DNA of 64,000 nucleotides, taken from NCBI RefSeq assembly GCF_005280295.1, contig NZ_CP040020.1:3100001-3164000 (forward strand), read 5' to 3'. The position numbers were made by a program, and so were the translations under genes. Position 1 is the first letter of the stretch; each line of letters starts with the position of its first letter. Of the stretch, positions 1 through 64,000 are shown in pieces. The stretch comes from Brevibacterium sp. CS2. GTDB lineage: Bacteria > Actinomycetota > Actinomycetes > Actinomycetales > Brevibacteriaceae. The notes beneath the pieces are model-generated. The model saw only the letters and a program-made list of their open reading frames with translations, did no database searches and was not told the origin of the DNA.

Positions 1-336
1 GGCGACGAGTCCGCCCTTGCCGGAGTTGCCGCGGAAGATGTCGGCGAAGCGGGAGGACAGGACCGCGGCGAAGCCGTAGTCCTTGAGCGCCCAGACCGCG
101 TGCTCGCGCGAGGAGCCGGTGCCGAAGTCCGCGCCCGCGACGAGCACCGAGCCGTTGCGGTAGGGCTCGTGGTTGAGGACGAAGTCGTCCTGCTTGCGCC
201 AGCGGGCGAACAGGGCGTCCTCGAAGCCGGTGCGGGTGACGCGCTTGAGGTAGACGGCGGGGATGATCTGGTCGGTGTCGACGTTCGAGCGGCGCAACGG
301 CACGCCGACGCCGGTGTGGGAGGTGAATTTCTCCAT
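1..336 (-). CDS. leuD: 3-isopropylmalate dehydratase small subunit, 3' end outside window
   Basis: Small subunit of isopropylmalate isomerase, which converts 2- to 3-isopropylmalate in leucine synthesis together with LeuC. The first 112 residues are visible; the C-terminus lies beyond base 1. The N-terminus reads [14 protein letters not shown], followed by the family motifs [10 protein letters not shown] and [13 protein letters not shown]. The ATG at 336 is preceded by an AAAGGGG-type ribosome binding site. It follows leuC by 30 bases on the same strand, so the two are almost certainly one operon. Identification is secure. Confidence 0.95.
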
Positions 337-366
337 GGGTGGCCCCTTTCGGATCGTGCGGGTGCG

Positions 367-1770
367 TCAGTCGAGGTCGGCGGGCGAGGACAGGGTGCCG
401 CGCACGGCGGTCGCGGCGGCGACGAGCGGGCTGACGAGGTGCGTGCGTCCGCCCTTGCCCTGGCGGCCCTCGAAGTTGCGGTTCGAGGTCGAGGCGCAGC
501 GCTCCCCCTCCGACAGCTGGTCGGGGTTCATGCCCAGGCACATCGAGCAGCCGGCGAACCGCCACTCGGCGCCGAAGTCCTTGAAGACCTGGTCGAGCCC
601 CTCGGCCTCGGCCTGGAGGCGGACCCGCGCGGAGCCGGGGACGACCATCATCCGGATGTTCGGGTTCTTCTGCCGACCCCGGATCACCTCGGCCGCGCCG
701 CGGAGGTCTTCGATGCGGCTGTTCGTGCACGAGCCGAGGAACACGGTGTCGACCGCGATGTCCCGCAGCGGGGTCCCGGGGGTGAGCCCCATGTAGGCGA
801 GCGCGTTCTGCGCCGCCGACTTCTCGTTCTCGTCGCCGATCGACTCCGGGTCCGGCACCGACCCGCTCAGCGGCAGGCCCTGGCCGGGATTGGTGCCCCA
901 GGTGACGTAGGGCTCGATGTCGGCGGCCTCGAGGACCACCTCGGCGTCGAACTGCGCGTCGTCGTCGGTGCGCAGCGTCTTCCAGTACTCGACGGCGGCG
1001 TCCCAGTCCGCGCCCTGCGGCGCGTGGGGGCGGCCCCGGAGGTAGTCGAAGGTCGTCTGGTCGGGGGCGATCAGGCCGGCGCGGGCACCCGCCTCGATCG
1101 ACATGTTGCAGATCGTCATGCGGGCCTCCATCGAGAGCTTCTCGATGGCCTCGCCGCGGTACTCGAGCACGTAGCCCTGGCCGCCGCCGGTGCCGATCTT
1201 CGCGATGATCGCGAGGATGATGTCCTTCGAGGTCGACCCTTGCGGGAGCTCCCCGTTCACGGTGATCGACATCGTCCTGAAGGGCTTGAGGCTGAGCGTC
1301 TGGGTGGCGAGCACGTGCTCGACCTCGGAGGTGCCGATGCCCATCGCGATCGCACCGAACGCGCCGTGGGTGGAGGTGTGGGAGTCGCCGCACACCACGG
1401 TCATGCCCGGCTGGGTCAGGCCCAGCTGCGGTCCCACGACGTGGACGATGCCCTGCTCGGCGTCGCCGAGCGAGTGGAGCCGGATGCCGAACTCCTCCGC
1501 GTTCTTCCGCAGGGTCTCGATCTGGGTGCGGGAGGTGAGGTCGGCGATCGGCTTGTCGATGTCGACCGTCGGGGTGTTGTGGTCCTCGGTGGCGATCGTG
1601 AGGTCGGGACGCCGCACCGGGCGCCCGGCCAGCCGGAGGCCCTCGAAGGCCTGCGGGCTCGTGACCTCGTGGACGAGGTGCAGATCGATGTAGATGAGAT
1701 CGGGTGCGCCGTCCGCGCCGGCCTTGACCACGTGGTCGCCCCAGACCTTCTCGGCCAGAGTCCTGCCCAT
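367..1770 (-). CDS. leuC: 3-isopropylmalate dehydratase large subunit
   Basis: Aconitase-family large subunit (467 residues, usual length) of the leucine-pathway isomerase. The three cysteines expected to hold the 4Fe-4S cluster are visible: C348 in CTNSR, and C408 and C411 in CSMCLGMN. I chose the ATG at 1770 because AGGAGG lies just upstream and [15 protein letters not shown] is the typical N-terminus; an upstream in-frame ATG at 1833 would extend into the intergenic region. It is first in the leuCD operon and divergent from an IclR-family regulator 93 bases away, the usual actinobacterial arrangement for local control of leuCD. Confidence 0.97.
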
Positions 1771-1812
1771 GACTGCCTCCTTCGAATGAGTCCTATGGAT
1801 CCTAGACGCGCG

Positions 1813-1855
1813 TTCTGCATGGCGGACTTGCATCTCGATCTATGAGACGGCAGAA
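1813..1855. promoter_or_regulatory. Candidate divergent operator between leuC and the IclR regulator gene
   Basis: The 93-base divergent spacer contains TTCTGC (1813-1818) and its inverse GCAGAA (1850-1855), 31 bases apart. In other actinobacteria, IclR-type LtbR/NdgR proteins bind the leuCD promoter. The inverted pair is short, so this is only a candidate. Confidence 0.25.
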
Positions 1856-1863
1856 TACTGCGC

Positions 1864-2583
1864 ATGACCACACAGAACGGCAGCGGCGTGGGTGTCATCG
1901 ACAAGACCGCGCTCGTCCTCTCCGCGCTCGAGGCGGGTCCGGCATCCTTGGCCGAGCTCGTCACCCTCACCGGGCTCGCCCGGCCGACCGCCCACCGCCT
2001 CGCGGTGGCCCTCGAGTTCCATCGCTTCGTCGGCCGTGACATGCAGGGCCGGTTCACCCTCGGACCCCGGCTGTCGGAGCTGTCCTCGGCCGCCGGCGAG
2101 GACCGCCTGCTCGCCGCCGCCGGACCGGTGCTCAACCAGCTCCGCGACCGCACCGGGGAGAGCGCCCAGCTGTTCCGCCGCCAGGGCGACCTGCGCCTGT
2201 GCGTCGCCGCCGCCGAGCGCCCGGTCGGTCTGCGCGATTCGGTGCCGATCGGGGCGACGCTGAGCATGCGCGCCGGGTCCGCCGCCCAGGTGCTCCTCGC
2301 ATGGGAGGAGCCGGACCGCCTCCACACCGGGCTGCGCGGGGCGCGGTTCTCCGCGACGATCCTGTCCGGCGTGCGCCGCCGCGGCTGGGCGCAGAGCATT
2401 GCCGAGCGCGAGCGGGGCGTGGCCTCGGTGTCCGCACCCGTGCGCGGGCCGAGCAACCTCGTCGTCGCCGCGGTGTCGATCTCCGGTCCCGTCGATCGCC
2501 TCACCCGCCAGCCCGGCCGGCTACATGCGCAGGCGGTGCTCGAGGCCGCGAAGGCCCTCACCGACGCCCTCAACCGCGCCTGA
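1864..2583 (+). CDS. IclR-family transcriptional regulator (LtbR/NdgR-like)
   Basis: 239-residue regulator with an N-terminal winged helix-turn-helix (about residues 15-75; ELVTLTGLARPTAHRL is the recognition region) and a C-terminal IclR effector-binding domain (about 80-235). IclR proteins adjacent to and divergent from leuCD in actinobacteria (LtbR in Corynebacterium, NdgR in Streptomyces) control branched-chain amino-acid genes. The position here strongly suggests the same role and probably autoregulation. The ATG at 1864 begins MTTQNGSGVGVIDKTALVL. The effector cannot be read from the sequence. Confidence 0.9.
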   Translation: MTTQNGSGVGVIDKTALVLSALEAGPASLAELVTLTGLARPTAHRLAVALEFHRFVGRDMQGRFTLGPRLSELSSAAGEDRLLAAAGPVLNQLRDRTGESAQLFRRQGDLRLCVAAAERPVGLRDSVPIGATLSMRAGSAAQVLLAWEEPDRLHTGLRGARFSATILSGVRRRGWAQSIAERERGVASVSAPVRGPSNLVVAAVSISGPVDRLTRQPGRLHAQAVLEAAKALTDALNRA

Positions 2584-2598
2584 CGAAAGAGCAATTTC

Positions 2599-2634
2599 CG
2601 AAGGTTCCTGAGAGCGGATCCGCACGATTTCGCA
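2599..2634 (+). repeat. 36-bp intergenic repeat, copy A
   Basis: One of three 36-base elements that share the invariant start CGAAGGTTCCTGAGA and the final GCA. It begins 16 bases after the IclR gene stop. Copy B lies inverted 37 bases downstream, and copy C is at 17222-17257. Confidence 0.7.
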
Positions 2635-2671
2635 TGTTCAGCACGGCCTACTGACCGAGTTCTGCTGACCT

Positions 2672-2707
2672 TGCGAAGAATCGCGCATCGGCTCTCAGGA
2701 ACCTTCG
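2672..2707 (-). repeat. 36-bp intergenic repeat, copy B
   Basis: Inverted relative to copy A. Read on the minus strand it starts CGAAGGTTCCTGAGAGCCG and ends TTCGCA. With copy A it can fold into a long stem between the IclR gene and the tRNA terminator. Confidence 0.7.
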
Positions 2708-2730
2708 CATTCTGATGTTTCGGGGATGAC

Positions 2731-2766
2731 GAAGGCCCGGAGGATCTCATGATCCTCCGGGCCTTC
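2731..2766 (-). terminator. Hairpin terminator after tRNA-Glu
   Basis: Perfect 16-bp stem (GAAGGCCCGGAGGATC and its complement) around a TCAT loop, 7 bases beyond the 3' end of tRNA-Glu. There is no clear T-run, as is common in high-GC actinobacteria. Confidence 0.75.
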
Positions 2767-2772
2767 CGTGTG

Positions 2773-2845
2773 TACCCCCGAGCAGGTTCGAACTGCCGTT
2801 TCCGCCTTGAGAGGGCGGCGTCCTAGGCCACTAGACGACGGGGGC
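2773..2845 (-). tRNA. tRNA-Glu (anticodon CUC)
   Basis: The 73-base cloverleaf on the minus strand starts GCCCCCG and ends CGGGGGT plus discriminator A. The anticodon arm is CCGCC-CTCTCAA-GGCGG, giving CUC, and the T-loop is TTCGAAC. No CCA is encoded. It lies 23 bases downstream of tRNA-Gln, probably in the same transcript. Confidence 0.95.
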
Positions 2846-2868
2846 CTGATACTCCGAGTTCGGAGCGC

Positions 2869-2939
2869 TGGGATACCAGGACTCGAACCTAGACTAAGTG
2901 AACCAGAATCACTCGTGCTGCCAATTACACCATATCCCA
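2869..2939 (-). tRNA. tRNA-Gln (anticodon CUG)
   Basis: The 71-base cloverleaf starts TGGGATA and pairs with TATCCCA at its 3' end. The anticodon arm AGTGA-TTCTGGT-TCACT gives CUG, and the T-loop is TTCGAGT. It is paired with tRNA-Glu immediately downstream; gltX is nearby. Confidence 0.95.
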
Positions 2940-3021
2940 CTGCGATTCGACCGCCTTGCGATCTCATCGGCAACGAGAGATTACTCTACACACCTCGGCA
3001 CCCCCGTGCAAAACTGAGAGC

Positions 3022-3750
3022 ATGGATCTCTCACTCGCGAACTCCGCGTACATCGTCACCGGCGGCACCTCCGGATTGGGCCTGGCGACCGCCCAGGCCT
3101 TGATTTCCGAGGGTGCGCGCGTCCTCGTGTCCTCCCGCAACCAGGAGAAGGTCGACGCCGCGGTCGCCGAACTCGGTGACGGAAGTCACGGAATCGCACT
3201 CGACAACGCCTCGCCCGAGGCACCCGCGACCCTGTTCCGCACCGCGGCCGAGGCCTTCCCCGACTCCCCCGTGCGCGGACTCATGATCTCCGTCGGCGGC
3301 CCGAAGAAGGGCCGCTTCTTCGAGACCACGGAGGACGACTGGCGCGCTGCTCTCGATTCGGTGCTGCTCGGCACACTGCGCCTGGCCCGGTATGCCGGGG
3401 AGCACCTCGGGCCCGGGTCCGCGATCGGCATGGTGCTGTCGTCATCGGTGTGGACCCCGGTGCCCGACATCGCGATCTCCAACGGCCTGCGCCCGGGCCT
3501 GGGCATGATGGTCAAGACGCTGTCCGACGAGCTCGGACCGCGCGACATCCGGGTGGTCGGTGTGGCCCCCGGCATCATCCGCACCCCGCGGGTGGGCAGC
3601 GCCGAGGTGCCCACAGACCACATCCCGCTGCGCCGCCTGGGCACGCCCGAGGAGTTCGGCCGGGTCGCCGCGTTCCTCCTCTCCCCCGCCGCCGCCTATG
3701 TCACCGGCAGCGTCATCCCCGTCGACGGCGGGATGATCCGAGCCCTGTGA
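3022..3750 (+). CDS. SDR-family oxidoreductase lacking the canonical YxxxK
   Basis: 242-residue short-chain dehydrogenase/reductase-like protein. The nucleotide-binding motif TGGTSGLG (residues 13-20) and the C-terminal VTGSVIPVDGGMI are typical. After the SSS catalytic-serine region, the usual Tyr-x3-Lys is missing; the segment reads DIAISNGLRPG, as in a divergent SDR subgroup. Activity may therefore differ from classical SDRs, and the substrate cannot be predicted. I chose the ATG at 3022; earlier in-frame codons run back into the tRNA region. It appears to be a single gene, divergent from the tRNAs. Confidence 0.8.
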   Translation: MDLSLANSAYIVTGGTSGLGLATAQALISEGARVLVSSRNQEKVDAAVAELGDGSHGIALDNASPEAPATLFRTAAEAFPDSPVRGLMISVGGPKKGRFFETTEDDWRAALDSVLLGTLRLARYAGEHLGPGSAIGMVLSSSVWTPVPDIAISNGLRPGLGMMVKTLSDELGPRDIRVVGVAPGIIRTPRVGSAEVPTDHIPLRRLGTPEEFGRVAAFLLSPAAAYVTGSVIPVDGGMIRAL

Positions 3751-3862
3751 CGGTCGCGGCCCGCTGAGCGGCACGGGAGGTGGATGACCGCGCCCGTGGA
3801 CGCCGACGGCGCGGCCGGGGCGCCCCCGACCGCGCCGTGCGCAGCTCCTCAGCTCGGTCGAC

Positions 3863-5239
3863 TCACTCCTCGCCGACCCAGTAGAGGCGCTTGTTGACGA
3901 ACTCGTCCATGCCCACGGGCCCGAGCTCACGGCCGAACCCGGAGCGCTTGACCCCGCCGAAGGGCACGTTGGCGCCCTCGGCCGCGGTCGTGTTGACCTT
4001 GGCCATACCGACCTCGAGGCCGGCGCCGACCTTCTTGGCCCGCTCGGGATCACGGCTGAACACGGTGCCGCCGAGCCCGAACTGCGAGTCGTTCGCGAGC
4101 TCGAGCGCCTCCTCGTCGCTCGTCACCTTGTAGACCGTGGCGACGGGGCCGAACAACTCCTCGTAGTACACGTCCGAGCCGCGCGGGATGTCGGTGACGA
4201 CGGCCGGGGAGACGTAGGCGCCGGAGTCCGACAGCTCGCCGCCCACGCGGATCTGCGCGCCGGAGTCCTTGGCCCGGGACAGCTGCTCGGCGAGGCGCTC
4301 AGCGGCCCCGCGGGACGACAGCGGCTGGTAGACCGTGGCGTCCTCGGCGGTGAAATCGCCCGGGCTCGCGGCCTGCGCGAGCTTCTCGAGCTCGGCGACG
4401 AACTCGTCGTAGATGTCGTCCATGACGATCAGCCGCTTGTTGGAGTCGCAGGCCTGACCGGTGTTGTACATCCGCAGACCCCACGCGGTCTCCGCGGCGG
4501 CCTTGACGTCGTCGGTGTCGAGCACGATGTACGGGTCGGAGCCGCCGAGCTCGAGCACGGCCTTCTTGAGGTGCTGGCCCGCGAGCGCACCGACGACCGC
4601 GCCTGCCCGCTCGGACCCGGTGAGCGACACTCCGGCCACCCTCCGGTCGCCGATGAGCGCGGCGATCTGGTCGTGGCTGGCGTAGATGTTCGTGTACACA
4701 CCGGCAGGCACCCCGGCGTCGTCCATGATCTGCTGGATCGCAGCCGCCGACCGCGGGCAGATCTCCGCGTGCTTGAGGAGGATGGCGTTGCCGAGCATGA
4801 GGTTCGGTGCGGCGAAGCGCGCCACCTGGTAGTACGGGAAGTTCCACGGCATGATGCCGAGCAGCACGCCCACGGGCAACCGCTCGAGCACCGCGGAGGC
4901 GCCGTCGACGTCGAGGGTGGTCTCCTGGGAGAACTTCTCCCCGTTGTCGGCGAAGTACTGGAAGATCTCGTTGCAGTACTCGGCCTCCTCGACGCCCTCG
5001 GTGAGGCGCTTGCCCATCTCCTCGCCGATGATCCGGCCGAGCTCGTCCTTGCGCTCGTCGAACAGTGCGGCGACCTTGCTGACGATCTGAGCGCGCTCGG
5101 CGATCGGGCGCTGCGCCCATTCCCGCTGTGCGGCGTCTGCGGCGCTCAGCACGTCCTCGAGCTGGGCGTCGGTGGCGGTGTCGAAGGTCTCGACGACATC
5201 GCCGGTGGCGGGATTCTCCACGCGGTATCCGGTGCTCAT
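3863..5239 (-). CDS. NAD(P)-dependent aldehyde dehydrogenase, succinate-semialdehyde-dehydrogenase-like
   Basis: 458-residue aldehyde dehydrogenase. The general base E230 (LELGG) and the nucleophile C264 (NTGQACDSNKR) have the family spacing. GIMPWNFPYYQ and VSLTGSERAG form the cofactor-binding region. The length and the MSTGYRVENPATGDVVETF N-terminus resemble NADP-dependent succinate-semialdehyde dehydrogenases, but the substrate is not proven. The start at 5239 is preceded by GGGGAGAATGG; longer in-frame extensions look non-coding. It is convergent with the SDR gene 112 bases away; no GABA genes are adjacent. Confidence 0.88.
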   Translation of the reverse strand: MSTGYRVENPATGDVVETFDTATDAQLEDVLSAADAAQREWAQRPIAERAQIVSKVAALFDERKDELGRIIGEEMGKRLTEGVEEAEYCNEIFQYFADNGEKFSQETTLDVDGASAVLERLPVGVLLGIMPWNFPYYQVARFAAPNLMLGNAILLKHAEICPRSAAAIQQIMDDAGVPAGVYTNIYASHDQIAALIGDRRVAGVSLTGSERAGAVVGALAGQHLKKAVLELGGSDPYIVLDTDDVKAAAETAWGLRMYNTGQACDSNKRLIVMDDIYDEFVAELEKLAQAASPGDFTAEDATVYQPLSSRGAAERLAEQLSRAKDSGAQIRVGGELSDSGAYVSPAVVTDIPRGSDVYYEELFGPVATVYKVTSDEEALELANDSQFGLGGTVFSRDPERAKKVGAGLEVGMAKVNTTAAEGANVPFGGVKRSGFGRELGPVGMDEFVNKRLYWVGEE

Positions 5240-5405
5240 TCCATTCTCCCCTTCATTGGGGAGACTCCCGACTCCGGGAGCTCCCCGATCGGTGTCCGCG
5301 GCGGAGCCTCCGCCGCGTGCAGTGGTTCTGCTCCCACCGTACGACGCGGGACTGAACGGCGCATGTGCTCGGCGTGACAATCTCATCCCCACCGCGCACG
5401 GCGTC

Positions 5406-6752
5406 TCACACCTCGTCGCGGACCATCCGGATGAGCCGGTCGAGCACCGCCGGGCCCGAGGCGCGCAGCCCGTTGTGCTCGTACTCGTTCGTCACCCAGG
5501 TGCGCAGCCCGGGCACGAGCTCTGCGGTGGCGAGCGAGAGCTCGCGCGGCACGTAGGCGTCGTCGAAGTAGACGGCGGCCGCCGCCGGGACCGAGGTGCG
5601 GGCGAGTGCGGCCGGGTCCCACAGCTCCGGCCAGTCCCGGGCGGCGAGTGCGTGCGCGGTGGACTCCCACGCCTGCAGCAGCCCGGTGGTGAAGTGCTCC
5701 GGCAGGATGTGCTCCCCGGAGAGCAGGGTGGGCTCCGCGGCGGCTGATGCGGGCATCGTCCGGGCCGCTGCCCAGTCGGTGCGATGGCCGCTGGCCCAGC
5801 AGCTCTCGTGGAGCACGGCGTAGAGGGGATTGCGAGCGCCGAACGGGAGCGCGGCGAGCAGGTCGGCGCGGAAGGCTGCGGTGTCGATGTCGTGGTCGAG
5901 GAGCGCGAGAAGCCGCTCGACCCCGCCCGAGGCGCCGAGCAGGTGCCCGAGCGAGCGCACGTGGGCAGGCCCGGCGAGCGTGCCGTCCGGCAGGCTGATG
6001 CCGGCGCCTGCGGCGCGGGCGGCGAGTGCCGCGAGTCGTTCGCCGGCGTGCGGGTAGCGCTGGGTGAAGGCCTGGGATCTCGCGCTCATGGTCGCCCAGG
6101 TCCGGGCATAGACGTCCGCCGGTGCGGGCTGCGGTGCGCCCGGGGCGCCGACGGCGGGCAGTCCGCCGGTGAAGAACGCCTCGGCGACGCCGTCCGGGTG
6201 GGCGGACAGGTAGTGCAGCGTGCAGAACCCGCCGAAGGACTGGCCGAGCACGCTCCACTGCTGGGTTCCGAGCGCACGGCGCAGGATCTCCGCATCCTCG
6301 ACGATCGCATCGGCCCGGTAGTGGGCGAGGTGGTCGGCGAGCGCCTCGGCCGCGCGGTCGGTCTGCGGCGGCGCGGCGAGCTCCGCGGGCACGCCGGTGA
6401 CCCGCCCGTCGACGATCCCGACCGGGGTCGAGCGCCCGGTGCCGCGCTGGTCGAGGAGGACGACGCGGTAGTCCTCGAGTGCACGCGGCAGCCAGGCCGG
6501 GTCGGTGCGGGTGGGACGGAACGCCTCGGCCCCGGGACCGCCCTGGAGGTAGAGGAGATAGGGCTTCTGCGCCCCGGGCTCGGCGGAGCCGGGCCGGCCG
6601 ACAACCCGGGCGAAAACCTCGAGCGTGCCCGGGGTGGAACCGGCGTGGTCGAGGGGCACACTGACCGTGTGCTCCTCGAGCTCGAGGCCCGGCAGCCGCG
6701 CGGTGCGGATCCGATGCCCGTCCGGCGCGCCGCCGCCTGCCGCCTGGGTCAC
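5406..6752 (-). CDS. pip: Proline iminopeptidase (S33-family alpha/beta hydrolase)
   Basis: 448-residue alpha/beta hydrolase. The nucleophile is S172 in [16 protein letters not shown] (oxyanion region) and [12 protein letters not shown] are hallmarks of peptidase family S33 prolyl aminopeptidases, which release N-terminal proline from peptides. The start overlaps the gltX stop by 4 bases (ATGA), so it is translationally coupled to gltX. Function within S33 is likely but not certain; some relatives are general esterases or tripeptidyl peptidases. Confidence 0.85.
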
Positions 6753-8221
6753 TGCGCGAGGTGCGCGGCGAGCGCCCGCAGGCGGGTGAGCGAGGAGTCC
6801 TTGCCGAGGATCTCCATCGACTCGAACAGCGGCGGGGACACGCGGCGACCGGACACGGCGACGCGCAGCGGCCCGAACGCCAGCCGGGGCTTGATCCCGA
6901 GCTCGTCGACGAGCTTCGCGGTGAGCGCGTCCTGGATCGCCGCGGTCGTCCAGTCGTCGAGCGGCTCGAGCACCTCGAGGGACGCGGCGAGCACCTGCGG
7001 CGCGGTGTCCTTGAGCGTTTTGAGCCCGTCCTCGGTGAGTTCGAGCTCGGCGTCGGACACGAAGAGGAACCGCAGCAGGTCCGGGGCCTCGCCGAGCAGA
7101 TTCATGCGGGTCTGGACGAGCGGGGCCGCGGCGGCGAGGATCTCGCGTTCGCGTGCGTCCGGCTCGCCGGAGAGCACGCCGGCGTCCTGCAGGTAGGGGA
7201 TGAGGCGCGCGGTGAAGTCGGCCTCGTCGAGGAGCCGGATGTGGTCGGCGTTGATCGCGGTGGCCTTCTTGACGTCGAAGCGCGCGGGGTTCGGGTTGAC
7301 GTCGTGGATGTCGAAGGCGGAGACGAACTCCTCGACGGAGAACACGTCGCGGTCCGGGCCGATCGACCAGCCGAGCAGCGCGAGGTAGTTGATGAGCCCC
7401 TCGCGGATGAATCCGTTGTCGCGGTGGAGGAAGAGGTTCGACTCCGGGTCGCGCTTCGACAGCTTCTTGTTGCCCTGGCCCATGACGTAGGGCAGGTGGC
7501 CGTACTCAGGCGTCTGCTCCGCGATGCCGATCGCCTTGAGCGCCTCGAACAGGACGAGCTGGCGCGGGGTGGAGGACAGGAGGTCCTCGCCGCGGAGCAC
7601 GTGGGTGATGCCCATGAGGGCGTCGTCCACGGGGTTGACGAGGGTGTAGAGCGGCTGCCCGTTGGCGCGCACGACGACGAAGTCCGGCACGGTGCCGGCC
7701 TTGAAGGTGATCTCCCCGCGCACGAGGTCGGTCCAGGTGATGTCCTCGTCCGGCATCCGCACGCGGAGCACCGGCTCGCGGCCCTCGGCACGGAAGGCGG
7801 CCTTCTGCTCCTCGGTGAGGTCGCGGTCGAAGCCGTCGTACCCGAGCTTGGAGTCGCGCCCGGCGGCCCGATGGCGCGCCTCGACCTCCTCGTTCGTGGA
7901 GAAGGACTCGTAGAGGTGACCGCCGGCGGTGAGCTTCTCGATGACGTCTGCGTAGATGTCACCGCGCTGCGACTGCCGGTAGGGGCCGTGCGGCCCGCCG
8001 ACGTCGATGCCCTCGTCCCAGTCGAGGCCGAGCCAGCGCATCGCCTCGAGAACCTGGCCGAAGCTCTCCTCGGAATCGCGGGCGGCGTCGGTGTCCTCGA
8101 TGCGGAACACGAAGGTGCCGCCGGTGTGCCGGGCGTAGGCCCAGTTGAACAGGGCGGTGCGCACCATCCCGACGTGCGGGGTGCCGGTGGGCGATGGGCA
8201 GAAGCGGACTCTGACGCTCAA
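6749..8221 (-). CDS. gltX: Glutamyl-tRNA synthetase
   Basis: Class I aminoacyl-tRNA synthetase of 490 residues that charges tRNA-Glu, and probably tRNA-Gln for later transamidation. The HIGH-type motif is [10 protein letters not shown] near the N-terminus and the KMSKS-type motif is KLSKR. I placed the start at TTG 8221 ([13 protein letters not shown]) because AAAGGA precedes it; the ATG at 8266 would add an untypical extension. tRNA-Glu and tRNA-Gln lie about 5 kb away. It is followed by the overlapping iminopeptidase gene. Confidence 0.96.
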
Positions 8222-8300
8222 TGGGGTTCCTTTTCGATCGACAGGTGCGGTGGGGGCGGCGCGCACCGGGTGGGTGCGGGTGCCGGGCGGGGCGCCGGGT

Positions 8301-9110
8301 TCAGGCGTCCATGACGGGGTTGGAGAGCAGGCCGAGGCCGTCGATCGCGATGTCGACGCGGTTGCCGGCGACGATCTCCCCGACGCCGGCAGGTGTGCCG
8401 GTGAGGATGACGTCGCCGGGCAGCAGGGTGATCGTCTCGCTCAGGTGCTCGATGAGGGTGGGGATGTCGAAGATGTAGTCGTTCGTGTTCCCGTCCTGTT
8501 TGAGCTCGCCGTCGACCCAGGAGCGGATGCGCACGCCTTCGGGGTCCATGTCGGTCTCGATCCACGGACCGAGCGGCGCGGAGGTGTCGAAGCCCTTGGC
8601 CCTGGACCACTGCTTGTCCGTCTTCTGGATGTCACGCAGGGTGACGTCGTTGCCGGCGGTGTAGCCGAGCACGTGGTCGTAGGCCTTCTCCGCCGGGACC
8701 CGCTTGGCGACACGGGAGATCACCACGGCGAGCTCGGCCTCGTAGGACACGTGCTCGCTGATCGCCGGCAGCCGGATCGGGTCGCCGGGGCCCGCCACGG
8801 CGGTGTTCGGCTTGAAGAAGGTCAGCGGCGACACCGGCACCTCGTTGCCGAGCTCCTTGGCGTGGTCGGCGAAGTTGCGGCCCACGCCGATGACCTTGGA
8901 GCGCGGGATGATCGGGGCGAGCAGCCGGACGTCGTCGTAGGCCAGCCGGGTGCCGGTCGACTGGGCGGGGCTGAAGAAGGGGTCCGAGTCGAGGACCGCG
9001 ATCTGCAGGCCCGAGGTGTCGAGCGTTCCGTCGGAGTCGACCTCGGGCAGGTCGCCCTCGACGACTCCGTAGGCGGGTGCGTCCTCATGGATGAATCGTG
9101 CGATGCGCAT
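8301..9110 (-). CDS. Fumarylacetoacetate hydrolase family protein
   Basis: 269-residue FAH-fold protein. Metal-binding and active-site segments are visible: [29 protein letters not shown], and [14 protein letters not shown] followed by [12 protein letters not shown]. Relatives include acylpyruvases, oxaloacetate decarboxylases and 2-hydroxyhepta-diene-dioate isomerases, and the sequence does not choose between them. It lies 79 bases upstream of gltX on the same strand, as in many actinobacteria, and may lead the transcript. A TAGACT hexamer lies 6 bases before the ATG, with no ribosome binding site, suggesting leaderless translation. Confidence 0.9.
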
Positions 9111-9116
9111 GGGGTC

Positions 9117-9122
9117 AGTCTA
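9117..9122 (-). promoter_or_regulatory. Putative -10 hexamer of the FAH-gltX transcript (leaderless)
   Basis: TAGACT lies 6 bases upstream of the ATG at 9110. The implied transcription start falls at the start codon. The same arrangement occurs before leuB and before the CitE-like gene. Confidence 0.5.
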
Positions 9123-9182
9123 CGCAGGGGGACGGACACGGGGCGGATCGGCCGTGTCCGCGGTGGGTGCGAGGATGGTTCC

Positions 9183-11897
9183 GTGCCGCTCTTCGACCTC
9201 GATGCCCTGTCCGCCGGCCTCCCGGCGGCCGCCGTCCTGCCCCGGCTCGCCGAACTCGCCGCGGCCGGTCCGGTGCGCGCGGTGATCGAGGCCCCGCCGG
9301 GCACCGGCAAGACGACGCTCGTGCCGCCGGCCCTCGCCACCGCGCTCGCAGATGCCGCCGGCACCGGGCCCGAGGCGCCCGCCGCCTCCGCTGGGGGTGC
9401 CGGTCGGGTCGTCGTCGCCCAGCCGCGGCGGGTGGCCGCCCGCTCCGCCGCCCGGCGCCTGGCGTCGCTCACCGGCACACGCCTCGGCGAGGAGGTGGGC
9501 CACACGGTCCGTGGGGACCGATCGGTCTCCCGGCGCACGCGCGTGGAGTTCGTCACCTACGGCGTCCTCGTGCGCCGTCTGCTCGGCGATCCCGAGCTCG
9601 CCGACACCGCCGCGGTCGTGCTCGACGAGATCCACGAGCGGCACCTCGACGCCGACCTCGCCTTCGGGATGCTCCGCGAGCTCGTCGAGCTCCGCGAGGA
9701 CCTCTCCCTCGTCGTCATGTCCGCCACGCTCGAGGCCGGACGCTGGGCCGAGCTGCTCGGTGAGGACGGCGACGCCGGGGCGTCCGCCGCGCCGGCCCCG
9801 GTCCTCACCGCCCGCGCGGACATCCACCCGCTCGAGGTCCGGTGGGCCCCGGCGGCCCGGCGAGCGCTCGATGCGCGCGGGATCCACCCGGACTTCCTCG
9901 CCCACGTCGCCCGGCAGACCGCCGCGGCTGCCGCCGAACCCGATTCCGGGGACGTCCTCGTGTTCCTCCCGGGCCTGCGCGAGATCGACCGCGTCATCGG
10001 GCTGCTCAGGAGCGCGCTCCCCGCCGGCGCCGAGGTGTTCGCGCTGTCCGGCGGCACCCCGCCGGGCGAGCAGGACCGCATCCTGTCCCCCGCCGCAGCG
10101 GGCCGTTCGAATGAGCGCGCCCCGGGTGGGGCCGGGTCTGGGGAGACCGGGCGCGGCCCGCGCGTCATCGTCGCGACCGCAGTCGCCGAGTCCTCCCTCA
10201 CCGTGCCAGGGGTGCGCACCGTCGTCGACGCCGGGCTGTCCCGGCAGCCGCGCCTCGACACCGTGCGCGGGATGAGCGGGCTCGTCACCGTGCGGGAGTC
10301 GAAGGCCGCGGGCACCCAGCGCGCCGGCCGCGCCGCCCGCGAGGGCCCGGGCCGGGTCATCCGGTGCATGGCGGAATCCGAGTGGGCCGGCCTGCCGGCG
10401 GACACCCCGCCGGAGGTCCGCACCGCCGATCTCACCTCCGCCATGCTCGACCTCGCCTGCTGGGGCGCACCGGGCGGGGACGGGCTGCGACTGCCCGACC
10501 CGCTGCCGGACCGGGCGCGGGCGGCGGCCGAGGAGACCCTCATCGGGCTCGGTGCGCTCGACGACTCCAGGCGAGCGACCGCGGCGGGGCGCCGGCTCGC
10601 TCGGATCCCGGCCGATCCCCGGCTCGCCCGCGGCCTCCTCGCCGGGTCGCAGATCGTCGGAGCACGCCGGGCTGCCGAGGTCGTCGCCGCCCTCGGTCTC
10701 GAGCTGCGGGCTCCGGGCGGTGACCTGCCGGCTCTGCTCCGATCGCTGCGCCGTGATCGCGACCGCGCCTGGTCCACCGAGGTCGACCGGTTCGAGCGGA
10801 TGGCGCGGCGCGGTCCGCCCGGAGGCGCCGAGGACGCGACGGGTGCAGACCCGGCTGCGGGGGCCGGCGGCGGGTTCGCGGTCGACATTCCGCCCGGGCT
10901 CGTCGAGATCCTGTCCCCGGACACGGCCGTCGGCCTCGTCGCCGCGCTCGCCCGCCCGGACCGGATCGCCCGGGAGCGGTCCGATGCCCCGGGGGAGTAC
11001 CTCTTCGCCTCGGGCACGGGGGCGGTGCTCCCCCGCGACTCGCGGCTCACCGGCAGCGCGTGGCTCGCCGTCGCCGAGGTCGGACTCGCCGGTGAGCGTG
11101 CGCTCATCCGGGCCGCGGTGCCGATCACCCGGGAGATCGCCGAGTTCGCCGCATCCGGCATGCGGCGCACGGCGGAGGACGCCCGCTTCCACGAGGGGCG
11201 CATCCGGGCCCGGCGGGTCGAGCGCCTCGGCGCGATCGAGCTGTCCTCGACCCCGGTGAAGCCGACGTCCGCATCCGAGGAGCTCGCCCTCGCCGCCGCG
11301 GTGGCTGAGCAGGGACCCGGAGTGCTCGCTCCGAGCGCAGGGTTCGCGGCATTGCGCCGGCGCCTCGGCCTCCTCCATGCCGCCCTCGGGGAACCGTGGC
11401 CGGATGTGCAGTGGGAGGCGCTGCTCGGCCGGTTCTCCGGGCGGCTGCGCGAGCGCGCGCCGGTGGGCTGGCTGCAGGAGATCCTGCCGTGGCCCGAGGC
11501 GGCCCGGCTCGATGAGCTCGTGCCCGAGCGCGTCACGGTGCCGAGCGGGCGCGCCGTACGGCTGGACTACCCGGAGCCGGAGGCGCATGACGACGGGAAC
11601 GCGGGCGACGGAGTCGTGGTCGACGCGTCCGGGATCGTGCCGCCGGTGCTCGCGGTCAAGCTCCAGGAGTGCTTCGGCTGGGCGACCGGCCCGGAGGTGT
11701 GCGGTGTGCCCGTCGTCCTCCACCTGCTGTCGCCGGCGGGCCGGCCGCTCGCGGTGACGAGCGACCTCGCCTCGTTCTGGGACGGTGCCTACGCCCACGT
11801 CCGGGCGGAGAACCGGAACCGCTACGCGAAGCACCCGTGGCCTCAGGATCCGTGGAACGCCCCACCTGCCCGCGGCACGAAGCGCAGCGGGAGGTAG
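9183..11897 (+). CDS. hrpB: ATP-dependent RNA helicase HrpB
   Basis: DEAH/DExH helicase of 904 residues. Walker A is APPGTGKTT (K43), the DEIH box starts at D148 (VLDEIHERH), motif III is MSATLE, and motif VI is in AGRAARE. The C-terminal half carries helicase-associated and HrpB-specific domains ending with WPQDPW. The GTG at 9183 gives the typical N-terminus; open frame continues upstream but overlaps the FAH gene antisense. It is about 80 residues longer than many HrpB proteins because of Ala/Gly-rich insertions. The cellular role is poorly defined in the family. Confidence 0.92.
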   Translation: MPLFDLDALSAGLPAAAVLPRLAELAAAGPVRAVIEAPPGTGKTTLVPPALATALADAAGTGPEAPAASAGGAGRVVVAQPRRVAARSAARRLASLTGTRLGEEVGHTVRGDRSVSRRTRVEFVTYGVLVRRLLGDPELADTAAVVLDEIHERHLDADLAFGMLRELVELREDLSLVVMSATLEAGRWAELLGEDGDAGASAAPAPVLTARADIHPLEVRWAPAARRALDARGIHPDFLAHVARQTAAAAAEPDSGDVLVFLPGLREIDRVIGLLRSALPAGAEVFALSGGTPPGEQDRILSPAAAGRSNERAPGGAGSGETGRGPRVIVATAVAESSLTVPGVRTVVDAGLSRQPRLDTVRGMSGLVTVRESKAAGTQRAGRAAREGPGRVIRCMAESEWAGLPADTPPEVRTADLTSAMLDLACWGAPGGDGLRLPDPLPDRARAAAEETLIGLGALDDSRRATAAGRRLARIPADPRLARGLLAGSQIVGARRAAEVVAALGLELRAPGGDLPALLRSLRRDRDRAWSTEVDRFERMARRGPPGGAEDATGADPAAGAGGGFAVDIPPGLVEILSPDTAVGLVAALARPDRIARERSDAPGEYLFASGTGAVLPRDSRLTGSAWLAVAEVGLAGERALIRAAVPITREIAEFAASGMRRTAEDARFHEGRIRARRVERLGAIELSSTPVKPTSASEELALAAAVAEQGPGVLAPSAGFAALRRRLGLLHAALGEPWPDVQWEALLGRFSGRLRERAPVGWLQEILPWPEAARLDELVPERVTVPSGRAVRLDYPEPEAHDDGNAGDGVVVDASGIVPPVLAVKLQECFGWATGPEVCGVPVVLHLLSPAGRPLAVTSDLASFWDGAYAHVRAENRNRYAKHPWPQDPWNAPPARGTKRSGR

Positions 11898-11971
11898 GGG
11901 CGCCGGGAGACCTGGTCACGCACCGATCCCGCGTTTGTCCGGGACCCGGCGCGCGCTGGACAATGGGGGTC

Positions 11972-12946
11972 ATGACCGCGTCCACCGCTCCCGCCTCGGC
12001 CCGCAGCCCGGAGACCGCCGTCGAGGTCCCCGTGCTCACCGCAGCGAGCTGGCATGCGCTGCGCGCCGCGCACGAGGCGACCGTCGGCGAACGCACCGCG
12101 GCGCACCTCGCCCGGCGCTCCCGCGGGGAGACCCACCCGGTCGAGGACTTCCTCTTCACCTACTACCCCTTCAAGCCCGGCAAGCTCGCCCGCTGGCAGC
12201 CCGGCGCGCGGCGCGCGGTCGAGATCGCCACGGATGAGGACCGGGCGGCCTTCGACCGGCGCTGGTTCCGGATCGAGGAGGCCCCCGCCGGCGCCTCGAC
12301 CCGGTCCTCCCCCGCCGGTGCCGGTGCGGTGGCGTTCGTCGACCTCCCCGCGTGGCGCACCGAGCGCGGCGACGGGGCGCGATTCATCGCAGGCCTCCTC
12401 CACTCGACCCTCGGACGCGAGGCGACGCTCGGGTGCTTCGGGCTCCACGAATGGGCGATGGTCTACCGCCAGTCCCCCGGCGAGCACCGCCACGATCAGG
12501 TCCCGCTGCGGCTCTCGCAGGCCGACACCGACGCCGTCGTCGAATCCCACCGCATCCGGTGCAGCCACTTCGATGCCTTCCGGTTCTTCACGCCGGCCGC
12601 CGTGCCGCGCAACACCTTGCAGCCCACCCGCGCCGGCATGCGGGCGAACGAGCAGCCCGGCTGCCTCCACGCCGGCATGGACCTCTACAAGTGGGCGATG
12701 AAGCTCGAGCCGATCGTCGCCTCGGAGACGGTGCTCGAAGCCTTCGACCTCGCCTGCGCGATCCGTCGCCTCGACATGGAGGCCTCCCCCTACGACCTCC
12801 GCGCCTGGGGGTACACGCCGGTGCGGATCGAGACGGCCGCCGGCAAGGCGGAGTACATGCGCCGGCAGGAGGCGTTCAGCCATCGCGCCCAGGACATCCG
12901 CCGCACCCTGCTGGCCGAGCTCGCCGCCGCGGGCATCACCGTCTGA
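11972..12946 (+). CDS. Conserved actinobacterial protein annotated as 3-methyladenine DNA glycosylase
   Basis: 324-residue protein matching a conserved actinobacterial family usually named 3-methyladenine DNA glycosylase. Recognisable segments are HPVEDFLFTYYPFKPGKL near residue 55, FGLHEWAMVYR, RCSHFDAFRFFTP and QPGCLHAGMDLYKW. I cannot see a helix-hairpin-helix or other classical glycosylase motif, so the catalytic name rests on family annotation only. The ATG at 11972 was chosen; an ATG three codons upstream is possible. It stands alone between hrpB and the dehydrogenase gene. Confidence 0.7.
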   Translation: MTASTAPASARSPETAVEVPVLTAASWHALRAAHEATVGERTAAHLARRSRGETHPVEDFLFTYYPFKPGKLARWQPGARRAVEIATDEDRAAFDRRWFRIEEAPAGASTRSSPAGAGAVAFVDLPAWRTERGDGARFIAGLLHSTLGREATLGCFGLHEWAMVYRQSPGEHRHDQVPLRLSQADTDAVVESHRIRCSHFDAFRFFTPAAVPRNTLQPTRAGMRANEQPGCLHAGMDLYKWAMKLEPIVASETVLEAFDLACAIRRLDMEASPYDLRAWGYTPVRIETAAGKAEYMRRQEAFSHRAQDIRRTLLAELAAAGITV

Positions 12947-12991
12947 GGCGCCGCACCCTGAGACGCCCCGACCGGGCCGGTGCGCCGGACC

Positions 12992-12997
12992 TACGAT
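12992..12997 (+). promoter_or_regulatory. Putative -10 hexamer before the alcohol dehydrogenase gene (leaderless)
   Basis: TACGAT ends 6 bases before the ATG at 13004 and there is no ribosome binding site, so the mRNA probably starts at or near the start codon. Confidence 0.45.
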
Positions 12998-13003
12998 GAC
13001 CTC

Positions 13004-14038
13004 ATGCGCGCCGTCTGCTTCGAGTCCTTCCGCACCACCCCGACCATCGCCGAGCTCCCGGATCCGGTTGCTCCCGCCGACGGCGTCGTCATCGCCGTCG
13101 AGGCCACCGGCCTGTGCCGCAGCGACTGGCACGCCTGGTCCGGCCACGACGACACCGTCGCCCTCCCCCACGTCCCCGGTCACGAACTCGTCGGGCACAT
13201 CGTCGAGGTCGGCGCGGGCGTCCGGGAGTGGACGCTCGGACAGCGCGTGACCACGCCGTTCGTCGGCGGCTGCGGAGCGTGCGAATGGTGCGCGAGCGGC
13301 AACGCCCAGGTGTGCCCGGACCAGACCCAGCCCGGCTTCACCCACTTCGGGTCCTGGGCGGAGAAGGTCGTCATCCGCCACGCCGACCTCAACCTCGTCG
13401 CCGTCGACGACGAGATCCCCGCCGAGGCCGCCTGCAGCCTCGGCTGCCGCTTCGCGACCTCCTTCCGCGGACTCCACGACCGCGCCCGCCTGGCCGCCGG
13501 GGAGACGCTGGCCGTGTTCGGCTGCGGCGGGGTCGGACTGTCGGCCATCATGATCGCCCGCGCGCTCGGCGCGCGCGTCGTGGCCGTCGACATCAGCGCC
13601 GAGGCGCTCGCCCTCGCCTCCCGCCACGGCGCCGAGGTGCTCGTCGACTCGACCGGCCTGACCCCGGCCGAGGTGGCCGCCGAGGTCGTCCGCGCCGCCG
13701 GTTCCGCCCCCGCCGTCACCCTCGAGGCGCTCGGCCGGGCGGACACGATGAACGCCGCCCTGCTCTGCCTCGCCCCTCTCGGCCGCCACGTGCAGATCGG
13801 GCTGTTCGCCGGCCCGCCCGAAGCCGCGATCGGGCGCGTCATCTCCCACGAGCTGTCGTTCCTCGGCAGCCACGGGATGGCCGCCGCGGACTACCCGGCC
13901 CTCCTCGACCTCGTGCGCAGCGGCGCGCTGCGCCCGCAGGACCTCGTCACCCGCACGATCACCCTCGAAGAGACCCCGGAGGCGCTGCGGGCGATGGATG
14001 CCGGGACGCACCCGGGGATGACGATCATCCGACCCTGA
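13004..14038 (+). CDS. Zinc-dependent alcohol dehydrogenase
   Basis: Medium-chain dehydrogenase of 344 residues. The catalytic zinc site is visible as CRSDWHAWSGHD and GHELVGHIVEVG, and the structural zinc lobe as GGCGACEWCASGNAQVCP. The NAD(P) Rossmann fold is VFGCGGVGLSAI. This set supports an active zinc alcohol dehydrogenase; the alcohol is unknown. A TACGAT hexamer 6 bases before the ATG implies leaderless expression. It is a single gene with no pathway context. Confidence 0.9.
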   Translation: MRAVCFESFRTTPTIAELPDPVAPADGVVIAVEATGLCRSDWHAWSGHDDTVALPHVPGHELVGHIVEVGAGVREWTLGQRVTTPFVGGCGACEWCASGNAQVCPDQTQPGFTHFGSWAEKVVIRHADLNLVAVDDEIPAEAACSLGCRFATSFRGLHDRARLAAGETLAVFGCGGVGLSAIMIARALGARVVAVDISAEALALASRHGAEVLVDSTGLTPAEVAAEVVRAAGSAPAVTLEALGRADTMNAALLCLAPLGRHVQIGLFAGPPEAAIGRVISHELSFLGSHGMAAADYPALLDLVRSGALRPQDLVTRTITLEETPEALRAMDAGTHPGMTIIRP

Positions 14039-14203
14039 GTCCACCGCGGCGGGTTCCGCGATGACCGCTCAGTCGAATCACGGCGCCTGCGCCGCGACCG
14101 ACGACAGGATCCGACCCCTCCAATCCTTCACCGCACCCCCGGTTGACGGTAACGTTCCTTGTGAGAGGGAACACACCGGTTCCTGGACCCAAGGAGAAAG
14201 ATC

Positions 14204-15088
14204 ATGAACGCACAAGCGATCATCTGGATCGTCGTGGCCATCGTCGTGCTCCTCGCGATCATCGGCATCATCGTGTTCGCCGTGAATTCCTCGAAGAAGA
14301 GGAAGGAGCGCGAGCGCATCGAGCAGCAGCGCCGCGACGAGGAGAATCGTCAGCGGGCCGCAGAGCTGCGCCAGGAGAGCAAGGAGGCCGACCTCGATGT
14401 CCGCCAGCGCGAGCTCGAGGCGGAGAACCGCAAGATCGAGGCCGAGCGCGCCCGCGTCGACGCCGAGCGCAAGGATCAGGAGATCGCTCGCGAGCAGGAG
14501 AAGATCCGGGCCGAGCGCGAACAGGTCCGCCGGCGCCAGGCCGAGGCCGACCGCCTCGACCCGGATGTCAGCACCGACGGCACTCGCACCGACGGTCATC
14601 ATGACGGGCGCCACGACGGACGCGGCCCGGGCGCCGGAACCGCTGCCGCCGCCGGAGCCGCAGGTGCGGGCGCCGGAGCAGCCGCCGCGCACTCCGGCGA
14701 CGGACACCGCGACGACCGCCACCATGACGACCGCCACCACGACGACCACGGTCGGCACGACCTCGACCGCGACGGCCGCACCGGCGACGGCATCCGCGAC
14801 CACGACGGATACCGCGACGACCACGGGATCCGCGATCGCGACGGCGTGAACGACGGGGTCCGCGACGGCGTGCGCGACCACGACGGTCACCGCGACGGTG
14901 TCCGCGACGATCACCACGACCGAGGCGCCCACGCCGCGGGCGCTGCCGGTGCCGGTGCTGCCGGGGCGGGCATCGCCGGACACGGCGACCGGCCCCGTGA
15001 GAACGATCCGCGCCTCGACGCCGGAGGCCCGCAGCAGCAGGACTTCGTCGACGGCCGGCGCGGACCCGGAGCCGATGAGCACCGTTAG
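14204..15088 (+). CDS. Membrane-anchored low-complexity protein, ends at an in-frame TAG
   Basis: 294-residue protein of unknown function. Residues 5-28 form one strong transmembrane helix. Residues about 30-125 are highly charged and probably coiled coil (Glu/Arg/Gln-rich). An Ala/Gly stretch follows, then a His/Asp/Arg-rich tract with repeated DHDG, RDG and HHDD units. AAGGAGAAAG precedes the ATG. The TAG at 15086-15088 does not look like the natural end: the same frame continues for 105 codons with matching composition. The original product was probably about 400 residues. The His/Asp tract could bind metal ions, but nothing proves this. Confidence 0.8.
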   Translation: MNAQAIIWIVVAIVVLLAIIGIIVFAVNSSKKRKERERIEQQRRDEENRQRAAELRQESKEADLDVRQRELEAENRKIEAERARVDAERKDQEIAREQEKIRAEREQVRRRQAEADRLDPDVSTDGTRTDGHHDGRHDGRGPGAGTAAAAGAAGAGAGAAAAHSGDGHRDDRHHDDRHHDDHGRHDLDRDGRTGDGIRDHDGYRDDHGIRDRDGVNDGVRDGVRDHDGHRDGVRDDHHDRGAHAAGAAGAGAAGAGIAGHGDRPRENDPRLDAGGPQQQDFVDGRRGPGADEHR

Positions 15089-15406
15089 GGCCACGACCAG
15101 CTCGGTCGCGACGAGCACGGGCGCGACCAGCATGATCCGAACCGCCACGGCCATGACCGGCGCGATCACGACCAGCAGGTGGACCCGCGCGGACAGGGCT
15201 CCGACCAGCAGGGTCATGACCGGCGCGGGTACGAGCAGCAGGGGTACGACCAGCAGCAGGGCTATGGCCAGCAGGGATACGAGCAGCAGGGCCAGCCCGT
15301 CGATCCCCAACAGCAGGGCTTCGACCAGCAGGGCCGTCCGCTCGATCCGAACCACCCGGATTACATCGACCCGCGCAGCGATGGCGGGCTCGACCCCCGC
15401 CGCTGA
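15089..15406 (+). pseudogene. In-frame continuation of the low-complexity gene after the TAG
   Basis: This stretch is in the same frame as the gene at 14204 and runs to a TGA at 15404-15406. It begins GHDQLGRDEHGRDQHDP, continues in QQG-rich repeats (GYEQQGYDQQQGYGQQGYEQ) and ends DPRSDGGLDPRR. It has no start codon or ribosome binding site of its own near the TAG. A CAG-to-TAG change (Gln to stop) would explain the interruption. Stop readthrough or a sequencing error is also possible. Confidence 0.6.
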
Positions 15407-15420
15407 GCACTGACCGACAC

Positions 15421-15467
15421 GGCATGACTGAGGCCCGGGGCTCTCCGCCCCGGGCCTCAGTCATGCC
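15421..15467. terminator. Bidirectional hairpin terminator
   Basis: Perfect 21-bp stem (GGCATGACTGAGGCCCGGGGC and its complement) with a TCTCC loop. It sits between two convergent genes, immediately after the low-complexity frame ends and 12 bases before the stop of the next gene. Confidence 0.85.
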
Positions 15468-15478
15468 GCAGGCGGCGG

Positions 15479-16171
15479 TCAGTGAGCGACGAGGCGTGCG
15501 AGCAGCACCGGGTCGTCCTGAACCTTCCAGGTGCCGAGGAGCCGACCGAGCACGGTGCCGGACGACGCTTCCGAGTCCGCTGCCCGCGGGAACCGGAGGA
15601 TCTCGAGATCGGCGTCACCGGCCCGCACCATCGTCGTCCCGGCGAGAGTCGTCGGGCTCGGGTTCGGGTCGAAGCTCAGCGTCTCGGCCAGCGGGTGGGC
15701 GGCCTCGGCGCTGAGGCCATGCGATCCGTCCCGGTCGTTGACGCCCTGTACGGATGCGATGTCCGTCCGCTCGACCTCGCCGTCGTCGGTCGACATGAAC
15801 TCCTGCACGTTCGTCCCACCGGTGCGGATCGCGCGCTCGAGCTCTCCGAGGAACACCGGGTCGGCGGCACCGTCGTACACCCACCGGGTGCCGAGCACGG
15901 AATGGCTCATCTCGGTGATGAGGTGGGGCTCGGCGTTCTCAAGGGGTGCTCCGCGGTAGGTCACCGGGATCTGGAGGATCTCCTCGGTGCCGGGCACGCG
16001 GACGAGGTGGACCTCGATCGCGACCTCGCCGGCGGGATCGTCGAACCGGTAGCTCGACACGCGTTCGACCTCGGCCCCGGTGGCCGCTCCGGACCACGCC
16101 TGGCCGGGCAGCCAGGCGGCGATCGCCTCGAGCTTGCCGGGCGAGAGCTCTGCGTCGTACAGGTGTGCCAT
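15479..16171 (-). CDS. Maltokinase N-terminal cap-like (CG0192-related) protein
   Basis: 230-residue actinobacterial protein. The N-terminus MAHLYDAELSPGKLEAIAAW and the segments YRFDDPAGEVAIEVHLV, IPVTYRGAPLENAE and SHSVLGTRWVYDGAADP match the family related to the cap domain of maltokinases. No kinase domain follows, so this is the stand-alone form. Its function is unknown; related domains occur in trehalose/glycogen enzymes. It lies 94 bases downstream of thyX on the same strand. Confidence 0.7.
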   Translation of the reverse strand: MAHLYDAELSPGKLEAIAAWLPGQAWSGAATGAEVERVSSYRFDDPAGEVAIEVHLVRVPGTEEILQIPVTYRGAPLENAEPHLITEMSHSVLGTRWVYDGAADPVFLGELERAIRTGGTNVQEFMSTDDGEVERTDIASVQGVNDRDGSHGLSAEAAHPLAETLSFDPNPSPTTLAGTTMVRAGDADLEILRFPRAADSEASSGTVLGRLLGTWKVQDDPVLLARLVAH

Positions 16172-16265
16172 GTCATGCCTTTCGATTGCGGATCGGGCTG
16201 CGCCCGCCGTCCTCCCCCGGGCCGGGTGGGCTGACCCGCACGGCGGCGCCGGTCGAGCGGCGGCG

Positions 16266-17051
16266 TCAGGCCTTGCGGGTGCCGGGCAGCCAGGCGCCGT
16301 CCTCCACGGAGTAGTCCGCGAAGATCGCCGGCGCCTCGGCCTTCATGATCTCGGCGACCTTGCCGAAGACCAGGCGGATCTCCTCCTCCGCACCCGGCGC
16401 GGTGCGCATCTCCACGACGTGGCGCAGGGAGCGCAGGTTCGCCGTGTAGACGATGCCGGTGCCGAGCCCCTCGGGGGCGAAGCGCCGCATGAAGGAGGTC
16501 ATGTGCTTCTTGTGCGCGAAGTTCGTCCCCTCGTCGTCGAGCCCGAAGTGCTCGGTCATCCACTTCTGGTGCTCCTCGAGGGTGTCGAGCACGGCGAGGC
16601 TGCGCTCCATGAGCTCCTCGTCCTCGCGCGCCCAGTCGGGGAACCAGAACGGGATCTCGGTGAGCCGCACGTAGCGCAGGGACTCCTGCGAGTAGGCGCA
16701 GCCGGCGCGGTGGCGGATGAGTTCGTGGGTGAGGACGCGCGACACGTTGTGGAGGACGAAGGTGTAGTTCGCGTGCTCGAGCACGGAGCCGTGCTGCGAG
16801 GCGACGACGTTGCCCAGGTAGGAGGCGGAGTCCGTGCGGACGCGCGACACGTTGGGGTTGAGGCCCGGCTCCCAGGAGCGGTAGCACATGCGGCCGGCGA
16901 ACTCGAGGAGGTCCTCGCCGTCGGGGCTGTCGGCCGTTTCGACGCGCTCGGCCCAGGACAGGCCGCCGACCTCGCCGAGGTACTTCTTCATCGCGTCCCA
17001 GTCGATCGACGGCCGGGCCAGGAGTTCGACGGTCGGTTCTACGTGGCGCAC
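16266..17051 (-). CDS. thyX: Flavin-dependent thymidylate synthase
   Basis: FAD- and NADPH-dependent enzyme that methylates dUMP to dTMP with methylenetetrahydrofolate. It has 261 residues from the GTG at 17051, which AGAGGA precedes; upstream in-frame codons are poorly supported. The signature reads RHRAGCAYSQESLRY: between RHR and the substrate-binding serine there are eight residues, one more than the usual RHR-x7-S. SQHGSVLEHANYTF and NLRSLRHVVEMR are other family segments. No thyA is visible in this window. Confidence 0.92.
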   Translation of the reverse strand: MRHVEPTVELLARPSIDWDAMKKYLGEVGGLSWAERVETADSPDGEDLLEFAGRMCYRSWEPGLNPNVSRVRTDSASYLGNVVASQHGSVLEHANYTFVLHNVSRVLTHELIRHRAGCAYSQESLRYVRLTEIPFWFPDWAREDEELMERSLAVLDTLEEHQKWMTEHFGLDDEGTNFAHKKHMTSFMRRFAPEGLGTGIVYTANLRSLRHVVEMRTAPGAEEEIRLVFGKVAEIMKAEAPAIFADYSVEDGAWLPGTRKA

Positions 17052-17221
17052 AGGGTCCTCTTTCTCGGTGGGGTGCTCGGCGGAGAGCGCACAGCTGGTC
17101 GGTTCGCCGCTACGACGGTCCGCGCGGTGCACGCCGTCGGTCCCAGCCTAGTCGGTCATCCGCTCGGCCGCAGGAGGCGCGGCAGGGGCGTTCGCGGGGC
17201 CAGGCGGACCGGCCGATACCG

Positions 17222-17257
17222 TGCAAATTCTTGCGGTTTCGTTCTCAGGAACCTTCG
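17222..17257 (-). repeat. 36-bp intergenic repeat, copy C
   Basis: Third copy of the element at 2599 and 2672. Read on the minus strand it starts CGAAGGTTCCTGAGAACG and ends AATTTGCA. It begins 12 bases after the lplA stop, so like copy A it lies just downstream of a gene. Confidence 0.7.
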
Positions 17258-17269
17258 AGAATTGAGGGC

Positions 17270-18343
17270 TCAGGGGACGCGATGGGTCCAGGCCTCGGTG
17301 CCGAACTTCGACTCGACGAGCTCCTCGGCCCGGGCGAGCTCGGCGGCGCTCACCTCCCCGCGGGCGGCGCCGTAGCGGGCGGTGAAGGTGTCGATCATCG
17401 TCGCGATGATCTCCTGCCGGTCCGCCCCGGTCTGCCGGCGCAGCGGGTCGACGCGCTTCTTCGCGCTCCGCACGCCCTTGTCGGAGATCTTCGCCTCCCC
17501 GATCCGCAGCACCTCGACCATCCTGTCGGCGTCGATGTCGTAGCTCATGGTCGCGTGGTGGAGCAGCGTGCCCGAGGTCAGGCGGCGCTGGGCGGCACCG
17601 CCGATCTTGCCGTCGCTCGAGGTGATGTCGTTGATCGGCACGTACCAGGCGTTGACGCCGAGGTCGCCGAGCGCGGCGATGACCCAGCGGTCGAGGAAGG
17701 CGTAGGACTCCGCGTAGTCGAGACCGGCGATGATCGAGTCCGGCACGTACATCGAGTAGGTGACGCAGTTGCCGCCCTCCATGAACATCGCCCCGCCCCC
17801 GGAGATCCGGCGGATGACGTCGACGCCGTACTTCTCCACACCCTCGGGCCGCAGCTCGTTGACGTAGGACTGGAACGCGCCGATGACCGTCGCCCGGTCC
17901 TCCCACTCCCAGAACCGCAGGGTCGGGCGGCGGCGACCGGCGTCGACCTCGGTCAGCAGCACCTCGTCGAGGGCGACGTTGATGCGGCTCGGCAGCACCG
18001 GGCCGTGGATGACCTCCCAGTCGAAGTCGGAGAAGTTCGCCGCCTTCGTCACCGCCCGGCGCACCACGGTGGCGATGTCGGCGGTGGTGAAGCCGTGCAT
18101 CTGCAGCCCGGAGCCGTGGGCGGCGAGCGCGGCGTCGAGGCGGCGGACGAGTTCGGCGGAGTCGGCCCGGACGGAGGCGCCGACGAGCGCGGGCGCGATG
18201 TCGAAGAACGCCTCCTCGGGTTCGAGGAAGAAGTCCCCGGAGATCGTGGCGCCGGTGATCGCGGTGCCGTCGGTCTCGACATCGGCGACGACGAGCTTGC
18301 CGCCGGTGACCTTGTGCTCTGCGTGGAGGTTCTCGACTGTCAT
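17270..18343 (-). CDS. lplA: Lipoate--protein ligase A family protein
   Basis: 357-residue ligase that attaches lipoate (or octanoate) to E2 and GcvH lipoyl domains using ATP. The BPL/LplA catalytic segment includes RRISGGGAMF, GNCVTYSMYVP and NDITSSDGKIGGAAQRR. The small accessory domain appears at the N-terminus (residues about 1-90) rather than the C-terminus, a circularly rearranged order seen in some actinobacterial LplA proteins. The ATG at 18343 starts MTVENLHAEHKVTGGKLVV, which is typical of that accessory domain. Confidence 0.87.
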   Translation of the reverse strand: MTVENLHAEHKVTGGKLVVADVETDGTAITGATISGDFFLEPEEAFFDIAPALVGASVRADSAELVRRLDAALAAHGSGLQMHGFTTADIATVVRRAVTKAANFSDFDWEVIHGPVLPSRINVALDEVLLTEVDAGRRRPTLRFWEWEDRATVIGAFQSYVNELRPEGVEKYGVDVIRRISGGGAMFMEGGNCVTYSMYVPDSIIAGLDYAESYAFLDRWVIAALGDLGVNAWYVPINDITSSDGKIGGAAQRRLTSGTLLHHATMSYDIDADRMVEVLRIGEAKISDKGVRSAKKRVDPLRRQTGADRQEIIATMIDTFTARYGAARGEVSAAELARAEELVESKFGTEAWTHRVP

Positions 18344-18388
18344 GGCCTCACGCTACCCGGCGCCGCGCCGTCGTGGGTGTGCGGTGCG

Positions 18389-19864
18389 TCACTCGAGTTC
18401 CTGGCCGGTGGTCTCGGGCGTCGCGAACGCCATGACGAGAGCGGCGAGGACCACGAACGCGCCGGTGATGACGAAGGTCCACGTGAGCCCGAGGACCGGC
18501 CACATGAGGCTGCCGAACACCACCGGGGCGACTCCGGTGGCCACGCGCGAGGCGGCCGAGGCCCAGCCGAACCCGGAACCGCGCAGGCGGGTGGGGTAGA
18601 GCTCGGAGACATAGGTGTAGAGCGCCGGGATCGCCATCTGGATGAAGAACCCGAAGGCGAGGATGGAGAACTTCGCCGCGCCGTTGAGCTCGGCCCCGGA
18701 GGAGTCGAGGGCGATCGCGAAGCCGACAAGGGCGACGGCCGCGACGACCGAGGTGGTGCCGAGCATCCACTTGCGGCCGGTGAGCTCGACGAGCAGCGCG
18801 CACAGCACCACGCCGGCGATCCCGATCGCCGTCATCTGCCCGGTGACGATGAATGCCGCCTGGTCGCCGAGCCCCTGCTCGCGGAGGATCTTCGGCAGCC
18901 AGGTGAGCGCGGCGTAGTAGAGGACGAGCACCGCGACGAAGAGGAGCCACGCGGTGAAGGTCACGCGCGCGGAGTACCGCCACAGCTCGGCGATCTGCCC
19001 GGTCAGCGCGGCCACGCGCCCGAGGACCCCGCGCCGCTGCACCCCGATGCCCGCCTCGGGGGTCGGGTCGGTCGTCGGGGCCGGCCCGGCCGTGGCCGAG
19101 GTGCTGCTCGCCGTGGCGGCAGCCGCGGGGCCGAGCCCCTCGTAGTGCCATTCGGTGATGTCGGAGCCGGTGCGTGCGACGAGGCGGCGGAGGATCGCGT
19201 CGGCCTTGTCGTACTGCCCGGCGGAGATCAGGTACATCGGCGATTCGGGGATGAAGATCCGCACGAGCACGATGAGCAGGGCGGGCAGGACCATGATGAG
19301 CATGATGAGGCGCCAGTCGCCGAAGTCGAGCAGCCAGGCGGAGACGAAGGCGCACAGGGTGACGCCGATCGGCCACCAGCCGTCCATCGCGGTGAGCACG
19401 CGGCCGCGGTGCTTGGCCGGGGTGAACTCGCCGACGAGGGCGTAGTCGACGGGGATGCAGCCGCCGAGGCCGAAGCCGGCGAAGAACCGGAAGATGCAGA
19501 AGAGCAGGATGTTCGGCGCGAAGGCGCCGAGCACGGTGAACAGGGAGAACACGAGGAGGGTCAGCGTGAAGGCGGTCTTGCGGCCGATTCGGTCCGACAT
19601 CCCGCCCCACACCACGGCGCCGGTGGCCATGCCGATGAGATTGGCGGTGGCGATCCAGGCGGCCTGGCCGAGCGTGAGGTCCCAGTGGTCGCTCAGCAGC
19701 GGGATGAGGAAGCCGTTGAGGGCGACGTCCCAGGCGTCGAACATGAAGCCGAGGCCGCCGATGAGGAAGATCGCACCCTGGGTGTTCCATCTCCAGGGCA
19801 GGACGGCGACGACTTCGTCGGCGCGCAGCGCGGCCGGGCGCGCGGGGGCAGATGTCTGAGGCAT
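18389..19864 (-). CDS. MFS transporter (sugar-porter/aromatic-acid type)
   Basis: 491-residue major facilitator with about 12 predicted membrane helices and a central cytoplasmic loop (about residues 215-280). Family motifs are GFMFDAWDVALNGF in helix 1, the loop 2-3 motif GGMSDRIGRKTAF, PAKHRGRVLTAMDGWWPIG in the middle, and FIPESPMYL. These resemble organic-acid or sugar porters; the substrate is unknown. The ATG at 19864 was selected because it gives the usual short N-terminus. It lies 45 bases upstream of lplA on the same strand. Confidence 0.87.
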   Translation of the reverse strand: MPQTSAPARPAALRADEVVAVLPWRWNTQGAIFLIGGLGFMFDAWDVALNGFLIPLLSDHWDLTLGQAAWIATANLIGMATGAVVWGGMSDRIGRKTAFTLTLLVFSLFTVLGAFAPNILLFCIFRFFAGFGLGGCIPVDYALVGEFTPAKHRGRVLTAMDGWWPIGVTLCAFVSAWLLDFGDWRLIMLIMVLPALLIVLVRIFIPESPMYLISAGQYDKADAILRRLVARTGSDITEWHYEGLGPAAAATASSTSATAGPAPTTDPTPEAGIGVQRRGVLGRVAALTGQIAELWRYSARVTFTAWLLFVAVLVLYYAALTWLPKILREQGLGDQAAFIVTGQMTAIGIAGVVLCALLVELTGRKWMLGTTSVVAAVALVGFAIALDSSGAELNGAAKFSILAFGFFIQMAIPALYTYVSELYPTRLRGSGFGWASAASRVATGVAPVVFGSLMWPVLGLTWTFVITGAFVVLAALVMAFATPETTGQELE

Positions 19865-20047
19865 GGGGGTAGCGTACCTTCTTTTTAGCAGATTCGCGCA
19901 ATAATCCGATGGGTGGGCGCGGGACGGCGCGGACGCGGCCCTCGCGCCGTTGGCGGCGACCTCCCGACGCACCGATCCCCCGGCCCGCGGGAACGGGATC
20001 CGAGGGATCGGCGAGGCGGATCGGGAGCGGTCCGGAGTGCCTGCAGA

Positions 20048-21139
20048 TCAGGCGAGGCGGACCATCCAGCCGTTCGTGTCCTCGACGCGGCCGTACTGGA
20101 TGCCGAGGAGCGTCTCGCGCAGCTGCATCGACTTCTCACCGGGCTCCGTGCTCTGCTCGATGGTGAAGTCCTCGCCCTTGAGCTGCCCGATCGGGGTGAT
20201 GACGGCGGCGGTGCCGCAGGCGAAGGCCTCGAGGATGTCGCCGGACGCCGCACCCTCGCGCCACTCCTCGAGGGTGATCGGCCGCTCCTCGGGGGTGAGG
20301 CCGACCTGCGGGGCGAGCTCGATGAGCGAACGGCGGGTGACGCCGTCGAGGATCGAGTCGCCGAGGTTCGGGGTGAGGAGCCTGCCGTCCTTCGTCACGA
20401 GCATGAGATTCATGCCGCCGAGCTCCTCGAGGTACTTCGACTCCGCGGCGTCGGTGAAGAGCACCTGCGCACAGCCGTTCGCCGCGGCCTGGTCGCCGGC
20501 GGCGAGCGAGGCGGCGTAGTTGCCGCCGCACTTGGCGAAGCCGGTGCCGCCGTGGCTGGCGCGCTTGAGGTTCGGGGACAGCCAGATCGAGACCGGCTTC
20601 ACGCCGCCCGGGAAGTAGGCGCCGGCAGGGCTGGCGATGACGTAGTAGTCGACCTCGTGGCTCGAGCGCACCCCGAGGAAGGTCTCCGAGGCGATCATGA
20701 ACGGGCGCAGGTAGAGGCTGCACTCGTCGAGGTCGTTCTGCGGCGTGGGGACCCAGGCGGCATCCTGCTCGACGAGGGCCTTGAGCGAGCCCACGAAGTC
20801 GTCCTCATCGATCTGCGGCAGGGCGAGGCGCTCGGCGGAGATGTTGATCCGGGCGGCGTTCTTCTCCGGGCGGAAGGTCCAGATCGAGCCGTCGGCATGC
20901 CGGTAGGCCTTGAGACCCTCGAAGATCTCCTGCCCGTAGTGGAAGACCGCCGCGGCCGGGTCGAGGACGAGCGGACCGTAGGGTTTGACGGTGTGCGCGT
21001 GCCATCCCTGCTCACGGGTGAAGCGCACGTGCGCCATGTGATCGGTGAAGTGGTTGCCGAAGCCGGGGTCGGCCTTGATCGCCTCCCGCACGTTCTCCGT
21101 GGTCGGCTGCGCGTTCTTGAGGAGCTGGAATTCGGTCAT
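20048..21139 (-). CDS. ilvE: Branched-chain amino-acid aminotransferase
   Basis: 363-residue class IV PLP transaminase that catalyses the last step of leucine, isoleucine and valine synthesis. The PLP lysine is K203 in GFAKCGGNYA. YGPLVLDPAAAVFHYGQEIFEGLKAYR and YLRPFMIASE are diagnostic. A GAAAGG-like site precedes the ATG. The gene is 219 bases downstream of leuB, on the same strand but probably with its own promoter. Confidence 0.96.
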   Translation of the reverse strand: MTEFQLLKNAQPTTENVREAIKADPGFGNHFTDHMAHVRFTREQGWHAHTVKPYGPLVLDPAAAVFHYGQEIFEGLKAYRHADGSIWTFRPEKNAARINISAERLALPQIDEDDFVGSLKALVEQDAAWVPTPQNDLDECSLYLRPFMIASETFLGVRSSHEVDYYVIASPAGAYFPGGVKPVSIWLSPNLKRASHGGTGFAKCGGNYAASLAAGDQAAANGCAQVLFTDAAESKYLEELGGMNLMLVTKDGRLLTPNLGDSILDGVTRRSLIELAPQVGLTPEERPITLEEWREGAASGDILEAFACGTAAVITPIGQLKGEDFTIEQSTEPGEKSMQLRETLLGIQYGRVEDTNGWMVRLA

Positions 21140-21336
21140 GGGAAAGGTCTCTTCTACGAGTCAGGTGTTCAGGTGGATGGGGCCGCGCGGCACGTGCACG
21201 CACGGAATGTGTCACGCGCCACACGCTGGTCCACTGCCCACGATACGGACAGATCGCGCGGAGGTCACATCGGCGGGGTATGGGGCCCCGTCACCGCGCC
21301 CCGGAATGGGTGCCGCGGACCCGGCCGCCGGGCGGT

Positions 21337-21376
21337 GCTCAGCCGATCCGGGCGGCGCTCAGCCGATCCGGGCGGC
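21337..21376. repeat. 20-bp tandem duplication at the leuB 3' end
   Basis: Two exact adjacent copies of GCTCAGCCGATCCGGGCGGC. One copy holds the last leuB codons and stop; the other lies just beyond the stop. It looks like a small replication-slippage duplication that leaves leuB intact. Confidence 0.85.
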
Positions 21377-22399
21377 GATCGCGTCACCGACCTCGGCGGT
21401 CGAGCGCTCGGCGTCCCCGCGCTCGGCGAGATCCGCCTCGACCGCGGTCTGGATGGTCTTCGCGACGACGTCGAGCCCGAGCGATTCGGCCATGAGCGCG
21501 GCGGAGAGGATGGTCGCGGTCGGGTCGGCGATCCCCTGCCCGGCGATGTCCGGGGCGGAGCCGTGGATCGGCTCGAACAGGCTCGGGGCGGTGCCGTCGA
21601 CGTTGAGGTTCGCCGAGGCGGCGAGCCCGATCCCGCCGGTCACCGCGGCGGCGAGGTCGGTGAGGATGTCGCCGAACAGGTTGTCGGTGACGATGACGTC
21701 GTAGCGGCCGGGGTCGGTCACCATGTAGATCGTGCAGGCGTCCGTGTGCTCGTAGTTCACCGCGACGTCGGGGAACTCCGGGGCGACGTGCTCGACGACG
21801 CGGCGCCACAGGTGCCCGGCGTGGACCATGACGTTGTGCTTGTGGACGTAGGTGAGCTTCTGGCGCCGCGCCTGCGCCTTCTCGAACGCGAAGCGCACGG
21901 TGCGCTCGATGCCGTACCAGGTGTTGACGGAGACCTCGGTGGCGACCTCGTGCGGGGTGTCGGTGCGCAGGCTGCCGCCCTGGCCCGTGTAGGAGCCCTC
22001 GGTGCCCTCGCGGACGACGACGAAGTCGATCTCCCCCGGGTCCGCCAGCGGCGAGGTGGCGCCGGTGAAGAACTTCGAGGGGCGCATGTTCACCGCGTGC
22101 TCGAGACCGAATCGCATCTTGAGGATGATGCCGCGCTCGAGCACGCCCGAGGGCACGCTCGGGTCGCCGCAGGCTCCGAAGTAGATCGCATCGTGGGTGC
22201 GGAGGTCGGCGAGCTCGGCGTCGGTGAGCGTCTCACCGGTCTCGTGCCAGCGCTTCGCAGAGGCCTCGAAGGTCGTGGTGACGAGCTCGACGGGCTCCCC
22301 GCTCGCGTCGATCGCGCGCTGCAGGACCTTGAGGCCCTCGGGGATGACTTCGGTGCCGATGCCGTCGCCGGGCATCACGGCGATTCTAAAAGTGGTCAT
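21359..22399 (-). CDS. leuB: 3-isopropylmalate dehydrogenase
   Basis: 346-residue NAD-dependent oxidative decarboxylase of the leucine pathway. Motifs include [18 protein letters not shown] at the N-terminus, [13 protein letters not shown], and [20 protein letters not shown] near the C-terminus. TAGACT lies 6 bases before the ATG and there is no good ribosome binding site, suggesting a leaderless mRNA. It is divergent from the CitE-like gene. leuCD and ilvBNC are elsewhere in the window, so the pathway is scattered over several transcripts. Confidence 0.96.
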
Positions 22400-22405
22400 G
22401 GGCTC

Positions 22406-22411
22406 AGTCTA
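22406..22411 (-). promoter_or_regulatory. Putative leuB -10 hexamer (leaderless)
   Basis: TAGACT ends 6 bases upstream of the leuB ATG in the context GTAGACTGAGCCC, very like those of the FAH and CitE-like genes. Confidence 0.5.
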
Positions 22412-22542
22412 CGAGTCGTCTCACCATTCGGGGGATCGTCTTGGATCCTGGAATGCCCTGTGAAGTGGTTCCCAGCCGCCCGCATCCCTGCGCGGTGCGT
22501 GCCCGGCTCGTGAGAGCACCGCGCCGAGGCGCCGAGCGACCG

Positions 22543-22548
22543 TAGACT
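22543..22548 (+). promoter_or_regulatory. Putative -10 hexamer of the CitE-like gene (leaderless)
   Basis: TAGACT ends 7 bases upstream of the ATG at 22556, in the context GTAGACTGATCTCC. Confidence 0.5.
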
Positions 22549-22555
22549 GATCTCC

Positions 22556-23533
22556 ATGCAGCCGACGAACGCCGAACACCCCGCACGCCCTGCCGATTCC
22601 TCCCGCCCTGCCGACCCGTCTGCCGCCGCGGACGGCACCGCGGAGCAGACCACCGAGCGGGCGACCCGCACGGCCGAGGCGCAGACCCACTCGGTGCGCA
22701 ACGCCCGCGCCGCCGCCCTGCCGGCGAAGCTCTCCCGCTCGTGGCTGCTCGTCAACGCCGCGATGCCGGAGACCTTCGAGGCCGCGCAGGCCTCCGACGC
22801 GGACTCGGTGATCTTCGACCTCGAGGCCCCGGTGCCCGAGGACGGCAAGGACGCGGCGCGCGAGCACGTGGTGCACGCCCTCGAGTGCGGGATGTCGGCG
22901 TGGGTCCGCGTCAACGGCACGACCACCGACCACTGGGAGCCGGACCTCGACGCGATCAAGTCGCTGCCCGGGCTGCGCGGGATCATGCTGCCGAACACCG
23001 AGCACCCGGAGCAGGTGACCTACACCTCGATGCGGGCCGGCGCCGGGGTGCCGGTGCTCGCGCTCATCGAGACCGCGCGCGGGATCGAGAACGCCACCCG
23101 CATCGCCGAGGCGCCCGGCACCTTCCGCCTGGCGCTGGGCACCAACGACTTCCGCAAGGACACCGGCGTCGCCGACGACCCGGTGGCGCTGGCCTACGCC
23201 CGCTCGCGGCTCGTCGTCGCCACCCGGGTGGGCGGGCTGCCGGGTGCCATCGACGGCCCCTCGGCGGCCGGTGCACCTGCCGACCGGGTGGTCGAGGACT
23301 GCGGCTGGACCATGAAGATGGGCATGGCCGGCAAGCTTGTGCTCGACCTCGAGCAGATCGGCATCCTCAACACCGAGCTCTCCCCCAGCGAGGACGACCG
23401 CCGATGGGCGCGGGAGATGCTCGACAGGGCCGCGGGCGGCGAGAAGATCACCGACGGCTCGTATCTGCCGCGTCTGGCGCGTGCGAAGAAGATCGCCCGC
23501 CTCGCCGACTCCTACGGCCTCTGGAACGCCTGA
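22556..23533 (+). CDS. HpcH/HpaI aldolase / citrate lyase beta-like (CitE-like) protein
   Basis: 325 residues. The first 55 or so are Ala/Arg/Glu-rich and disordered; the rest is a TIM-barrel of the CitE/malyl-CoA lyase superfamily. Visible active-site segments are SVIFDLEAPVPEDGK (metal-side acidic residues), VRVNGTTTDHWEPDL, GIMLPNTEHPEQV, ALIETARGIENA and ALGTNDFRKD. Stand-alone CitE-like proteins cleave or form CoA thioesters such as citramalyl-CoA or malyl-CoA; this one could be any of these. No citrate-lyase alpha or gamma genes are nearby. Confidence 0.82.
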   Translation: MQPTNAEHPARPADSSRPADPSAAADGTAEQTTERATRTAEAQTHSVRNARAAALPAKLSRSWLLVNAAMPETFEAAQASDADSVIFDLEAPVPEDGKDAAREHVVHALECGMSAWVRVNGTTTDHWEPDLDAIKSLPGLRGIMLPNTEHPEQVTYTSMRAGAGVPVLALIETARGIENATRIAEAPGTFRLALGTNDFRKDTGVADDPVALAYARSRLVVATRVGGLPGAIDGPSAAGAPADRVVEDCGWTMKMGMAGKLVLDLEQIGILNTELSPSEDDRRWAREMLDRAAGGEKITDGSYLPRLARAKKIARLADSYGLWNA

Positions 23534-23581
23534 GGCGCGCCCCGGCCGTCGAGGCCGGGACGGCTGCCCGGGTGACGGGTC

Positions 23582-25174
23582 TCAGTCCTCCGTCAGCGTC
23601 ACCGCGGTGAACTGCGAGGCGCCGACGGCACCGGCGAGGGCGGACACGACCTCGGGGGTCACGGCGGAGTCGACGGACATGACGGACAGCGCCTCGCCGC
23701 CGTCCCCGGCCGGGGACACCTGCATGCCGGCGATGTTGACCTCGTTCCGGCCGAGCGCCTGCCCGAGCTGCCCGATGACACCGGGGCGGTCCTCGTACTT
23801 GAAGATCAGCAGGTGGTCGGTGAGCGCGATCTCGAGCTCGTAGCCGTCGACCCCGGTGAGCTTCTGCACGAGCTTCGGGCCCGTGACGGTGCCGGAGACC
23901 GACACCTGACGCCCCGAGGCGGTCGTCGCGACGATCGTCGTGACGTTGCGGAAGGACTCGACGTAGGGGTCGGTGGTGAGCTCGAGCGTCATCCCGCGCT
24001 CCTCCGCGAGCAGCGGGGCGTTGACGTAGGACACCGGCCGGGACACGTAGTCGCGGAACAGGCCCTTGAGCGCGGACAGCTGGAGCACGGAGACGTCCTT
24101 GTCGGCGATCTCGCCGCGCACGTCGAACCGGAAGTGGCTGATCGGCTCTTCGGCGAGGGCGGCGACGACGCGGCCGAGCTTCTCCGCCAGCGGGATGCCC
24201 GGGCGCACGTCGGCGTGGATCGCACCGCCGGTGACGTTGACGGCATCGGGCACGAGCTCCCCGGACAGCGCCAGGCGCACGGACCTCGCGACGGCGACGC
24301 CGGCCTTCTCCTGGGCCTCGTCGGTCGACGCGCCGAGGTGCGGGGTGACGTTGACGGCGTCCTGCTCCATGAGCCGCGAGTGCTCCGGCGGCTCCTGGCT
24401 CCACACGTCGATCCCGGCGCCGCCGACCTGGCCGGCGTCGACGGCGGCGGCGAGCGCCTCCTCGTCGATGATCCCGCCGCGGGCGACGTTGACGATCCGC
24501 ACGCCCGGCTTGACCTTGGCGAACGCCTCGCGGCCGATCATCCCGACGGTCTCCGGGGTCTTGGGCATGTGGACGGTGATGAAGTCGGATGCCGCGAGGA
24601 GCTCGTCGAGGCTCATGACCTCGACGCCCATCTGCGCGGCGCGCGACTGGGAGATGTAGGGGTCGTAGCCGACGATCTTCATCCCGAAGGACTTGGCGCG
24701 CTCGGCGACGAGCCCGCCGATCCGACCGAGGCCGACGATGCCGAGCGTCTTCTCGTAGAGCTCGACACCGGTGAGCTTCGAGCGGTTCCACTCCCCGGCC
24801 TTGAGCGAGGAGTTGCCGGCGCCGAAGTACCGCGCGGCGGCGAGCAGGTGGGTCATCGTGAGCTCGGCGGCGGAGATGATGTTCGAGGTCGGCGCGTTGA
24901 CGACCATGACGCCGGCCTTCGTCGCCGCCGGCACGTCGACGTTGTCGAGGCCGACGCCGGCGCGGGCGACGACCTTGAGGTTCGGCGCCGCGGCGATGGC
25001 CTCCGCGTCGACCTGCGTGGCCGAGCGGATGAGGATCGCGTCGACGTCGGCGATCGCGGAGAGCAGCTCGGCACGGTCTGCGCCGTTGCACCTCCGGATC
25101 TCGAAGTCGGGGCCGAGCGCCTCGATGGTGGCGGGCGACAGGTTCTCGGCGATGAGCACCGCGGGCTTGCTCAC
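23582..25174 (-). CDS. serA: D-3-phosphoglycerate dehydrogenase, long ACT-domain form
   Basis: 530-residue enzyme that oxidises 3-phosphoglycerate in the first step of serine synthesis. Order: substrate-binding half (about 1-100 and 290-320), NAD-binding domain with GLGRIGGLVAERAKSFGM (about 100-290), an intervening domain (about 320-450) and a C-terminal ACT domain (about 455-530; YEDRPGVIGQLGQALG), as in mycobacterial SerA, where the ACT and intervening domains mediate serine inhibition. GGAGGAACCC precedes the ATG. It is convergent with the CitE-like gene. Confidence 0.95.
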   Translation of the reverse strand: MSKPAVLIAENLSPATIEALGPDFEIRRCNGADRAELLSAIADVDAILIRSATQVDAEAIAAAPNLKVVARAGVGLDNVDVPAATKAGVMVVNAPTSNIISAAELTMTHLLAAARYFGAGNSSLKAGEWNRSKLTGVELYEKTLGIVGLGRIGGLVAERAKSFGMKIVGYDPYISQSRAAQMGVEVMSLDELLAASDFITVHMPKTPETVGMIGREAFAKVKPGVRIVNVARGGIIDEEALAAAVDAGQVGGAGIDVWSQEPPEHSRLMEQDAVNVTPHLGASTDEAQEKAGVAVARSVRLALSGELVPDAVNVTGGAIHADVRPGIPLAEKLGRVVAALAEEPISHFRFDVRGEIADKDVSVLQLSALKGLFRDYVSRPVSYVNAPLLAEERGMTLELTTDPYVESFRNVTTIVATTASGRQVSVSGTVTGPKLVQKLTGVDGYELEIALTDHLLIFKYEDRPGVIGQLGQALGRNEVNIAGMQVSPAGDGGEALSVMSVDSAVTPEVVSALAGAVGASQFTAVTLTED

Positions 25175-25299
25175 GGGTTCCTCCTACGGATGCGCGCACG
25201 GGTGCGGCGACGGTGGATGTCGGGCCGTGGCACGGGCACACGGCACGGGGCGGCGGCTGCTGGGCATCCGCCCGATGACGGGATCGACACCATCGTATC

Positions 25300-25330
25300 G
25301 ACCCCTTGTGAAGCCTTTCACAAGGGGGTC
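25300..25330. terminator. Inverted repeat downstream of the small membrane-protein gene
   Basis: GACCCCTTGTGAA pairs with TTCACAAGGGGGTC with one bulge. It lies between the end of the 83-residue gene (25382, minus strand) and the serA start, so it may terminate the former. An operator role is not excluded. Confidence 0.5.
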
Positions 25331-25381
25331 ACATCGTGAACAGCGGGCCCGCCGTCGACGCAGCGGCCGGGACCGGGCCGG

Positions 25382-25633
25382 TCACCCGGACCGGTCTCCC
25401 GGACGCGGTTCCCGCGGCCGCTCGCGCAGCGCCTTCGGCAGCAGGAAGATCAGGGCGTGGAGCAGGAACATGACGAAGGCCACCACGAAGGCCCAGCGCA
25501 CGACCCCGGGCCAACCCGGTTCAGCCGGGAAGAAGAGCAGGACGACGATCAACGCTCCGATCGAGCTGACGGATTGGATGACCGCCATGGCGAGGAGAGG
25601 CCGCCGCAGTTCGCGTCTCCCGCCGTCGTCCAT
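25382..25633 (-). CDS. Small two-helix membrane protein, unknown function
   Basis: 83 residues with two predicted membrane helices (about 15-34 and 45-67) and a basic, Pro-rich C-terminal tail. I do not recognise a family. The ATG at 25633 is 20 bases downstream of the GNAT gene stop on the same strand, suggesting a shared transcript; a GTG four codons upstream is an alternative start. A hairpin follows about 50 bases after the stop. Confidence 0.6.
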   Translation of the reverse strand: MDDGGRRELRRPLLAMAVIQSVSSIGALIVVLLFFPAEPGWPGVVRWAFVVAFVMFLLHALIFLLPKALRERPREPRPGDRSG

Positions 25634-25653
25634 GGACCTGTGCACCCCGCTCC

Positions 25654-26940
25654 TCAGAAGTCGTTGGGCGAGTACGGGGCGCGCTCGAGGGCGAACATCG
25701 AACGCGCGCGCAGGGCCGCACCCTCGGTGTGCTGGACGATCCGCCCCGCGCGGGCGAGGATCACCGGGTCCGCGCCGCCGAGGTAGATCGAGCCGAGCTC
25801 GGACACCCCGAGCTCGAGGTCGACGGGGACCGAGGCGCTCACGCGCTCGACCTCGGCATCGGTGCCGTCGGCGGTGACCCGGTAGGTGCCCTCGGCCAGG
25901 TGCATGGGGTCGATCACCTTGATGACGAGCTCGCCGGGGACCTCCCACGGGCGGGCCTCGAGCGCGGCGACGACGTCGAGCATGCGCAGCCACACGCCGT
26001 CGTGCTGGCCGACGGTCTTGGCCCGGCGCGGGTCGGTCAGCAGCCACGGCAGCGGGGAGTTCTGGGCGGCGTATCCGAACTTCACGGTGTTCACGAGGTC
26101 GACAGCGCCGAGGAACGCCCACAGCGCGGAGTAGGCGGCGTCGGAGACCGCGACGAAGTCGAGCAGCTCGACGGTGCCGGTGTAGTACGTCTCGCCGTGG
26201 AACCGGTAGCTCACGTAGCCGTCGGGCTCGCCGGACTCGTCGTAGTGGAGCGCAGCGCGCACGGAGCGGTCCTCGTCGTCGGTGCGGGGGTCCACGGAAC
26301 CGGCCGCGACGTCGGTGTAGAGCTGCTGGCGCTCCATCGCGCCGGGCGAGGCCTGGAGGAAACGGGCGTAGATCGCCGGGGCGAGCTCCTCAAGCGCGGA
26401 CGCCGGGCACATCTCCACCCGGCGGTCGGCCTCGGAGGCGAGTGCGAAGCCGGGCGAGGTGTCGACCTCGACCTCGGTGAACCAGGTCGCGGTGCCGAAC
26501 CCGAACCGGGTGTAGATTCCGCCCTCGGTCGCGGTGAGGGCGGCGAACGGGTAGCCGTCGGCCTTCGCCTGCGTGAGGTCGGAGGTCATGAGCGAGCGGA
26601 GCAGGCCGCGCCGCCGGTGGGTGGGGCGCACGGTGATCCACGTGATGAGGTGCGCAGGCACGAGACGACCGCCGCCGACGTTCATCCGCTTCTCGAAGTG
26701 GGCGAAGGTCGCGACCGGGATCTCCGCGCTCAGCGCGTGGGACGGTGCCCGGTCGGCGTAGACGGCGGTGAGCTTCCGCCCGTCGGTGATCGCGTTCTCG
26801 ACCCGGTGGACGAGACGCTCGTCCGTGGGGCGCTTCCCGTGGAATCCGGCGATCACCGCCTGCATGTAGTGATCGGTCCGCCGGTCGGGGGCGCCGTCGG
26901 TCAGGGCTGGGGAGAATGTCTCGAATCGATACTCAGTCAC
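25654..26940 (-). CDS. GNAT N-acetyltransferase, Eis-like
   Basis: 428-residue protein with the three-part Eis architecture: an N-terminal GNAT domain with the acetyl-CoA loop VRPTHRRRGLLRSLM (about residues 100-115), a second GNAT-like domain, and a C-terminal sterol-carrier-like domain (about 300-428) ending in a free carboxylate (PNDF), which is catalytic in Eis. Eis enzymes acetylate amines, including aminoglycosides, but the natural substrate here is unknown. The start is GTG 26940; a TAGTGT hexamer 7 bases upstream suggests leaderless expression. It is followed by the small membrane-protein gene. Confidence 0.85.
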   Translation of the reverse strand: MTEYRFETFSPALTDGAPDRRTDHYMQAVIAGFHGKRPTDERLVHRVENAITDGRKLTAVYADRAPSHALSAEIPVATFAHFEKRMNVGGGRLVPAHLITWITVRPTHRRRGLLRSLMTSDLTQAKADGYPFAALTATEGGIYTRFGFGTATWFTEVEVDTSPGFALASEADRRVEMCPASALEELAPAIYARFLQASPGAMERQQLYTDVAAGSVDPRTDDEDRSVRAALHYDESGEPDGYVSYRFHGETYYTGTVELLDFVAVSDAAYSALWAFLGAVDLVNTVKFGYAAQNSPLPWLLTDPRRAKTVGQHDGVWLRMLDVVAALEARPWEVPGELVIKVIDPMHLAEGTYRVTADGTDAEVERVSASVPVDLELGVSELGSIYLGGADPVILARAGRIVQHTEGAALRARSMFALERAPYSPNDF

Positions 26941-26981
26941 GGGGTCCACACTATCCGATAGCAGGTCAGGGGTGATGCGGT

Positions 26982-27827
26982 TCACACGCGGCGGTAATGC
27001 ACCTGCTGCCCGCCGCCGGGCCCGTGCATCCAGCGCTCGGCATCCTCGGGCCGCGCGCCGAGCCGGCTGATCCGCCCGAGGCGGTTGGCCAGGCCCCGGT
27101 CGAGTCCGCGCATGAGACCGGCCTTGACCCACAGCGCGGCGAACAGCAGGATCCAGCCGGCGAGCGCGCACCACTGGGCGCCAGGCACCGCGGCCAGGCC
27201 GCTCTCCGCCGCAGCCGCGATGATCATCAGTCCGATCCCGATCACGGACCAGAAGCTCGCGAGCTGCATCGTGGTGGTGAAGGCGCGCCGAGGGCCAGCA
27301 TCGATGTCCTCGCGCGACACCCCTGTCCCGCCGCCGGAGAACGGGGGCGTGAGTGCGGCCCAGATGTCGAGGATCCATGAGCCGATGACAGTGCCGATCA
27401 TCTGGATCCGGCTGAGGAAGCGGATGGGCGGGAGCCGGTCGTCCCGGGCGTGGAGCTCCCGGTCGCGGCGGATGCACTCCGCGACGACCTGGGGCGGGGG
27501 CACGGCGACCCCCTGATCGAGTGTCCCCAACCGGTGCCGCAGCGCGCCGAGGCGCCCGAGGTGCACACCGAGCCAGAGGAGCAGGATCCCGCTCAGCCCG
27601 GTGGCCGCCCAGGCCGTCGACTCCGCCTCCGCACGACTGCCGGCGCCGGCGAGCATGAGCGCCCAGGCCAAGAAGACGAGCGCCGGCACAGCACCGACCG
27701 CGAGGAGACCGAAGCCGAAGCCCGTCCACGGGAAGATCCGGGCGGGGACGGCGAAGCGTGCACCGTCGGGCGTCGCATCGAGCGGGCGTAGGAGGCGCTG
27801 CGGGTGCGGGTGCGGAGGATGGGCCAT
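26982..27827 (-). CDS. Four-helix integral membrane protein, unknown function
   Basis: 281 residues from the ATG at 27827. Predicted membrane segments are near 30-55, 70-90, 185-210 and 220-245. The central part (about 100-160) is soluble and contains PPIRFLSRIQMIG, and the C-terminal tail is basic. A DUF4328-like four-helix protein is possible, but I cannot confirm this. TACGAT lies 7 bases before the ATG, so expression is probably leaderless. It lies 41 bases upstream of the GNAT gene on the same strand. Confidence 0.65.
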   Translation of the reverse strand: MAHPPHPHPQRLLRPLDATPDGARFAVPARIFPWTGFGFGLLAVGAVPALVFLAWALMLAGAGSRAEAESTAWAATGLSGILLLWLGVHLGRLGALRHRLGTLDQGVAVPPPQVVAECIRRDRELHARDDRLPPIRFLSRIQMIGTVIGSWILDIWAALTPPFSGGGTGVSREDIDAGPRRAFTTTMQLASFWSVIGIGLMIIAAAAESGLAAVPGAQWCALAGWILLFAALWVKAGLMRGLDRGLANRLGRISRLGARPEDAERWMHGPGGGQQVHYRRV

Positions 27828-27834
27828 GTCCACG

Positions 27835-27840
27835 ATCGTA
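27835..27840 (-). promoter_or_regulatory. Putative -10 hexamer of the four-helix membrane protein gene
   Basis: TACGAT ends 7 bases before the ATG at 27827; no ribosome binding site is present. Confidence 0.4.
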
Positions 27841-27873
27841 GATCGCGATGCGGGCTCCTCGGCGCCCGCCCCT

Positions 27874-27918
27874 GTGCCGATCACGCAGTCGCTGTGCCCA
27901 TGACGCAGTCGCTGTGCC
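27874..27918. repeat. 20-bp imperfect tandem repeat
   Basis: Slightly more than two copies of a 20-base unit (GTGCC-GATC-ACGCAGTCGCT, then GTGCC-CATG-ACGCAGTCGCT, then GTGCC). It lies between two minus-strand transcripts; no function is evident. Confidence 0.6.
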
Positions 27919-27945
27919 GGTGTTGTCACACGTGTCCTCGCACGC

Positions 27946-27987
27946 GCCGAGGGGCGGGCACCGGGATCCCGGTGCCCGCCCCTCGGC
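27946..27987 (-). terminator. Terminator of the ilvBNC operon
   Basis: 42-base perfect palindrome centred on GGGATCCC, with arms starting GCCGAGGGGCGGGCACC. It lies 49 bases after the ilvC stop and upstream of the next minus-strand gene. Confidence 0.8.
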
Positions 27988-28035
27988 GGTTTGCCCGCGT
28001 CCGCGGAGGCGATGGCTCAGCTCAAGCGCACGGGG

Positions 28036-29157
<1,122 letters not shown>

Positions 29158-29670
29158 TCAGCCGGCGCGGGGCGCCTTGTCGGTGATGGACTTCGGACCG
29201 CGGGCGATCGCGACCGTGCCCGACTGCACGATCTCCTTGATCCCGAACGGCTCGAGCACGAGGCGCAGCGCGTCGAGCTTCGACTGCTCGCCGGTCGCCT
29301 CGATCGACACCGCATCGGGGGCGACGTCGATGATGTGGCCGCGGAACATCTCCACCGCGGCCGCGATCTGCGCCCGGGTCGCGGCGTCGGCGCGCACCTT
29401 GAAGATCATGTGCGCGCGCCGCACGGACACCTCGGGTTCGAGCTCGACGATCTTGATGACGTTGACGAGCTTGTTGAGCTGCTTGGTCACCTGCTCGAGC
29501 GGCACGTCGGCGACGTCGACGACCACGGTGATCCGCGAGAACGCCTCGATCTCCGTGGTGCCCACCGCGAGCGAGTGGATGTTGAAGCCGCGGCGCGCGA
29601 TGAGTCCGGTGAGGCGGGCGAGCACGCCGGGCTTGTTCTCGACCAGGACGGACAGTGTGTGACGGCTCAT
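29158..29670 (-). CDS. ilvN: Acetolactate synthase small regulatory subunit
   Basis: 170-residue regulatory subunit with an N-terminal ACT domain (about 1-75; LVENKPGVLARLTGLIARRGFNI without gaps) that binds valine in the family, and a C-terminal activation domain. It stimulates IlvB and confers feedback inhibition. The ATG shares one base with the ilvB stop (TGATG), giving translational coupling and the expected 1:1 production. Confidence 0.96.
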   Translation of the reverse strand: MSRHTLSVLVENKPGVLARLTGLIARRGFNIHSLAVGTTEIEAFSRITVVVDVADVPLEQVTKQLNKLVNVIKIVELEPEVSVRRAHMIFKVRADAATRAQIAAAVEMFRGHIIDVAPDAVSIEATGEQSKLDALRLVLEPFGIKEIVQSGTVAIARGPKSITDKAPRAG

Positions 29671-31592
29671 CAGACGCCCTCCTCCAATTCCTCTCCGCCG
29701 AAGTCCGGGCGGATGTCGCGTGCGTACTGGATCTCGTCGTTGCTCACACCGGCGGCGACCATCGGCCACACCATGGCGTCGGCCGGCACGGTGAAGTCGA
29801 TGACGACGGGTCGGTCGTCGATCTCGAGGGCGCGCTGCACGGCGGCATCGACGTCCTCGTTGCGCTCGACGCGGATGCCCTCGCAGCCGTAGGCCTCGGC
29901 GAGCTTGACGAAGTCGGGCACCCGCACCGAGTTGTGCCCGGTGTTGAGATCGGAGTGCGAGTAGCGGCCGTCGTAGAACAGCGTCTGCCACTGGCGCACC
30001 ATGCCCAGGGAGGAGTTGTTGATGATGGCGACCTTGATCGGGATCCGGTTGATCACGCAGGTGGCGAGCTCCTGATTGGTCATCTGGAAGCAGCCGTCAC
30101 CGTCGATGGCCCACACGACGCGGTCGGGTTCGCCGACCTTCGCGCCCATCGCCGCCGGCACCGAGTAGCCCATGGTGCCGAGCCCGCCGGAGTTGAGCCA
30201 GGACCGCGGGCGCTCGTACTTCACGAACTGCGCGGCCCACATCTGGTGCTGCCCCACACCGGCGGCGTACACGCCCTCCGGCCCGGTCAGGGCGGAGATC
30301 CGGGAGATGACGTACTGCGGGTCGCACAGCCCGTCCTCGTTCTCCTCGTAGCCGAGCGGGAAGGTCTCCTTCCACTCGTCGAGCATCCGCCACCAGGCGG
30401 TGCGCTCGTCGGCGAGCACGGCCTCGTACCGCGTCCGGAGCTCGGTGAGGAGCTCGGCCATGACCTCGGCGGCGTCCCCGACGATCGGCACGTCCGCGGT
30501 CCGGTTCTTCCCGATCTCCGCCGGGTCGATGTCGGCGTGGATGACCTTCGCCCGCGGGGCGAAGGAGTCGAGGTCGCCGGTCACGCGGTCGTCGAACCGG
30601 GCCCCCACCGCGATGAGGAGGTCGGCCTTCTGGAAGGACGCGACCGCCGGCACGGTGCCGTGCATGCCGGGCATCCCGAGGTGCTGCGGGTGCGAGTCGG
30701 GGAACGCGCCGCGGGCCATGAGGGTGGTGGCGACCGGGATGTGCGTCGCCTCGGCGAGCGCGAGCAGCTCCTCCTCCGCGCCGGAGCGGATGACGCCGCC
30801 GCCGATGTAGAGCACGGGTCGGCGGGCCTGCGCGATGAGCGCGGCGGCCTCGCGGATCTGCTTGGCATGCGGTTTGAGCACCGGGCGGTAGCCGGGCAGG
30901 TAGGGCTCCTCGGGCCAGACGAAGGGCGCCTCGGCCTGCTGCGCGTCCTTGGTGATGTCGACGAGCACCGGGCCGGGCCGTCCGGTGGTGGCGATCCGGT
31001 GGGCGCTCATCAGCGCCTGCGGGATGTCCTCGGCGCGGGTGACGAGGAAGCTGTGCTTGGTGATCGGCATCGTCATGCCGACGATGTCGGCCTCCTGGAA
31101 GGCATCCGTTCCGAGCAGCTTCGAGGACTGCTGACCGGTGATCGCGAGCAGCGGCACCGAATCCATGTGGGCGTCGGCGATCGCGGTGACGAGGTTCGTC
31201 GCGCCCGGGCCGGAGGTCGCCAAGCACACGCCGAGCTTCCCGGTCGCCGCGGCATAGCCCTCAGCGGCGTGGCCGGCGCCCTGCTCGTGGCGGACGAGGA
31301 TGTGCGTGATCTTCTCGGAGTCGAGGAGCGGGTCGTAGGTCGGCAGGATGGTGCCGCCGGGGAGCCCGAAGACGGTGTCGATGCCGAGCAGCTCGAGGCT
31401 GCGGATGACGGCCTGCGCGCCGCTGAGGACCTCCGCGGTCGAGCGGTCCTGGCGGTGCGCCGGGGGCGCGGCGGTGGGGACGGGGGCGCCCGCGGAGGCG
31501 GGACCGGTCGGCTTGGCTGTCCGGCGGGACGCCGGGGCGGGGCCCGGCTTCACGGGCCCTCCCGGTCCGCCGGACGATGCTGAGGCTGCCAA
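29670..31592 (-). CDS. ilvB: Acetolactate synthase large catalytic subunit
   Basis: ThDP-dependent acetohydroxyacid synthase of 640 residues; first common step of valine, leucine and isoleucine synthesis. The N-terminal 45 residues are Ala/Pro-rich and disordered. The catalytic Glu is in [16 protein letters not shown], an FAD/anion region is in [10 protein letters not shown], and the ThDP-Mg motif is [14 protein letters not shown] followed by INNSSLGM. The start is TTG 31592, with AAGGAG upstream. It is preceded by a leader peptide and attenuator hairpin. Confidence 0.97.
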
Positions 31593-31636
31593 CTTGACTC
31601 CTTCATCGTGTACTGAACTGGTCCCCGCATGAGAAA

Positions 31637-31664
31637 CGCCCCTGTCCGGTTTCCGGGAGGGGCG
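31637..31664 (-). terminator. ilvB attenuator hairpin
   Basis: CGCCCCT-x-CCGG-AAA-CCGG-xx-AGGGGCG hairpin followed by TTTCTC on the minus strand, between the leader peptide and ilvB. It is the expected terminator of a leader-peptide attenuation system. Confidence 0.75.
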
Positions 31665-31690
31665 CGCGGGACGTCGTCGAAGCGACAGCT

Positions 31691-31738
31691 CTACGGGTTC
31701 ACCGCGCGCTGCGTAATGACGACGACAAGGTTCTGCAT
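31691..31738 (-). CDS. ilvB leader peptide (attenuation)
   Basis: 15-residue [18 protein letters not shown], with Leu-Val-Val-Val-Ile in a row and a further Val. Ribosome stalling at these codons when branched-chain aminoacyl-tRNA is low should prevent the attenuator hairpin at 31637-31664 and let transcription reach ilvB. A TAAGCT hexamer at 31746-31751 ends 7 bases before the ATG, with TTGACA 19 bases further upstream, so the leader itself is translated from a leaderless 5' end. Leader peptides of this kind are known upstream of ilvBNC in Corynebacterium. Confidence 0.85.
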
Positions 31739-31745
31739 GTGACTG

Positions 31746-31776
31746 AGCTTACCCGCGCCCCGGTGGTGCATGTCAA
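31746..31776 (-). promoter_or_regulatory. ilvBNC promoter
   Basis: On the minus strand, TTGACA (31776-31771), a 19-base spacer and TAAGCT (31751-31746). The leader ATG follows 7 bases after the -10 hexamer. Confidence 0.6.
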
Positions 31777-31900
31777 ATGGCGGCCACTCCGTCTCGCATC
31801 GTGGATTCCGTGTCCGCGCTCGCCGCCGCTCCGGTCACCGCCGCCGCAGGCCGCGCACCCGGCCGCCGCCCGGCGACAGCGGCGAGCCCGCGGAGTAGGC

Positions 31901-33658
31901 TTGACTGCCGTGCGCTCCCTCCTCCGCTTCTGGCCCGACATCCGGCGCAAGCTCCATGTCTACCTCACGATCATCGCGCTGACCTTCGGGGCGAACGCGA
32001 TCTCGCTGCTCGTGCCCGCGCTCATGGGGCGGATCGTCGACGGGCCGATCGCGGAGCAGGACCTGTCCGCCCTGTGGCTGCCGATCGCGGCGGTGCTCGG
32101 CATCGGCGTCGTCGAGGCGGTGGCCCTGTGGGGACGGCGGATGATCGCGGCGAAGGTCGTCTCGCAGTGGGAGATCACCTGGCGGGCCCGGATCTACGAC
32201 CGCCTCCAGTACCTGTCGATCGGCGTGCACGGCTCCTGGGAGTCCGGGCAGCTGCTGTCGCGCGCGATCAACGACATGACCCAGCTGCGCCGGTTCTTCG
32301 CGTTCGGCGCCCCGTTCATCGTCTCCACCCCGTTCGTCATCGTCACCGGCATCATCGTCCTCACGGTGATGGAGCCGGCGTTCGGGCTCATCGCGGTGCT
32401 CATGGCGATCCCCATGCTCGCCGGCGTCATCGTCTTCAACGCCCGCTACCAGCGGGAGTCCCGCGCCTCCCAGGACACCATGGGCGTGATCTCCACCCAG
32501 GTCGAGGAGTCCGTCCAGGGCATCCGGGTGATCAAGGCGTTCGGCCGTGCACCCTGGGTGACCGAGCGGTTCGAGGCGATCTCCGCCCACCTCCGCGCCA
32601 TCGAGGTGCGGAAGGCCTACCTCGACTCGTGGATGTGGGCGGGCACGATGACCCTGCCGCGCCTCGCGATGGCCGCGGTCATCGCGGTGGGCTCCTGGGG
32701 CGTGCTCGCCGGCTGGACCACGGTGGGCACCGTCGTCGCCGGCGTCACCCTGGTCATGGTGCTCCGCATCCCGGTGGAGATGCTCGGCTTCCTGCTGTCC
32801 GACGCGATCATGTCCGTCACCGCCGCCGCCCGCTACTGGGAGGTCATGGACACCGCCTTCGACATCACCGACGCCGACGGCGGCATCGATGACGCTCCCC
32901 CGTCCCGCGCATTCACCGGCGTCCTCGAGTTCGACGACGTCGCCTTCGGCTTCCCCGACACGGACCTCCTCACCCTGCGCGGGGTGAGCCTGCGGATCGC
33001 CCCCGGTGAGACGCTGGCGCTCGTCGGTGCCACCGGCAGCGGCAAGACGGCGCTCGCCTCGCTCGTCCCGCGCCTCTACGACGTGAGCTCGGGAGCGATC
33101 CGGATCGACGGCACCGACATCCGCGAGCTCCCCCTCAACGAGCTCCGCCGCCTCGTCTCGGTGAGCTTCGAGGAGCCGATCCTGTTCTCCGCCACCGTGG
33201 CCGACAACGTCTGCATGGGCTCGCCGGGCGCAGGCGAGGCCGAGGTGTGGGAGGCCCTGGAGATCGCGCGGGCCGCCGATTTCGTGCGCGCCCTGCCCGC
33301 GGGCCTCGACACCGAGGTCGGCGAGCAGGGGCTGTCGCTGTCCGGCGGGCAGCGCCAGCGCCTCGCGCTCGCCCGTGCGGTGATCGGCAGGCCCCGGCTC
33401 CTCGTCCTCGACGATCCGCTGTCCGCCGTCGACGTCGACACCGAGGAGCGGGTGCAGCGCGCCCTGCGCGAGGTCCTCCACGCCTCGACGACCCTGATCA
33501 TCGCCCACCGGCCCTCGACGACCGCGCTCGCCGACCGGGTCGCGGTGCTCGACGACGGCCGGATCGTCGCCACCGGCACGCACGAGGAGCTGCTCCGCAC
33601 GAGCCGCACCTACCGCGACCTCATGGGCGCCTCCGCCCCCGAGGAGGTGCGCCGGTGA
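31901..33658 (+). CDS. ABC exporter half-transporter with degenerate ATPase site
   Basis: 585 residues: a six-helix type-1 exporter membrane domain (about 1-320) and a nucleotide-binding domain (about 340-580). Walker A is GATGSGKTA, the signature is LSGGQRQRLALARA, and Walker B is LLVLDDPLSAVD. The residue after Walker B is Asp, not the catalytic Glu, as in the degenerate subunit of heterodimeric exporters. The TTG at 31901 has GGAG five bases upstream; GTG 31910 is the alternative start. The stop overlaps the next gene. The substrate is unknown. Confidence 0.88.
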   Translation: MTAVRSLLRFWPDIRRKLHVYLTIIALTFGANAISLLVPALMGRIVDGPIAEQDLSALWLPIAAVLGIGVVEAVALWGRRMIAAKVVSQWEITWRARIYDRLQYLSIGVHGSWESGQLLSRAINDMTQLRRFFAFGAPFIVSTPFVIVTGIIVLTVMEPAFGLIAVLMAIPMLAGVIVFNARYQRESRASQDTMGVISTQVEESVQGIRVIKAFGRAPWVTERFEAISAHLRAIEVRKAYLDSWMWAGTMTLPRLAMAAVIAVGSWGVLAGWTTVGTVVAGVTLVMVLRIPVEMLGFLLSDAIMSVTAAARYWEVMDTAFDITDADGGIDDAPPSRAFTGVLEFDDVAFGFPDTDLLTLRGVSLRIAPGETLALVGATGSGKTALASLVPRLYDVSSGAIRIDGTDIRELPLNELRRLVSVSFEEPILFSATVADNVCMGSPGAGEAEVWEALEIARAADFVRALPAGLDTEVGEQGLSLSGGQRQRLALARAVIGRPRLLVLDDPLSAVDVDTEERVQRALREVLHASTTLIIAHRPSTTALADRVAVLDDGRIVATGTHEELLRTSRTYRDLMGASAPEEVRR

Positions 33659-35472
33659 CCCCCGCGATCCGCGCCGACGAGGACACCGAGGCCGAGGAGC
33701 TGCCGCCGGACATCGCGCGCCGCGCCCGGCGCCTCCTCGGCTCGCTCGCCCGCCCCTACCGCGGCGGGATCATCGCCTTCGCGGTCGTCGTCGCCCTGAC
33801 GATCCTCGCCTCGGTCCTCGATCCGGTGTTCGTCGCGCTCGCGCTCGACGAGGGTCTCCCCCGCGCCGCGGACGGCGACGTCACCGCGCTCGGCTGGGCG
33901 ATCGGCGGATTCGTCGGCGTCACCCTGCTCGGCGGTCTCGGGATGTGGCTGGCGAACCGGCTCGTCGGCGTGCTCGCGCAGAAGATCATGTTCGACCTGC
34001 GCACCCGCCTGTTCGTCCACACCCAGCGCCTCGACCTCGGCTACCACGAGAAGTCAACCTCGGGCCGGCTCGTGTCCCGGCAGACCTCGGACATGGAGTC
34101 GGTGCAGCAGTTCCTCGGCTACTCCCTCATGGATGCGCTGTCCGCGCTCGGGCAGATGACGTGCATCGCCGTCATCCTCGTCGCCCTCGACTGGCGGCTC
34201 GCGCTCGTCGTGTTCGCCGGGTTCATCCCGCTCGTGTTCACCACCCGCGCCGCCCAGCGCACCCAGCGGGCGGCCTTCCGCCGGACCCGCACCTCGATCG
34301 CGAAGGTCATCGTCCACTTCGTCGAGACGATGGGCGGGATCCGCGCGGTGCAGGCCTTCCGCCGCCAGCCGCACGGCCGGCAGCGGCTCGAGAGCGAGGA
34401 CGAGCAGTACCGCGACGCCAACGTCCGGGCGCTGCGCGGGGTCGCGTGGTTCGCCGGCTCGACCCGGCTCATCGGCAACGTCACGCAGGCCGCGGTGATG
34501 GCCGTCGGCGCGTGGTTCGTCATCGAGGACTGGACGCAGATCGGTGTGCTCGCCGCGTTCGTCCTCTACCTGCGCCGGTTCTACGGCCCGCTCGACGAGC
34601 TCGTGCAGACCTTCAACCTCTACCAGTCGGCATCGGCCGCCCTGGAGAAGATCGCGGCGGTCCTCGACACCGAGCCCACGGTCGAGGAGCCGGACCACCC
34701 CGTCGCCCTGCCCGCGCGCCGGAGCGCGGACGCGGCCGGGCGGGAGCTCGCTTTCTCCGCCGTCCGGTTCTCCTACGGCGAGGGCCCGGACATCCTCCCG
34801 ACCTTCGACCTGAGGATCCCGGCCGGCCAGACCGTCGCGCTCGTCGGGGCGACCGGCGCCGGGAAGTCCACGCTCGTCAAGCTCGTCACCCGCTTCTACG
34901 ATCCGTCCGCCGGCACCGTGGCCGTCGACGGCGTCGATCTGCGCGATCTCGCCGACGCCGCGCTGCGCCGGTCAATCGTCATGGTGACCCAGGAGTCGTT
35001 CCTGCTCAGCGGCACGATCGCGGACAACATCCGGATCGGCCGCCCGGAGGCCACCGACGCCGAGGTCGAGGCGGCGGGTCGGGCCGTGGGCCTCGATGCC
35101 GACGTCGCCCGCCTGCCCGCCGGCTACGCCACCGACGTCCGCTCCCGCGGGGGCCGGCTGAGCTCCGGGCAGCGCCAGCTCGTGTCCTTCGCCCGGGCGT
35201 TCCTCGCCGATCCCGACGTCATCGTGCTCGACGAGGCGACGGCGCACCTCGACATCCCCTCCGAACGGCTCGTGCAGTCCGCGCTCGAGACCGTGCTCGC
35301 CGGCCGCACCGCGATCATCATCGCCCACCGCCTGTCCACGGTGGAGATCGCCGACCGGGTGCTCGTCATGGAGGCGGGCCGGATCATCGAGGACGGCGAG
35401 CCCGCCGCGCTCATCGCGGGCACCGGGCGGTTCGCCGCCCTCCACCGCGCCTGGCGCGACTCCCTGGCCTGA
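33655..35472 (+). CDS. ABC exporter half-transporter with canonical ATPase site
   Basis: 605 residues from GTG 33655, which overlaps the upstream stop (GTGA). A six-helix membrane domain (about 45-340) is followed by an ATPase domain: Walker A GATGAGKST, signature LSSGQRQLVSFARA, Walker B VIVLDEATAHLD with the catalytic Glu, and H-loop IIAHRLST. With its degenerate partner it should form an asymmetric heterodimer of the TM287/288 or LmrCD type. Such exporters move drugs, lipids or peptides; nothing here defines the cargo. Confidence 0.88.
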   Translation: MTPAIRADEDTEAEELPPDIARRARRLLGSLARPYRGGIIAFAVVVALTILASVLDPVFVALALDEGLPRAADGDVTALGWAIGGFVGVTLLGGLGMWLANRLVGVLAQKIMFDLRTRLFVHTQRLDLGYHEKSTSGRLVSRQTSDMESVQQFLGYSLMDALSALGQMTCIAVILVALDWRLALVVFAGFIPLVFTTRAAQRTQRAAFRRTRTSIAKVIVHFVETMGGIRAVQAFRRQPHGRQRLESEDEQYRDANVRALRGVAWFAGSTRLIGNVTQAAVMAVGAWFVIEDWTQIGVLAAFVLYLRRFYGPLDELVQTFNLYQSASAALEKIAAVLDTEPTVEEPDHPVALPARRSADAAGRELAFSAVRFSYGEGPDILPTFDLRIPAGQTVALVGATGAGKSTLVKLVTRFYDPSAGTVAVDGVDLRDLADAALRRSIVMVTQESFLLSGTIADNIRIGRPEATDAEVEAAGRAVGLDADVARLPAGYATDVRSRGGRLSSGQRQLVSFARAFLADPDVIVLDEATAHLDIPSERLVQSALETVLAGRTAIIIAHRLSTVEIADRVLVMEAGRIIEDGEPAALIAGTGRFAALHRAWRDSLA

Positions 35473-35543
35473 GGCGGGAGGCCGGGGACTGATCCGGGAG
35501 GCCGGCGAGCAGCCGCCCCGGTTCCCAAGAAAGCGGTGCTGAT

Positions 35544-35588
35544 TCGGCAGAAGTTGCCGAAGGTGTGGCGTGCATCACCCGGGAGAAT
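35544..35588 (+). promoter_or_regulatory. hyuA promoter: perfect TCGGCA-N5-TGCCGA operator and -10
   Basis: TCGGCA (35544-35549), GAAGT, TGCCGA (35555-35560): a perfect 17-bp inverted repeat. The putative -10 GAGAAT is at 35583-35588, 33.5 bp from the operator centre. The same spacing recurs at other promoters of this cluster, suggesting an activator site near -43. The rest of the 202-base gap before hyuA shows nothing else notable. Confidence 0.7.
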
Positions 35589-35674
35589 GAGAGCGCGAGC
35601 AGGCACGGACCCCTTCCGTGCCATGGGCGGTCCGGCCGCTCAGCACTCGAGCGAACGCATCCGGAAGGACTCCC

Positions 35675-37801
35675 ATGACGACAGCGCAGCGGCGCATCCG
35701 CATCGGCATCGACACCGGCGGAACCTTCACCGACATCGTCGCCTTCGACGAGGACTCGGGAACTCTGACGACGACGAAGACCCCGTCGACCCCGGCGAAC
35801 CCCGCCGACGGGTTCATCACCGGGATCGACAAGGTGCTCGCGGAGCTCTCGGCCACCGGCGCGGACATCGCCGCGGTGAGCCACGGCACGACGGTGGCGA
35901 CGAACCAGCTCCTCGAGGGCAAGCTCGACCGCCTCGGATTCATCACCACGGAGGGCTACGAGTTCATCCTCGAGATCGCCCGCCAGGCCGTCCCCGACGG
36001 CTACGGCAACTCCTACTTCTGGGTCAAGCCCGGGCGCATCGTGCCCGCCGACCTCGTCAAGACGGTCGCCGGCCGGATGGACTTCGAGGGCAACGAGGTC
36101 CGCCCCTTCGACGAGGAGGGGGCCCGCGCCGCCGCCCGGTGGTTCCGGGAGCACGACGTCAACACCCTCGGGGTCAACTTCCTCCACGCCTATGCGAACC
36201 CCGACCACGAGCAGCGCATGCGCGCGATCCTCGCCGAGGAGCACCCGGACGCCGTCGTGTCCCTGAGCTCCGAGGTGCTCCGGGAGTACCGCGAGTACGA
36301 GCGGTCGATGACGACGCTCGTCGACGCGGCCGTCAAGCCCAAGGTGTCGCGCTATGTGACGAACATCCACGAGCGCCTCGACGCCTACACCGGTGCAGAG
36401 CACGGCGACCGCGGCTCGATCCCGTTCTACATCATGAAGTCCAACGGCGGAGTGCTGTCCGCCGACGAGGTCGTCCACCAGCCCATCACCACGGTCCTCT
36501 CCGGCCCCGCCGCCGGCGCCCTGGGGGCCGGACTCATCGCCCGGGAGGCCGGCTTCGAGAAGGTCCTCACCTGCGACGGCGGCGGGACCTCGACCGATGT
36601 CACCGTCGTCCTCGACGGAGAGCCGGCGCTCACCACCGAGGGAACCGTCGGCGCCTACCCGTCGAAGATCCCGATGATCGACGTCGTCACCGTCGGCGCC
36701 GGCGGCGGCTCGATCGCGTGGACCACCCCCGAGGGCCAGCTCAAGGTCGGCCCCCAGTCGGCAGGAGCGGATCCGGGTCCGCTGTGCTACGCGAAGGGCG
36801 GCACCGAACCCACGATCACCGATGCGCACGTGTTCCTCGGGCGCATCCCGGCCCACCTCCTCGGCGGGGAGATCCCCCTCGACGTCGAGGCGGCGCGCAC
36901 CGGGATCGCCGCGCTCGCCGAGCGCCTGGGTCTGAGCCCGGAGCACGCCGCGGCCGGCATCCTCGAGATCAGCGCCTGGAACCAGGCGAACGCGCTGCGG
37001 CAGATCTCGGTCAAGCGCGGGCTCGACGTGCGCGACTTCATGCTCGCGACCTTCGGCGGCTCGGGCTCGCTGCTCGCCTGCCGGCTCGTCGACATCCTCG
37101 ACCTCGCCGGGGTGCTCGTCCCGCTCAACCCCGGCAACGTCTCCGCCTTCGGACTCCTCACCGTCGACGTCCGCAACGACTACGTGCAGACCAACGTCGC
37201 GAAGGACATCGGTCTCGATCTCGAGGCGATCACCTCGATCTTCGACGCGCTCACCGCGCAGGCCGCGTCCGCACTCACGGACGAGGGCTTCGCGGCCGCC
37301 GACCACGAGTTCCAGCGCTCGGTCGACCTCCGCTACTTCGGTCAGGCCTTCGAGGTCCGGGTGCCCGCCCCGGCCGGTCCGGTGACCCGGGAATGGGCCG
37401 ACTCCGTCACCGCCGCCTTCCATGCCGAGCACCGCAGCCTCTACGGCTACGACTTCGCCGGCGACGCCGAGCAGCAGGTCGAGTGGGTCAACCTCCGGGT
37501 GTCGGGCATCGGCCCCATCACCCGTCCGGAGATCCCGCAGATCGCCGCCGCAGCCGGCGCCCCCGACATCGACGAGCGCGCCCGCACCTCCGTCCGCGAG
37601 GTGTGCTTCGACGCCGACGCCGGGTTCGTCGAGGCCGGTGTCTACTGGCGGCCCGAGCTGCTCTCCGGCGACCGGATCACCGGTCCGGCGATCATCGAGG
37701 AGTTCGGCTCCACCGTCCCCGTCCATCCCGGATTCCGCGCCGACGTCGATTCCGCCGGCAACCTCGTCATCACCCGCACCACCACGGAGGCAGCGCAGTG
37801 A
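35675..37801 (+). CDS. hyuA: Hydantoinase/oxoprolinase subunit A (HyuA family)
   Basis: 708-residue ATP-dependent subunit. The N-terminus IRIGIDTGGTFTDIVAFDED is the family ATP-binding motif. CDGGGTSTDVTVV, VGAGGGSIAWTTPEG and PGPLCYAKGGTEPTITDAHVFLG are other diagnostic segments of HyuA/5-oxoprolinase A. With HyuB the family hydrolyses cyclic or linear amides (hydantoins, 5-oxoproline, caprolactam) using ATP. GGAAGGA precedes the ATG. It is first in a run of six same-strand genes reaching xdhC. The substrate here may be an intermediate of the pyrimidine-type route rather than hydantoin. Confidence 0.88.
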   Translation: MTTAQRRIRIGIDTGGTFTDIVAFDEDSGTLTTTKTPSTPANPADGFITGIDKVLAELSATGADIAAVSHGTTVATNQLLEGKLDRLGFITTEGYEFILEIARQAVPDGYGNSYFWVKPGRIVPADLVKTVAGRMDFEGNEVRPFDEEGARAAARWFREHDVNTLGVNFLHAYANPDHEQRMRAILAEEHPDAVVSLSSEVLREYREYERSMTTLVDAAVKPKVSRYVTNIHERLDAYTGAEHGDRGSIPFYIMKSNGGVLSADEVVHQPITTVLSGPAAGALGAGLIAREAGFEKVLTCDGGGTSTDVTVVLDGEPALTTEGTVGAYPSKIPMIDVVTVGAGGGSIAWTTPEGQLKVGPQSAGADPGPLCYAKGGTEPTITDAHVFLGRIPAHLLGGEIPLDVEAARTGIAALAERLGLSPEHAAAGILEISAWNQANALRQISVKRGLDVRDFMLATFGGSGSLLACRLVDILDLAGVLVPLNPGNVSAFGLLTVDVRNDYVQTNVAKDIGLDLEAITSIFDALTAQAASALTDEGFAAADHEFQRSVDLRYFGQAFEVRVPAPAGPVTREWADSVTAAFHAEHRSLYGYDFAGDAEQQVEWVNLRVSGIGPITRPEIPQIAAAAGAPDIDERARTSVREVCFDADAGFVEAGVYWRPELLSGDRITGPAIIEEFGSTVPVHPGFRADVDSAGNLVITRTTTEAAQ

Positions 37802-39846
37802 CCACCACCGACTCCACACCCACCCGGCAGACGCCCCCTCAGGACTCCGGTTCGATGCTCGGCCTCGCGCCGCTCACCGGACAGGAGCTCGCGGACTACA
37901 TCGCCGCCTCCCCGATCAACCCGGCCGGGCTCCCGACCGCGTACTCCCACGGAGGCCGGCTCACCCCGGACGGCACCGCCGTCGACCCCATCATCGTCGA
38001 GATCGTCGAGGGGACGCTGGCGAGCGTGGAGATGGAGGTCGAGACGGCGATCGCCCGCACCTCGCGCTCGCCGATGATCCGCGACGCCCACGACTTCCGG
38101 GCCGGCATCCACGACCGGCAGCTCCGCAAGCTCACCGGACGCTCGTACTCCGCACTCGTCCACCCGGTCGTCCGCGACTTCCCCATCGAGGAGATGCGCG
38201 AGGGGGACGTGTTCTTCCACAACGACGTCTACGCCTCCGAAGGCGGGATCGGACACCTGCCGGACATGTGCGTCACCGTCCCGGTGTTCGCCGACGGCGA
38301 GGTCGTGTGCTTCGTCCAGGCCTTCGGCCACCACGACGACATCGGCGGGGCCTGCCCGGGCTCCATGCCCTCGGGAGCGACGAGCGTCTTCGAGGAGGGC
38401 CTCATGATCCCGCCGATCAAGCTGTGGGACGCCGGTGTGCCGAACCGAGCCGCGCTGCGCATCATGACCCGGAACTCCCGCATGCCCGACTCGCTCGCCG
38501 CCGACCTCGACGCCGAGTGCTCGGGCTGCCTCATGGGAGCCCGGCGGCTCGCCGAGCTCTTCACCCGCTACGGGGTCGAGACCGTCGAGGGCGCCTTAGA
38601 CACGATCCTCGACAACACCACCGACATCTACCGCCGTGAGATCCTCGCGAAGATCCCCGACGGGCAGTACGTGTGGGAGGACTACGCCGAGCACGACGGG
38701 GTCGCCGAGCCGCAGCTCCACACGCAGCGGATCACGCTGACGAAGACCTCGACCGGCGGCCCGGGCCCGGGCGACGGCGGACCGCGCCTCATCATCGACT
38801 TCACCGGCACCGCCGCCCAGGCGGCCGGGCCGATCAACCACTGCGGGGACTACGTCGGCGGCAACTTCCTCAAGAAGTGGCTCGCCCCGATCCTCCGCAA
38901 CCTCGCCGACGGGCCCGAGCGGATGGCCGAGCTCGACGTCAACGAGGGCATCGTCCCGCTCATCGAGATGCGCTTCCCGGAGAAGGGCACCCTGCTCACC
39001 CCGATCTTCCCCGGCCCGACGAACGCCCGCACCTTCGTCATCCTGCGTCTGCTCGGAGTGCTCGCCGGGGTCGTCGCGAAGGCGGTCGACGGACAGATGC
39101 CGGCCGACCAGGAGACGATCCGCTACACCGGCGTCTACGGCAAGGACACCGACGGCAACGACTACCTCATGCGCGAGGTGCTCGGCGGCGGCTCGGGCGG
39201 GCGCTACTACGCCGACGGCGAGGACACGATCCACGTCGTCCCCGACTCCCGCAACCTCCCCACGGAGTTCACCGAGTCCCGGTTCCCCTTCCGGGTCGAG
39301 CGGCTCGGGCTCGCCGTCGACTCCGGTGGGGCCGGCCGCTACCGCGGCGGGCTCGGCTACGAGAAGCACATCAGGATGCTGCGCGAAGGCCACTTCATGT
39401 CGATCGCCGACCGCTCGATCCTCGCCTGCTGGGGCGTGCGCGGCGGGAAGGCGGGACGTCCGTTCCAGGTCACGATCGATCCGGGCGGTCCGAACGAGCG
39501 CGAGATCGACGCGCTCGCCGATGCCGAGCCGATCGCCGCCGGCGAGGTGGTGCGCATCCGCACCACCGGCGGCGGCGGCTGGGGCGATCCCCTCGACCGG
39601 CCCGCCGAGGAGGTCCTCCGCGACGTCTCCTGGGGCAAGGTCAGCATCGAGGGCGCCCGCGCGGACTACGGGATCGTCGTCACCGGATCCGGCGACGAGC
39701 TCGCGGTGGACTCCGCGGCCTCCGACGCCGAGCGGGAGCGGCTGCGCTCCGCGCGCGACGGGGACGAGCCGTTCTTCGATCGCGGACCGGGATACGCCCG
39801 GCTCGCCGGGGACGGCACCCGGGCCGCGCAGGTGGACTGGCTGTGA
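37798..39846 (+). CDS. hyuB: Hydantoinase subunit B (HyuB family)
   Basis: 682-residue subunit, starting at GTG 37798 that overlaps the hyuA stop (GTGA). Family motifs are DPIIVEIVEGTLASVEMEVE, the metal-site region FFHNDVYASEGGIGHLPDM and QAFGHHDDIGG, and the C-terminal TTGGGGWGDPLDRPAEEVL. It forms the active complex with HyuA. The first 45 residues are Thr/Pro-rich and slightly longer than usual. Its stop overlaps the carbamate kinase start. Confidence 0.88.
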   Translation: MTTTDSTPTRQTPPQDSGSMLGLAPLTGQELADYIAASPINPAGLPTAYSHGGRLTPDGTAVDPIIVEIVEGTLASVEMEVETAIARTSRSPMIRDAHDFRAGIHDRQLRKLTGRSYSALVHPVVRDFPIEEMREGDVFFHNDVYASEGGIGHLPDMCVTVPVFADGEVVCFVQAFGHHDDIGGACPGSMPSGATSVFEEGLMIPPIKLWDAGVPNRAALRIMTRNSRMPDSLAADLDAECSGCLMGARRLAELFTRYGVETVEGALDTILDNTTDIYRREILAKIPDGQYVWEDYAEHDGVAEPQLHTQRITLTKTSTGGPGPGDGGPRLIIDFTGTAAQAAGPINHCGDYVGGNFLKKWLAPILRNLADGPERMAELDVNEGIVPLIEMRFPEKGTLLTPIFPGPTNARTFVILRLLGVLAGVVAKAVDGQMPADQETIRYTGVYGKDTDGNDYLMREVLGGGSGGRYYADGEDTIHVVPDSRNLPTEFTESRFPFRVERLGLAVDSGGAGRYRGGLGYEKHIRMLREGHFMSIADRSILACWGVRGGKAGRPFQVTIDPGGPNEREIDALADAEPIAAGEVVRIRTTGGGGWGDPLDRPAEEVLRDVSWGKVSIEGARADYGIVVTGSGDELAVDSAASDAERERLRSARDGDEPFFDRGPGYARLAGDGTRAAQVDWL

Positions 39847-40784
39847 GGATCCTCGTCGCCCTCGGCGGCAACGCGATGACCGCACCGGACGGCTCGGCCG
39901 CACCGGACGATCAGCGCCGAGCGATCGCCGGGGCGGCCGTCCATCTGGCCGACCTCGTCGCCGCCGGCCACGAGGTCATCGTCACCCACGGCAACGGCCC
40001 CCAGGTGGGCAACATCCTGCGGAAGAACGAGATCGCGGCCGGCGAGCTGCCTCCCGTCTCGCTCGACTGGTGCGGGGCGCAGACCCAGGGCACCCTCGGC
40101 TTCACGATCGTCGACCGGATCGAGAAGGAGCTCGGCGACAGGGGCCTCGCCCGGCCGGTCGTCGCGCTCGTCACGCGCACGGCGGTCGACCCCGACGACC
40201 CCGCCTTCACCCACCCGGTCAAGCCTATCGGGGCCTACCACCCGCGCGCGCACGCCGCTCGGATGGAGCGCCACGGGCAGGTCTGGCGCGATTTCGGGGA
40301 GAAGGGCTGGCGCCGGGTGGTCGCGAGCCCCGACCCCGTCGAGGTGCTCGAGACCCGGACGATCGTCCACCTCGTCGACGCCGGCTGGATCGTCGTCGCC
40401 GCCGGCGGCGGCGGCATCCCCGTGGTCCCCGACGGGCACGGCCACAACGGGGTCTCCGCGGTGATCGACAAGGACCTCACGGCCGCTCGGCTGGCGGCGA
40501 GCGTCGGTGCCGACTGCCTCCTCATCGCCACCGACGTGCCCCATGCGGTATCCGGGTACGGCACCCCGGAGGCATGCGACATCGGCGCGGTGTCCGTCGC
40601 CGAGCTGCGCGAGATGCACCGGTCCGGCGAGTTCGGCTCCGGGTCCATGGGTCCGAAGATCGAAGCGGTCCTGCGCTTCGTCGAGGGCGGCGGGCGGCGC
40701 GGCGTGATCACCGCGCTATCCTCCCTCGGGGCCGCGGCCGAGGGCGCTGTGGGCACCGTCGTCACCTCTGCCGGTCCCGCGTAG
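39843..40784 (+). CDS. arcC: Carbamate kinase
   Basis: 313-residue amino-acid-kinase-fold enzyme that interconverts carbamoyl phosphate plus ADP with carbamate plus ATP. Motifs are LVALGGNAM, VTHGNGPQVGNI, AAGGGGIPVV, VIDKDLTAARLA and GSMGPKIEAVLRFVE. GTG 39843 overlaps the hyuB stop. There is no arcA or argF beside it, so it is not an arginine-deiminase operon. In allantoin gene clusters the equivalent kinase (AllK) consumes carbamoyl phosphate from AllFGH. The AllF-AllG fusion 4 kb away makes that role likely here. Confidence 0.93.
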   Translation: MRILVALGGNAMTAPDGSAAPDDQRRAIAGAAVHLADLVAAGHEVIVTHGNGPQVGNILRKNEIAAGELPPVSLDWCGAQTQGTLGFTIVDRIEKELGDRGLARPVVALVTRTAVDPDDPAFTHPVKPIGAYHPRAHAARMERHGQVWRDFGEKGWRRVVASPDPVEVLETRTIVHLVDAGWIVVAAGGGGIPVVPDGHGHNGVSAVIDKDLTAARLAASVGADCLLIATDVPHAVSGYGTPEACDIGAVSVAELREMHRSGEFGSGSMGPKIEAVLRFVEGGGRRGVITALSSLGAAAEGAVGTVVTSAGPA

Positions 40785-40861
40785 ACTCGGGATTCGCCCC
40801 CGCGCTCCCCCGGACCGCGCGGGAACGAGCGACCCGGCCGGCTCCGAGGAGGAGGAGAACA

Positions 40862-42427
40862 GTGGACGTGCAGGTCACCGGCGTGCTCCTGGCCGCAGGG
40901 GCCGGCACCCGCCTGGGCGGGCCCAAGGCCCTCCTGCGCACCTCCGACGGCGCACCGCTGCTCGCCCTCCAGGTCGACCGGCTCCGCGCGGCCGGATGCG
41001 ACCGGGTGATCGTCGTGCTCGGATGCGCCGCCGACCGGGCGCGCCACCTCGTTCCGCCCGGTGCCGAGGCGGTGGTCGCCGACGACTGGCGCTCCGGCAT
41101 GGGCGCCTCCCTGCGGGCCGGGCTCGATGCCGCGGACGCTCCGGGGCTCACCGCGGTGCTCGTCTCCCTCGTCGATCTCGCCGAGCTCCCGACCGAGGTG
41201 TGCGCCCGCCTCCTCGAGCACGCCCGTCCCGACGTCCTCGCCCGTGTGCAGTGGGACGGGGCGCCCGGTCACCCCGTGCTCATCGGCGCCGCGCACGTTC
41301 CGGCGGCACGCGCCGCGGCCACCGGGGACACGGGCGCCCGGGACCTCCTGGAGCACGCGGCCGCGAGCGGGGCGCTCACCCTCGTCGACGGCGGTGATCC
41401 GCATCGCGGAGCCGACGTCGACACCCCGGAGGACTGCGCGGCGGCCGGGCTCCGGCTCCCGCCTGATCCGCCGGGCACCCCGGCCGCCCTCGCCGCAGCC
41501 CTGGCGCGCACCGGCTATCTCGCCTCGGACGACCTCGCGACCGCGGCCTGGCTCGCAGGCGAGCTCGGGCGCCCGCTCCTGTGCGAGGGCGTGCCGGGCG
41601 TGGGCAAGACGAGTCTCGCGGCGGCCCTCGCCGAGGTGTACGGCGGTCCCCTGTTCCGGCTCCAGTGCCACGAGGGGATCACGGCCGCCCACGCCCTGTA
41701 CGACTGGGACTTCGCCGGTCAGATCCTCCATCTGCGCTCCCTCGAGGCCGAGGCCCGCACCACGGGCACCGTGCTCGCCTCGGATTCGGTCGAGGACGCG
41801 CTCCACTCCCGCCGGTTCCTGCTCACCCGGCCGGTCCTCCGCGCGCTCGAGGCGTCGAGCGCGGACACCCCCGCCGTGCTCCTCATCGATGAGCTCGACC
41901 GCACGGACGACGAGTTCGAGGCGGTGCTCCTCGAGGTGCTCTCCGAGTGGACGGTGTCGGTGCCCGAGCTCGGGCGCACCGAATCGACGATCGGCACATC
42001 CAGGCCCCCGATCGTCGTCCTCACCTCGAACCGCACGCGCGAGATCCACGATGCGCTGCGCCGCCGCTGCCTCTACCACTGGTTCGAGCAGCCGAGCCGG
42101 GCCCTCGAGGGGCGCATCCTGGCGGCGCGCGCACCCGAAGCGTCCGCAGATCTCCGCGCCGCCGTCGTCGCGGCCGCCGCACGGCTGCGCGAGCTGCCGC
42201 TCGTGCGGCCGCCCGGCACCGCGGAGACCCTCGACTGGCTGCGTGCCCTCGACCGGCTCGGCGTTGTCGAGCTCACCGAGCCGACGGTGCGGGCGACGCT
42301 GTCGACGGTGCTCAAGGACGCCGCGGACGTCCGCGGGTTCGACCCGGCCGCGGTGCTCGGCGACGACACAGCACTCGGCGACGGCGCAGTGCTCACAGAG
42401 GGCGCCGACCGGGAGCCCGGATCATGA
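40862..42427 (+). CDS. MocA-like nucleotidyltransferase fused to MoxR/CoxD-type AAA ATPase
   Basis: 521 residues from GTG 40862, with GGAGGAGGAG just upstream. Residues about 1-190 are an NTP-transferase domain of the MocA/MobA type (LLAAGAGTRLGGPKALL at 8-24), which would attach CMP to molybdopterin for hydroxylase enzymes. Residues about 205-480 are an AAA ATPase (Walker A GVPGVGKTS, Walker B AVLLIDELDRTD) like CoxD, which helps mature Mo hydroxylases. The fusion joins two steps normally done by separate proteins. The stop overlaps the coxE-like start (ATGA). Confidence 0.85.
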   Translation: MDVQVTGVLLAAGAGTRLGGPKALLRTSDGAPLLALQVDRLRAAGCDRVIVVLGCAADRARHLVPPGAEAVVADDWRSGMGASLRAGLDAADAPGLTAVLVSLVDLAELPTEVCARLLEHARPDVLARVQWDGAPGHPVLIGAAHVPAARAAATGDTGARDLLEHAAASGALTLVDGGDPHRGADVDTPEDCAAAGLRLPPDPPGTPAALAAALARTGYLASDDLATAAWLAGELGRPLLCEGVPGVGKTSLAAALAEVYGGPLFRLQCHEGITAAHALYDWDFAGQILHLRSLEAEARTTGTVLASDSVEDALHSRRFLLTRPVLRALEASSADTPAVLLIDELDRTDDEFEAVLLEVLSEWTVSVPELGRTESTIGTSRPPIVVLTSNRTREIHDALRRRCLYHWFEQPSRALEGRILAARAPEASADLRAAVVAAAARLRELPLVRPPGTAETLDWLRALDRLGVVELTEPTVRATLSTVLKDAADVRGFDPAAVLGDDTALGDGAVLTEGADREPGS

Positions 42428-43548
42428 CGCCGCGCACACCGGCCGCCGGGACGACGCAGGACCTCAGCGGGGTGCTGCTCGGTCTGGGCGGCGCCCTGCG
42501 GCGGGCCGGGCTCCCCGTGACCCCGCCGGAGATGCACCTGCTCGTCGCGGCCGCGGCGCGGCTCGACCCGCTCGACCCCCGGCAGGTGCGCGCGGCCTCA
42601 CGGGCCATCTGCTGCCGGGAGGAATCGCAGATCGCCGTCCACGATGCGGTGTTCGCCCGCTATTTCGGGCTGCGTCCGTCGCGCGTCGAGCCCCCTGCCC
42701 CCGTCCCGGTGCGGACCCCGGACAGCTCCGGTGCCGGCGAGGCCCCGGGCACGGAGACCGGGGTGCCCGAGGCCGCCGCGAGCCGCACGGAGCTGCTGCG
42801 CCGCACCGACCTCGGCGACGGCGCCGACCGGGAGGCGGCGGCCCGACTCATCGACGGCCTCACGGTGCAGCGGCCCGTGCGCATCGGTGCGCGCACCCGC
42901 CGCGCGGTGCACGGGCCGGTCGATCTCGAGCGCACGCTGCGCGCTCTGGCGCGCGCCGACGACCTCCCCCGGCTGCCGCGTCGACGCCCGCTCCCCCGGC
43001 CGCGCCGGGTCGTCCTCGTCCTCGACGTCTCGGCCTCGATGCGCCCCTGGCTCGACGCGATCATCCGCTTCGCCCGACGCTGGCGGATCGAGGCGGATGC
43101 CCGGGTGTTCACCGTCGGCACCCGGCTCACGCATGTCACCGCTGAGCTCGGCGAGGCGGATGCCGGGGCCGCCCTGGACCGGATGCTCGACCACGTGCCC
43201 GATGCCGTCGGCGGGACACGGCTGGGGGATTCGCTGGGGACCCTGCTCGATTCGAATGCCCTCGCGGTGCGCGGCAGCGTCTGCGTGCTCGTGTCCGACG
43301 GCTGGGAGACGGGGTCGATGGACTCGCTGGACCACGCCTGCGAGCGGCTCGACCGGCTGTCGCGACGCTTCCTCTGGGTGAACCCACGGGCCGGCCGCCC
43401 GGGCTGGGAGCCGGCCACCCGCGCGATGGGGATCGCCGCCGCCCACGCCGAGCGGACCCTGCCGGGAACGACCGTCGCCGATTGGGAGCAGGTCGCCGCG
43501 ACCATCGGACGGGCTCCCTCCCCGGGACGGGAGCCTGCCCGTGCGTGA
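42424..43548 (+). CDS. CoxE-like VWA-domain protein
   Basis: 374 residues: a helical N-terminal region (about 1-170) and a von Willebrand factor A domain with the MIDAS motif LDVSASM (D201). CoxE/MoxR-VWA pairs act in maturation of molybdenum hydroxylases, working with the CoxD-type AAA ATPase, which is fused to MocA in the preceding gene. The start overlaps that gene by four bases. A metal-dependent chaperone adaptor role is inferred from the family. Confidence 0.85.
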   Translation: MTPRTPAAGTTQDLSGVLLGLGGALRRAGLPVTPPEMHLLVAAAARLDPLDPRQVRAASRAICCREESQIAVHDAVFARYFGLRPSRVEPPAPVPVRTPDSSGAGEAPGTETGVPEAAASRTELLRRTDLGDGADREAAARLIDGLTVQRPVRIGARTRRAVHGPVDLERTLRALARADDLPRLPRRRPLPRPRRVVLVLDVSASMRPWLDAIIRFARRWRIEADARVFTVGTRLTHVTAELGEADAGAALDRMLDHVPDAVGGTRLGDSLGTLLDSNALAVRGSVCVLVSDGWETGSMDSLDHACERLDRLSRRFLWVNPRAGRPGWEPATRAMGIAAAHAERTLPGTTVADWEQVAATIGRAPSPGREPARA

Positions 43549-44674
43549 CATCTGCGAACCCCTGCTCGCGTGGCTCGAGGAGGGGCGGGAGTGCGCGGTC
43601 GCCGTCGTCGTCGACACGTGGTCCTCCGCGCCCCGCCCGGCCGGCACCATGATGGCCGTCGACCGCGCCGGCGAGGCGATCGGCAGCCTGTCGGGCGGCT
43701 GCATCGAGGGCGCCGTGCACGCCCTTGCGCTCGAGGTCATGGAATCCCGCTCGGCGCAGATCGCCCACTACGGCATCAGCGACGACGAGGCGTTCGGTGT
43801 GGGGCTGGCCTGCGGGGGGACGCTCGACGTGTGCGTCGTCCCGGTCACCGACCCCGCCGCGCTCATCGCATTCCTCCACGCGGTGCGCGCGGAATCACCG
43901 GCGGCCCTCGCCCTGCGTCTGCCCGCGGATCCGGCGGGGTCCGCGCCCGGCGACGCGCTCGGCGGGGGCTCCCCGTGGCTCGCCATCCCCGTCGAGGATG
44001 CGACGGTCGGCGGCCTCGGCCATCCGCGCCTCGACGCGCATGTCGCCGAGGACGCCCGCGGCCTGCTCACCGCAGGGAGCACCCGGGTGCGGGAGTACGA
44101 TTCGACCGGCCGGCGCCTCGGCGGCGGGACCCGGGTGCTCATCGTCGTCTCCGCCGCCCCGCCCCGGCTGCTCGTCTACGGGGCGATCGACTATGCGCGG
44201 GCGCTCGCAGGGCTCGGCCGCTTCCTGGGTTACCGGGTGACGGTGTGCGATGCCCGCCCGGTGTTCGCCACGGCGGCCCGGTTCCCGGAGGCGCACGAGG
44301 TCATCGCCCGGTGGCCGCACGATCACCTCGCGGCGGAGATCTCCGCGGGGCGGGTGGACCCCTCGACGGTCGTCGCCGTGCTCACCCACGATCTCAAGTT
44401 CGACGTCCCCGTCCTCGCCGCCGCGCTCCGGGCCGATGTCGGCTACGTCGGGGCGCTCGGCAGCCGACGCACGCATGCGCTCCGGCTCGCCGGGCTGCGG
44501 GAGGCGGGGCTGAGCGAGGAGGAGCTCGGCAGGCTCCGCGCGCCGATCGGCCTCGACCTCGGGGCGCGCACCCCGGAGGCCACCGCGGTCTCGATCTTCG
44601 CCGAGGTGCTCCGCGACGCCTCCGGGGCCACCGGTCTGCCGCTGACATCCGGCGCAGGCCCCATCCACCGCTGA
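43541..44674 (+). CDS. xdhC: XdhC/CoxF-family molybdenum cofactor maturation protein
   Basis: 377 residues. The N-terminal XdhC_CoxI domain carries SGGCIEGAV and GVGLACGGTLDV, with the cysteines linked to handling the sulfurated cofactor. The C-terminal Rossmann domain contains YVGALGSRRTHALR. XdhC proteins bind molybdenum cofactor and deliver it to xanthine dehydrogenase-type enzymes. The GTG at 43541 overlaps the coxE-like stop by 8 bases. It ends the six-gene transcript and is convergent with allFG, only 7 bases away. Confidence 0.9.
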   Translation: MRDICEPLLAWLEEGRECAVAVVVDTWSSAPRPAGTMMAVDRAGEAIGSLSGGCIEGAVHALALEVMESRSAQIAHYGISDDEAFGVGLACGGTLDVCVVPVTDPAALIAFLHAVRAESPAALALRLPADPAGSAPGDALGGGSPWLAIPVEDATVGGLGHPRLDAHVAEDARGLLTAGSTRVREYDSTGRRLGGGTRVLIVVSAAPPRLLVYGAIDYARALAGLGRFLGYRVTVCDARPVFATAARFPEAHEVIARWPHDHLAAEISAGRVDPSTVVAVLTHDLKFDVPVLAAALRADVGYVGALGSRRTHALRLAGLREAGLSEEELGRLRAPIGLDLGARTPEATAVSIFAEVLRDASGATGLPLTSGAGPIHR

Positions 44675-44681
44675 GCGGCGG

Positions 44682-47663
44682 TCACCCGGGGACGGTCTCC
44701 TCGAGCGCGGCGAGCGCGGCGGTGAAGCACTCCGCCGGCGGGGTGACGAGCCCGGCACCGACCTGCCCCACCCCTGCGATCTTCCCGGCCATGCCGGTGT
44801 TGATCTGCGGGAGCACCCCGGTCCGGACCACCTTGGTCGCGTCGATGCCGCTGGGCACGCCGCGGAACTCGAGCACCGGGACCTGGTGCACGGGGTGCTC
44901 GCCGAGCGTGATCTCGTACATCCGCAGAGTGGTCTCCACCGCGAACGCGACATCGCTGCCGACGAGGCGCACGATCGCCGGGGCGGCCGCCATCGCGAGC
45001 CCCCCGATCCCCGCGGTCTCGGTGATGGCGGAGTCCCCGATGTCCGGGTTGGCGTCGTCGGGCCCGTAGGAGCCGAGGAACAGCCCCTGCGGGAGCTGGG
45101 CGGGGCCGGTGTACCAGCGGTCCCCGGTGCCGGAGAGCTGGATGCCGAAGTCCGTGCCGTTGCGGGCCATCGTCACCACGAGGGTCGAGCCGGGGACGTC
45201 CTTCGCCGCGGCGAGGGCGAGCTTGCACGTGGGCATGACGATGTTGAGCGCGAAGTAGTCGTTCGAGCCGAGGAACCGCGCGCACTCGGCGAGATCCTCG
45301 CGCGACCAGCCGTCGAGGGAGAGGAGGTCGGGCATGATGTCCCGGAGGAAGAGCAGCGTGCCGGTGCGGTTGCGGTTGTGCCCCTCGTCGCCGGACTGGA
45401 GCATCTGGGAGACGTAGTTCTTCGTGTCGATCGGTCCGTGCGCGGCGAGCACCGCGGCGAGCACGGGCCCGAGCACGTCGCGCATCCAGCGCAGCCGCTC
45501 GAGCACCTCCGGGCCGTTCGCCCCGTAGCGCAGCACCTTGCCCAGGCCCTCGTTGAGCGAGCAGTAGGCGCGGTTGCCGTGGACCGGGTCGACGAACTCC
45601 ATCATCCACATGCTCGGAGAGACCACACCGGCCATCGGACCCACCGCGTCCCGGCTGTGGCAGGGCGCGAACGAGAAGCGACCGGCGGCGAGCCCCTCCT
45701 CCGCCTCGTCGAGGGAATCCGCCAGGCCCTCGAACACGACCGCGCCGGCGAGCGCTCCGCGCATCGGGCCGGAGGCGCGCTCCCAGTCCAGCGGCGGGCC
45801 GGAGTGGAGAAGCTCGGTCTCGGCCAGGCCCAGGCACTCGCGCGCCGGCCGCAGGCCGACGAGCTCGGCGCCGGCGGCGAGCATCCGCTCCAGGGCCTGC
45901 GCATTGGCGGCCTCCCGGCGCTCGTCGGCCATGACGGCGGTGAGCGCGCGGATGTCGCCGGCCGGCGGCTGCCAGGCCACTTCCGTGACGGCCACGGCCT
46001 GGGCGCGCAGGGCCTCGGCGAACAGGGACACCCCGGAGGTGACGACCACCGGGTCGCGGTCGAGGAGTCCGCGCAGCGGGCTGCTCGCGGGATCGGATGC
46101 GCCCGTGCTCCCGGCACCGGCGCCCCCGGTCCCGTCCGCGGAGCGCACCGGCGACGCCGTGGGCACCGCGTGGCCGAGGTGGGCGAGCGCCCGCCCCACC
46201 GCTCGGGCATGGGAGCTGAAGACCTCGGCCCCGGCGGCGACGAGCGCCTCGGCGGCGGCCGCGCGCCCCTGGGGGTCTGCCTCGGTCCCGACGAGGCCGA
46301 CGACGACGGGCAGGGTGCGACCGGCGGCCGCCGCCGTCTCGCGGGCCTCCGCGATCGCCGCTGCGAGTTCGGCGGCCGGGTCCGGGTGGGAGGCGTGTCC
46401 GAGGACGAGATCGAGGAGGAGCACCCCTGCCGTCCCGCCCGCGCTCCGGATCGCCCTCTGGCGCAGCTCCGGGTCGATCATCGGGTGGGCACGGCCGCGG
46501 GTCATCGCATCGTCGCCGAAGTCGAGCACGCGGTGGCCGGAGGCCGGCAGGCTGTGGCCGTCGATCTCCGGTGCTCCGTCGAGCGGGATGTTCGACGGGA
46601 TCGGTCCGAGCACCGACGAGGCGATGAGCATCGCCTCGTCGGCGAGCGTCCCGCCCACGTACAGTCCGTGCAGGTCCCCGCCGGCGGCGGTAGCCGCGGC
46701 CGGCGGCTCCCCCGCTCCCCAGGACCGCCACTGGGGGACGGTGCGCCCGGTGGCGGCGAGGGCGGCCTCGACCCCGGCGGTGAGATCCGGGCTGTCCGGT
46801 CCGAGGACCGCCCAGGAGACCGGCAGGCCGAGCTCGCCGGCGAGCGATTCGACCTCGCGCACAACCGCGGGGTCCGCGGGCTTCGACACGATGATGACGT
46901 GCTCGGTGCCCGGGTCCGCGGAGAGAGCGCGCAGCGCCTGCTTCGTCGTCCGTCCGGCCACGGCGGACCCGAGGTCGCGGCCGCCGGTGCCGAGGACGTG
47001 GCTCACCCCGGCCCCGGCCTCGTCGAGCAGCGTCATGACCTGCTGCGCGCCGGTGCCCGAGGCGGCGACGATCCCGAAGGTCCCCGACCGCACGGTGTTG
47101 GCGAAACCGAGTCCGACCCCGCCGATCGCGGCGGTCCCGCAGTCGGGGCCCATGACGAGGAGGTCGCGGGTGGCCGCGGCGTCCTTGAGCGCGATCTCCG
47201 TCTCGACCGGGACATTGTCGCTGAAGAGCATCACCGAGCAGCCGGCCTCGAGCGCATCGTGGACCTCGACGGCGGCGTACTCGCCGGGCACGGAGACGAC
47301 GGCGAGGCCCGCCCCGGTCCGGCGCGCGGCCGAACCCAGCGTGAGCGGCGGGCTGTCCCCGCCGAGCGGCCCACCGGCGGCCGCCGCGGCGGCCGCGAGC
47401 TCGGCGAACGCCGCATCGAGTGCGGATCGCGCGGCCTCCAGCGCCTCCTCGGTCTCGCCGCGCACGGCGATGACGAGGTCGGTGGGTGCCGCTCCGTCCG
47501 CGACGTCGAACCCGACCTCCCGCATGAGGTCGAGGTTGAGCGGGGTGCCCATGCCGATGAGGGCATCGCTGACCCCGGGGGTGCTCTTCACCCGTGCGGA
47601 CACCTGCATGAGGGCCACGGAGTCGAAGTAGACTCCGCTGCGGATCTCGATCGAATCGGTCAT
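44682..47663 (-). CDS. AllF-AllG fusion (FdrA-YlbE), putative oxamate-type carbamoyltransferase
   Basis: 993 residues. Residues 1 to about 505 match FdrA/AllF: MGPDCGTAAIGGVGLGFANTV and SGTGAQQVMTLLDEAG belong to its succinyl-CoA-ligase-like fold. A Gly/Ala/Ser linker (about 508-527) leads to a YlbE/AllG domain (TSGVSLFAEALRAQ, PCHSRDAVGPMAGV, NRNRTGTLLFLRD). In E. coli, AllF, AllG and AllH are separate and convert oxalurate plus phosphate to oxamate and carbamoyl phosphate. AllH lies 11 bases upstream. The ATG is at 47663, preceded by AAAGGA. The true substrate is open; see findings. Confidence 0.85.
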   Translation of the reverse strand: MTDSIEIRSGVYFDSVALMQVSARVKSTPGVSDALIGMGTPLNLDLMREVGFDVADGAAPTDLVIAVRGETEEALEAARSALDAAFAELAAAAAAAGGPLGGDSPPLTLGSAARRTGAGLAVVSVPGEYAAVEVHDALEAGCSVMLFSDNVPVETEIALKDAAATRDLLVMGPDCGTAAIGGVGLGFANTVRSGTFGIVAASGTGAQQVMTLLDEAGAGVSHVLGTGGRDLGSAVAGRTTKQALRALSADPGTEHVIIVSKPADPAVVREVESLAGELGLPVSWAVLGPDSPDLTAGVEAALAATGRTVPQWRSWGAGEPPAAATAAGGDLHGLYVGGTLADEAMLIASSVLGPIPSNIPLDGAPEIDGHSLPASGHRVLDFGDDAMTRGRAHPMIDPELRQRAIRSAGGTAGVLLLDLVLGHASHPDPAAELAAAIAEARETAAAAGRTLPVVVGLVGTEADPQGRAAAAEALVAAGAEVFSSHARAVGRALAHLGHAVPTASPVRSADGTGGAGAGSTGASDPASSPLRGLLDRDPVVVTSGVSLFAEALRAQAVAVTEVAWQPPAGDIRALTAVMADERREAANAQALERMLAAGAELVGLRPARECLGLAETELLHSGPPLDWERASGPMRGALAGAVVFEGLADSLDEAEEGLAAGRFSFAPCHSRDAVGPMAGVVSPSMWMMEFVDPVHGNRAYCSLNEGLGKVLRYGANGPEVLERLRWMRDVLGPVLAAVLAAHGPIDTKNYVSQMLQSGDEGHNRNRTGTLLFLRDIMPDLLSLDGWSREDLAECARFLGSNDYFALNIVMPTCKLALAAAKDVPGSTLVVTMARNGTDFGIQLSGTGDRWYTGPAQLPQGLFLGSYGPDDANPDIGDSAITETAGIGGLAMAAAPAIVRLVGSDVAFAVETTLRMYEITLGEHPVHQVPVLEFRGVPSGIDATKVVRTGVLPQINTGMAGKIAGVGQVGAGLVTPPAECFTAALAALEETVPG

Positions 47664-47674
47664 CGGGGTTCCTT

Positions 47675-48607
47675 TCAGGAGGACGGTGCGACGGGCGAGG
47701 CGGACGGCGGGACAGCTGCGGGACCGCTGTCGGGTGCGGTCGCGTCGGTGAGGTGGACGGCTGCGGCGCCGCACAGGATGTCGGCTCCCGAGCTCGTCCC
47801 GACCGCGGCGACGGCGCGTGCGATCGGGCCGGCCGGCGCGCCGGAGACGAGGAGTTCCAGGGCCGCGCGCACCTCGGGCACGCAGGCGCCGGCGGCGGCG
47901 GCGTCGAGGAGCGAGGCCGACAGCCCGCCGGTGGGGGCAGGTCGGGCGGCGAGGGCCGCGCGGAGCCGGTTCCGGAGGAGGTCGAGCGCGGGCACGGCGC
48001 GGACCTGCCGGAGCGCGAGCAGCACGCCGCAGACGGCGTCGTCGCCGGACGGAGTGGAGCCGGGGCCGAGGCCGAGCAGCGCGGCGAGCGCGGAGTCGAC
48101 GGCCCCGGGGTCGAGGGCGCGTCCGACATGGACGAGTCGTGCGGCACGGTGGGCCAGATCCTCGATGCCCGGCTCCGGCCACGCGGGGTGGGCGATCGAG
48201 GCGGAGACGGATGCGGCCGAGGCACGGCGTGCGGGATCGCACGGCCGGATGCGCGTGGGATTCCAGCGGCGGCGGATCGCGCAGTGGAAGTGCTCGGTCA
48301 TAATGCGTCCCGACTCCACCCGGAGGGCCGCACCGATCTGCAGGGAGGCCAGTCGATCGCCGGTGAGCTCGGGGACGAGGACGGCCGTCGGCAGGCGCAG
48401 CGCCGTGGGGCCGAGCACCGGCAGCACCGCGCCGGTCTCCGAGGCCGCGTAGAAGCCGTGGCGCATGATGCCGACGACCTGCCAGGGGCCCGGCCCGGCC
48501 GCCGACGTCAGGGTCGAAGCGGCGGCCGCCAGCTGTGCGGGCGCGGGCCGGCGCGCAGTCGTCGGGTTCCGGGGAGGAGCGGTCGATGCGACGGGCGCTG
48601 TGGTCAT
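47675..48607 (-). CDS. AllH / DUF2877 family protein
   Basis: 310-residue DUF2877 protein, the AllH component of oxamate carbamoyltransferase. The conserved loop GLGPGSTPSGDD (about residue 180) is diagnostic. The first 40 residues are Ala/Pro/Thr-rich. It leads a two-gene transcript with the AllF-AllG fusion. A TAGGCT hexamer ends 6 bases before the ATG, so expression may be leaderless, and a degenerate copy of the cluster's shared operator lies upstream. It is divergent from pucR. Confidence 0.82.
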   Translation of the reverse strand: MTTAPVASTAPPRNPTTARRPAPAQLAAAASTLTSAAGPGPWQVVGIMRHGFYAASETGAVLPVLGPTALRLPTAVLVPELTGDRLASLQIGAALRVESGRIMTEHFHCAIRRRWNPTRIRPCDPARRASAASVSASIAHPAWPEPGIEDLAHRAARLVHVGRALDPGAVDSALAALLGLGPGSTPSGDDAVCGVLLALRQVRAVPALDLLRNRLRAALAARPAPTGGLSASLLDAAAAGACVPEVRAALELLVSGAPAGPIARAVAAVGTSSGADILCGAAAVHLTDATAPDSGPAAVPPSASPVAPSS

Positions 48608-48613
48608 CCACTC

Positions 48614-48660
48614 AGCCTATGCCCGGCTGGTATGGTGCAGGTCACGGCGAATCATGCCGA
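48614..48660 (-). promoter_or_regulatory. allH promoter with degenerate shared operator (allH-pucR divergent region)
   Basis: Read on the minus strand: TCGGCA-TGATT-CGCCGT (48660-48644; 10 of 12 bases match the consensus) and a putative -10 TAGGCT (48619-48614), 35.5 bp from the operator centre. The site may also serve divergent pucR, whose own promoter I could not fix. Confidence 0.5.
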
Positions 48661-48723
48661 ACCAGCCGGTGCGATCCGGCAGAACATGCTACGGCTCATG
48701 CCGCATCCCGAGAGGAGCCCGCG

Positions 48724-50361
48724 ATCACCGAGCTCGACCCCGCCGCTCTCCCGCTCTCCGAGGTCCTCACCCTCCCCTCCTTGCTCGGCTCCCGGCTCGT
48801 CGCCGGCGGCAACCGGCTCGACCGGACGGTGCGGCGGGTGAACATCATGGAGGTCCCGGACATCCTCCCCTGGGTGCGCCCGCACGAGCTCCTGCTCACC
48901 ACCGGGTACCCGCTCCGCGACGACCCCGGGCGGCTGACGGAGCTCGTCTCCGAGTTCTCCGCGCACGGACTCTCCGGCCTCGGCATCAAGATGAGCCGGT
49001 ACCTCGAGGAGATCCCGGAGGAGGCGATCGCACTCGCCGACGACCTCGGCCTGCCGATCATCGCGCTGCCCGCGGACACCGGGTTCGACGACATCATCAA
49101 CGAGGTCCTCGCCGAGGTGCTCGGCCGCAGCGCCGACTCCCTCCATCGCAGCGAACGGGTGATGCGCGAGCTCGTCGATGCCGTCGTCACCGGAGGCGAC
49201 CTCGACGACGTGTGCGCGCGCCTCGCCCACGAGATCGGGATCCACGTCGTCGTCACCACGATGGACGGCCGGGTCCGCGCCGAGGTCCCCGATCCCCGCG
49301 CGGTCGCGGACCCCCCGCGGCCGCGCGAGCTGCCGTGCTTCGATCCGACGGGCCGCTTCCGCGTGGAGAGCGAGCCCACGGGCGTCGACCTCGCGCAGGA
49401 CGGGATGCACCGGATGAGCACCAGGATCCTCGGCGGGTCCCGCGATCTCGGTCGGCTCGTCGTGTTCTCCGAGCGGGGGCTGGGCCCGGCCCACCTGGGA
49501 GTCCTCGAGCAGGCGGCCGCGGCCGCCGCCCTCGTCATCACCAAGCAGCAGGCGATCTCCGCGGTGGAGAGCAAGTACCGGACCGATTTCGTCCACGAGG
49601 TCATGCGCGGCCGCATCACCTCGACGGACCGGATCCTGTCCCATGCGGAGTCGCTCGGCTGGGACCTCGACCGGCCGCTGTCCGTCGTCGTGGCCGAGGT
49701 CGACGCCGATGCCGACGCCTCCGAGGGAGACGAGAAGCGCACGCTCCAGGAGCTGTTCGCCACCGCGTGGACCGCCGCGGTGAAGCGGCTCGACGAGAAG
49801 GCCGCCGTGGTGGGGGCCGGCGACGAGGTCATCGTGCTGCTGCCCGCGGCCGACACCGAACGCCAGACCGCGGCGGTGGAGGAGTGCATTCGGGAGGTCC
49901 GGGGCATGGGCGGCGGCGGCAGACGGGCCTTCTCCACCGGGATCTCCCGCCCGGCGGCGACCGTCCACGATCTGCCGACCGCCTACGTCGAGGCCACCCG
50001 GGCGGTCGAGATCGGCCGCCGGATCCACGGCGGCAGCGCACTGAGCCACTTCGACACCCTCGGGGTCCACCGGCTCCTCCTCCAGGTGGCCGACACCGAG
50101 GAGCTGCGCGCCTTCGCCGAAGACACCCTCGGCCCGCTGGCCGGGGACGCGAAGACCGAGTACGCCGACCTGCGGGAGACCCTGCAGGTGCTCCTCGACC
50201 ACAATCTCAACGTCGCCGAGACCGCCCGCGCGCTGTTCTTCCACTACAACTCGCTGCGCTACCGGATCACGAAGCTCGAGCGGATGCTCGGGCCCTTCAC
50301 CACGGACCCGCACCTGCGCCTCGCGATCACCCTGGCTCTGCAGATCGTCCGGCTCCCGTGA
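48724..50361 (+). CDS. pucR: PucR-family transcriptional regulator, probable ATC start
   Basis: 545 residues: an N-terminal PucR ligand domain (about 8-130; LPLSEVLTLPSLLGSRLVAG), a middle GAF/GGDEF-like region (about 150-430) and a C-terminal PucR helix-turn-helix (NVAETARALFFHYNSLRYRITKL split around residue 505). The family regulates purine or related nitrogen catabolism. No ATG, GTG or TTG lies in frame near the domain start. ATC at 48724 follows AGAGGAG at ideal spacing and gives ITELDPAALPL. The ATG at 48619 would add a Cys/His-rich extension through the promoter region. It is the likely controller of the surrounding cluster. Confidence 0.8.
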   Translation: MTELDPAALPLSEVLTLPSLLGSRLVAGGNRLDRTVRRVNIMEVPDILPWVRPHELLLTTGYPLRDDPGRLTELVSEFSAHGLSGLGIKMSRYLEEIPEEAIALADDLGLPIIALPADTGFDDIINEVLAEVLGRSADSLHRSERVMRELVDAVVTGGDLDDVCARLAHEIGIHVVVTTMDGRVRAEVPDPRAVADPPRPRELPCFDPTGRFRVESEPTGVDLAQDGMHRMSTRILGGSRDLGRLVVFSERGLGPAHLGVLEQAAAAAALVITKQQAISAVESKYRTDFVHEVMRGRITSTDRILSHAESLGWDLDRPLSVVVAEVDADADASEGDEKRTLQELFATAWTAAVKRLDEKAAVVGAGDEVIVLLPAADTERQTAAVEECIREVRGMGGGGRRAFSTGISRPAATVHDLPTAYVEATRAVEIGRRIHGGSALSHFDTLGVHRLLLQVADTEELRAFAEDTLGPLAGDAKTEYADLRETLQVLLDHNLNVAETARALFFHYNSLRYRITKLERMLGPFTTDPHLRLAITLALQIVRLP

Positions 50362-50422
50362 CGACGGCGCGCGACCCCGGCCCGGCCGACTGGCGGAAAC
50401 CTCCAGTGCGCACCGATCCGGT

Positions 50423-50467
50423 TCGTCAGATGCTGACGTGACCTGCGCCTCATCGCCCTTCTAGGGT
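50423..50467 (+). promoter_or_regulatory. Promoter of permease-Mo hydroxylase operon with shared operator
   Basis: TCGTCA-GATGC-TGACGT at 50423-50439 (9 of 12 bases match TCGGCA-N5-TGCCGA; inner CGTCAG/CTGACG is a perfect palindrome). The putative -10 TAGGGT at 50462-50467 lies 33.5 bp from the operator centre. Confidence 0.65.
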
Positions 50468-50538
50468 GTACACAGCGGCGAGTGACCGGGAGCGGTTCCC
50501 GAGCACCATCGCCACCGCCCGCGACCCGAGGAGCAGTC

Positions 50539-52032
50539 ATGTCGGCATTCGGATGGAAACTCCACGGCGACGGCAAGGACGTCCTGCCCGGTCGCGCCGT
50601 CGCCCCGGACGAGCGCTTGAGCTGGGGGCGCACCGTGGGGCTCGGCGCCCAGCACGTCGTCGCGATGTTCGGCGCGACCTTCGTCTTCCCCATCGTCATG
50701 GGTCTCAACCCGCAGCTCGCCGTCATGGTCAGCGGGTTCTCGACGATCATCTTCCTCCTCATCGTCAACGGGAAGGTGCCGAGCTACCTCGGCACCTCTG
50801 CCGCGTTCGTCGGAGGCGTCGCCGCCGTCACCGCCCAGGGCGGCACCATCCAGGAGGTGTCGGGATCGATCCTCGTCGCCGGACTCGTCCTCGCGGTCGC
50901 CGGCGTCTTCATCCACTTCATCGGCGCACGCATCCTCACCCGGATCCTCCCGCCCGTGGTCACCGGCGCCGTCGTCATGCTCATCGGGTTCAACCTCGCC
51001 CCGGTCGTGGCGAACGTCTACTGGCCGCAGGACCAGTGGGTCGCCCTCATCGTCATGGTCGCCGTCATCCTCATGTCGGTGGGCCTGCGCGGGTTCCTCG
51101 GCCGCGTCTCCGTGTTCATCGGACTCGTCTTCGGCTACGTGCTCTCCTGGGTCTTCGACCTCGTGTTCGGCCAGATCACGTCCTACGACTCCGCGGTCGA
51201 CGACATCACCACCCGCTTCCGCGTCGACTGGTCCGGCGTCGAGGCCGCCGCATGGATCGGCTTCCCGCCCTTCACCGACGAGGCCGCCGGCGTCGTCGGC
51301 ATCCACCTGCCCGCCTTCAACGCCGGGTTCATCGTCCTCATGCTCCCCGCGGTCATCGCGCTCGTCGCGGAGAACGTCGGCCACGTCAAGGCCGTCGAGG
51401 AGATGACGCGCGTCGATCTCGACCCCTATGTGGGACGCGCGGTGTTCGCCGACGGCGTCGCCACCGCGATGGCCTCGAGCGTCGGCGGCTCGCCGACCAC
51501 CACCTACGCGGAGAACATCGGCGTCATGGCAGCCACCCGCGTGTATTCGACCGCGGCCTACTACGTCGCCGCGCTCGTCGCGATCGGGTTCGGCCTCTCC
51601 CCCAAGTTCGGCGCGGTCATCGCAGCGGTCCCCGGCGGCGTCCTCGCCGGCATCACGGTCGTGCTCTACGGCATGATCGGCATGCTCGGCGCGAAGATCT
51701 GGAAGGAGAACCGGGTCGACTTCGCCAATCCGCTCAACCTCGCCCCGGTCGCGGCGGGCATCATCATCGCGATCGGCGACGTCGGTCTGACGGTGACCGA
51801 GAACTTCACCCTCTCCGGCATCGCGTTCGGTACCATCGTCACCCTGGTCATGTACCACCTCGCCCGACTCGTCGCCCCCCGCTCGATGCGCGATGCCGCG
51901 GCCGCAGAGGCCGTCGAGCCCGGCGGCACGGCGATCACCATCGGGTCCACCGGATCGGAGGGCCGGATCGGCGAGGAGCTCACCGAGGACTACGGTGCCC
52001 GTCGGGCACGCGAGAAGAGGACCGATACGTGA
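50539..52032 (+). CDS. NCS2-family nucleobase permease (uracil/xanthine type)
   Basis: 497-residue nucleobase:cation symporter-2 protein with about 14 membrane segments. The QHVVAMFGATFVFPIVMG N-terminal region and SVGGSPTTTYAENIGVMAATRVYS are characteristic of the UraA/uracil branch. It probably imports the pyrimidine that the adjacent Mo enzyme oxidises. The ATG at 50539 was chosen (GAGGAGCAGTC upstream). It overlaps the FAD-subunit gene by four bases (GTGA), directly coupling import and oxidation. Confidence 0.88.
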   Translation: MSAFGWKLHGDGKDVLPGRAVAPDERLSWGRTVGLGAQHVVAMFGATFVFPIVMGLNPQLAVMVSGFSTIIFLLIVNGKVPSYLGTSAAFVGGVAAVTAQGGTIQEVSGSILVAGLVLAVAGVFIHFIGARILTRILPPVVTGAVVMLIGFNLAPVVANVYWPQDQWVALIVMVAVILMSVGLRGFLGRVSVFIGLVFGYVLSWVFDLVFGQITSYDSAVDDITTRFRVDWSGVEAAAWIGFPPFTDEAAGVVGIHLPAFNAGFIVLMLPAVIALVAENVGHVKAVEEMTRVDLDPYVGRAVFADGVATAMASSVGGSPTTTYAENIGVMAATRVYSTAAYYVAALVAIGFGLSPKFGAVIAAVPGGVLAGITVVLYGMIGMLGAKIWKENRVDFANPLNLAPVAAGIIIAIGDVGLTVTENFTLSGIAFGTIVTLVMYHLARLVAPRSMRDAAAAEAVEPGGTAITIGSTGSEGRIGEELTEDYGARRAREKRTDT

Positions 52033-52934
52033 AGCCCGCCCCCTTCACTCTGCACCGTCCGCGCACCCTCGCGGCCGCGCTCGAGCTGCTGGCCGAGCTC
52101 GGCCCCGACGCCAAGGTGCTCGCCGGCGGACAGAGCCTCGTACCGGTGCTCAACATGCGCCTGGCGGCACCCGCCCACCTCGTCGACATCACCGCGCTGC
52201 CCGACGTCGACCGCGTCGAGTCGAGCGGGGCCGGCGTGACGGTCGGCGCGCTCGCCACCCATCGCGCCGTGGAGCACGATGCCGGCGCGCACGAGCACCA
52301 GCCGCTCCTCCGCCAGGCCCTCACCCACGTCGCCCACCCGGCGATCCGCAATCGCGGCACCGTCGTCGGATCGCTCGCCCACGCCGACCCCAACGGCGAG
52401 ATGCCGATGATCCTCGCGCTGACCGAGGGGCACGTGCGCGCCGTGAGCAGCCGCGGCGAGCGCGAGATCCCGGCCGCAGAGCTGTTCGTCGGCCCGCTCG
52501 AGACCTGCCTGGAGCCCGACGAGATCCTCGTCTCGGCGACCTTCGGCGCAGCCGGGGCCGGGGCGCGCACGGGCTTCGACGAGCTGGCACGCCGATCCGG
52601 CGACTACGCGCTCGCCGGGGTCGGGATGGTGCTCGCGACCGACGGGGACGGCGCCGCGGAGACGATCACCGGGCTCAGCGCCGGATTCGTCTCCGTGACC
52701 GACCTCCCCGAGCGGCTCGTGCTCGACGAGCACGTGGCGGGCACCCCCACCGCCGAGGCCCGGGAGGTCGCCGAGGCGGTCGCCGCCGCCGTGCGCGAGC
52801 ACATCGACCCGATCGACGACATCCACGCCACCGCCGACTACCGCCGGCACCTCGCCGGCGTCATCGCCCGCCGCACGTTCACCCGGCTGGCCCGCACGAA
52901 CGACCGGCCCCGGACCCAGGAGGCGCACGCATGA
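52029..52934 (+). CDS. Molybdenum hydroxylase FAD-binding subunit (CoxM/XdhB type)
   Basis: 301-residue FAD subunit. The FAD-binding motifs AGGQSLVPVLNMRLA and IRNRGTVVGSLAHADPNGE are clear, and FDELARRSGDYALAGVG marks the C-terminal CODH-type domain. It passes electrons from the iron-sulfur subunit to the acceptor. The GTG overlaps the permease stop, and the stop overlaps the 2Fe-2S gene (ATGA). It is the medium subunit of the three-part enzyme encoded at 52029-55818. Confidence 0.92.
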   Translation: MKPAPFTLHRPRTLAAALELLAELGPDAKVLAGGQSLVPVLNMRLAAPAHLVDITALPDVDRVESSGAGVTVGALATHRAVEHDAGAHEHQPLLRQALTHVAHPAIRNRGTVVGSLAHADPNGEMPMILALTEGHVRAVSSRGEREIPAAELFVGPLETCLEPDEILVSATFGAAGAGARTGFDELARRSGDYALAGVGMVLATDGDGAAETITGLSAGFVSVTDLPERLVLDEHVAGTPTAEAREVAEAVAAAVREHIDPIDDIHATADYRRHLAGVIARRTFTRLARTNDRPRTQEAHA

Positions 52935-53431
52935 GCAGCGAACCGACGAGCACCGTGAGACTGAGCGTCAACGGCGTGGACCGCACGGTCGACGTCCCCG
53001 ACCGGCAGCTCCTCTCCGACGCCCTCCGCCACACCCTCGGGCTCACCGGCACGCACGTGGGCTGCGAGCACGGCGTGTGCGGAGCGTGCACCGTCCAGCT
53101 CGACGGTCGGCCGGTGCGCTCGTGCCTGATGTTCGCCGCCTCGGCGGAGGGCCATGAGATCACCACCGTCGAAGGGCTGGGCAACGGCCCGGACGACCCC
53201 GGGCCGGTGCAGCAGGCCTTCATCGACTGCCACGGCCTCCAGTGCGGCTTCTGCACCCCGGGCTTCGTCACGACCATCGATGCCTACGTCCGCGAGAACC
53301 CCGATCCGAGCGAGGAGGAGGCACGCGAGGCGATCTCCGGCAACCTGTGCCGGTGCACCGGGTACCAGAACATCGTGCGCTCGGTGTGCCGGGCCGCCGA
53401 GCTCGTGCCCGAGCGGGAGGAGGACGCATGA
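52931..53431 (+). CDS. Molybdenum hydroxylase 2Fe-2S subunit (CoxS/XdhC-small type)
   Basis: 166 residues with two 2Fe-2S clusters: a plant-ferredoxin type N-terminal cluster (GCEHGVCGACTVQLDG, plus the later RSC) and a C-terminal helical cluster (QCGFCTPGF and CRCTGYQNI). The length and order are typical of small subunits of the xanthine dehydrogenase family. It overlaps both neighbours by four bases. Confidence 0.95.
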   Translation: MSSEPTSTVRLSVNGVDRTVDVPDRQLLSDALRHTLGLTGTHVGCEHGVCGACTVQLDGRPVRSCLMFAASAEGHEITTVEGLGNGPDDPGPVQQAFIDCHGLQCGFCTPGFVTTIDAYVRENPDPSEEEAREAISGNLCRCTGYQNIVRSVCRAAELVPEREEDA

Positions 53432-55818
53432 CGACGCGGATGTTCGGACAGTCGATCACCCGACGGGAGGACCCCCGCCTCGTCACCGGCGCCGGAGCCT
53501 ACCTCGACGACCTCGCCCCCGGGGTCCTCGCCGCTGCGTTCGTCCGCAGCCCGCACGCCCATGCCCGGATCCGCGACATCGACGTCGCCGGCACCCTCGA
53601 CGTCCCCGGGGTCGTCGCGGTGTGGACGCACGAGGACCTGCCCGGCGCGGCGGCGGAGCGCCTGCCCATGCTCCTGCCGCACCCCTCGATCAGCTCTCCC
53701 CACACCGGGTTCGCGCTCGCGCGCGATCACGTCAACCACGTGGGCGAGCCCGTGGCGATGGTCGTCGCCGAGAACCGGTACATCGCCGAGGACGCGTGCG
53801 GGCGCATCGAGGTCGACTACGAGCTCCTCCCGCCGGTCGTCGGGCTCCCCGCCGCACGGGAGGCCGCCCGGGCCGTCCACGACGAGACCCCGGACAACGT
53901 CGCCGCCCACCACGTGCAGACCGTCGGCGACGCCGCCGCGGCGATCGACTCCGCCCCGCACGTGCTCGATCTCGAGCTCGAGATCGAGCGCAGCGCGTGC
54001 ATCCCGATGGAGGGCAAGGGCGTCATCGCGCGGTGGAACTCCGAGGACCGGACGATGGTCGTCCACTCCTCCACCCAGACGAGCACCGGCCTGCGGGCGG
54101 CTCTGGCCGCCAAGCTCGGCTTGGCGCTCACCGACATCGAGGTCATCACCCCGGACGTCGGCGGCGCCTTCGGGGTGAAGATCAACCACCCCTGGCCGGA
54201 GGAGGTCGCGGTGGCCTGCGCCGCCCGGGCGCTGTCGACGACGGTGAAATGGACCGAGGACCGGCGCGAGCACTTCATCTCCTCCGCCCACGAGCGCGGG
54301 CAGCTCCAGCGGGTGCGGGTCGGATTCGACGACTCCGGTCGCATCCGCGGGCTCGATGTGCAGTTCTGGCACGACAACGGCGCCTATCTCCCCTACGGCG
54401 TCATCTGCCCGCTCAACACCTCGACCCACGTCCTCGGGCCCTACCTGGTGCCGGACTACCGGGTGGAGTTCTGGTCGATGTACACGAACACCGTCATCGT
54501 CACCCCGTACCGGGGTGCCGGCCGCCCGCAGGGCGTGTACATCATGGAACGCACCATGGATGCGATCGCCGAACGCCTCGGGATGGACCGCACCGAGGTG
54601 CGGATGAACAACTTCGTCCGCGAGTTCCCGCATCCGCTCGGCGTCATCATGCAGGACGGCGCCGAGGGCGTGCTCGACTCCGGCGACTACGTCGCCTCGA
54701 TGGACAAGCTGCGCGCGCTCGTCGGCTGGGAGGACTTCGTCGAGTTCCGTGAGCAGGCACGGGCCGAGGGCCGCAGGGTCGGGATCGGCGTGGCCTGCTA
54801 CGTCGAATCCACCGGTGCCGGCCCGTACGAGGGCGGTCACATCGAGGTCGAGACCTCCGGCCGGGTCAACGTCTTCACGGGGCTCACGACGCAGGGCCAG
54901 GCCCACGCCACGGTGTTCGCCCAGATCGTCGCCGACGAGCTCGGCGTGCCCATCGACCAGGTGCATGTGACGACCGGGGACACGCGGAAGATGGCGTACT
55001 CGGTGGGCACCTGGGGCTCCCGCGGAGCGGTGATGAGCGGCAACGCCGTGCATCTCGCGGCGCGGAAGGTCAAGGAGAAGGCGCTCGCGATCGCCGGCGA
55101 CAACCTCGAGGTGGACCCCGGCGACCTCGAGATCGTCGACGGGACCGTCCGCGTCAAGGGCGACCCGAGCGCCTCCATGCCGCTGTCGGCCGTGTCCGTG
55201 CTGTCGAACCCGCTGCGCTACGCCTTCGACGAATCGGCGAAGGCCGCGACCCAGTTCGCTCGGCCGCCCGCTCCCGGGGCCCCGCCGGTCACCCCGGGCC
55301 GTGCCCCGGGTCTCGAGGACCAGGACTTCTTCTCCCCGGTGCGCTCGACCTTCGCCTCCGGGATGCACGCGGCGATCGTCGAGACCGACCCGGACACCGC
55401 CGACATCCGGATCCTGCGCTACTGCGTCGTCCACGACTGCGGGCCGATGATCAACCCGCTCGTCGTCGAGGGCCAGGTGCACGGCGGAGTCGCGCAGGGA
55501 GTCGGCGGCGCCCTGTACGAGCGGATGGCCTACGACGACATGGGGCAGCTCCTCAATGCCTCCTTCATGGACTTCCTCATGCCCTTCGCCTCCGAGGTGC
55601 CCCACATCGAGACCGACCACCTGGAGACCCCGAGCCCGCTGAACCCGCTCGGCATCAAGGGCGCCGGCGAGGCGGGCACGATCCCGGGCACCGCGGTGAT
55701 CGCCGCGGCGATCGAGGACGCCGAGGGCATCCCGATCCGCCGGATGCCGATCTCACCCTCCGAGCTCTGGCAGCTGCGGCGCGAGACCGCCGACGCACCC
55801 GCGCCCGCCGCCCGCTGA
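53428..55818 (+). CDS. Molybdenum hydroxylase large catalytic subunit, candidate pyrimidine dehydrogenase
   Basis: 796-residue Mo-pterin subunit of the xanthine dehydrogenase family. The catalytic Glu is E748 in GAGEAG. The active-site loop reads PYRGAGRP (Y361 to R366), not the Cys-containing AYRCSFR of true CO dehydrogenase, so it is not a CO oxidiser. DVGGAFGVK and GGVAQGVGGALYE are cofactor-contact segments. Beside a barbiturase-family gene and uracil-type permeases, oxidation of uracil or thymine to the barbiturate is the most economical role; xanthine or another N-heterocycle is possible. Confidence 0.88.
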   Translation: MTTRMFGQSITRREDPRLVTGAGAYLDDLAPGVLAAAFVRSPHAHARIRDIDVAGTLDVPGVVAVWTHEDLPGAAAERLPMLLPHPSISSPHTGFALARDHVNHVGEPVAMVVAENRYIAEDACGRIEVDYELLPPVVGLPAAREAARAVHDETPDNVAAHHVQTVGDAAAAIDSAPHVLDLELEIERSACIPMEGKGVIARWNSEDRTMVVHSSTQTSTGLRAALAAKLGLALTDIEVITPDVGGAFGVKINHPWPEEVAVACAARALSTTVKWTEDRREHFISSAHERGQLQRVRVGFDDSGRIRGLDVQFWHDNGAYLPYGVICPLNTSTHVLGPYLVPDYRVEFWSMYTNTVIVTPYRGAGRPQGVYIMERTMDAIAERLGMDRTEVRMNNFVREFPHPLGVIMQDGAEGVLDSGDYVASMDKLRALVGWEDFVEFREQARAEGRRVGIGVACYVESTGAGPYEGGHIEVETSGRVNVFTGLTTQGQAHATVFAQIVADELGVPIDQVHVTTGDTRKMAYSVGTWGSRGAVMSGNAVHLAARKVKEKALAIAGDNLEVDPGDLEIVDGTVRVKGDPSASMPLSAVSVLSNPLRYAFDESAKAATQFARPPAPGAPPVTPGRAPGLEDQDFFSPVRSTFASGMHAAIVETDPDTADIRILRYCVVHDCGPMINPLVVEGQVHGGVAQGVGGALYERMAYDDMGQLLNASFMDFLMPFASEVPHIETDHLETPSPLNPLGIKGAGEAGTIPGTAVIAAAIEDAEGIPIRRMPISPSELWQLRRETADAPAPAAR

Positions 55819-55867
55819 CACCCCGGACCATCCACCCGACCATCTACCCGACCACGGAGGACACCAC

Positions 55868-56530
55868 GTGCAGATCTCATCGACGGCCCATATGCAGGCG
55901 GATTCCGCGACCGCCTGGCAGGCGTTCCACGACACCGGGGTCCTGTCCCGCACGATCCCGGGCGTCGAGTCGCTGACCCCCACCGCCCCGGGCACCTATG
56001 CGGTGGTCCTCACCATGGGGGTCGCGGCGATCAAGGGGACGTACAAGGGCACGGTGGCGTTCTCCCAGGAGGTCGAGAACGAGTCCTTCGTCCTCACCGC
56101 CACCGGCAGCGGAGGACCGGGCACGATCGGCGCGGACATCACCGTGCACCTGGCTCCGGGAGCCGAATCCGGGACCGACATCGCGTGGGAGGCCTCCGCA
56201 GTGCTCGGCGGCCCGATCGGCGGCGTCGGACAGCGCATGCTCTCCGGGGTCGCCAAGCGCATCGCCACGAAGTTCTTCGCCGACATCGATGCCGACATCG
56301 CAGCCGGCGGCGCCGCCCAGGAGGCCTCCCCCGCCGGGACCGCGCCCGGGGACGCGCTCGCCGACGCCGCACCGGCGCCGGCGACGGTCCCGGCGGAGCG
56401 TCGCAGCCCACCGGCGGCCGCCTCGGGTCCGGCTCCGCGGGGCGGCGGTGATCTCCTCACCGGTCTGCTCGCCGGGGCCGGGATCGCGCTGGCCGGGGTG
56501 ATCGTCGGCGTCCTCGCCGGGCGCCGCTGA
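55868..56530 (+). CDS. CoxG/SRPBCC-family protein with C-terminal membrane anchor
   Basis: 220 residues: a CoxG-type SRPBCC domain (about 1-145), an Ala/Pro-rich linker and one C-terminal transmembrane helix (about 195-217; LLAGAGIALAGVIVGVLAG). In carboxydotrophs CoxG anchors the Mo hydroxylase to the membrane so it can feed electrons to quinone. The same role is likely here, so substrate oxidation may be coupled to respiration. GTG 55868 has GGAGGAC upstream. It is the last gene of the permease-hydroxylase transcript. Confidence 0.85.
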   Translation: MQISSTAHMQADSATAWQAFHDTGVLSRTIPGVESLTPTAPGTYAVVLTMGVAAIKGTYKGTVAFSQEVENESFVLTATGSGGPGTIGADITVHLAPGAESGTDIAWEASAVLGGPIGGVGQRMLSGVAKRIATKFFADIDADIAAGGAAQEASPAGTAPGDALADAAPAPATVPAERRSPPAAASGPAPRGGGDLLTGLLAGAGIALAGVIVGVLAGRR

Positions 56531-56584
56531 GGGCGGGCGCCCCGCGCCCTTCCGGCCAGATGTGCCACTTCCCTTCGGTGCCGA

Positions 56585-56630
56585 TCAGCAGTTCCTGACG
56601 TGTCGCTGATCACAGTCCGGTCCGTAGAGT
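56585..56630 (+). promoter_or_regulatory. Barbiturase-gene promoter with shared operator
   Basis: TCAGCA-GTTCC-TGACGT at 56585-56601 (9 of 12 consensus matches) and a putative -10 TAGAGT at 56625-56630, 34.5 bp from the operator centre. Its last seven bases, TGACGTG, equal those of the operator at 50423. Confidence 0.6.
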
Positions 56631-56690
56631 GAACGCACCGTGCGCGTCCGGCACGGCGACACTCAGCCACCGAGGCCGAAGGAGCCGAAC

Positions 56691-57824
56691 ATGCCCGATC
56701 CGATCGAAGTCCGCAAGGTCCCTCTCCACAGCGTCACCGACGCCTCCGAGCTCACCGCACTCATCGACGCCGGCACCCTGTCCGCCGACCGCGTGATCGC
56801 CATCATCGGCAAGACCGAGGGCAACGGCGGGGTCAACGACTACACCCGGATCATCGCCGACCGCGCCTTCCGTGAAGCACTCGTCGCCGCCGGGGCGCCC
56901 GCCGATCAGGTGAGCCGGATCCCGATCGTGTGGTCCGGCGGCACGGACGGGGTGATCAGCCCGCACGCGACGATCTTCGCCACCGTCGACCCGTCCGAGG
57001 TGGAGCCGACGGAGGAGAAGCGCCTGTCGGTGGGATTCGCGCTGAGCGAGCCGATCCTGCCCGAGGAGATCGGCCGGATGGGCATGGTCGACAAGGTCGC
57101 CGTCGCCGTGCAGGAGGCGAAGGAGCGGGCCGGGATCACCGACGACGCGGACGTCCACTACGTGCAGACGAAGACCCCGCTGCTCACCATCGACACGATC
57201 CGCGACGCCCGCTCCCGCGGCAACGACGTCGTCACCGAGGACACCCTGGCGTCGATGGACGTCTCGAACGGCACCACCGGGCTCGGGATCGCGAAGGCGC
57301 TCGGCGAGGTCGCCGAGATCCGCGACGAGGACATCATGGCCGACCGGTCGAAGTACTCCGCCGTGGCCTCGTGCTCCTCCGGGGTCGAGCTCGACCGGGC
57401 GCAGGTCGTCGTCGTCGGGAATGCGAGCGGGATCGGCGGCCGGTACCGGATCGGCCATTCCGTCATGCGCCACGCCCTCGACGCCGACGGGATCTGGGAG
57501 GCGATCGCCGACGCCGGCCTCGACCTGCCCGAGCGCCCGCACCGCGACGATCTCGCCGGTCGGCTCGTCAATGTCTTCCTCAAGTGCGAGACGAGCCAGG
57601 ATGGCTCCGTGCTCGGCCGGCGCAACGCCATGCTCGACGATTCCGACGTGCACTGGCACCGGCAGATCAAGGCGGCCGTCGGCGGGGTCACCGCCCAGGT
57701 GACCGGCGATCCCGCCGTCTTCGTCTCCGTCTCCGCCGCCCACCAGGGGCCGGACGGCGGCGGCCCGGTGGCCGCGATCGTCGACCTCGGCGAGGATCCG
57801 ACCGGATACACCTTCAGCGGCTGA
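56691..57824 (+). CDS. Ring-opening amidohydrolase of the barbiturase/cyanuric acid hydrolase family
   Basis: 377 residues with the three-fold repeat of this rare family. The three expected Lys-Ser pairs are visible: K41/S82 (IIGKTEG, WSGGTDG), K161/S229-S230 (QTKTPLL, SCSSGVE) and K298/S346 ([21 protein letters not shown]). Members hydrolyse barbiturate to 3-oxo-3-ureidopropanoate, or cyanurate to carboxybiuret. The presence of uracil-type permeases and a Mo hydroxylase, with no biuret or allophanate hydrolase, favours barbiturase. GAAGGAGC precedes the ATG; it has its own promoter. Confidence 0.88.
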
Positions 57825-57840
57825 GGGCAGCGCCGCACGA

Positions 57841-57879
57841 CGCGACGGCCGGGCGATCTCCTGTCGCCCGGCCGTCGCG
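57841..57879. terminator. Bidirectional terminator
   Basis: Perfect 16-bp stem CGCGACGGCCGGGCGA with a 7-base loop between the convergent amidohydrolase and second permease genes. Confidence 0.8.
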
Positions 57880-57897
57880 CGCCGCCCGCCGGAATCC

Positions 57898-59385
57898 TCA
57901 GCCCGGATCGCCGTGCCCCCGGCGACCGGGCTGCCGCGCGTCGGGGTGCCCGGGCTCGTCAGGATGCCCGGGCTCGGCGGGGCGCCCGGGCTCGGCGAGG
58001 GGCTGCTCGAGCGGCACATCGATATCGAGGACCGCGCCCTGTGCAGGGCCGGGCCGGGAGAGGTTCATGACGACGGCGAAGAGGGCCGCCGGCACGATTC
58101 CGGAGACGAGGAGGACCTCGAGGGTCTCGGGCATCCCGCCGACCGCCGCGGGCACCGCGGCGAATCCCTGGCCGACCCCGATCGACACCGCGATGACGAG
58201 CATGTCGTGGCGGTCGAGCGCGGTCTCGGCGAGGAGCTTGATCCCGGCGCCGATGAGCATCCCGAACATCACGACGGCGGCACCGCCGATGACTGCCGAG
58301 GGCATGACGGCGATGACTGCGGCGAACTTGGGCAGCAGGCCGAGGAGGATGAGGAACCCCGCTCCGATCGACACGACATGCCGGCTCATCACACCGGTGA
58401 ACGCGACGAGACCGACGTTCTGACCGAACGACGTGTTCGGCAGGGCGCTGAAGATCGATGCGAAGGCGGTGGCGACGCCGTCGGCGATGACTCCCCCGGA
58501 CAGCTCGCGGTCGGTGACCTCTCGGCCCGCGCCGCTCTTGGTGATGGCGGACAGGTCGCCGATCGTCTCCACGGAGGTGGCGATCGCCATCGCTCCCATG
58601 CCGATGATCGCGGCGGACGGGAAGTCGAGACCGAACCGGAGAGGCATCGGGATCGCGAACCAGTCCGCCTCGGCCACCTGCGAGAAGTCCACGAGGCCGA
58701 GGGGGATGGCCACGAGGTATCCGACGACGAGTGCGATGAGCACGGAGGCCGCGCCGATGATCCCCTTGCCGAACCGGTACAGGACGAGCATGACGACGAG
58801 CACGAGCGTCGCGAGGCCGAGGTTCGTCCAGGATCCGAAGTCCTCGGCTCCGTTGCCCCCGGCGTAGAGCGCCATCCCGGTGGGGAGCAGCCCGATCCCG
58901 ATGACGAGGACGACGATGCCGGACACGAGCGGCGGGAACAGCGCTCGCAGCCATCTCAGGCTGAACCCGAGGACGACCTGGACCAGGCCTGCGAAGATCG
59001 CTCCTCCGAGCACCGCGGCGATCCCGTACTGCTGGGCCAGGGGGATGGCGACGACGAGGAACCCGAAGCTCGTGCCCTGGACGATCGGCAGGCGCGAACC
59101 GACCGGCCCGAAGCCGATGGTCTGCATGAGGGTGGTGATCCCGGCGACGAGGAGGGCGACCTGGACGAGGAAGGCGGTCTCCCCGGTCGTCGCGCCGATC
59201 GCCGTGGCGAGGATGATCGGGATCGTGACATTGCTCGCCATCATCACGAGGACGTGCTGGATGCCCAGCACGATCGCCGTCCCGAGCGGCGGCATCTCGT
59301 CGATGCCGTAGCGCGGTGTCACACCTTCCGGCGGGGGTCGGTTCGCGCTCGGCGGCTGCGGTGCGGTCTCTCGTTCTCCGGTCAT
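57898..59385 (-). CDS. Second NCS2-family nucleobase permease (xanthine/uracil type)
   Basis: 495 residues with about 14 membrane segments. QHVLVMMASNVTIPIILA, the SVETIGDLSAITK loop and LPNTSFGQNVGLVAFTGVMSR are typical of the xanthine/urate (UacT/PbuX) side of NCS2, unlike the uracil-like permease at 50539. The C-terminal tail holds PGHPDEPGHPD-type repeats. The ATG at 59385 has GGAGGGGAG at good spacing; GTG 59394 is too close. It carries a perfect shared operator upstream, so it belongs to the same regulon. Confidence 0.87.
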   Translation of the reverse strand: MTGERETAPQPPSANRPPPEGVTPRYGIDEMPPLGTAIVLGIQHVLVMMASNVTIPIILATAIGATTGETAFLVQVALLVAGITTLMQTIGFGPVGSRLPIVQGTSFGFLVVAIPLAQQYGIAAVLGGAIFAGLVQVVLGFSLRWLRALFPPLVSGIVVLVIGIGLLPTGMALYAGGNGAEDFGSWTNLGLATLVLVVMLVLYRFGKGIIGAASVLIALVVGYLVAIPLGLVDFSQVAEADWFAIPMPLRFGLDFPSAAIIGMGAMAIATSVETIGDLSAITKSGAGREVTDRELSGGVIADGVATAFASIFSALPNTSFGQNVGLVAFTGVMSRHVVSIGAGFLILLGLLPKFAAVIAVMPSAVIGGAAVVMFGMLIGAGIKLLAETALDRHDMLVIAVSIGVGQGFAAVPAAVGGMPETLEVLLVSGIVPAALFAVVMNLSRPGPAQGAVLDIDVPLEQPLAEPGRPAEPGHPDEPGHPDARQPGRRGHGDPG

Positions 59386-59446
59386 AGGATCCACTCCCCT
59401 CCGGGCCTGCGCCCAGCGGCTCCGGCGTGCAGATGCGGCCCTGCAC

Positions 59447-59462
59447 TGTGTTCTGGATCACA
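59447..59462. promoter_or_regulatory. Candidate CRP/GlxR-like site
   Basis: TGTGTTCTGGATCACA, close to the CRP-family consensus TGTGA-N6-TCACA (9 of 10). It would overlap the transcription start of the second permease gene, a position suited to repression. Confidence 0.35.
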
Positions 59463-59507
59463 ATCCTAGAGAACCCACCCCGGGCAGCCGTCGGCAGGTC
59501 CTGCCGA
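59463..59507 (-). promoter_or_regulatory. Promoter of second permease: perfect shared operator and -10
   Basis: On the minus strand: TCGGCA-GGACC-TGCCGA (59507-59491), a perfect inverted repeat, and a putative -10 TAGGAT (59468-59463) 33.5 bp from its centre, the same spacing as at hyuA and at the first permease. Confidence 0.7.
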
Positions 59508-59523
59508 AGCGACGCCGGCGACA

Positions 59524-59541
59524 GCGGGCAGATCTGCCCGC
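59524..59541. terminator. 18-bp perfect palindrome, terminator-like
   Basis: GCGGGCAGATCTGCCCGC lies 38 bases beyond the stop of the OsmC-fusion gene on the minus strand. It may end that transcript; a protein-binding site is also possible. Confidence 0.4.
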
Positions 59542-59579
59542 GCCGCCCCACCGGCCCCCGGGTCGCCCCGGTGGTCGGG

Positions 59580-60779
59580 TCAGGCCTCCGCCGTCGAGAT
59601 CTCGAAGCGCCCCTCGAGCGCCCGGTGCACCGGGCAGCGGTCCGCGATCCGCAGCAGTGCGCGGCGCTGATCGGTGCTCAGCTCCGCGTCGAAGACGATG
59701 CTCCGCTCGATCCGGGTGACGAGGTCGCCGTCGCGCTTGACCTGCCGGAAGGTGAGGTCGGTGCGGGTGTCCCCGAGTTCGTAGCCCTTGCGGCGGGCGT
59801 ACATCCCCATGGTCATCGAGGTGCAGGCACCGAGCGCGGCGAGCAGCAGGTCGAAGGGGTTGGGGCCGGCGTCGTGGCCGCCGTCCGCCGAGCGCGGCTC
59901 GTCGGCGAGCCAGGTGTGGGAGGCGGTCGCGAGCACCGTGCCGAAGTCTGTCCGGCCGTCGGGGTTCACGCGCACCCGGCCCGGCGGCAGGTCGGCGTGG
60001 GGCGCCTCGGCGTCCTCGGGGGCATCGATGTACCGTGCGGCCCATGCGGCGATGACCCCGGCCGTGTAGGTTCCCTGCCCGGGCCCGGTGAGCAGGTGGT
60101 CCGCACCGTCGAGGGCGATGAAGCTCTTGGGCTGGTGCGCGGTGCGGTAGATCGCCTGCGCGTTGTGGACGTCGACGATCTCGTCCGTCGGCGAGTGCAG
60201 GATGAGCAGCGGGGTGCGCAGCGCCTCGATGCGCCGGGTCTGCTCGACGCCGCAGATGTCATCGACGAGCGCCTCGCCGATGACGACCGGGCGCCCGCCG
60301 ATCATCACCTCCGCCGAGCCCTCCTGCCGGATGGTCTCGATCTCGGAGGCGAACAGCCCGGTGACGTGGCCGGGGTCGAAGGGAGCGGCGATCGTCGCGA
60401 CCGCATCGAGGCCCTCGACCTCGGCGGCGACGGACAGCACCGCGGCCCCGCCGAGCGAGTGCCCGATGAGCAGCCGCGGCGCGGCGTGGTGCGCGCCGAG
60501 CCAGGCGATGACCTCGAGCAGATCCGCGCGATCGGAGGAGAAGGTCGACTCCGCGAAGTCCCCCTCCGAACCGCCGAGGCCTGCGAAGTCGAAGCGGAGG
60601 ACGGCGAACCCCTCGTCGGTGAGCGCCCGGGAGACGCGCGAGGCGGCCGGGGACTTCGCCGAGCAGGTGAAGCAGTGGGCGAACACCGCGTAGGCGAGCG
60701 GGGTCCCCGCGGGCCGGTCGAGGAAGCCGCGGAGCTCCGTGCCGCGGGCTGTCGGGATGGTGATCTCTTCAGTGCTCAT
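59580..60779 (-). CDS. Alpha/beta hydrolase fused to OsmC-family domain
   Basis: 399 residues. The N-terminal alpha/beta hydrolase (about 1-255) has its nucleophile at S108 (IGHSLGG), an acidic residue in HSPTDEIVD and a His in DGADHLLTG. The C-terminal OsmC/Ohr-like domain (about 265-399) carries the cysteine pair expected for peroxide reduction (LGACTSMTMGMYARRKGYEL and RCPVHRALEG). This fusion is known in bacteria; a role in thiol or ester hydrolysis linked to oxidative stress is inferred only. The ATG at 60779 was chosen over upstream codons that lie in the promoter region. It is divergent from the Xre regulator. Confidence 0.85.
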   Translation of the reverse strand: MSTEEITIPTARGTELRGFLDRPAGTPLAYAVFAHCFTCSAKSPAASRVSRALTDEGFAVLRFDFAGLGGSEGDFAESTFSSDRADLLEVIAWLGAHHAAPRLLIGHSLGGAAVLSVAAEVEGLDAVATIAAPFDPGHVTGLFASEIETIRQEGSAEVMIGGRPVVIGEALVDDICGVEQTRRIEALRTPLLILHSPTDEIVDVHNAQAIYRTAHQPKSFIALDGADHLLTGPGQGTYTAGVIAAWAARYIDAPEDAEAPHADLPPGRVRVNPDGRTDFGTVLATASHTWLADEPRSADGGHDAGPNPFDLLLAALGACTSMTMGMYARRKGYELGDTRTDLTFRQVKRDGDLVTRIERSIVFDAELSTDQRRALLRIADRCPVHRALEGRFEISTAEA

Positions 60780-60907
60780 GCATGCCTTCCGGTTCGACGC
60801 CTTCCGATCGATCGCCCGGTGGCGCGCGGCGCCCGGCGATCGCGCTTCCGAGGAGAACGCTACCCGCTCGCTCCCCCGGCCCTGCCACAGGAGTGGCCCC
60901 CGAGCGG

Positions 60908-60959
60908 TGTCAACGATTCTTGACACCACATGTCAAGGATGTTTGACTTAAAGTGTCAA
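60908..60959. promoter_or_regulatory. Operator array TTGACA-N5-TGTCAA, 23-bp period
   Basis: TGTCAA occurs at 60908, 60931 and 60954, exactly 23 bases apart. The last two are paired with TTGACA (60920-60925) and TTGACT (60943-60948) across five bases. The array sits between the OsmC-fusion gene and the Xre regulator and is probably its autoregulatory site. Confidence 0.6.
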
Positions 60960-61002
60960 GAGAACTTCACATACCGATGGCACCGCCCCGGAAGGAGGAC
61001 CG

Positions 61003-61227
61003 ATGCCCGAACTCGACGTCGGCGAGGTCACCCTCAAGGACCGCCGGAAGCGCGCCGGGCTCACCCAGGCGCAGCTCGCCGGACTCGTCGAGGTGTCCCG
61101 CCAGACGATCATCGCGATCGAGCGCGGCGACTACTCGCCCAGCGTCTACCTCGCCCTGCGGATCGCCCGCGCCCTCGACACGACTGTCGAGGAGCTGTTC
61201 CCACTCGACCGGAAGGACCACTCATGA
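61003..61227 (+). CDS. Small Xre/Cro-type transcriptional regulator
   Basis: 74 residues, almost entirely one helix-turn-helix domain of the YozG/small-Xre type (about 10-65; LTQAQLAGLVEVSRQTIIAIERGDYSPS without gaps). GAAGGAGGACC precedes the ATG. Its stop overlaps the start of the following membrane-protein gene (ATGA). Small Xre regulators paired with a short membrane protein form a recurrent operon in Gram-positive bacteria. The inverted-repeat array just upstream suggests autoregulation. Confidence 0.88.
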   Translation: MPELDVGEVTLKDRRKRAGLTQAQLAGLVEVSRQTIIAIERGDYSPSVYLALRIARALDTTVEELFPLDRKDHS

Positions 61228-61778
61228 GCACCTCCCACCCGCAGTCCCGCTTCACCGAGATCGCCGATTCCATCAGCGGCGTGAGAGACCCCTCGATGGG
61301 TGACGAGCGCGAGCGCGACGTCATCCTCCGCGCCTACACCTTCTCCTCCGTCGTCGCGACGTACGCCGCGTTCGCCGTCGCGATCCTCCTCGCCGTCATC
61401 GGCGTGGGCCTGTGGTCGGTCCTCGTCGTCCTCGCTGCCGGCCTGACCGGCTGGGGTGCGATCTGATACTGCGCGCGCAACGATGTCGACCTCCCCGCGA
61501 TGACCGAGCGGACGACCGGGCGTCGCAGGAGGGTGACCTACTCCTCGATGGCGGTGCTCTCCGTCCTCTGGGTCGCGGCCATGCTGTTCCACGTGCTCAC
61601 CGGGGCACCGCTCGTCCCCGTCGACCTCGGGTTCCCCGGACCCTCGGACAACGGCTTCGCGACTGTGGCCGGCGCCCTCGTCGGCGGTGCGGGCGGCATC
61701 GCCGCGGTGATCGTGGCGTTCAAGCTCACGAGCCGCTCGATCAGGAAGCGCGAGCAGGCCGCTGAGGACGAGGACTGA
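61224..61778 (+). pseudogene. Four-helix membrane protein split by an in-frame TGA
   Basis: The first part (61224-61466, 80 residues) has two membrane helices and stops at TGA 61464-61466 after GLTGWGAI. The same frame continues YCARNDVDLPAM and then a basic segment and two more helices to 61778, ending RKREQAAEDED. A Trp codon (TGG) at the stop would restore one 184-residue protein of the type that follows small Xre regulators. A secondary start at ATG 61500 could give a separate 92-residue product. No selenocysteine hairpin is evident. Confidence 0.65.
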
Positions 61779-61798
61779 GCCTCCGCCGTCCCACCTCG

Positions 61799-62896
61799 TC
61801 AGCGCCGCCGGCGGACCCGGTAGACCAGGCCCCCGCTGCCCTCGCGGGACAGCCAGGCGCGCTCGAAGGCGGCGCGCGGGTAGATGCGCCGCACTGCGGC
61901 GGCGGTCGGAGCCGCGGGGTCGTGCACGCGCACGTCGCCGCCCGCGGTGACCCCGGAGACGACGAGCAGATGGCCGCCGGTCTCGTAGCCGGCCTCCGGC
62001 AGCTCGGCGGCGTCGAAGGTCACCGAGGCGATGAAGGGTTCGCCGGCGGCGAGGAGCTCCTCGCCGGCGCGCAGATCCGGCAGCGTGTCGAGGAAGGCGT
62101 CGTAGCCCCGGGCGGCGGCCCATGCGGTGTTGAAGGCCCAGTTGCCCGCCCCGTCGTAGGCGTGGTCCCACACCCCGCGCAGGGCGGTGCGGACCGCGGG
62201 CGAGCCGTCCTCGTCCTCCGGACCCGGCGCTGAGGTCGCAGGAGCAGCAGCGGCCGCATCGTCCGCTCCCGGGTCCGCCGGCCCCGGCCGTCGGTCCGCC
62301 CGGTCGAGGAAGTCCAGCAGCATGGTGAGCGAGGTCGGCGAGCACCACACGTCGCCGGCGCCGTAGCCGGGCAGCTCCCCCTGCTGCCGCTGCGAGATCG
62401 GCGGCAGGAGCAGTTCGATGTCCGCGCCGCGCGGCACCGAGGGCACGAGTTCGGGGCGCCGGGGCGCCGGGCCGCGGGTGAGCACGGAGACGCGCTCGAG
62501 CACGGGGACCGCTCCCGACGGTGCTGCGTGGAGGAGCGCCTCGACCTCGATGAGGTCCGCCGCACCGCCGAGCACCGCGGTGTCGACGACAGCGGTGTCG
62601 GCATCGACCCGGATGCCGTGCAGGGCCTGCCCGGGCACGGTGGTCGAGCAGAACCCGGGATCGGTCGACCAGCGCGCGAGCACCGCCCAGTCCGACCAGC
62701 GCGAGCCGCCCGAGGGCTCCGCCTCGGCACTGCGGCCCACCCGCAGGCGGATCTCGATCGACGTGCCCGGCGGGGTGAGCGCGGTCCAGGTGGGGATCGC
62801 CTCGGTGAACACGCGCAGGTGCACCGGGGGCGCCGGCCACCGGTGCACCTGCGCATCGAGGGCGCGGGACTCCCCGCGCACATGGGTCACCGTCAT
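61799..62896 (-). CDS. C39-like cysteine peptidase family protein
   Basis: 365 residues. The N-terminal half (about 1-165) is a beta-rich domain; the C-terminal half is a papain-fold C39-like domain. A catalytic triad is visible: C185 (GDVWCSPTS), H309 (GGHLLVVSG) and D326 (VHDPAAP). No signal peptide or transporter domain is present, so it is not a bacteriocin exporter; stand-alone C39-like proteins of this type are common in actinobacteria with unknown substrates. It lies 64 bases after ilvD on the same strand. Confidence 0.8.
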   Translation of the reverse strand: MTVTHVRGESRALDAQVHRWPAPPVHLRVFTEAIPTWTALTPPGTSIEIRLRVGRSAEAEPSGGSRWSDWAVLARWSTDPGFCSTTVPGQALHGIRVDADTAVVDTAVLGGAADLIEVEALLHAAPSGAVPVLERVSVLTRGPAPRRPELVPSVPRGADIELLLPPISQRQQGELPGYGAGDVWCSPTSLTMLLDFLDRADRRPGPADPGADDAAAAAPATSAPGPEDEDGSPAVRTALRGVWDHAYDGAGNWAFNTAWAAARGYDAFLDTLPDLRAGEELLAAGEPFIASVTFDAAELPEAGYETGGHLLVVSGVTAGGDVRVHDPAAPTAAAVRRIYPRAAFERAWLSREGSGGLVYRVRRRR

Positions 62897-62960
62897 CGCC
62901 GCTGCACCGTCAGCGCGCGGCTCGGCCGGCGCCTCGGTCCGTGTCTCCTCGGTCCGCGCC

Positions 62961-64000
62961 TCAGTCCGTCGTCACCGCACCGGTCGACGCCGAGCCGACG
63001 AGCTTGGCGTACTTGCCCAGGGTGCCGTGCAGGCGGTGGTTCTCCGGCACGGTCCAGTTCCTCCGGCGCTCCTCGAGCACCTCGGCGGGGACGTCGAGGT
63101 CGATCGAGCGACCGGCGATGTCCACGCGGATCCGGTCGCCGTCCTCGACGAGCGCGATCGGCCCGCCGTCGACGGCCTCGGGCGCGACGTGGCCGATGCA
63201 CAGGCCGGTCGAGCCGCCGGAGAACCGGCCGTCGGTGATGAGGAGCACGTCCTTGCCGATCCCGGCGCCCTTGATCGCGCCGGTGATCGCGAGCATCTCG
63301 CGCATGCCCGGTCCGCCCTTGGGGCCCTCGTAGCGGATGACGACGACGTCGCCGGGCTTGAGCTCGCCGCCGAGCACGGCATCCATCGCCGGCTGCTCCT
63401 GGTCGAACACCCGCGCGGTGCCCTCGAACACGTCGGCGTCGAAGCCGGCGGACTTGACGACCGCGCCCTCCGGGGCGAGCGAGCCGTGGAGCACGGTGAG
63501 CCCGCCGGTGGCGTGGATCGGGTTGTCGAGCGCGCGCAGGATCTTGCCGTCGGGGTCCGGCGGGTTGATCTTCTCGAGGTTCTCCGCGACGGTCTTCCCC
63601 GTCACGGTGAGGCAGTCGCCGTTGAGCAGCCCGGCGTCGAGGAGCGCCTTCATGACCACCGGCACGCCGCCGATCTTGAACACGTCATTCATGACGTAGT
63701 CGCCGAAGGGCTTGACGTTGCCGAGGTGCGGGACCCGGTCGCCGACCCGGTTGAAGTCGTCGAGGGTGAGCTCGACCTCGGCCTCGTGGGCGATCGCCAT
63801 GAGGTGGAGGACGGCGTTCGTCGACCCGCCGAACGCCATCACCACGGCGATCGCGTTGAGCAGCGACTCGCGGGTGATGATGTCGCGGGCGGTGATGCCC
63901 TGCTTGAGGAGTTCGACCACGGCTTCGCCGGACCGGCGGGCGTAGAGCGTGCGGTTGCGGTGGATCGCCGGCGGGGCGGCGGAGCCGGGCAGGGACATGC
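62961..64000 (-). CDS. ilvD: Dihydroxy-acid dehydratase, 5' part outside window
   Basis: C-terminal 345 or so residues of the iron-sulfur enzyme that dehydrates dihydroxy acids to 2-keto acids in branched-chain amino-acid synthesis. The visible part starts at the [16 protein letters not shown] helix and includes [38 protein letters not shown] and [21 protein letters not shown]. The N-terminus with the other cluster cysteines lies beyond base 64000. Confidence 0.96.

Follow-up and report, generated by a model that had tools for sequence, protein, structure and literature searches.

A Brevibacterium locus linking barbiturase to AllFGH and carbamate kinase: a possible route from uracil to ATP via carbamoyl phosphate

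On what does an AllFGH-type carbamoyltransferase act when its partner is a barbiturase and not the genes of allantoin breakdown? The question is raised by a locus running from position 35675, the start of HyuA, to position 57824, the final base of the barbiturase gene, in the window, by which we mean the whole 64,000-nucleotide stretch of Brevibacterium sp. CS2 that was analysed (contig NZ_CP040020.1, positions 3,100,001 to 3,164,000) and to which all coordinates refer. An oxidative pyrimidine pathway comprising uracil/thymine dehydrogenase, barbiturase and ureidomalonase is known from Rhodococcus erythropolis; to our knowledge neither its dehydrogenase nor its final step has assigned genes, and we know of no gene assigned to ureidomalonase and of no reference sequence for uracil/thymine dehydrogenase. 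We propose, with a probability of roughly 0.7, that the locus would take uracil via barbiturate and ureidomalonate to malonamate and carbamoyl phosphate, the latter yielding ATP, where the phosphorolysis is the inferred step. Its role would be the oxidative catabolism of pyrimidines, that is cytosine/uracil and perhaps thymine. A first-pass annotation of the same DNA had listed barbiturase, AllFGH, carbamate kinase, a Mo-hydroxylase and permeases as present, and each of them was located by profile or structure matches.

The ring opener (56691..57824, forward strand) belongs to the AtzD/Bar family. Its nearest solved chain is 5hwe, entitled “Barbiturase” (587 bits, 1.4e-175), against 308 bits for the best cyanuric acid hydrolase, and it carries all five residues of the Bar signature (N193, H323, K327, V347 and S348). 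Passages of PMC3758960 give the signature of barbiturase Group VI in AtzD numbering as Asn195, His321, Lys325, Val345 and Ser/Ala346, whereas those of PMC4051656 place a glutamine where PMC3758960 has the asparagine; we applied the version of PMC3758960, with which the asparagine of the sequences compared here agrees. The predicted identity of the window's ring opener is thus barbiturase. Cyanuric acid was rejected as its substrate on the Bar-type signature, which also speaks against the doubt voiced earlier, that the amidohydrolase might act on cyanurate alone. By the same evidence, the enzyme would open the barbiturate ring to 3-oxo-3-ureidopropanoate (ureidomalonate). It shares its signature group (Group VI of PMC3758960) with the barbiturase of the oxidative pyrimidine pathway, and its neighbours in the locus include a Mo-hydroxylase and a permease of uracil type.

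That Mo-hydroxylase is encoded on the forward strand by overlapping genes for a CoxM-type FAD subunit (52029..52934; recognised by its position and by 33-65% matches in relatives' clusters), a CoxS-type [2Fe-2S] subunit (52931..53431; best model 6e-56, below the cut-offs of the [2Fe-2S]-subunit models) and a CoxL-type Mo subunit (53428..55818), followed by a CoxG-type SRPBCC protein (55868..56530; PF06240, 4e-20). The set is completed, also on the forward strand, by a MocA-type cytidylyltransferase fused in one frame to a MoxR/CoxD-type AAA ATPase (40862..42427; PF12804, 4e-30, and AAA domains), the VWA-domain maturation protein CoxE (42424..43548; PF05762, 2e-35) and a Mo-enzyme maturation factor of the XdhC family (43541..44674; PF13478, 9e-41; PF02625, 4e-28). 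Among solved chains CoxL is nearest to 1t3q, quinoline 2-oxidoreductase (2e-125), with CO dehydrogenases at 1e-118 and weaker. It scores over the cut-off of NF040766 (aerobic CO dehydrogenase) despite an active-site loop that reads PYRGAGR instead of the cysteine motif of CO dehydrogenases, which we take to be CSFR, and we rejected CO dehydrogenase as its identity on the strength of this loop. Judged by gene context, the enzyme would oxidise uracil at C6 to barbiturate; the closest relative of known structure is a hydroxylase of an N-heterocycle. The Mo subunit of one other genome (G544) is 29% identical, and its best matches are xanthine dehydrogenase models. The bases would be imported by two NCS2 permeases, one nearest the uracil-type RutG (50539..52032, forward strand; TIGR03616, 6e-106, below cut-off) and 65% identical to the NCS2 gene of one relative's cluster, the other of PbuX type (57898..59394, reverse strand; TIGR03173, 422 bits against a cut-off of 414). 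The latter type adjoins barbiturase in G006 too, and an 84% homologue lies beside BAR in L068.

Profile searches found homologues of AllF, AllG and AllH in the locus, all on the reverse strand: AllF (FdrA) and AllG (DUF1116) as a single 993-aa fusion of oxamate-carbamoyltransferase type (44682..47663; NF004760, 2e-115, below cut-off; PF06545, 5e-87), and AllH (DUF2877) at 47675..48607 (PF11392, 1e-17; exact start uncertain). Divergent from them is a gene of the PucR family (48619..50361, forward strand, start uncertain; PF07905, 6e-37; PF13556, 4e-18), the likely regulator of the locus; a promoter scan of the divergent PucR/allH region gave no promoter-like site. The window AllF and AllG are 34% and 45% identical to their E. 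coli counterparts, and 48 AllF columns, that of window His393 included, are invariant across 35 sequences. The AllG proteins of barbiturase clusters form a separate group in the tree (split support 99/94). E. coli AllG His385 is replaced by glycine in all 41 of them and Met54 by alanine in 39, the corresponding residues of the window fusion being Gly960 and Ala630, and the diagnostic columns having been read in these 41 against 8 plus 5 further sequences, with G132 and G149 left out of the 8. Since His385 is lost in this group and retained by all 13 other AllG proteins compared, the chemistry, and not the substrate alone, could have changed. The tree was built twice, the second time without the very long row of G149, and the support quoted is that of the second; with G149 included, the barbiturase label needs three changes when G042 and G156 are scored as without. 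AllG is present in 49 phylum genomes, of which the 19 that scored lowest, none with barbiturase, had no locus and are absent from the tree.

In E. coli the homologous subunits work with the carbamate kinase AllK, to which the window kinase is 39% identical, and the complex was assayed in reverse, from oxamate and carbamoyl phosphate, with a Km for oxamate of 36.9 mM (PMC11326118); the passages of that paper make no mention of ureidomalonate. The partners differ, being allantoin genes in E. coli and barbiturase here, and the window genes scanned include no allantoin or ureidoglycolate gene. We suggest that AllF-AllG and AllH, as members of a distinct group, would split ureidomalonate with phosphate into malonamate and carbamoyl phosphate. 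An ArcC-type catabolic carbamate kinase is encoded in the same locus (39843..40784, forward strand); it passes the cut-off of NF009007 (288.1 bits against 266) and reaches 327.7 bits (6e-98) with TIGR00746, whose curated cut-off is 358.25. Carbamate kinases use carbamoyl phosphate to make ATP from ADP, with ammonia and CO2 as the other products, and the carbamoyl phosphate released by AllFGH would meet this fate. A nitrilase-family or amidase-signature enzyme could deamidate the malonamate, and a family III CoA-transferase could then activate the malonate; all of these are seen in relatives' clusters. None of the three has a homologue in the window at an E-value of 1e-5; the CoA-transferase has a 61% homologue elsewhere in this genome, outside the locus.

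The first-pass annotation had tied barbiturase to AllFGH and the kinase, and this link is strongly supported by its conservation. Of the 248 genomes in the order sample, 20 have barbiturase, all 20 with AllFG, and of the 396 in the phylum sample 22 have a barbiturase-like protein (62-100% identity), again all with AllG, whereas AllG is found in none of the five phylum genomes that have only distant (39-44%) homologues (Fisher p for the co-occurrence 2e-23 and 7e-23, without correction for kinship). Taken together, the two samples hold 39 distinct barbiturase genomes in the phylum, AllG being present in 39/39. Linkage points the same way: barbiturase shares a contig with AllFG in 16 of the 20 order genomes, 12-48 kb apart, and with AllG in 14 of 19 further phylum genomes, 3-17 kb apart; in G006 it is unlinked to AllFG. 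In each of the 13 clusters read outside the class, barbiturase shares its strand with AllG. A kinase was found in 11 of them and an NCS2 gene in 11, and in four a cytosine deaminase, of one of two unrelated types, lies between barbiturase and NCS2. The window kinase is not adjacent to barbiturase; in 76 of 80 loci, however, a kinase lies directly upstream of barbiturase on the same strand, with no more than 156 bases between the aligned ends. No kinase was found near barbiturase in L089, L113, L212 and L214, or within 20 kb of it in Nonomuraea.

What the four-part scheme of the first-pass annotation omitted is HyuAB (35675-39846). HyuA (35675..37801, forward strand; PF01968, 1e-87) is a hydantoinase/oxoprolinase-type ATPase subunit whose nearest solved chain is the N-methylhydantoinase 7hk5 (5e-142). 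HyuB (37798..39846, forward strand; PF02538, 8e-133) and the kinase each begin with a GTG that, in the junction letters, overlaps the preceding stop, so that the three genes are coupled. The domains are those of the ATP-dependent N-methylhydantoinase/caprolactamase family, yet the window proteins stay below the curated cut-offs of its named subfamilies, and HyuB is 70-88% identical in relatives' clusters. All the parts of the scheme are present, but it is only partly supported, as its phosphorolysis is a prediction, as it gives HyuAB no place and as two genomes of the same genus (G042 and G156) keep the Mo-hydroxylase, HyuAB, AllFGH and the kinase with no barbiturase match anywhere in the genome. 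HyuAB may then be the main ring opener feeding AllFGH, with barbiturase a second entry for one substrate, a reading that overlaps ours at the AllFGH step. We consider it rather unlikely, even though it fits the coupling to the kinase, the presence of AllG in 24 of 25 phylum genomes with HyuB, the whole clusters of G042 and G156, and two further genomes (G278 and G379) with CoxMSL-HyuAB-AllFG and no barbiturase. At the threshold used HyuB is missing from 3 of the 22 phylum barbiturase genomes, the kinase stands directly upstream of barbiturase in nearly all loci, and a PF04199 hydrolase inside the AllFG cluster could be the ring opener in G278, G259 and G274. That HyuAB simply substitutes for barbiturase is not our main view, since 19 of the 22 have both. 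Our guess, within the barbiturate-to-carbamoyl-phosphate route, is that HyuAB probably uses ATP to open another cyclic ureide, for example 5-methylbarbiturate from thymine.

A more conservative scheme keeps the classical ending, in which ureidomalonase, described in passages of PMC3758960 as the step after barbiturase, hydrolyses ureidomalonate to malonate and urea, while AllFGH and the kinase are there for a different acylurea. The hydrolase would perhaps be encoded by one of the cluster genes of amidase-signature or nitrilase type, which flank 22 and 8 of the 80 loci, respectively (within 10 kb); either could itself be ureidomalonase. These candidates vary, however, between two unrelated families, and none is in the window, whereas AllG accompanies every barbiturase genome and the kinase most loci; moreover, 18 of the 24 barbiturase genomes tested (out of 39) have no urease match. 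We regard this ending as improbable. In the route that we prefer, AllFGH and the kinase would replace the hydrolytic ureidomalonase, with malonamate and carbamoyl phosphate as predicted products instead of malonate and urea.

It is very unlikely that AllFGH acts on oxalurate from allantoin or from parabanate/hydantoin-type rings with barbiturase as a mere neighbour, for although the family name, the E. coli function (PMC11326118), the N-methylhydantoinase nearest to HyuA and an allantoinase over cut-off in 10 of the 24 barbiturase genomes (14 being without) speak for it, uricase has no match in this genome and allantoinase none over cut-off, and outside the class the one-strand barbiturase-AllFG clusters carry an AllG of the separate group. 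At these cut-offs the lack of uricase and allantoinase noted earlier for the window extends to the whole genome, which speaks against the complete allantoin pathway elsewhere in it that had been named as a possible refutation; allantoin was rejected as the ureide source on the same grounds. Urease likewise has no match anywhere in this genome. The best allantoinase match reaches 226.7 bits against a cut-off of 357.85 and is taken to be a dihydroorotase, and at the seven of nine Amidohydro_1 places scanned (L236 and L244 left out) none passed the allantoinase/dihydropyrimidinase cut-off.

A related arrangement was read on three conjugative plasmids (L251, L252 and L253), where a cyanuric-type AtzD lies with AllF, AllG, AllH and a kinase; L251 and L252 also have an NCS2 symporter. 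Unlike the window, these operons have a ring opener with the cyanuric signature R/T/R/G/G and no Mo-hydroxylase listed beside it, and the AllG of L251 and L253 resembles that of E. coli in the diagnostic columns. They suggest a wider ureide-phosphorolysis module. Tentatively, and at somewhat less than even odds, AllFGH may be a general acylurea phosphorylase, supplied by ureidoglycolate oxidation, barbiturase or cyanuric acid hydrolase and salvaging ATP via carbamate kinase, in whose barbiturate branch the AllG changes Met54 to Ala and His385 to Gly would have widened the pocket, the cyanurate branch travelling on conjugative plasmids. The acylureas concerned would be oxalurate (from ureidoglycolate oxidation), ureidomalonate (from barbiturase) and carboxybiuret or biuret (from cyanuric acid hydrolase). 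The published reading of allFGH beside triuret genes is oxalurate degradation. In the open-licence literature, which was the scope of our search, no title described a barbiturate route to carbamoyl phosphate, and none joined barbiturase with carbamate kinase or a ring-opening amidohydrolase with FdrA.

Taken together, we propose genes for the oxidative uracil pathway and an ATP-yielding end to it in place of the urea-releasing one. Judged from the sequences, uracil breakdown ending in ATP via carbamoyl phosphate looks like an unrecognised way of using uracil. The database names “cyanuric acid amidohydrolase” and “aerobic CO dehydrogenase” would appear to be misleading for these proteins, and, if the proposal is true, AllFGH would grow from a single-substrate enzyme into a family of ureide phosphorolases.

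The window covers bases 3100001-3164000 of a single-contig genome of 3239740 bases, with a G+C content of 72%, and the locus runs on the plus strand from position 35675 through HyuA, HyuB, carbamate kinase, a MocA-CoxD fusion, CoxE and XdhC, in that order, the start codons of HyuB and of the kinase overlapping the preceding stop codon. The strand changes after XdhC: an AllF-AllG fusion and AllH are encoded on the minus one, and the plus strand then carries, up to 57824, PucR, an NCS2 permease, CoxM, CoxS, CoxL, CoxG and the barbiturase, which a second NCS2 permease faces. One frame, 40862-42427, fuses MocA-type and CoxD-type parts for Mo-enzyme maturation; AllF and AllG are fused at 44682-47663, where the relatives G006 and G213 likewise give uninterrupted full-length matches; and a single ORF at 59580-60929 combines an alpha/beta-hydrolase-like with an OsmC-like part. 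Our gene scan bore out the extent (35675-57824) and the parts reported by the first-pass annotation, whose scheme omitted HyuAB, which lies inside the locus.

A cyanuric acid hydrolase might be read from the 454 bits that the ring opener scores against the NCBIfam cyanuric acid amidohydrolase model (cut-off 360). Its best solved match, however, is barbiturase 5hwe, with 587 bits against 308 for the best cyanuric acid hydrolase, and it carries N193, H323, K327, V347 and S348 at the positions of the Bar signature, which the relevant passages of Peat et al. (PMC3758960) give in AtzD numbering as Asn195, His321, Lys325, Val345 and Ser/Ala346. Judged by sequence, its assignment as a barbiturase can be called secure. 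A second AtzD-family protein of the relative G108 (locus L024; 42% identical) has the mixed signature N/H/K/G/G, and a Leu in an alignment column that reads Ser in the others compared.

Context argues strongly that barbiturase is coupled to AllFGH and carbamate kinase. In the order sample (248 genomes), barbiturase was found in 20 genomes and AllFG in 28, including all 20 with barbiturase. The phylum sample (396 genomes) gave 27 AtzD-family matches, 22 at 62-100% identity and five at 39-44%, the latter set apart by identity to barbiturase and not by signature residues; AllG, present in 49/396, accompanied 22/22 of the former and 0/5 of the latter. Over both samples, which have three genomes in common, AllG thus occurs in 39/39 distinct barbiturase genomes; the Fisher p values for barbiturase versus AllG (2e-23 for the order, 7e-23 for the phylum) overstate the evidence because the sampled genomes are related. 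Both genes share a contig in 16/20 genomes of the order, 12-48 kb apart, and in 14/19 further genomes of the phylum, 3-17 kb apart, and lie on different contigs in the remaining four and five, respectively. In G006, AllFG lies deep within a large contig, and the two are therefore truly separate there. Among barbiturase loci from a public genome collection, the best 80 of at least 504 confirmed relatives, carbamate kinase is present in 78 and stands directly upstream of barbiturase on the same strand in 76, with no more than 156 bases between the aligned ends, and AllFGH was not met within the 10-kb flanks of these 80. In 13 clusters read outside the class, barbiturase and AllG are on one strand in all 13; carbamate kinase and an NCS2 gene were each found in 11. 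Embleya has the set on 41 kb, and in Nonomuraea barbiturase and AllG are 42 kb apart, with no carbamate kinase found within 20 kb. In G006, barbiturase adjoins a PbuX-type permease (L068:9385-12198) at a site apart from the main cluster, and such a permease also lies near barbiturase in Ornithinimicrobium sp. CNJ-824 (L089); the two may travel as a pair.

A tree was built from 55 AllG sequences, leaving out G149. In it, a branch with 99/94 support separates all 39 sequences of barbiturase genomes, together with those of G042 and G156, from E. coli; if G149 is retained and G042 and G156 are scored as lacking barbiturase, the barbiturase label needs three changes. We compared these 41 sequences with 13 others, eight from the oxalurate side and five from f25/f36 genomes. 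The column of E. coli His385 reads Gly in 41/41 against His in 13/13, and that of Met54 reads Ala in 39/41 against Met in 13/13; a similar test on 35 AllF sequences revealed no column with such a group difference. Both AllG changes make room and would fit a substrate longer by one carbon, but loss of an otherwise kept His could equally mean a changed AllG chemistry.

As for the entry compound, four of the 13 clusters outside the class carry a cytosine deaminase in the space separating barbiturase from NCS2; it is of the CodA type in G555, G547 and G623 and of the yeast type in G468. The G555 enzyme has a match to the solved cytosine deaminase 1k6w (4e-49), both this enzyme and that of G547 match cytosine-deaminase models below their cut-offs, that of G623 is assigned by its 72% match to G555, and that of G468 matches 2o3k at 4e-36. 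Since two unrelated deaminases occupy one place, they point to uracil. In G362 a dihydropyrimidinase-like gene, in two pieces, lies beside barbiturase; it is another pyrimidine gene, but of the reductive route. The window permease is nearest to RutG, and the nearest solved chain to the window Mo subunit is quinoline 2-oxidoreductase; that of G544 is only 29% identical, with xanthine dehydrogenase models as its best matches. Window CoxL (53428-55818) exceeds the cut-off of the NCBIfam "aerobic CO dehydrogenase" model, a name that is likely wrong; its active-site loop is not CO-dehydrogenase-like.

Allantoin is another conceivable supply, and a complete allantoin pathway elsewhere in the genome, under the same regulator, had been named beforehand as counting against the scheme; in the window genome (ALTERNATIVES) neither uricase nor urease gave a match, and no match to allantoinase exceeded the cut-off. 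Of the 39 barbiturase genomes, 24 were tested for urease and allantoinase: a urease match is absent from 18, and 14 have no allantoinase above cut-off; in the ten that have one, supply from allantoin is possible.

Comparable gene sets occur on plasmids, where 132 records have an AtzD-family and 193 an AllG match. Of three read, those of Serratia and Leclercia carry in a row a ring-opening amidohydrolase, an NCS2 symporter, DUF2877, fdrA, DUF1116, arcC and a LysR gene, and Aminobacter pSR8 (L253:7250-13624) carries fdrA, DUF1116, a ring-opening amidohydrolase, arcC and an amidohydrolase 30% identical to AtzC. All three ring openers bear the cyanuric signature, and at the diagnostic columns the AllG sequences of Serratia and Aminobacter resemble that of E. 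coli; we infer that plasmid AllFGH phosphorolyses carboxybiuret or biuret. A nitrifier study, in the portion concerned, interprets allFGH beside triuret genes as oxalurate degradation (PMC12625717). On Pseudomonas and Paenarthrobacter plasmids (L254:4001-6485, L255:6001-8779), arcC and an allG fragment precede the atrazine gene atzC, hinting that atzC derived from an AllFGH-kinase-deaminase operon; the longer, Paenarthrobacter fragment has His at the diagnostic column, of which the Pseudomonas fragment ends short. AllG (DUF1116) is frequent on Escherichia plasmids (96/193 records, hits H26-H49 among others), at two places per record in many of the rows listed.

HyuB, found in 25/396 genomes of the phylum sample, co-occurs with barbiturase (19/22) and AllG (24/25), and HyuAB is therefore part of the system, yet superfluous to the proposed route; our guess is that it acts on a second cyclic ureide, e.g. 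5-methylbarbiturate from thymine. G042 and G156 have the cluster and no barbiturase match in the genome, and the CoxMSL-HyuAB-AllFG set of G278 and G379 likewise lacks barbiturase. A hydrolase of PF04199, a family that includes cyclic-amide openers, lies beside AllH in G278 and G259, with one at the corresponding place in G274, and is possibly a replacement ring opener; "putative cyclase" hydrolases of this family adjoin AllH in barbiturase-free clusters at L221:6026-6880 and L223:5482-6276.

Downstream of the putative phosphorolytic step by AllFGH, malonamate would pass via malonate to malonyl-CoA through amidase or nitrilase-family and CoA-transferase genes. Several relatives' clusters have a nitrilase-family or amidase-signature gene after CoxG, and a family III CoA-transferase lies within 10 kb in 45 of the best 80 of at least 504 loci. 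Searches with the relatives' genes found none of these three in the window; elsewhere in the genome there are a CoA-transferase homologue (61%), two amidase homologues (49%) and weaker ones. Taken together, the gene set exists as described and is conserved, and we put at 0.7 the probability that it serves the core route, in which uracil would be degraded via barbiturase, AllFGH phosphorolysis and carbamate kinase.
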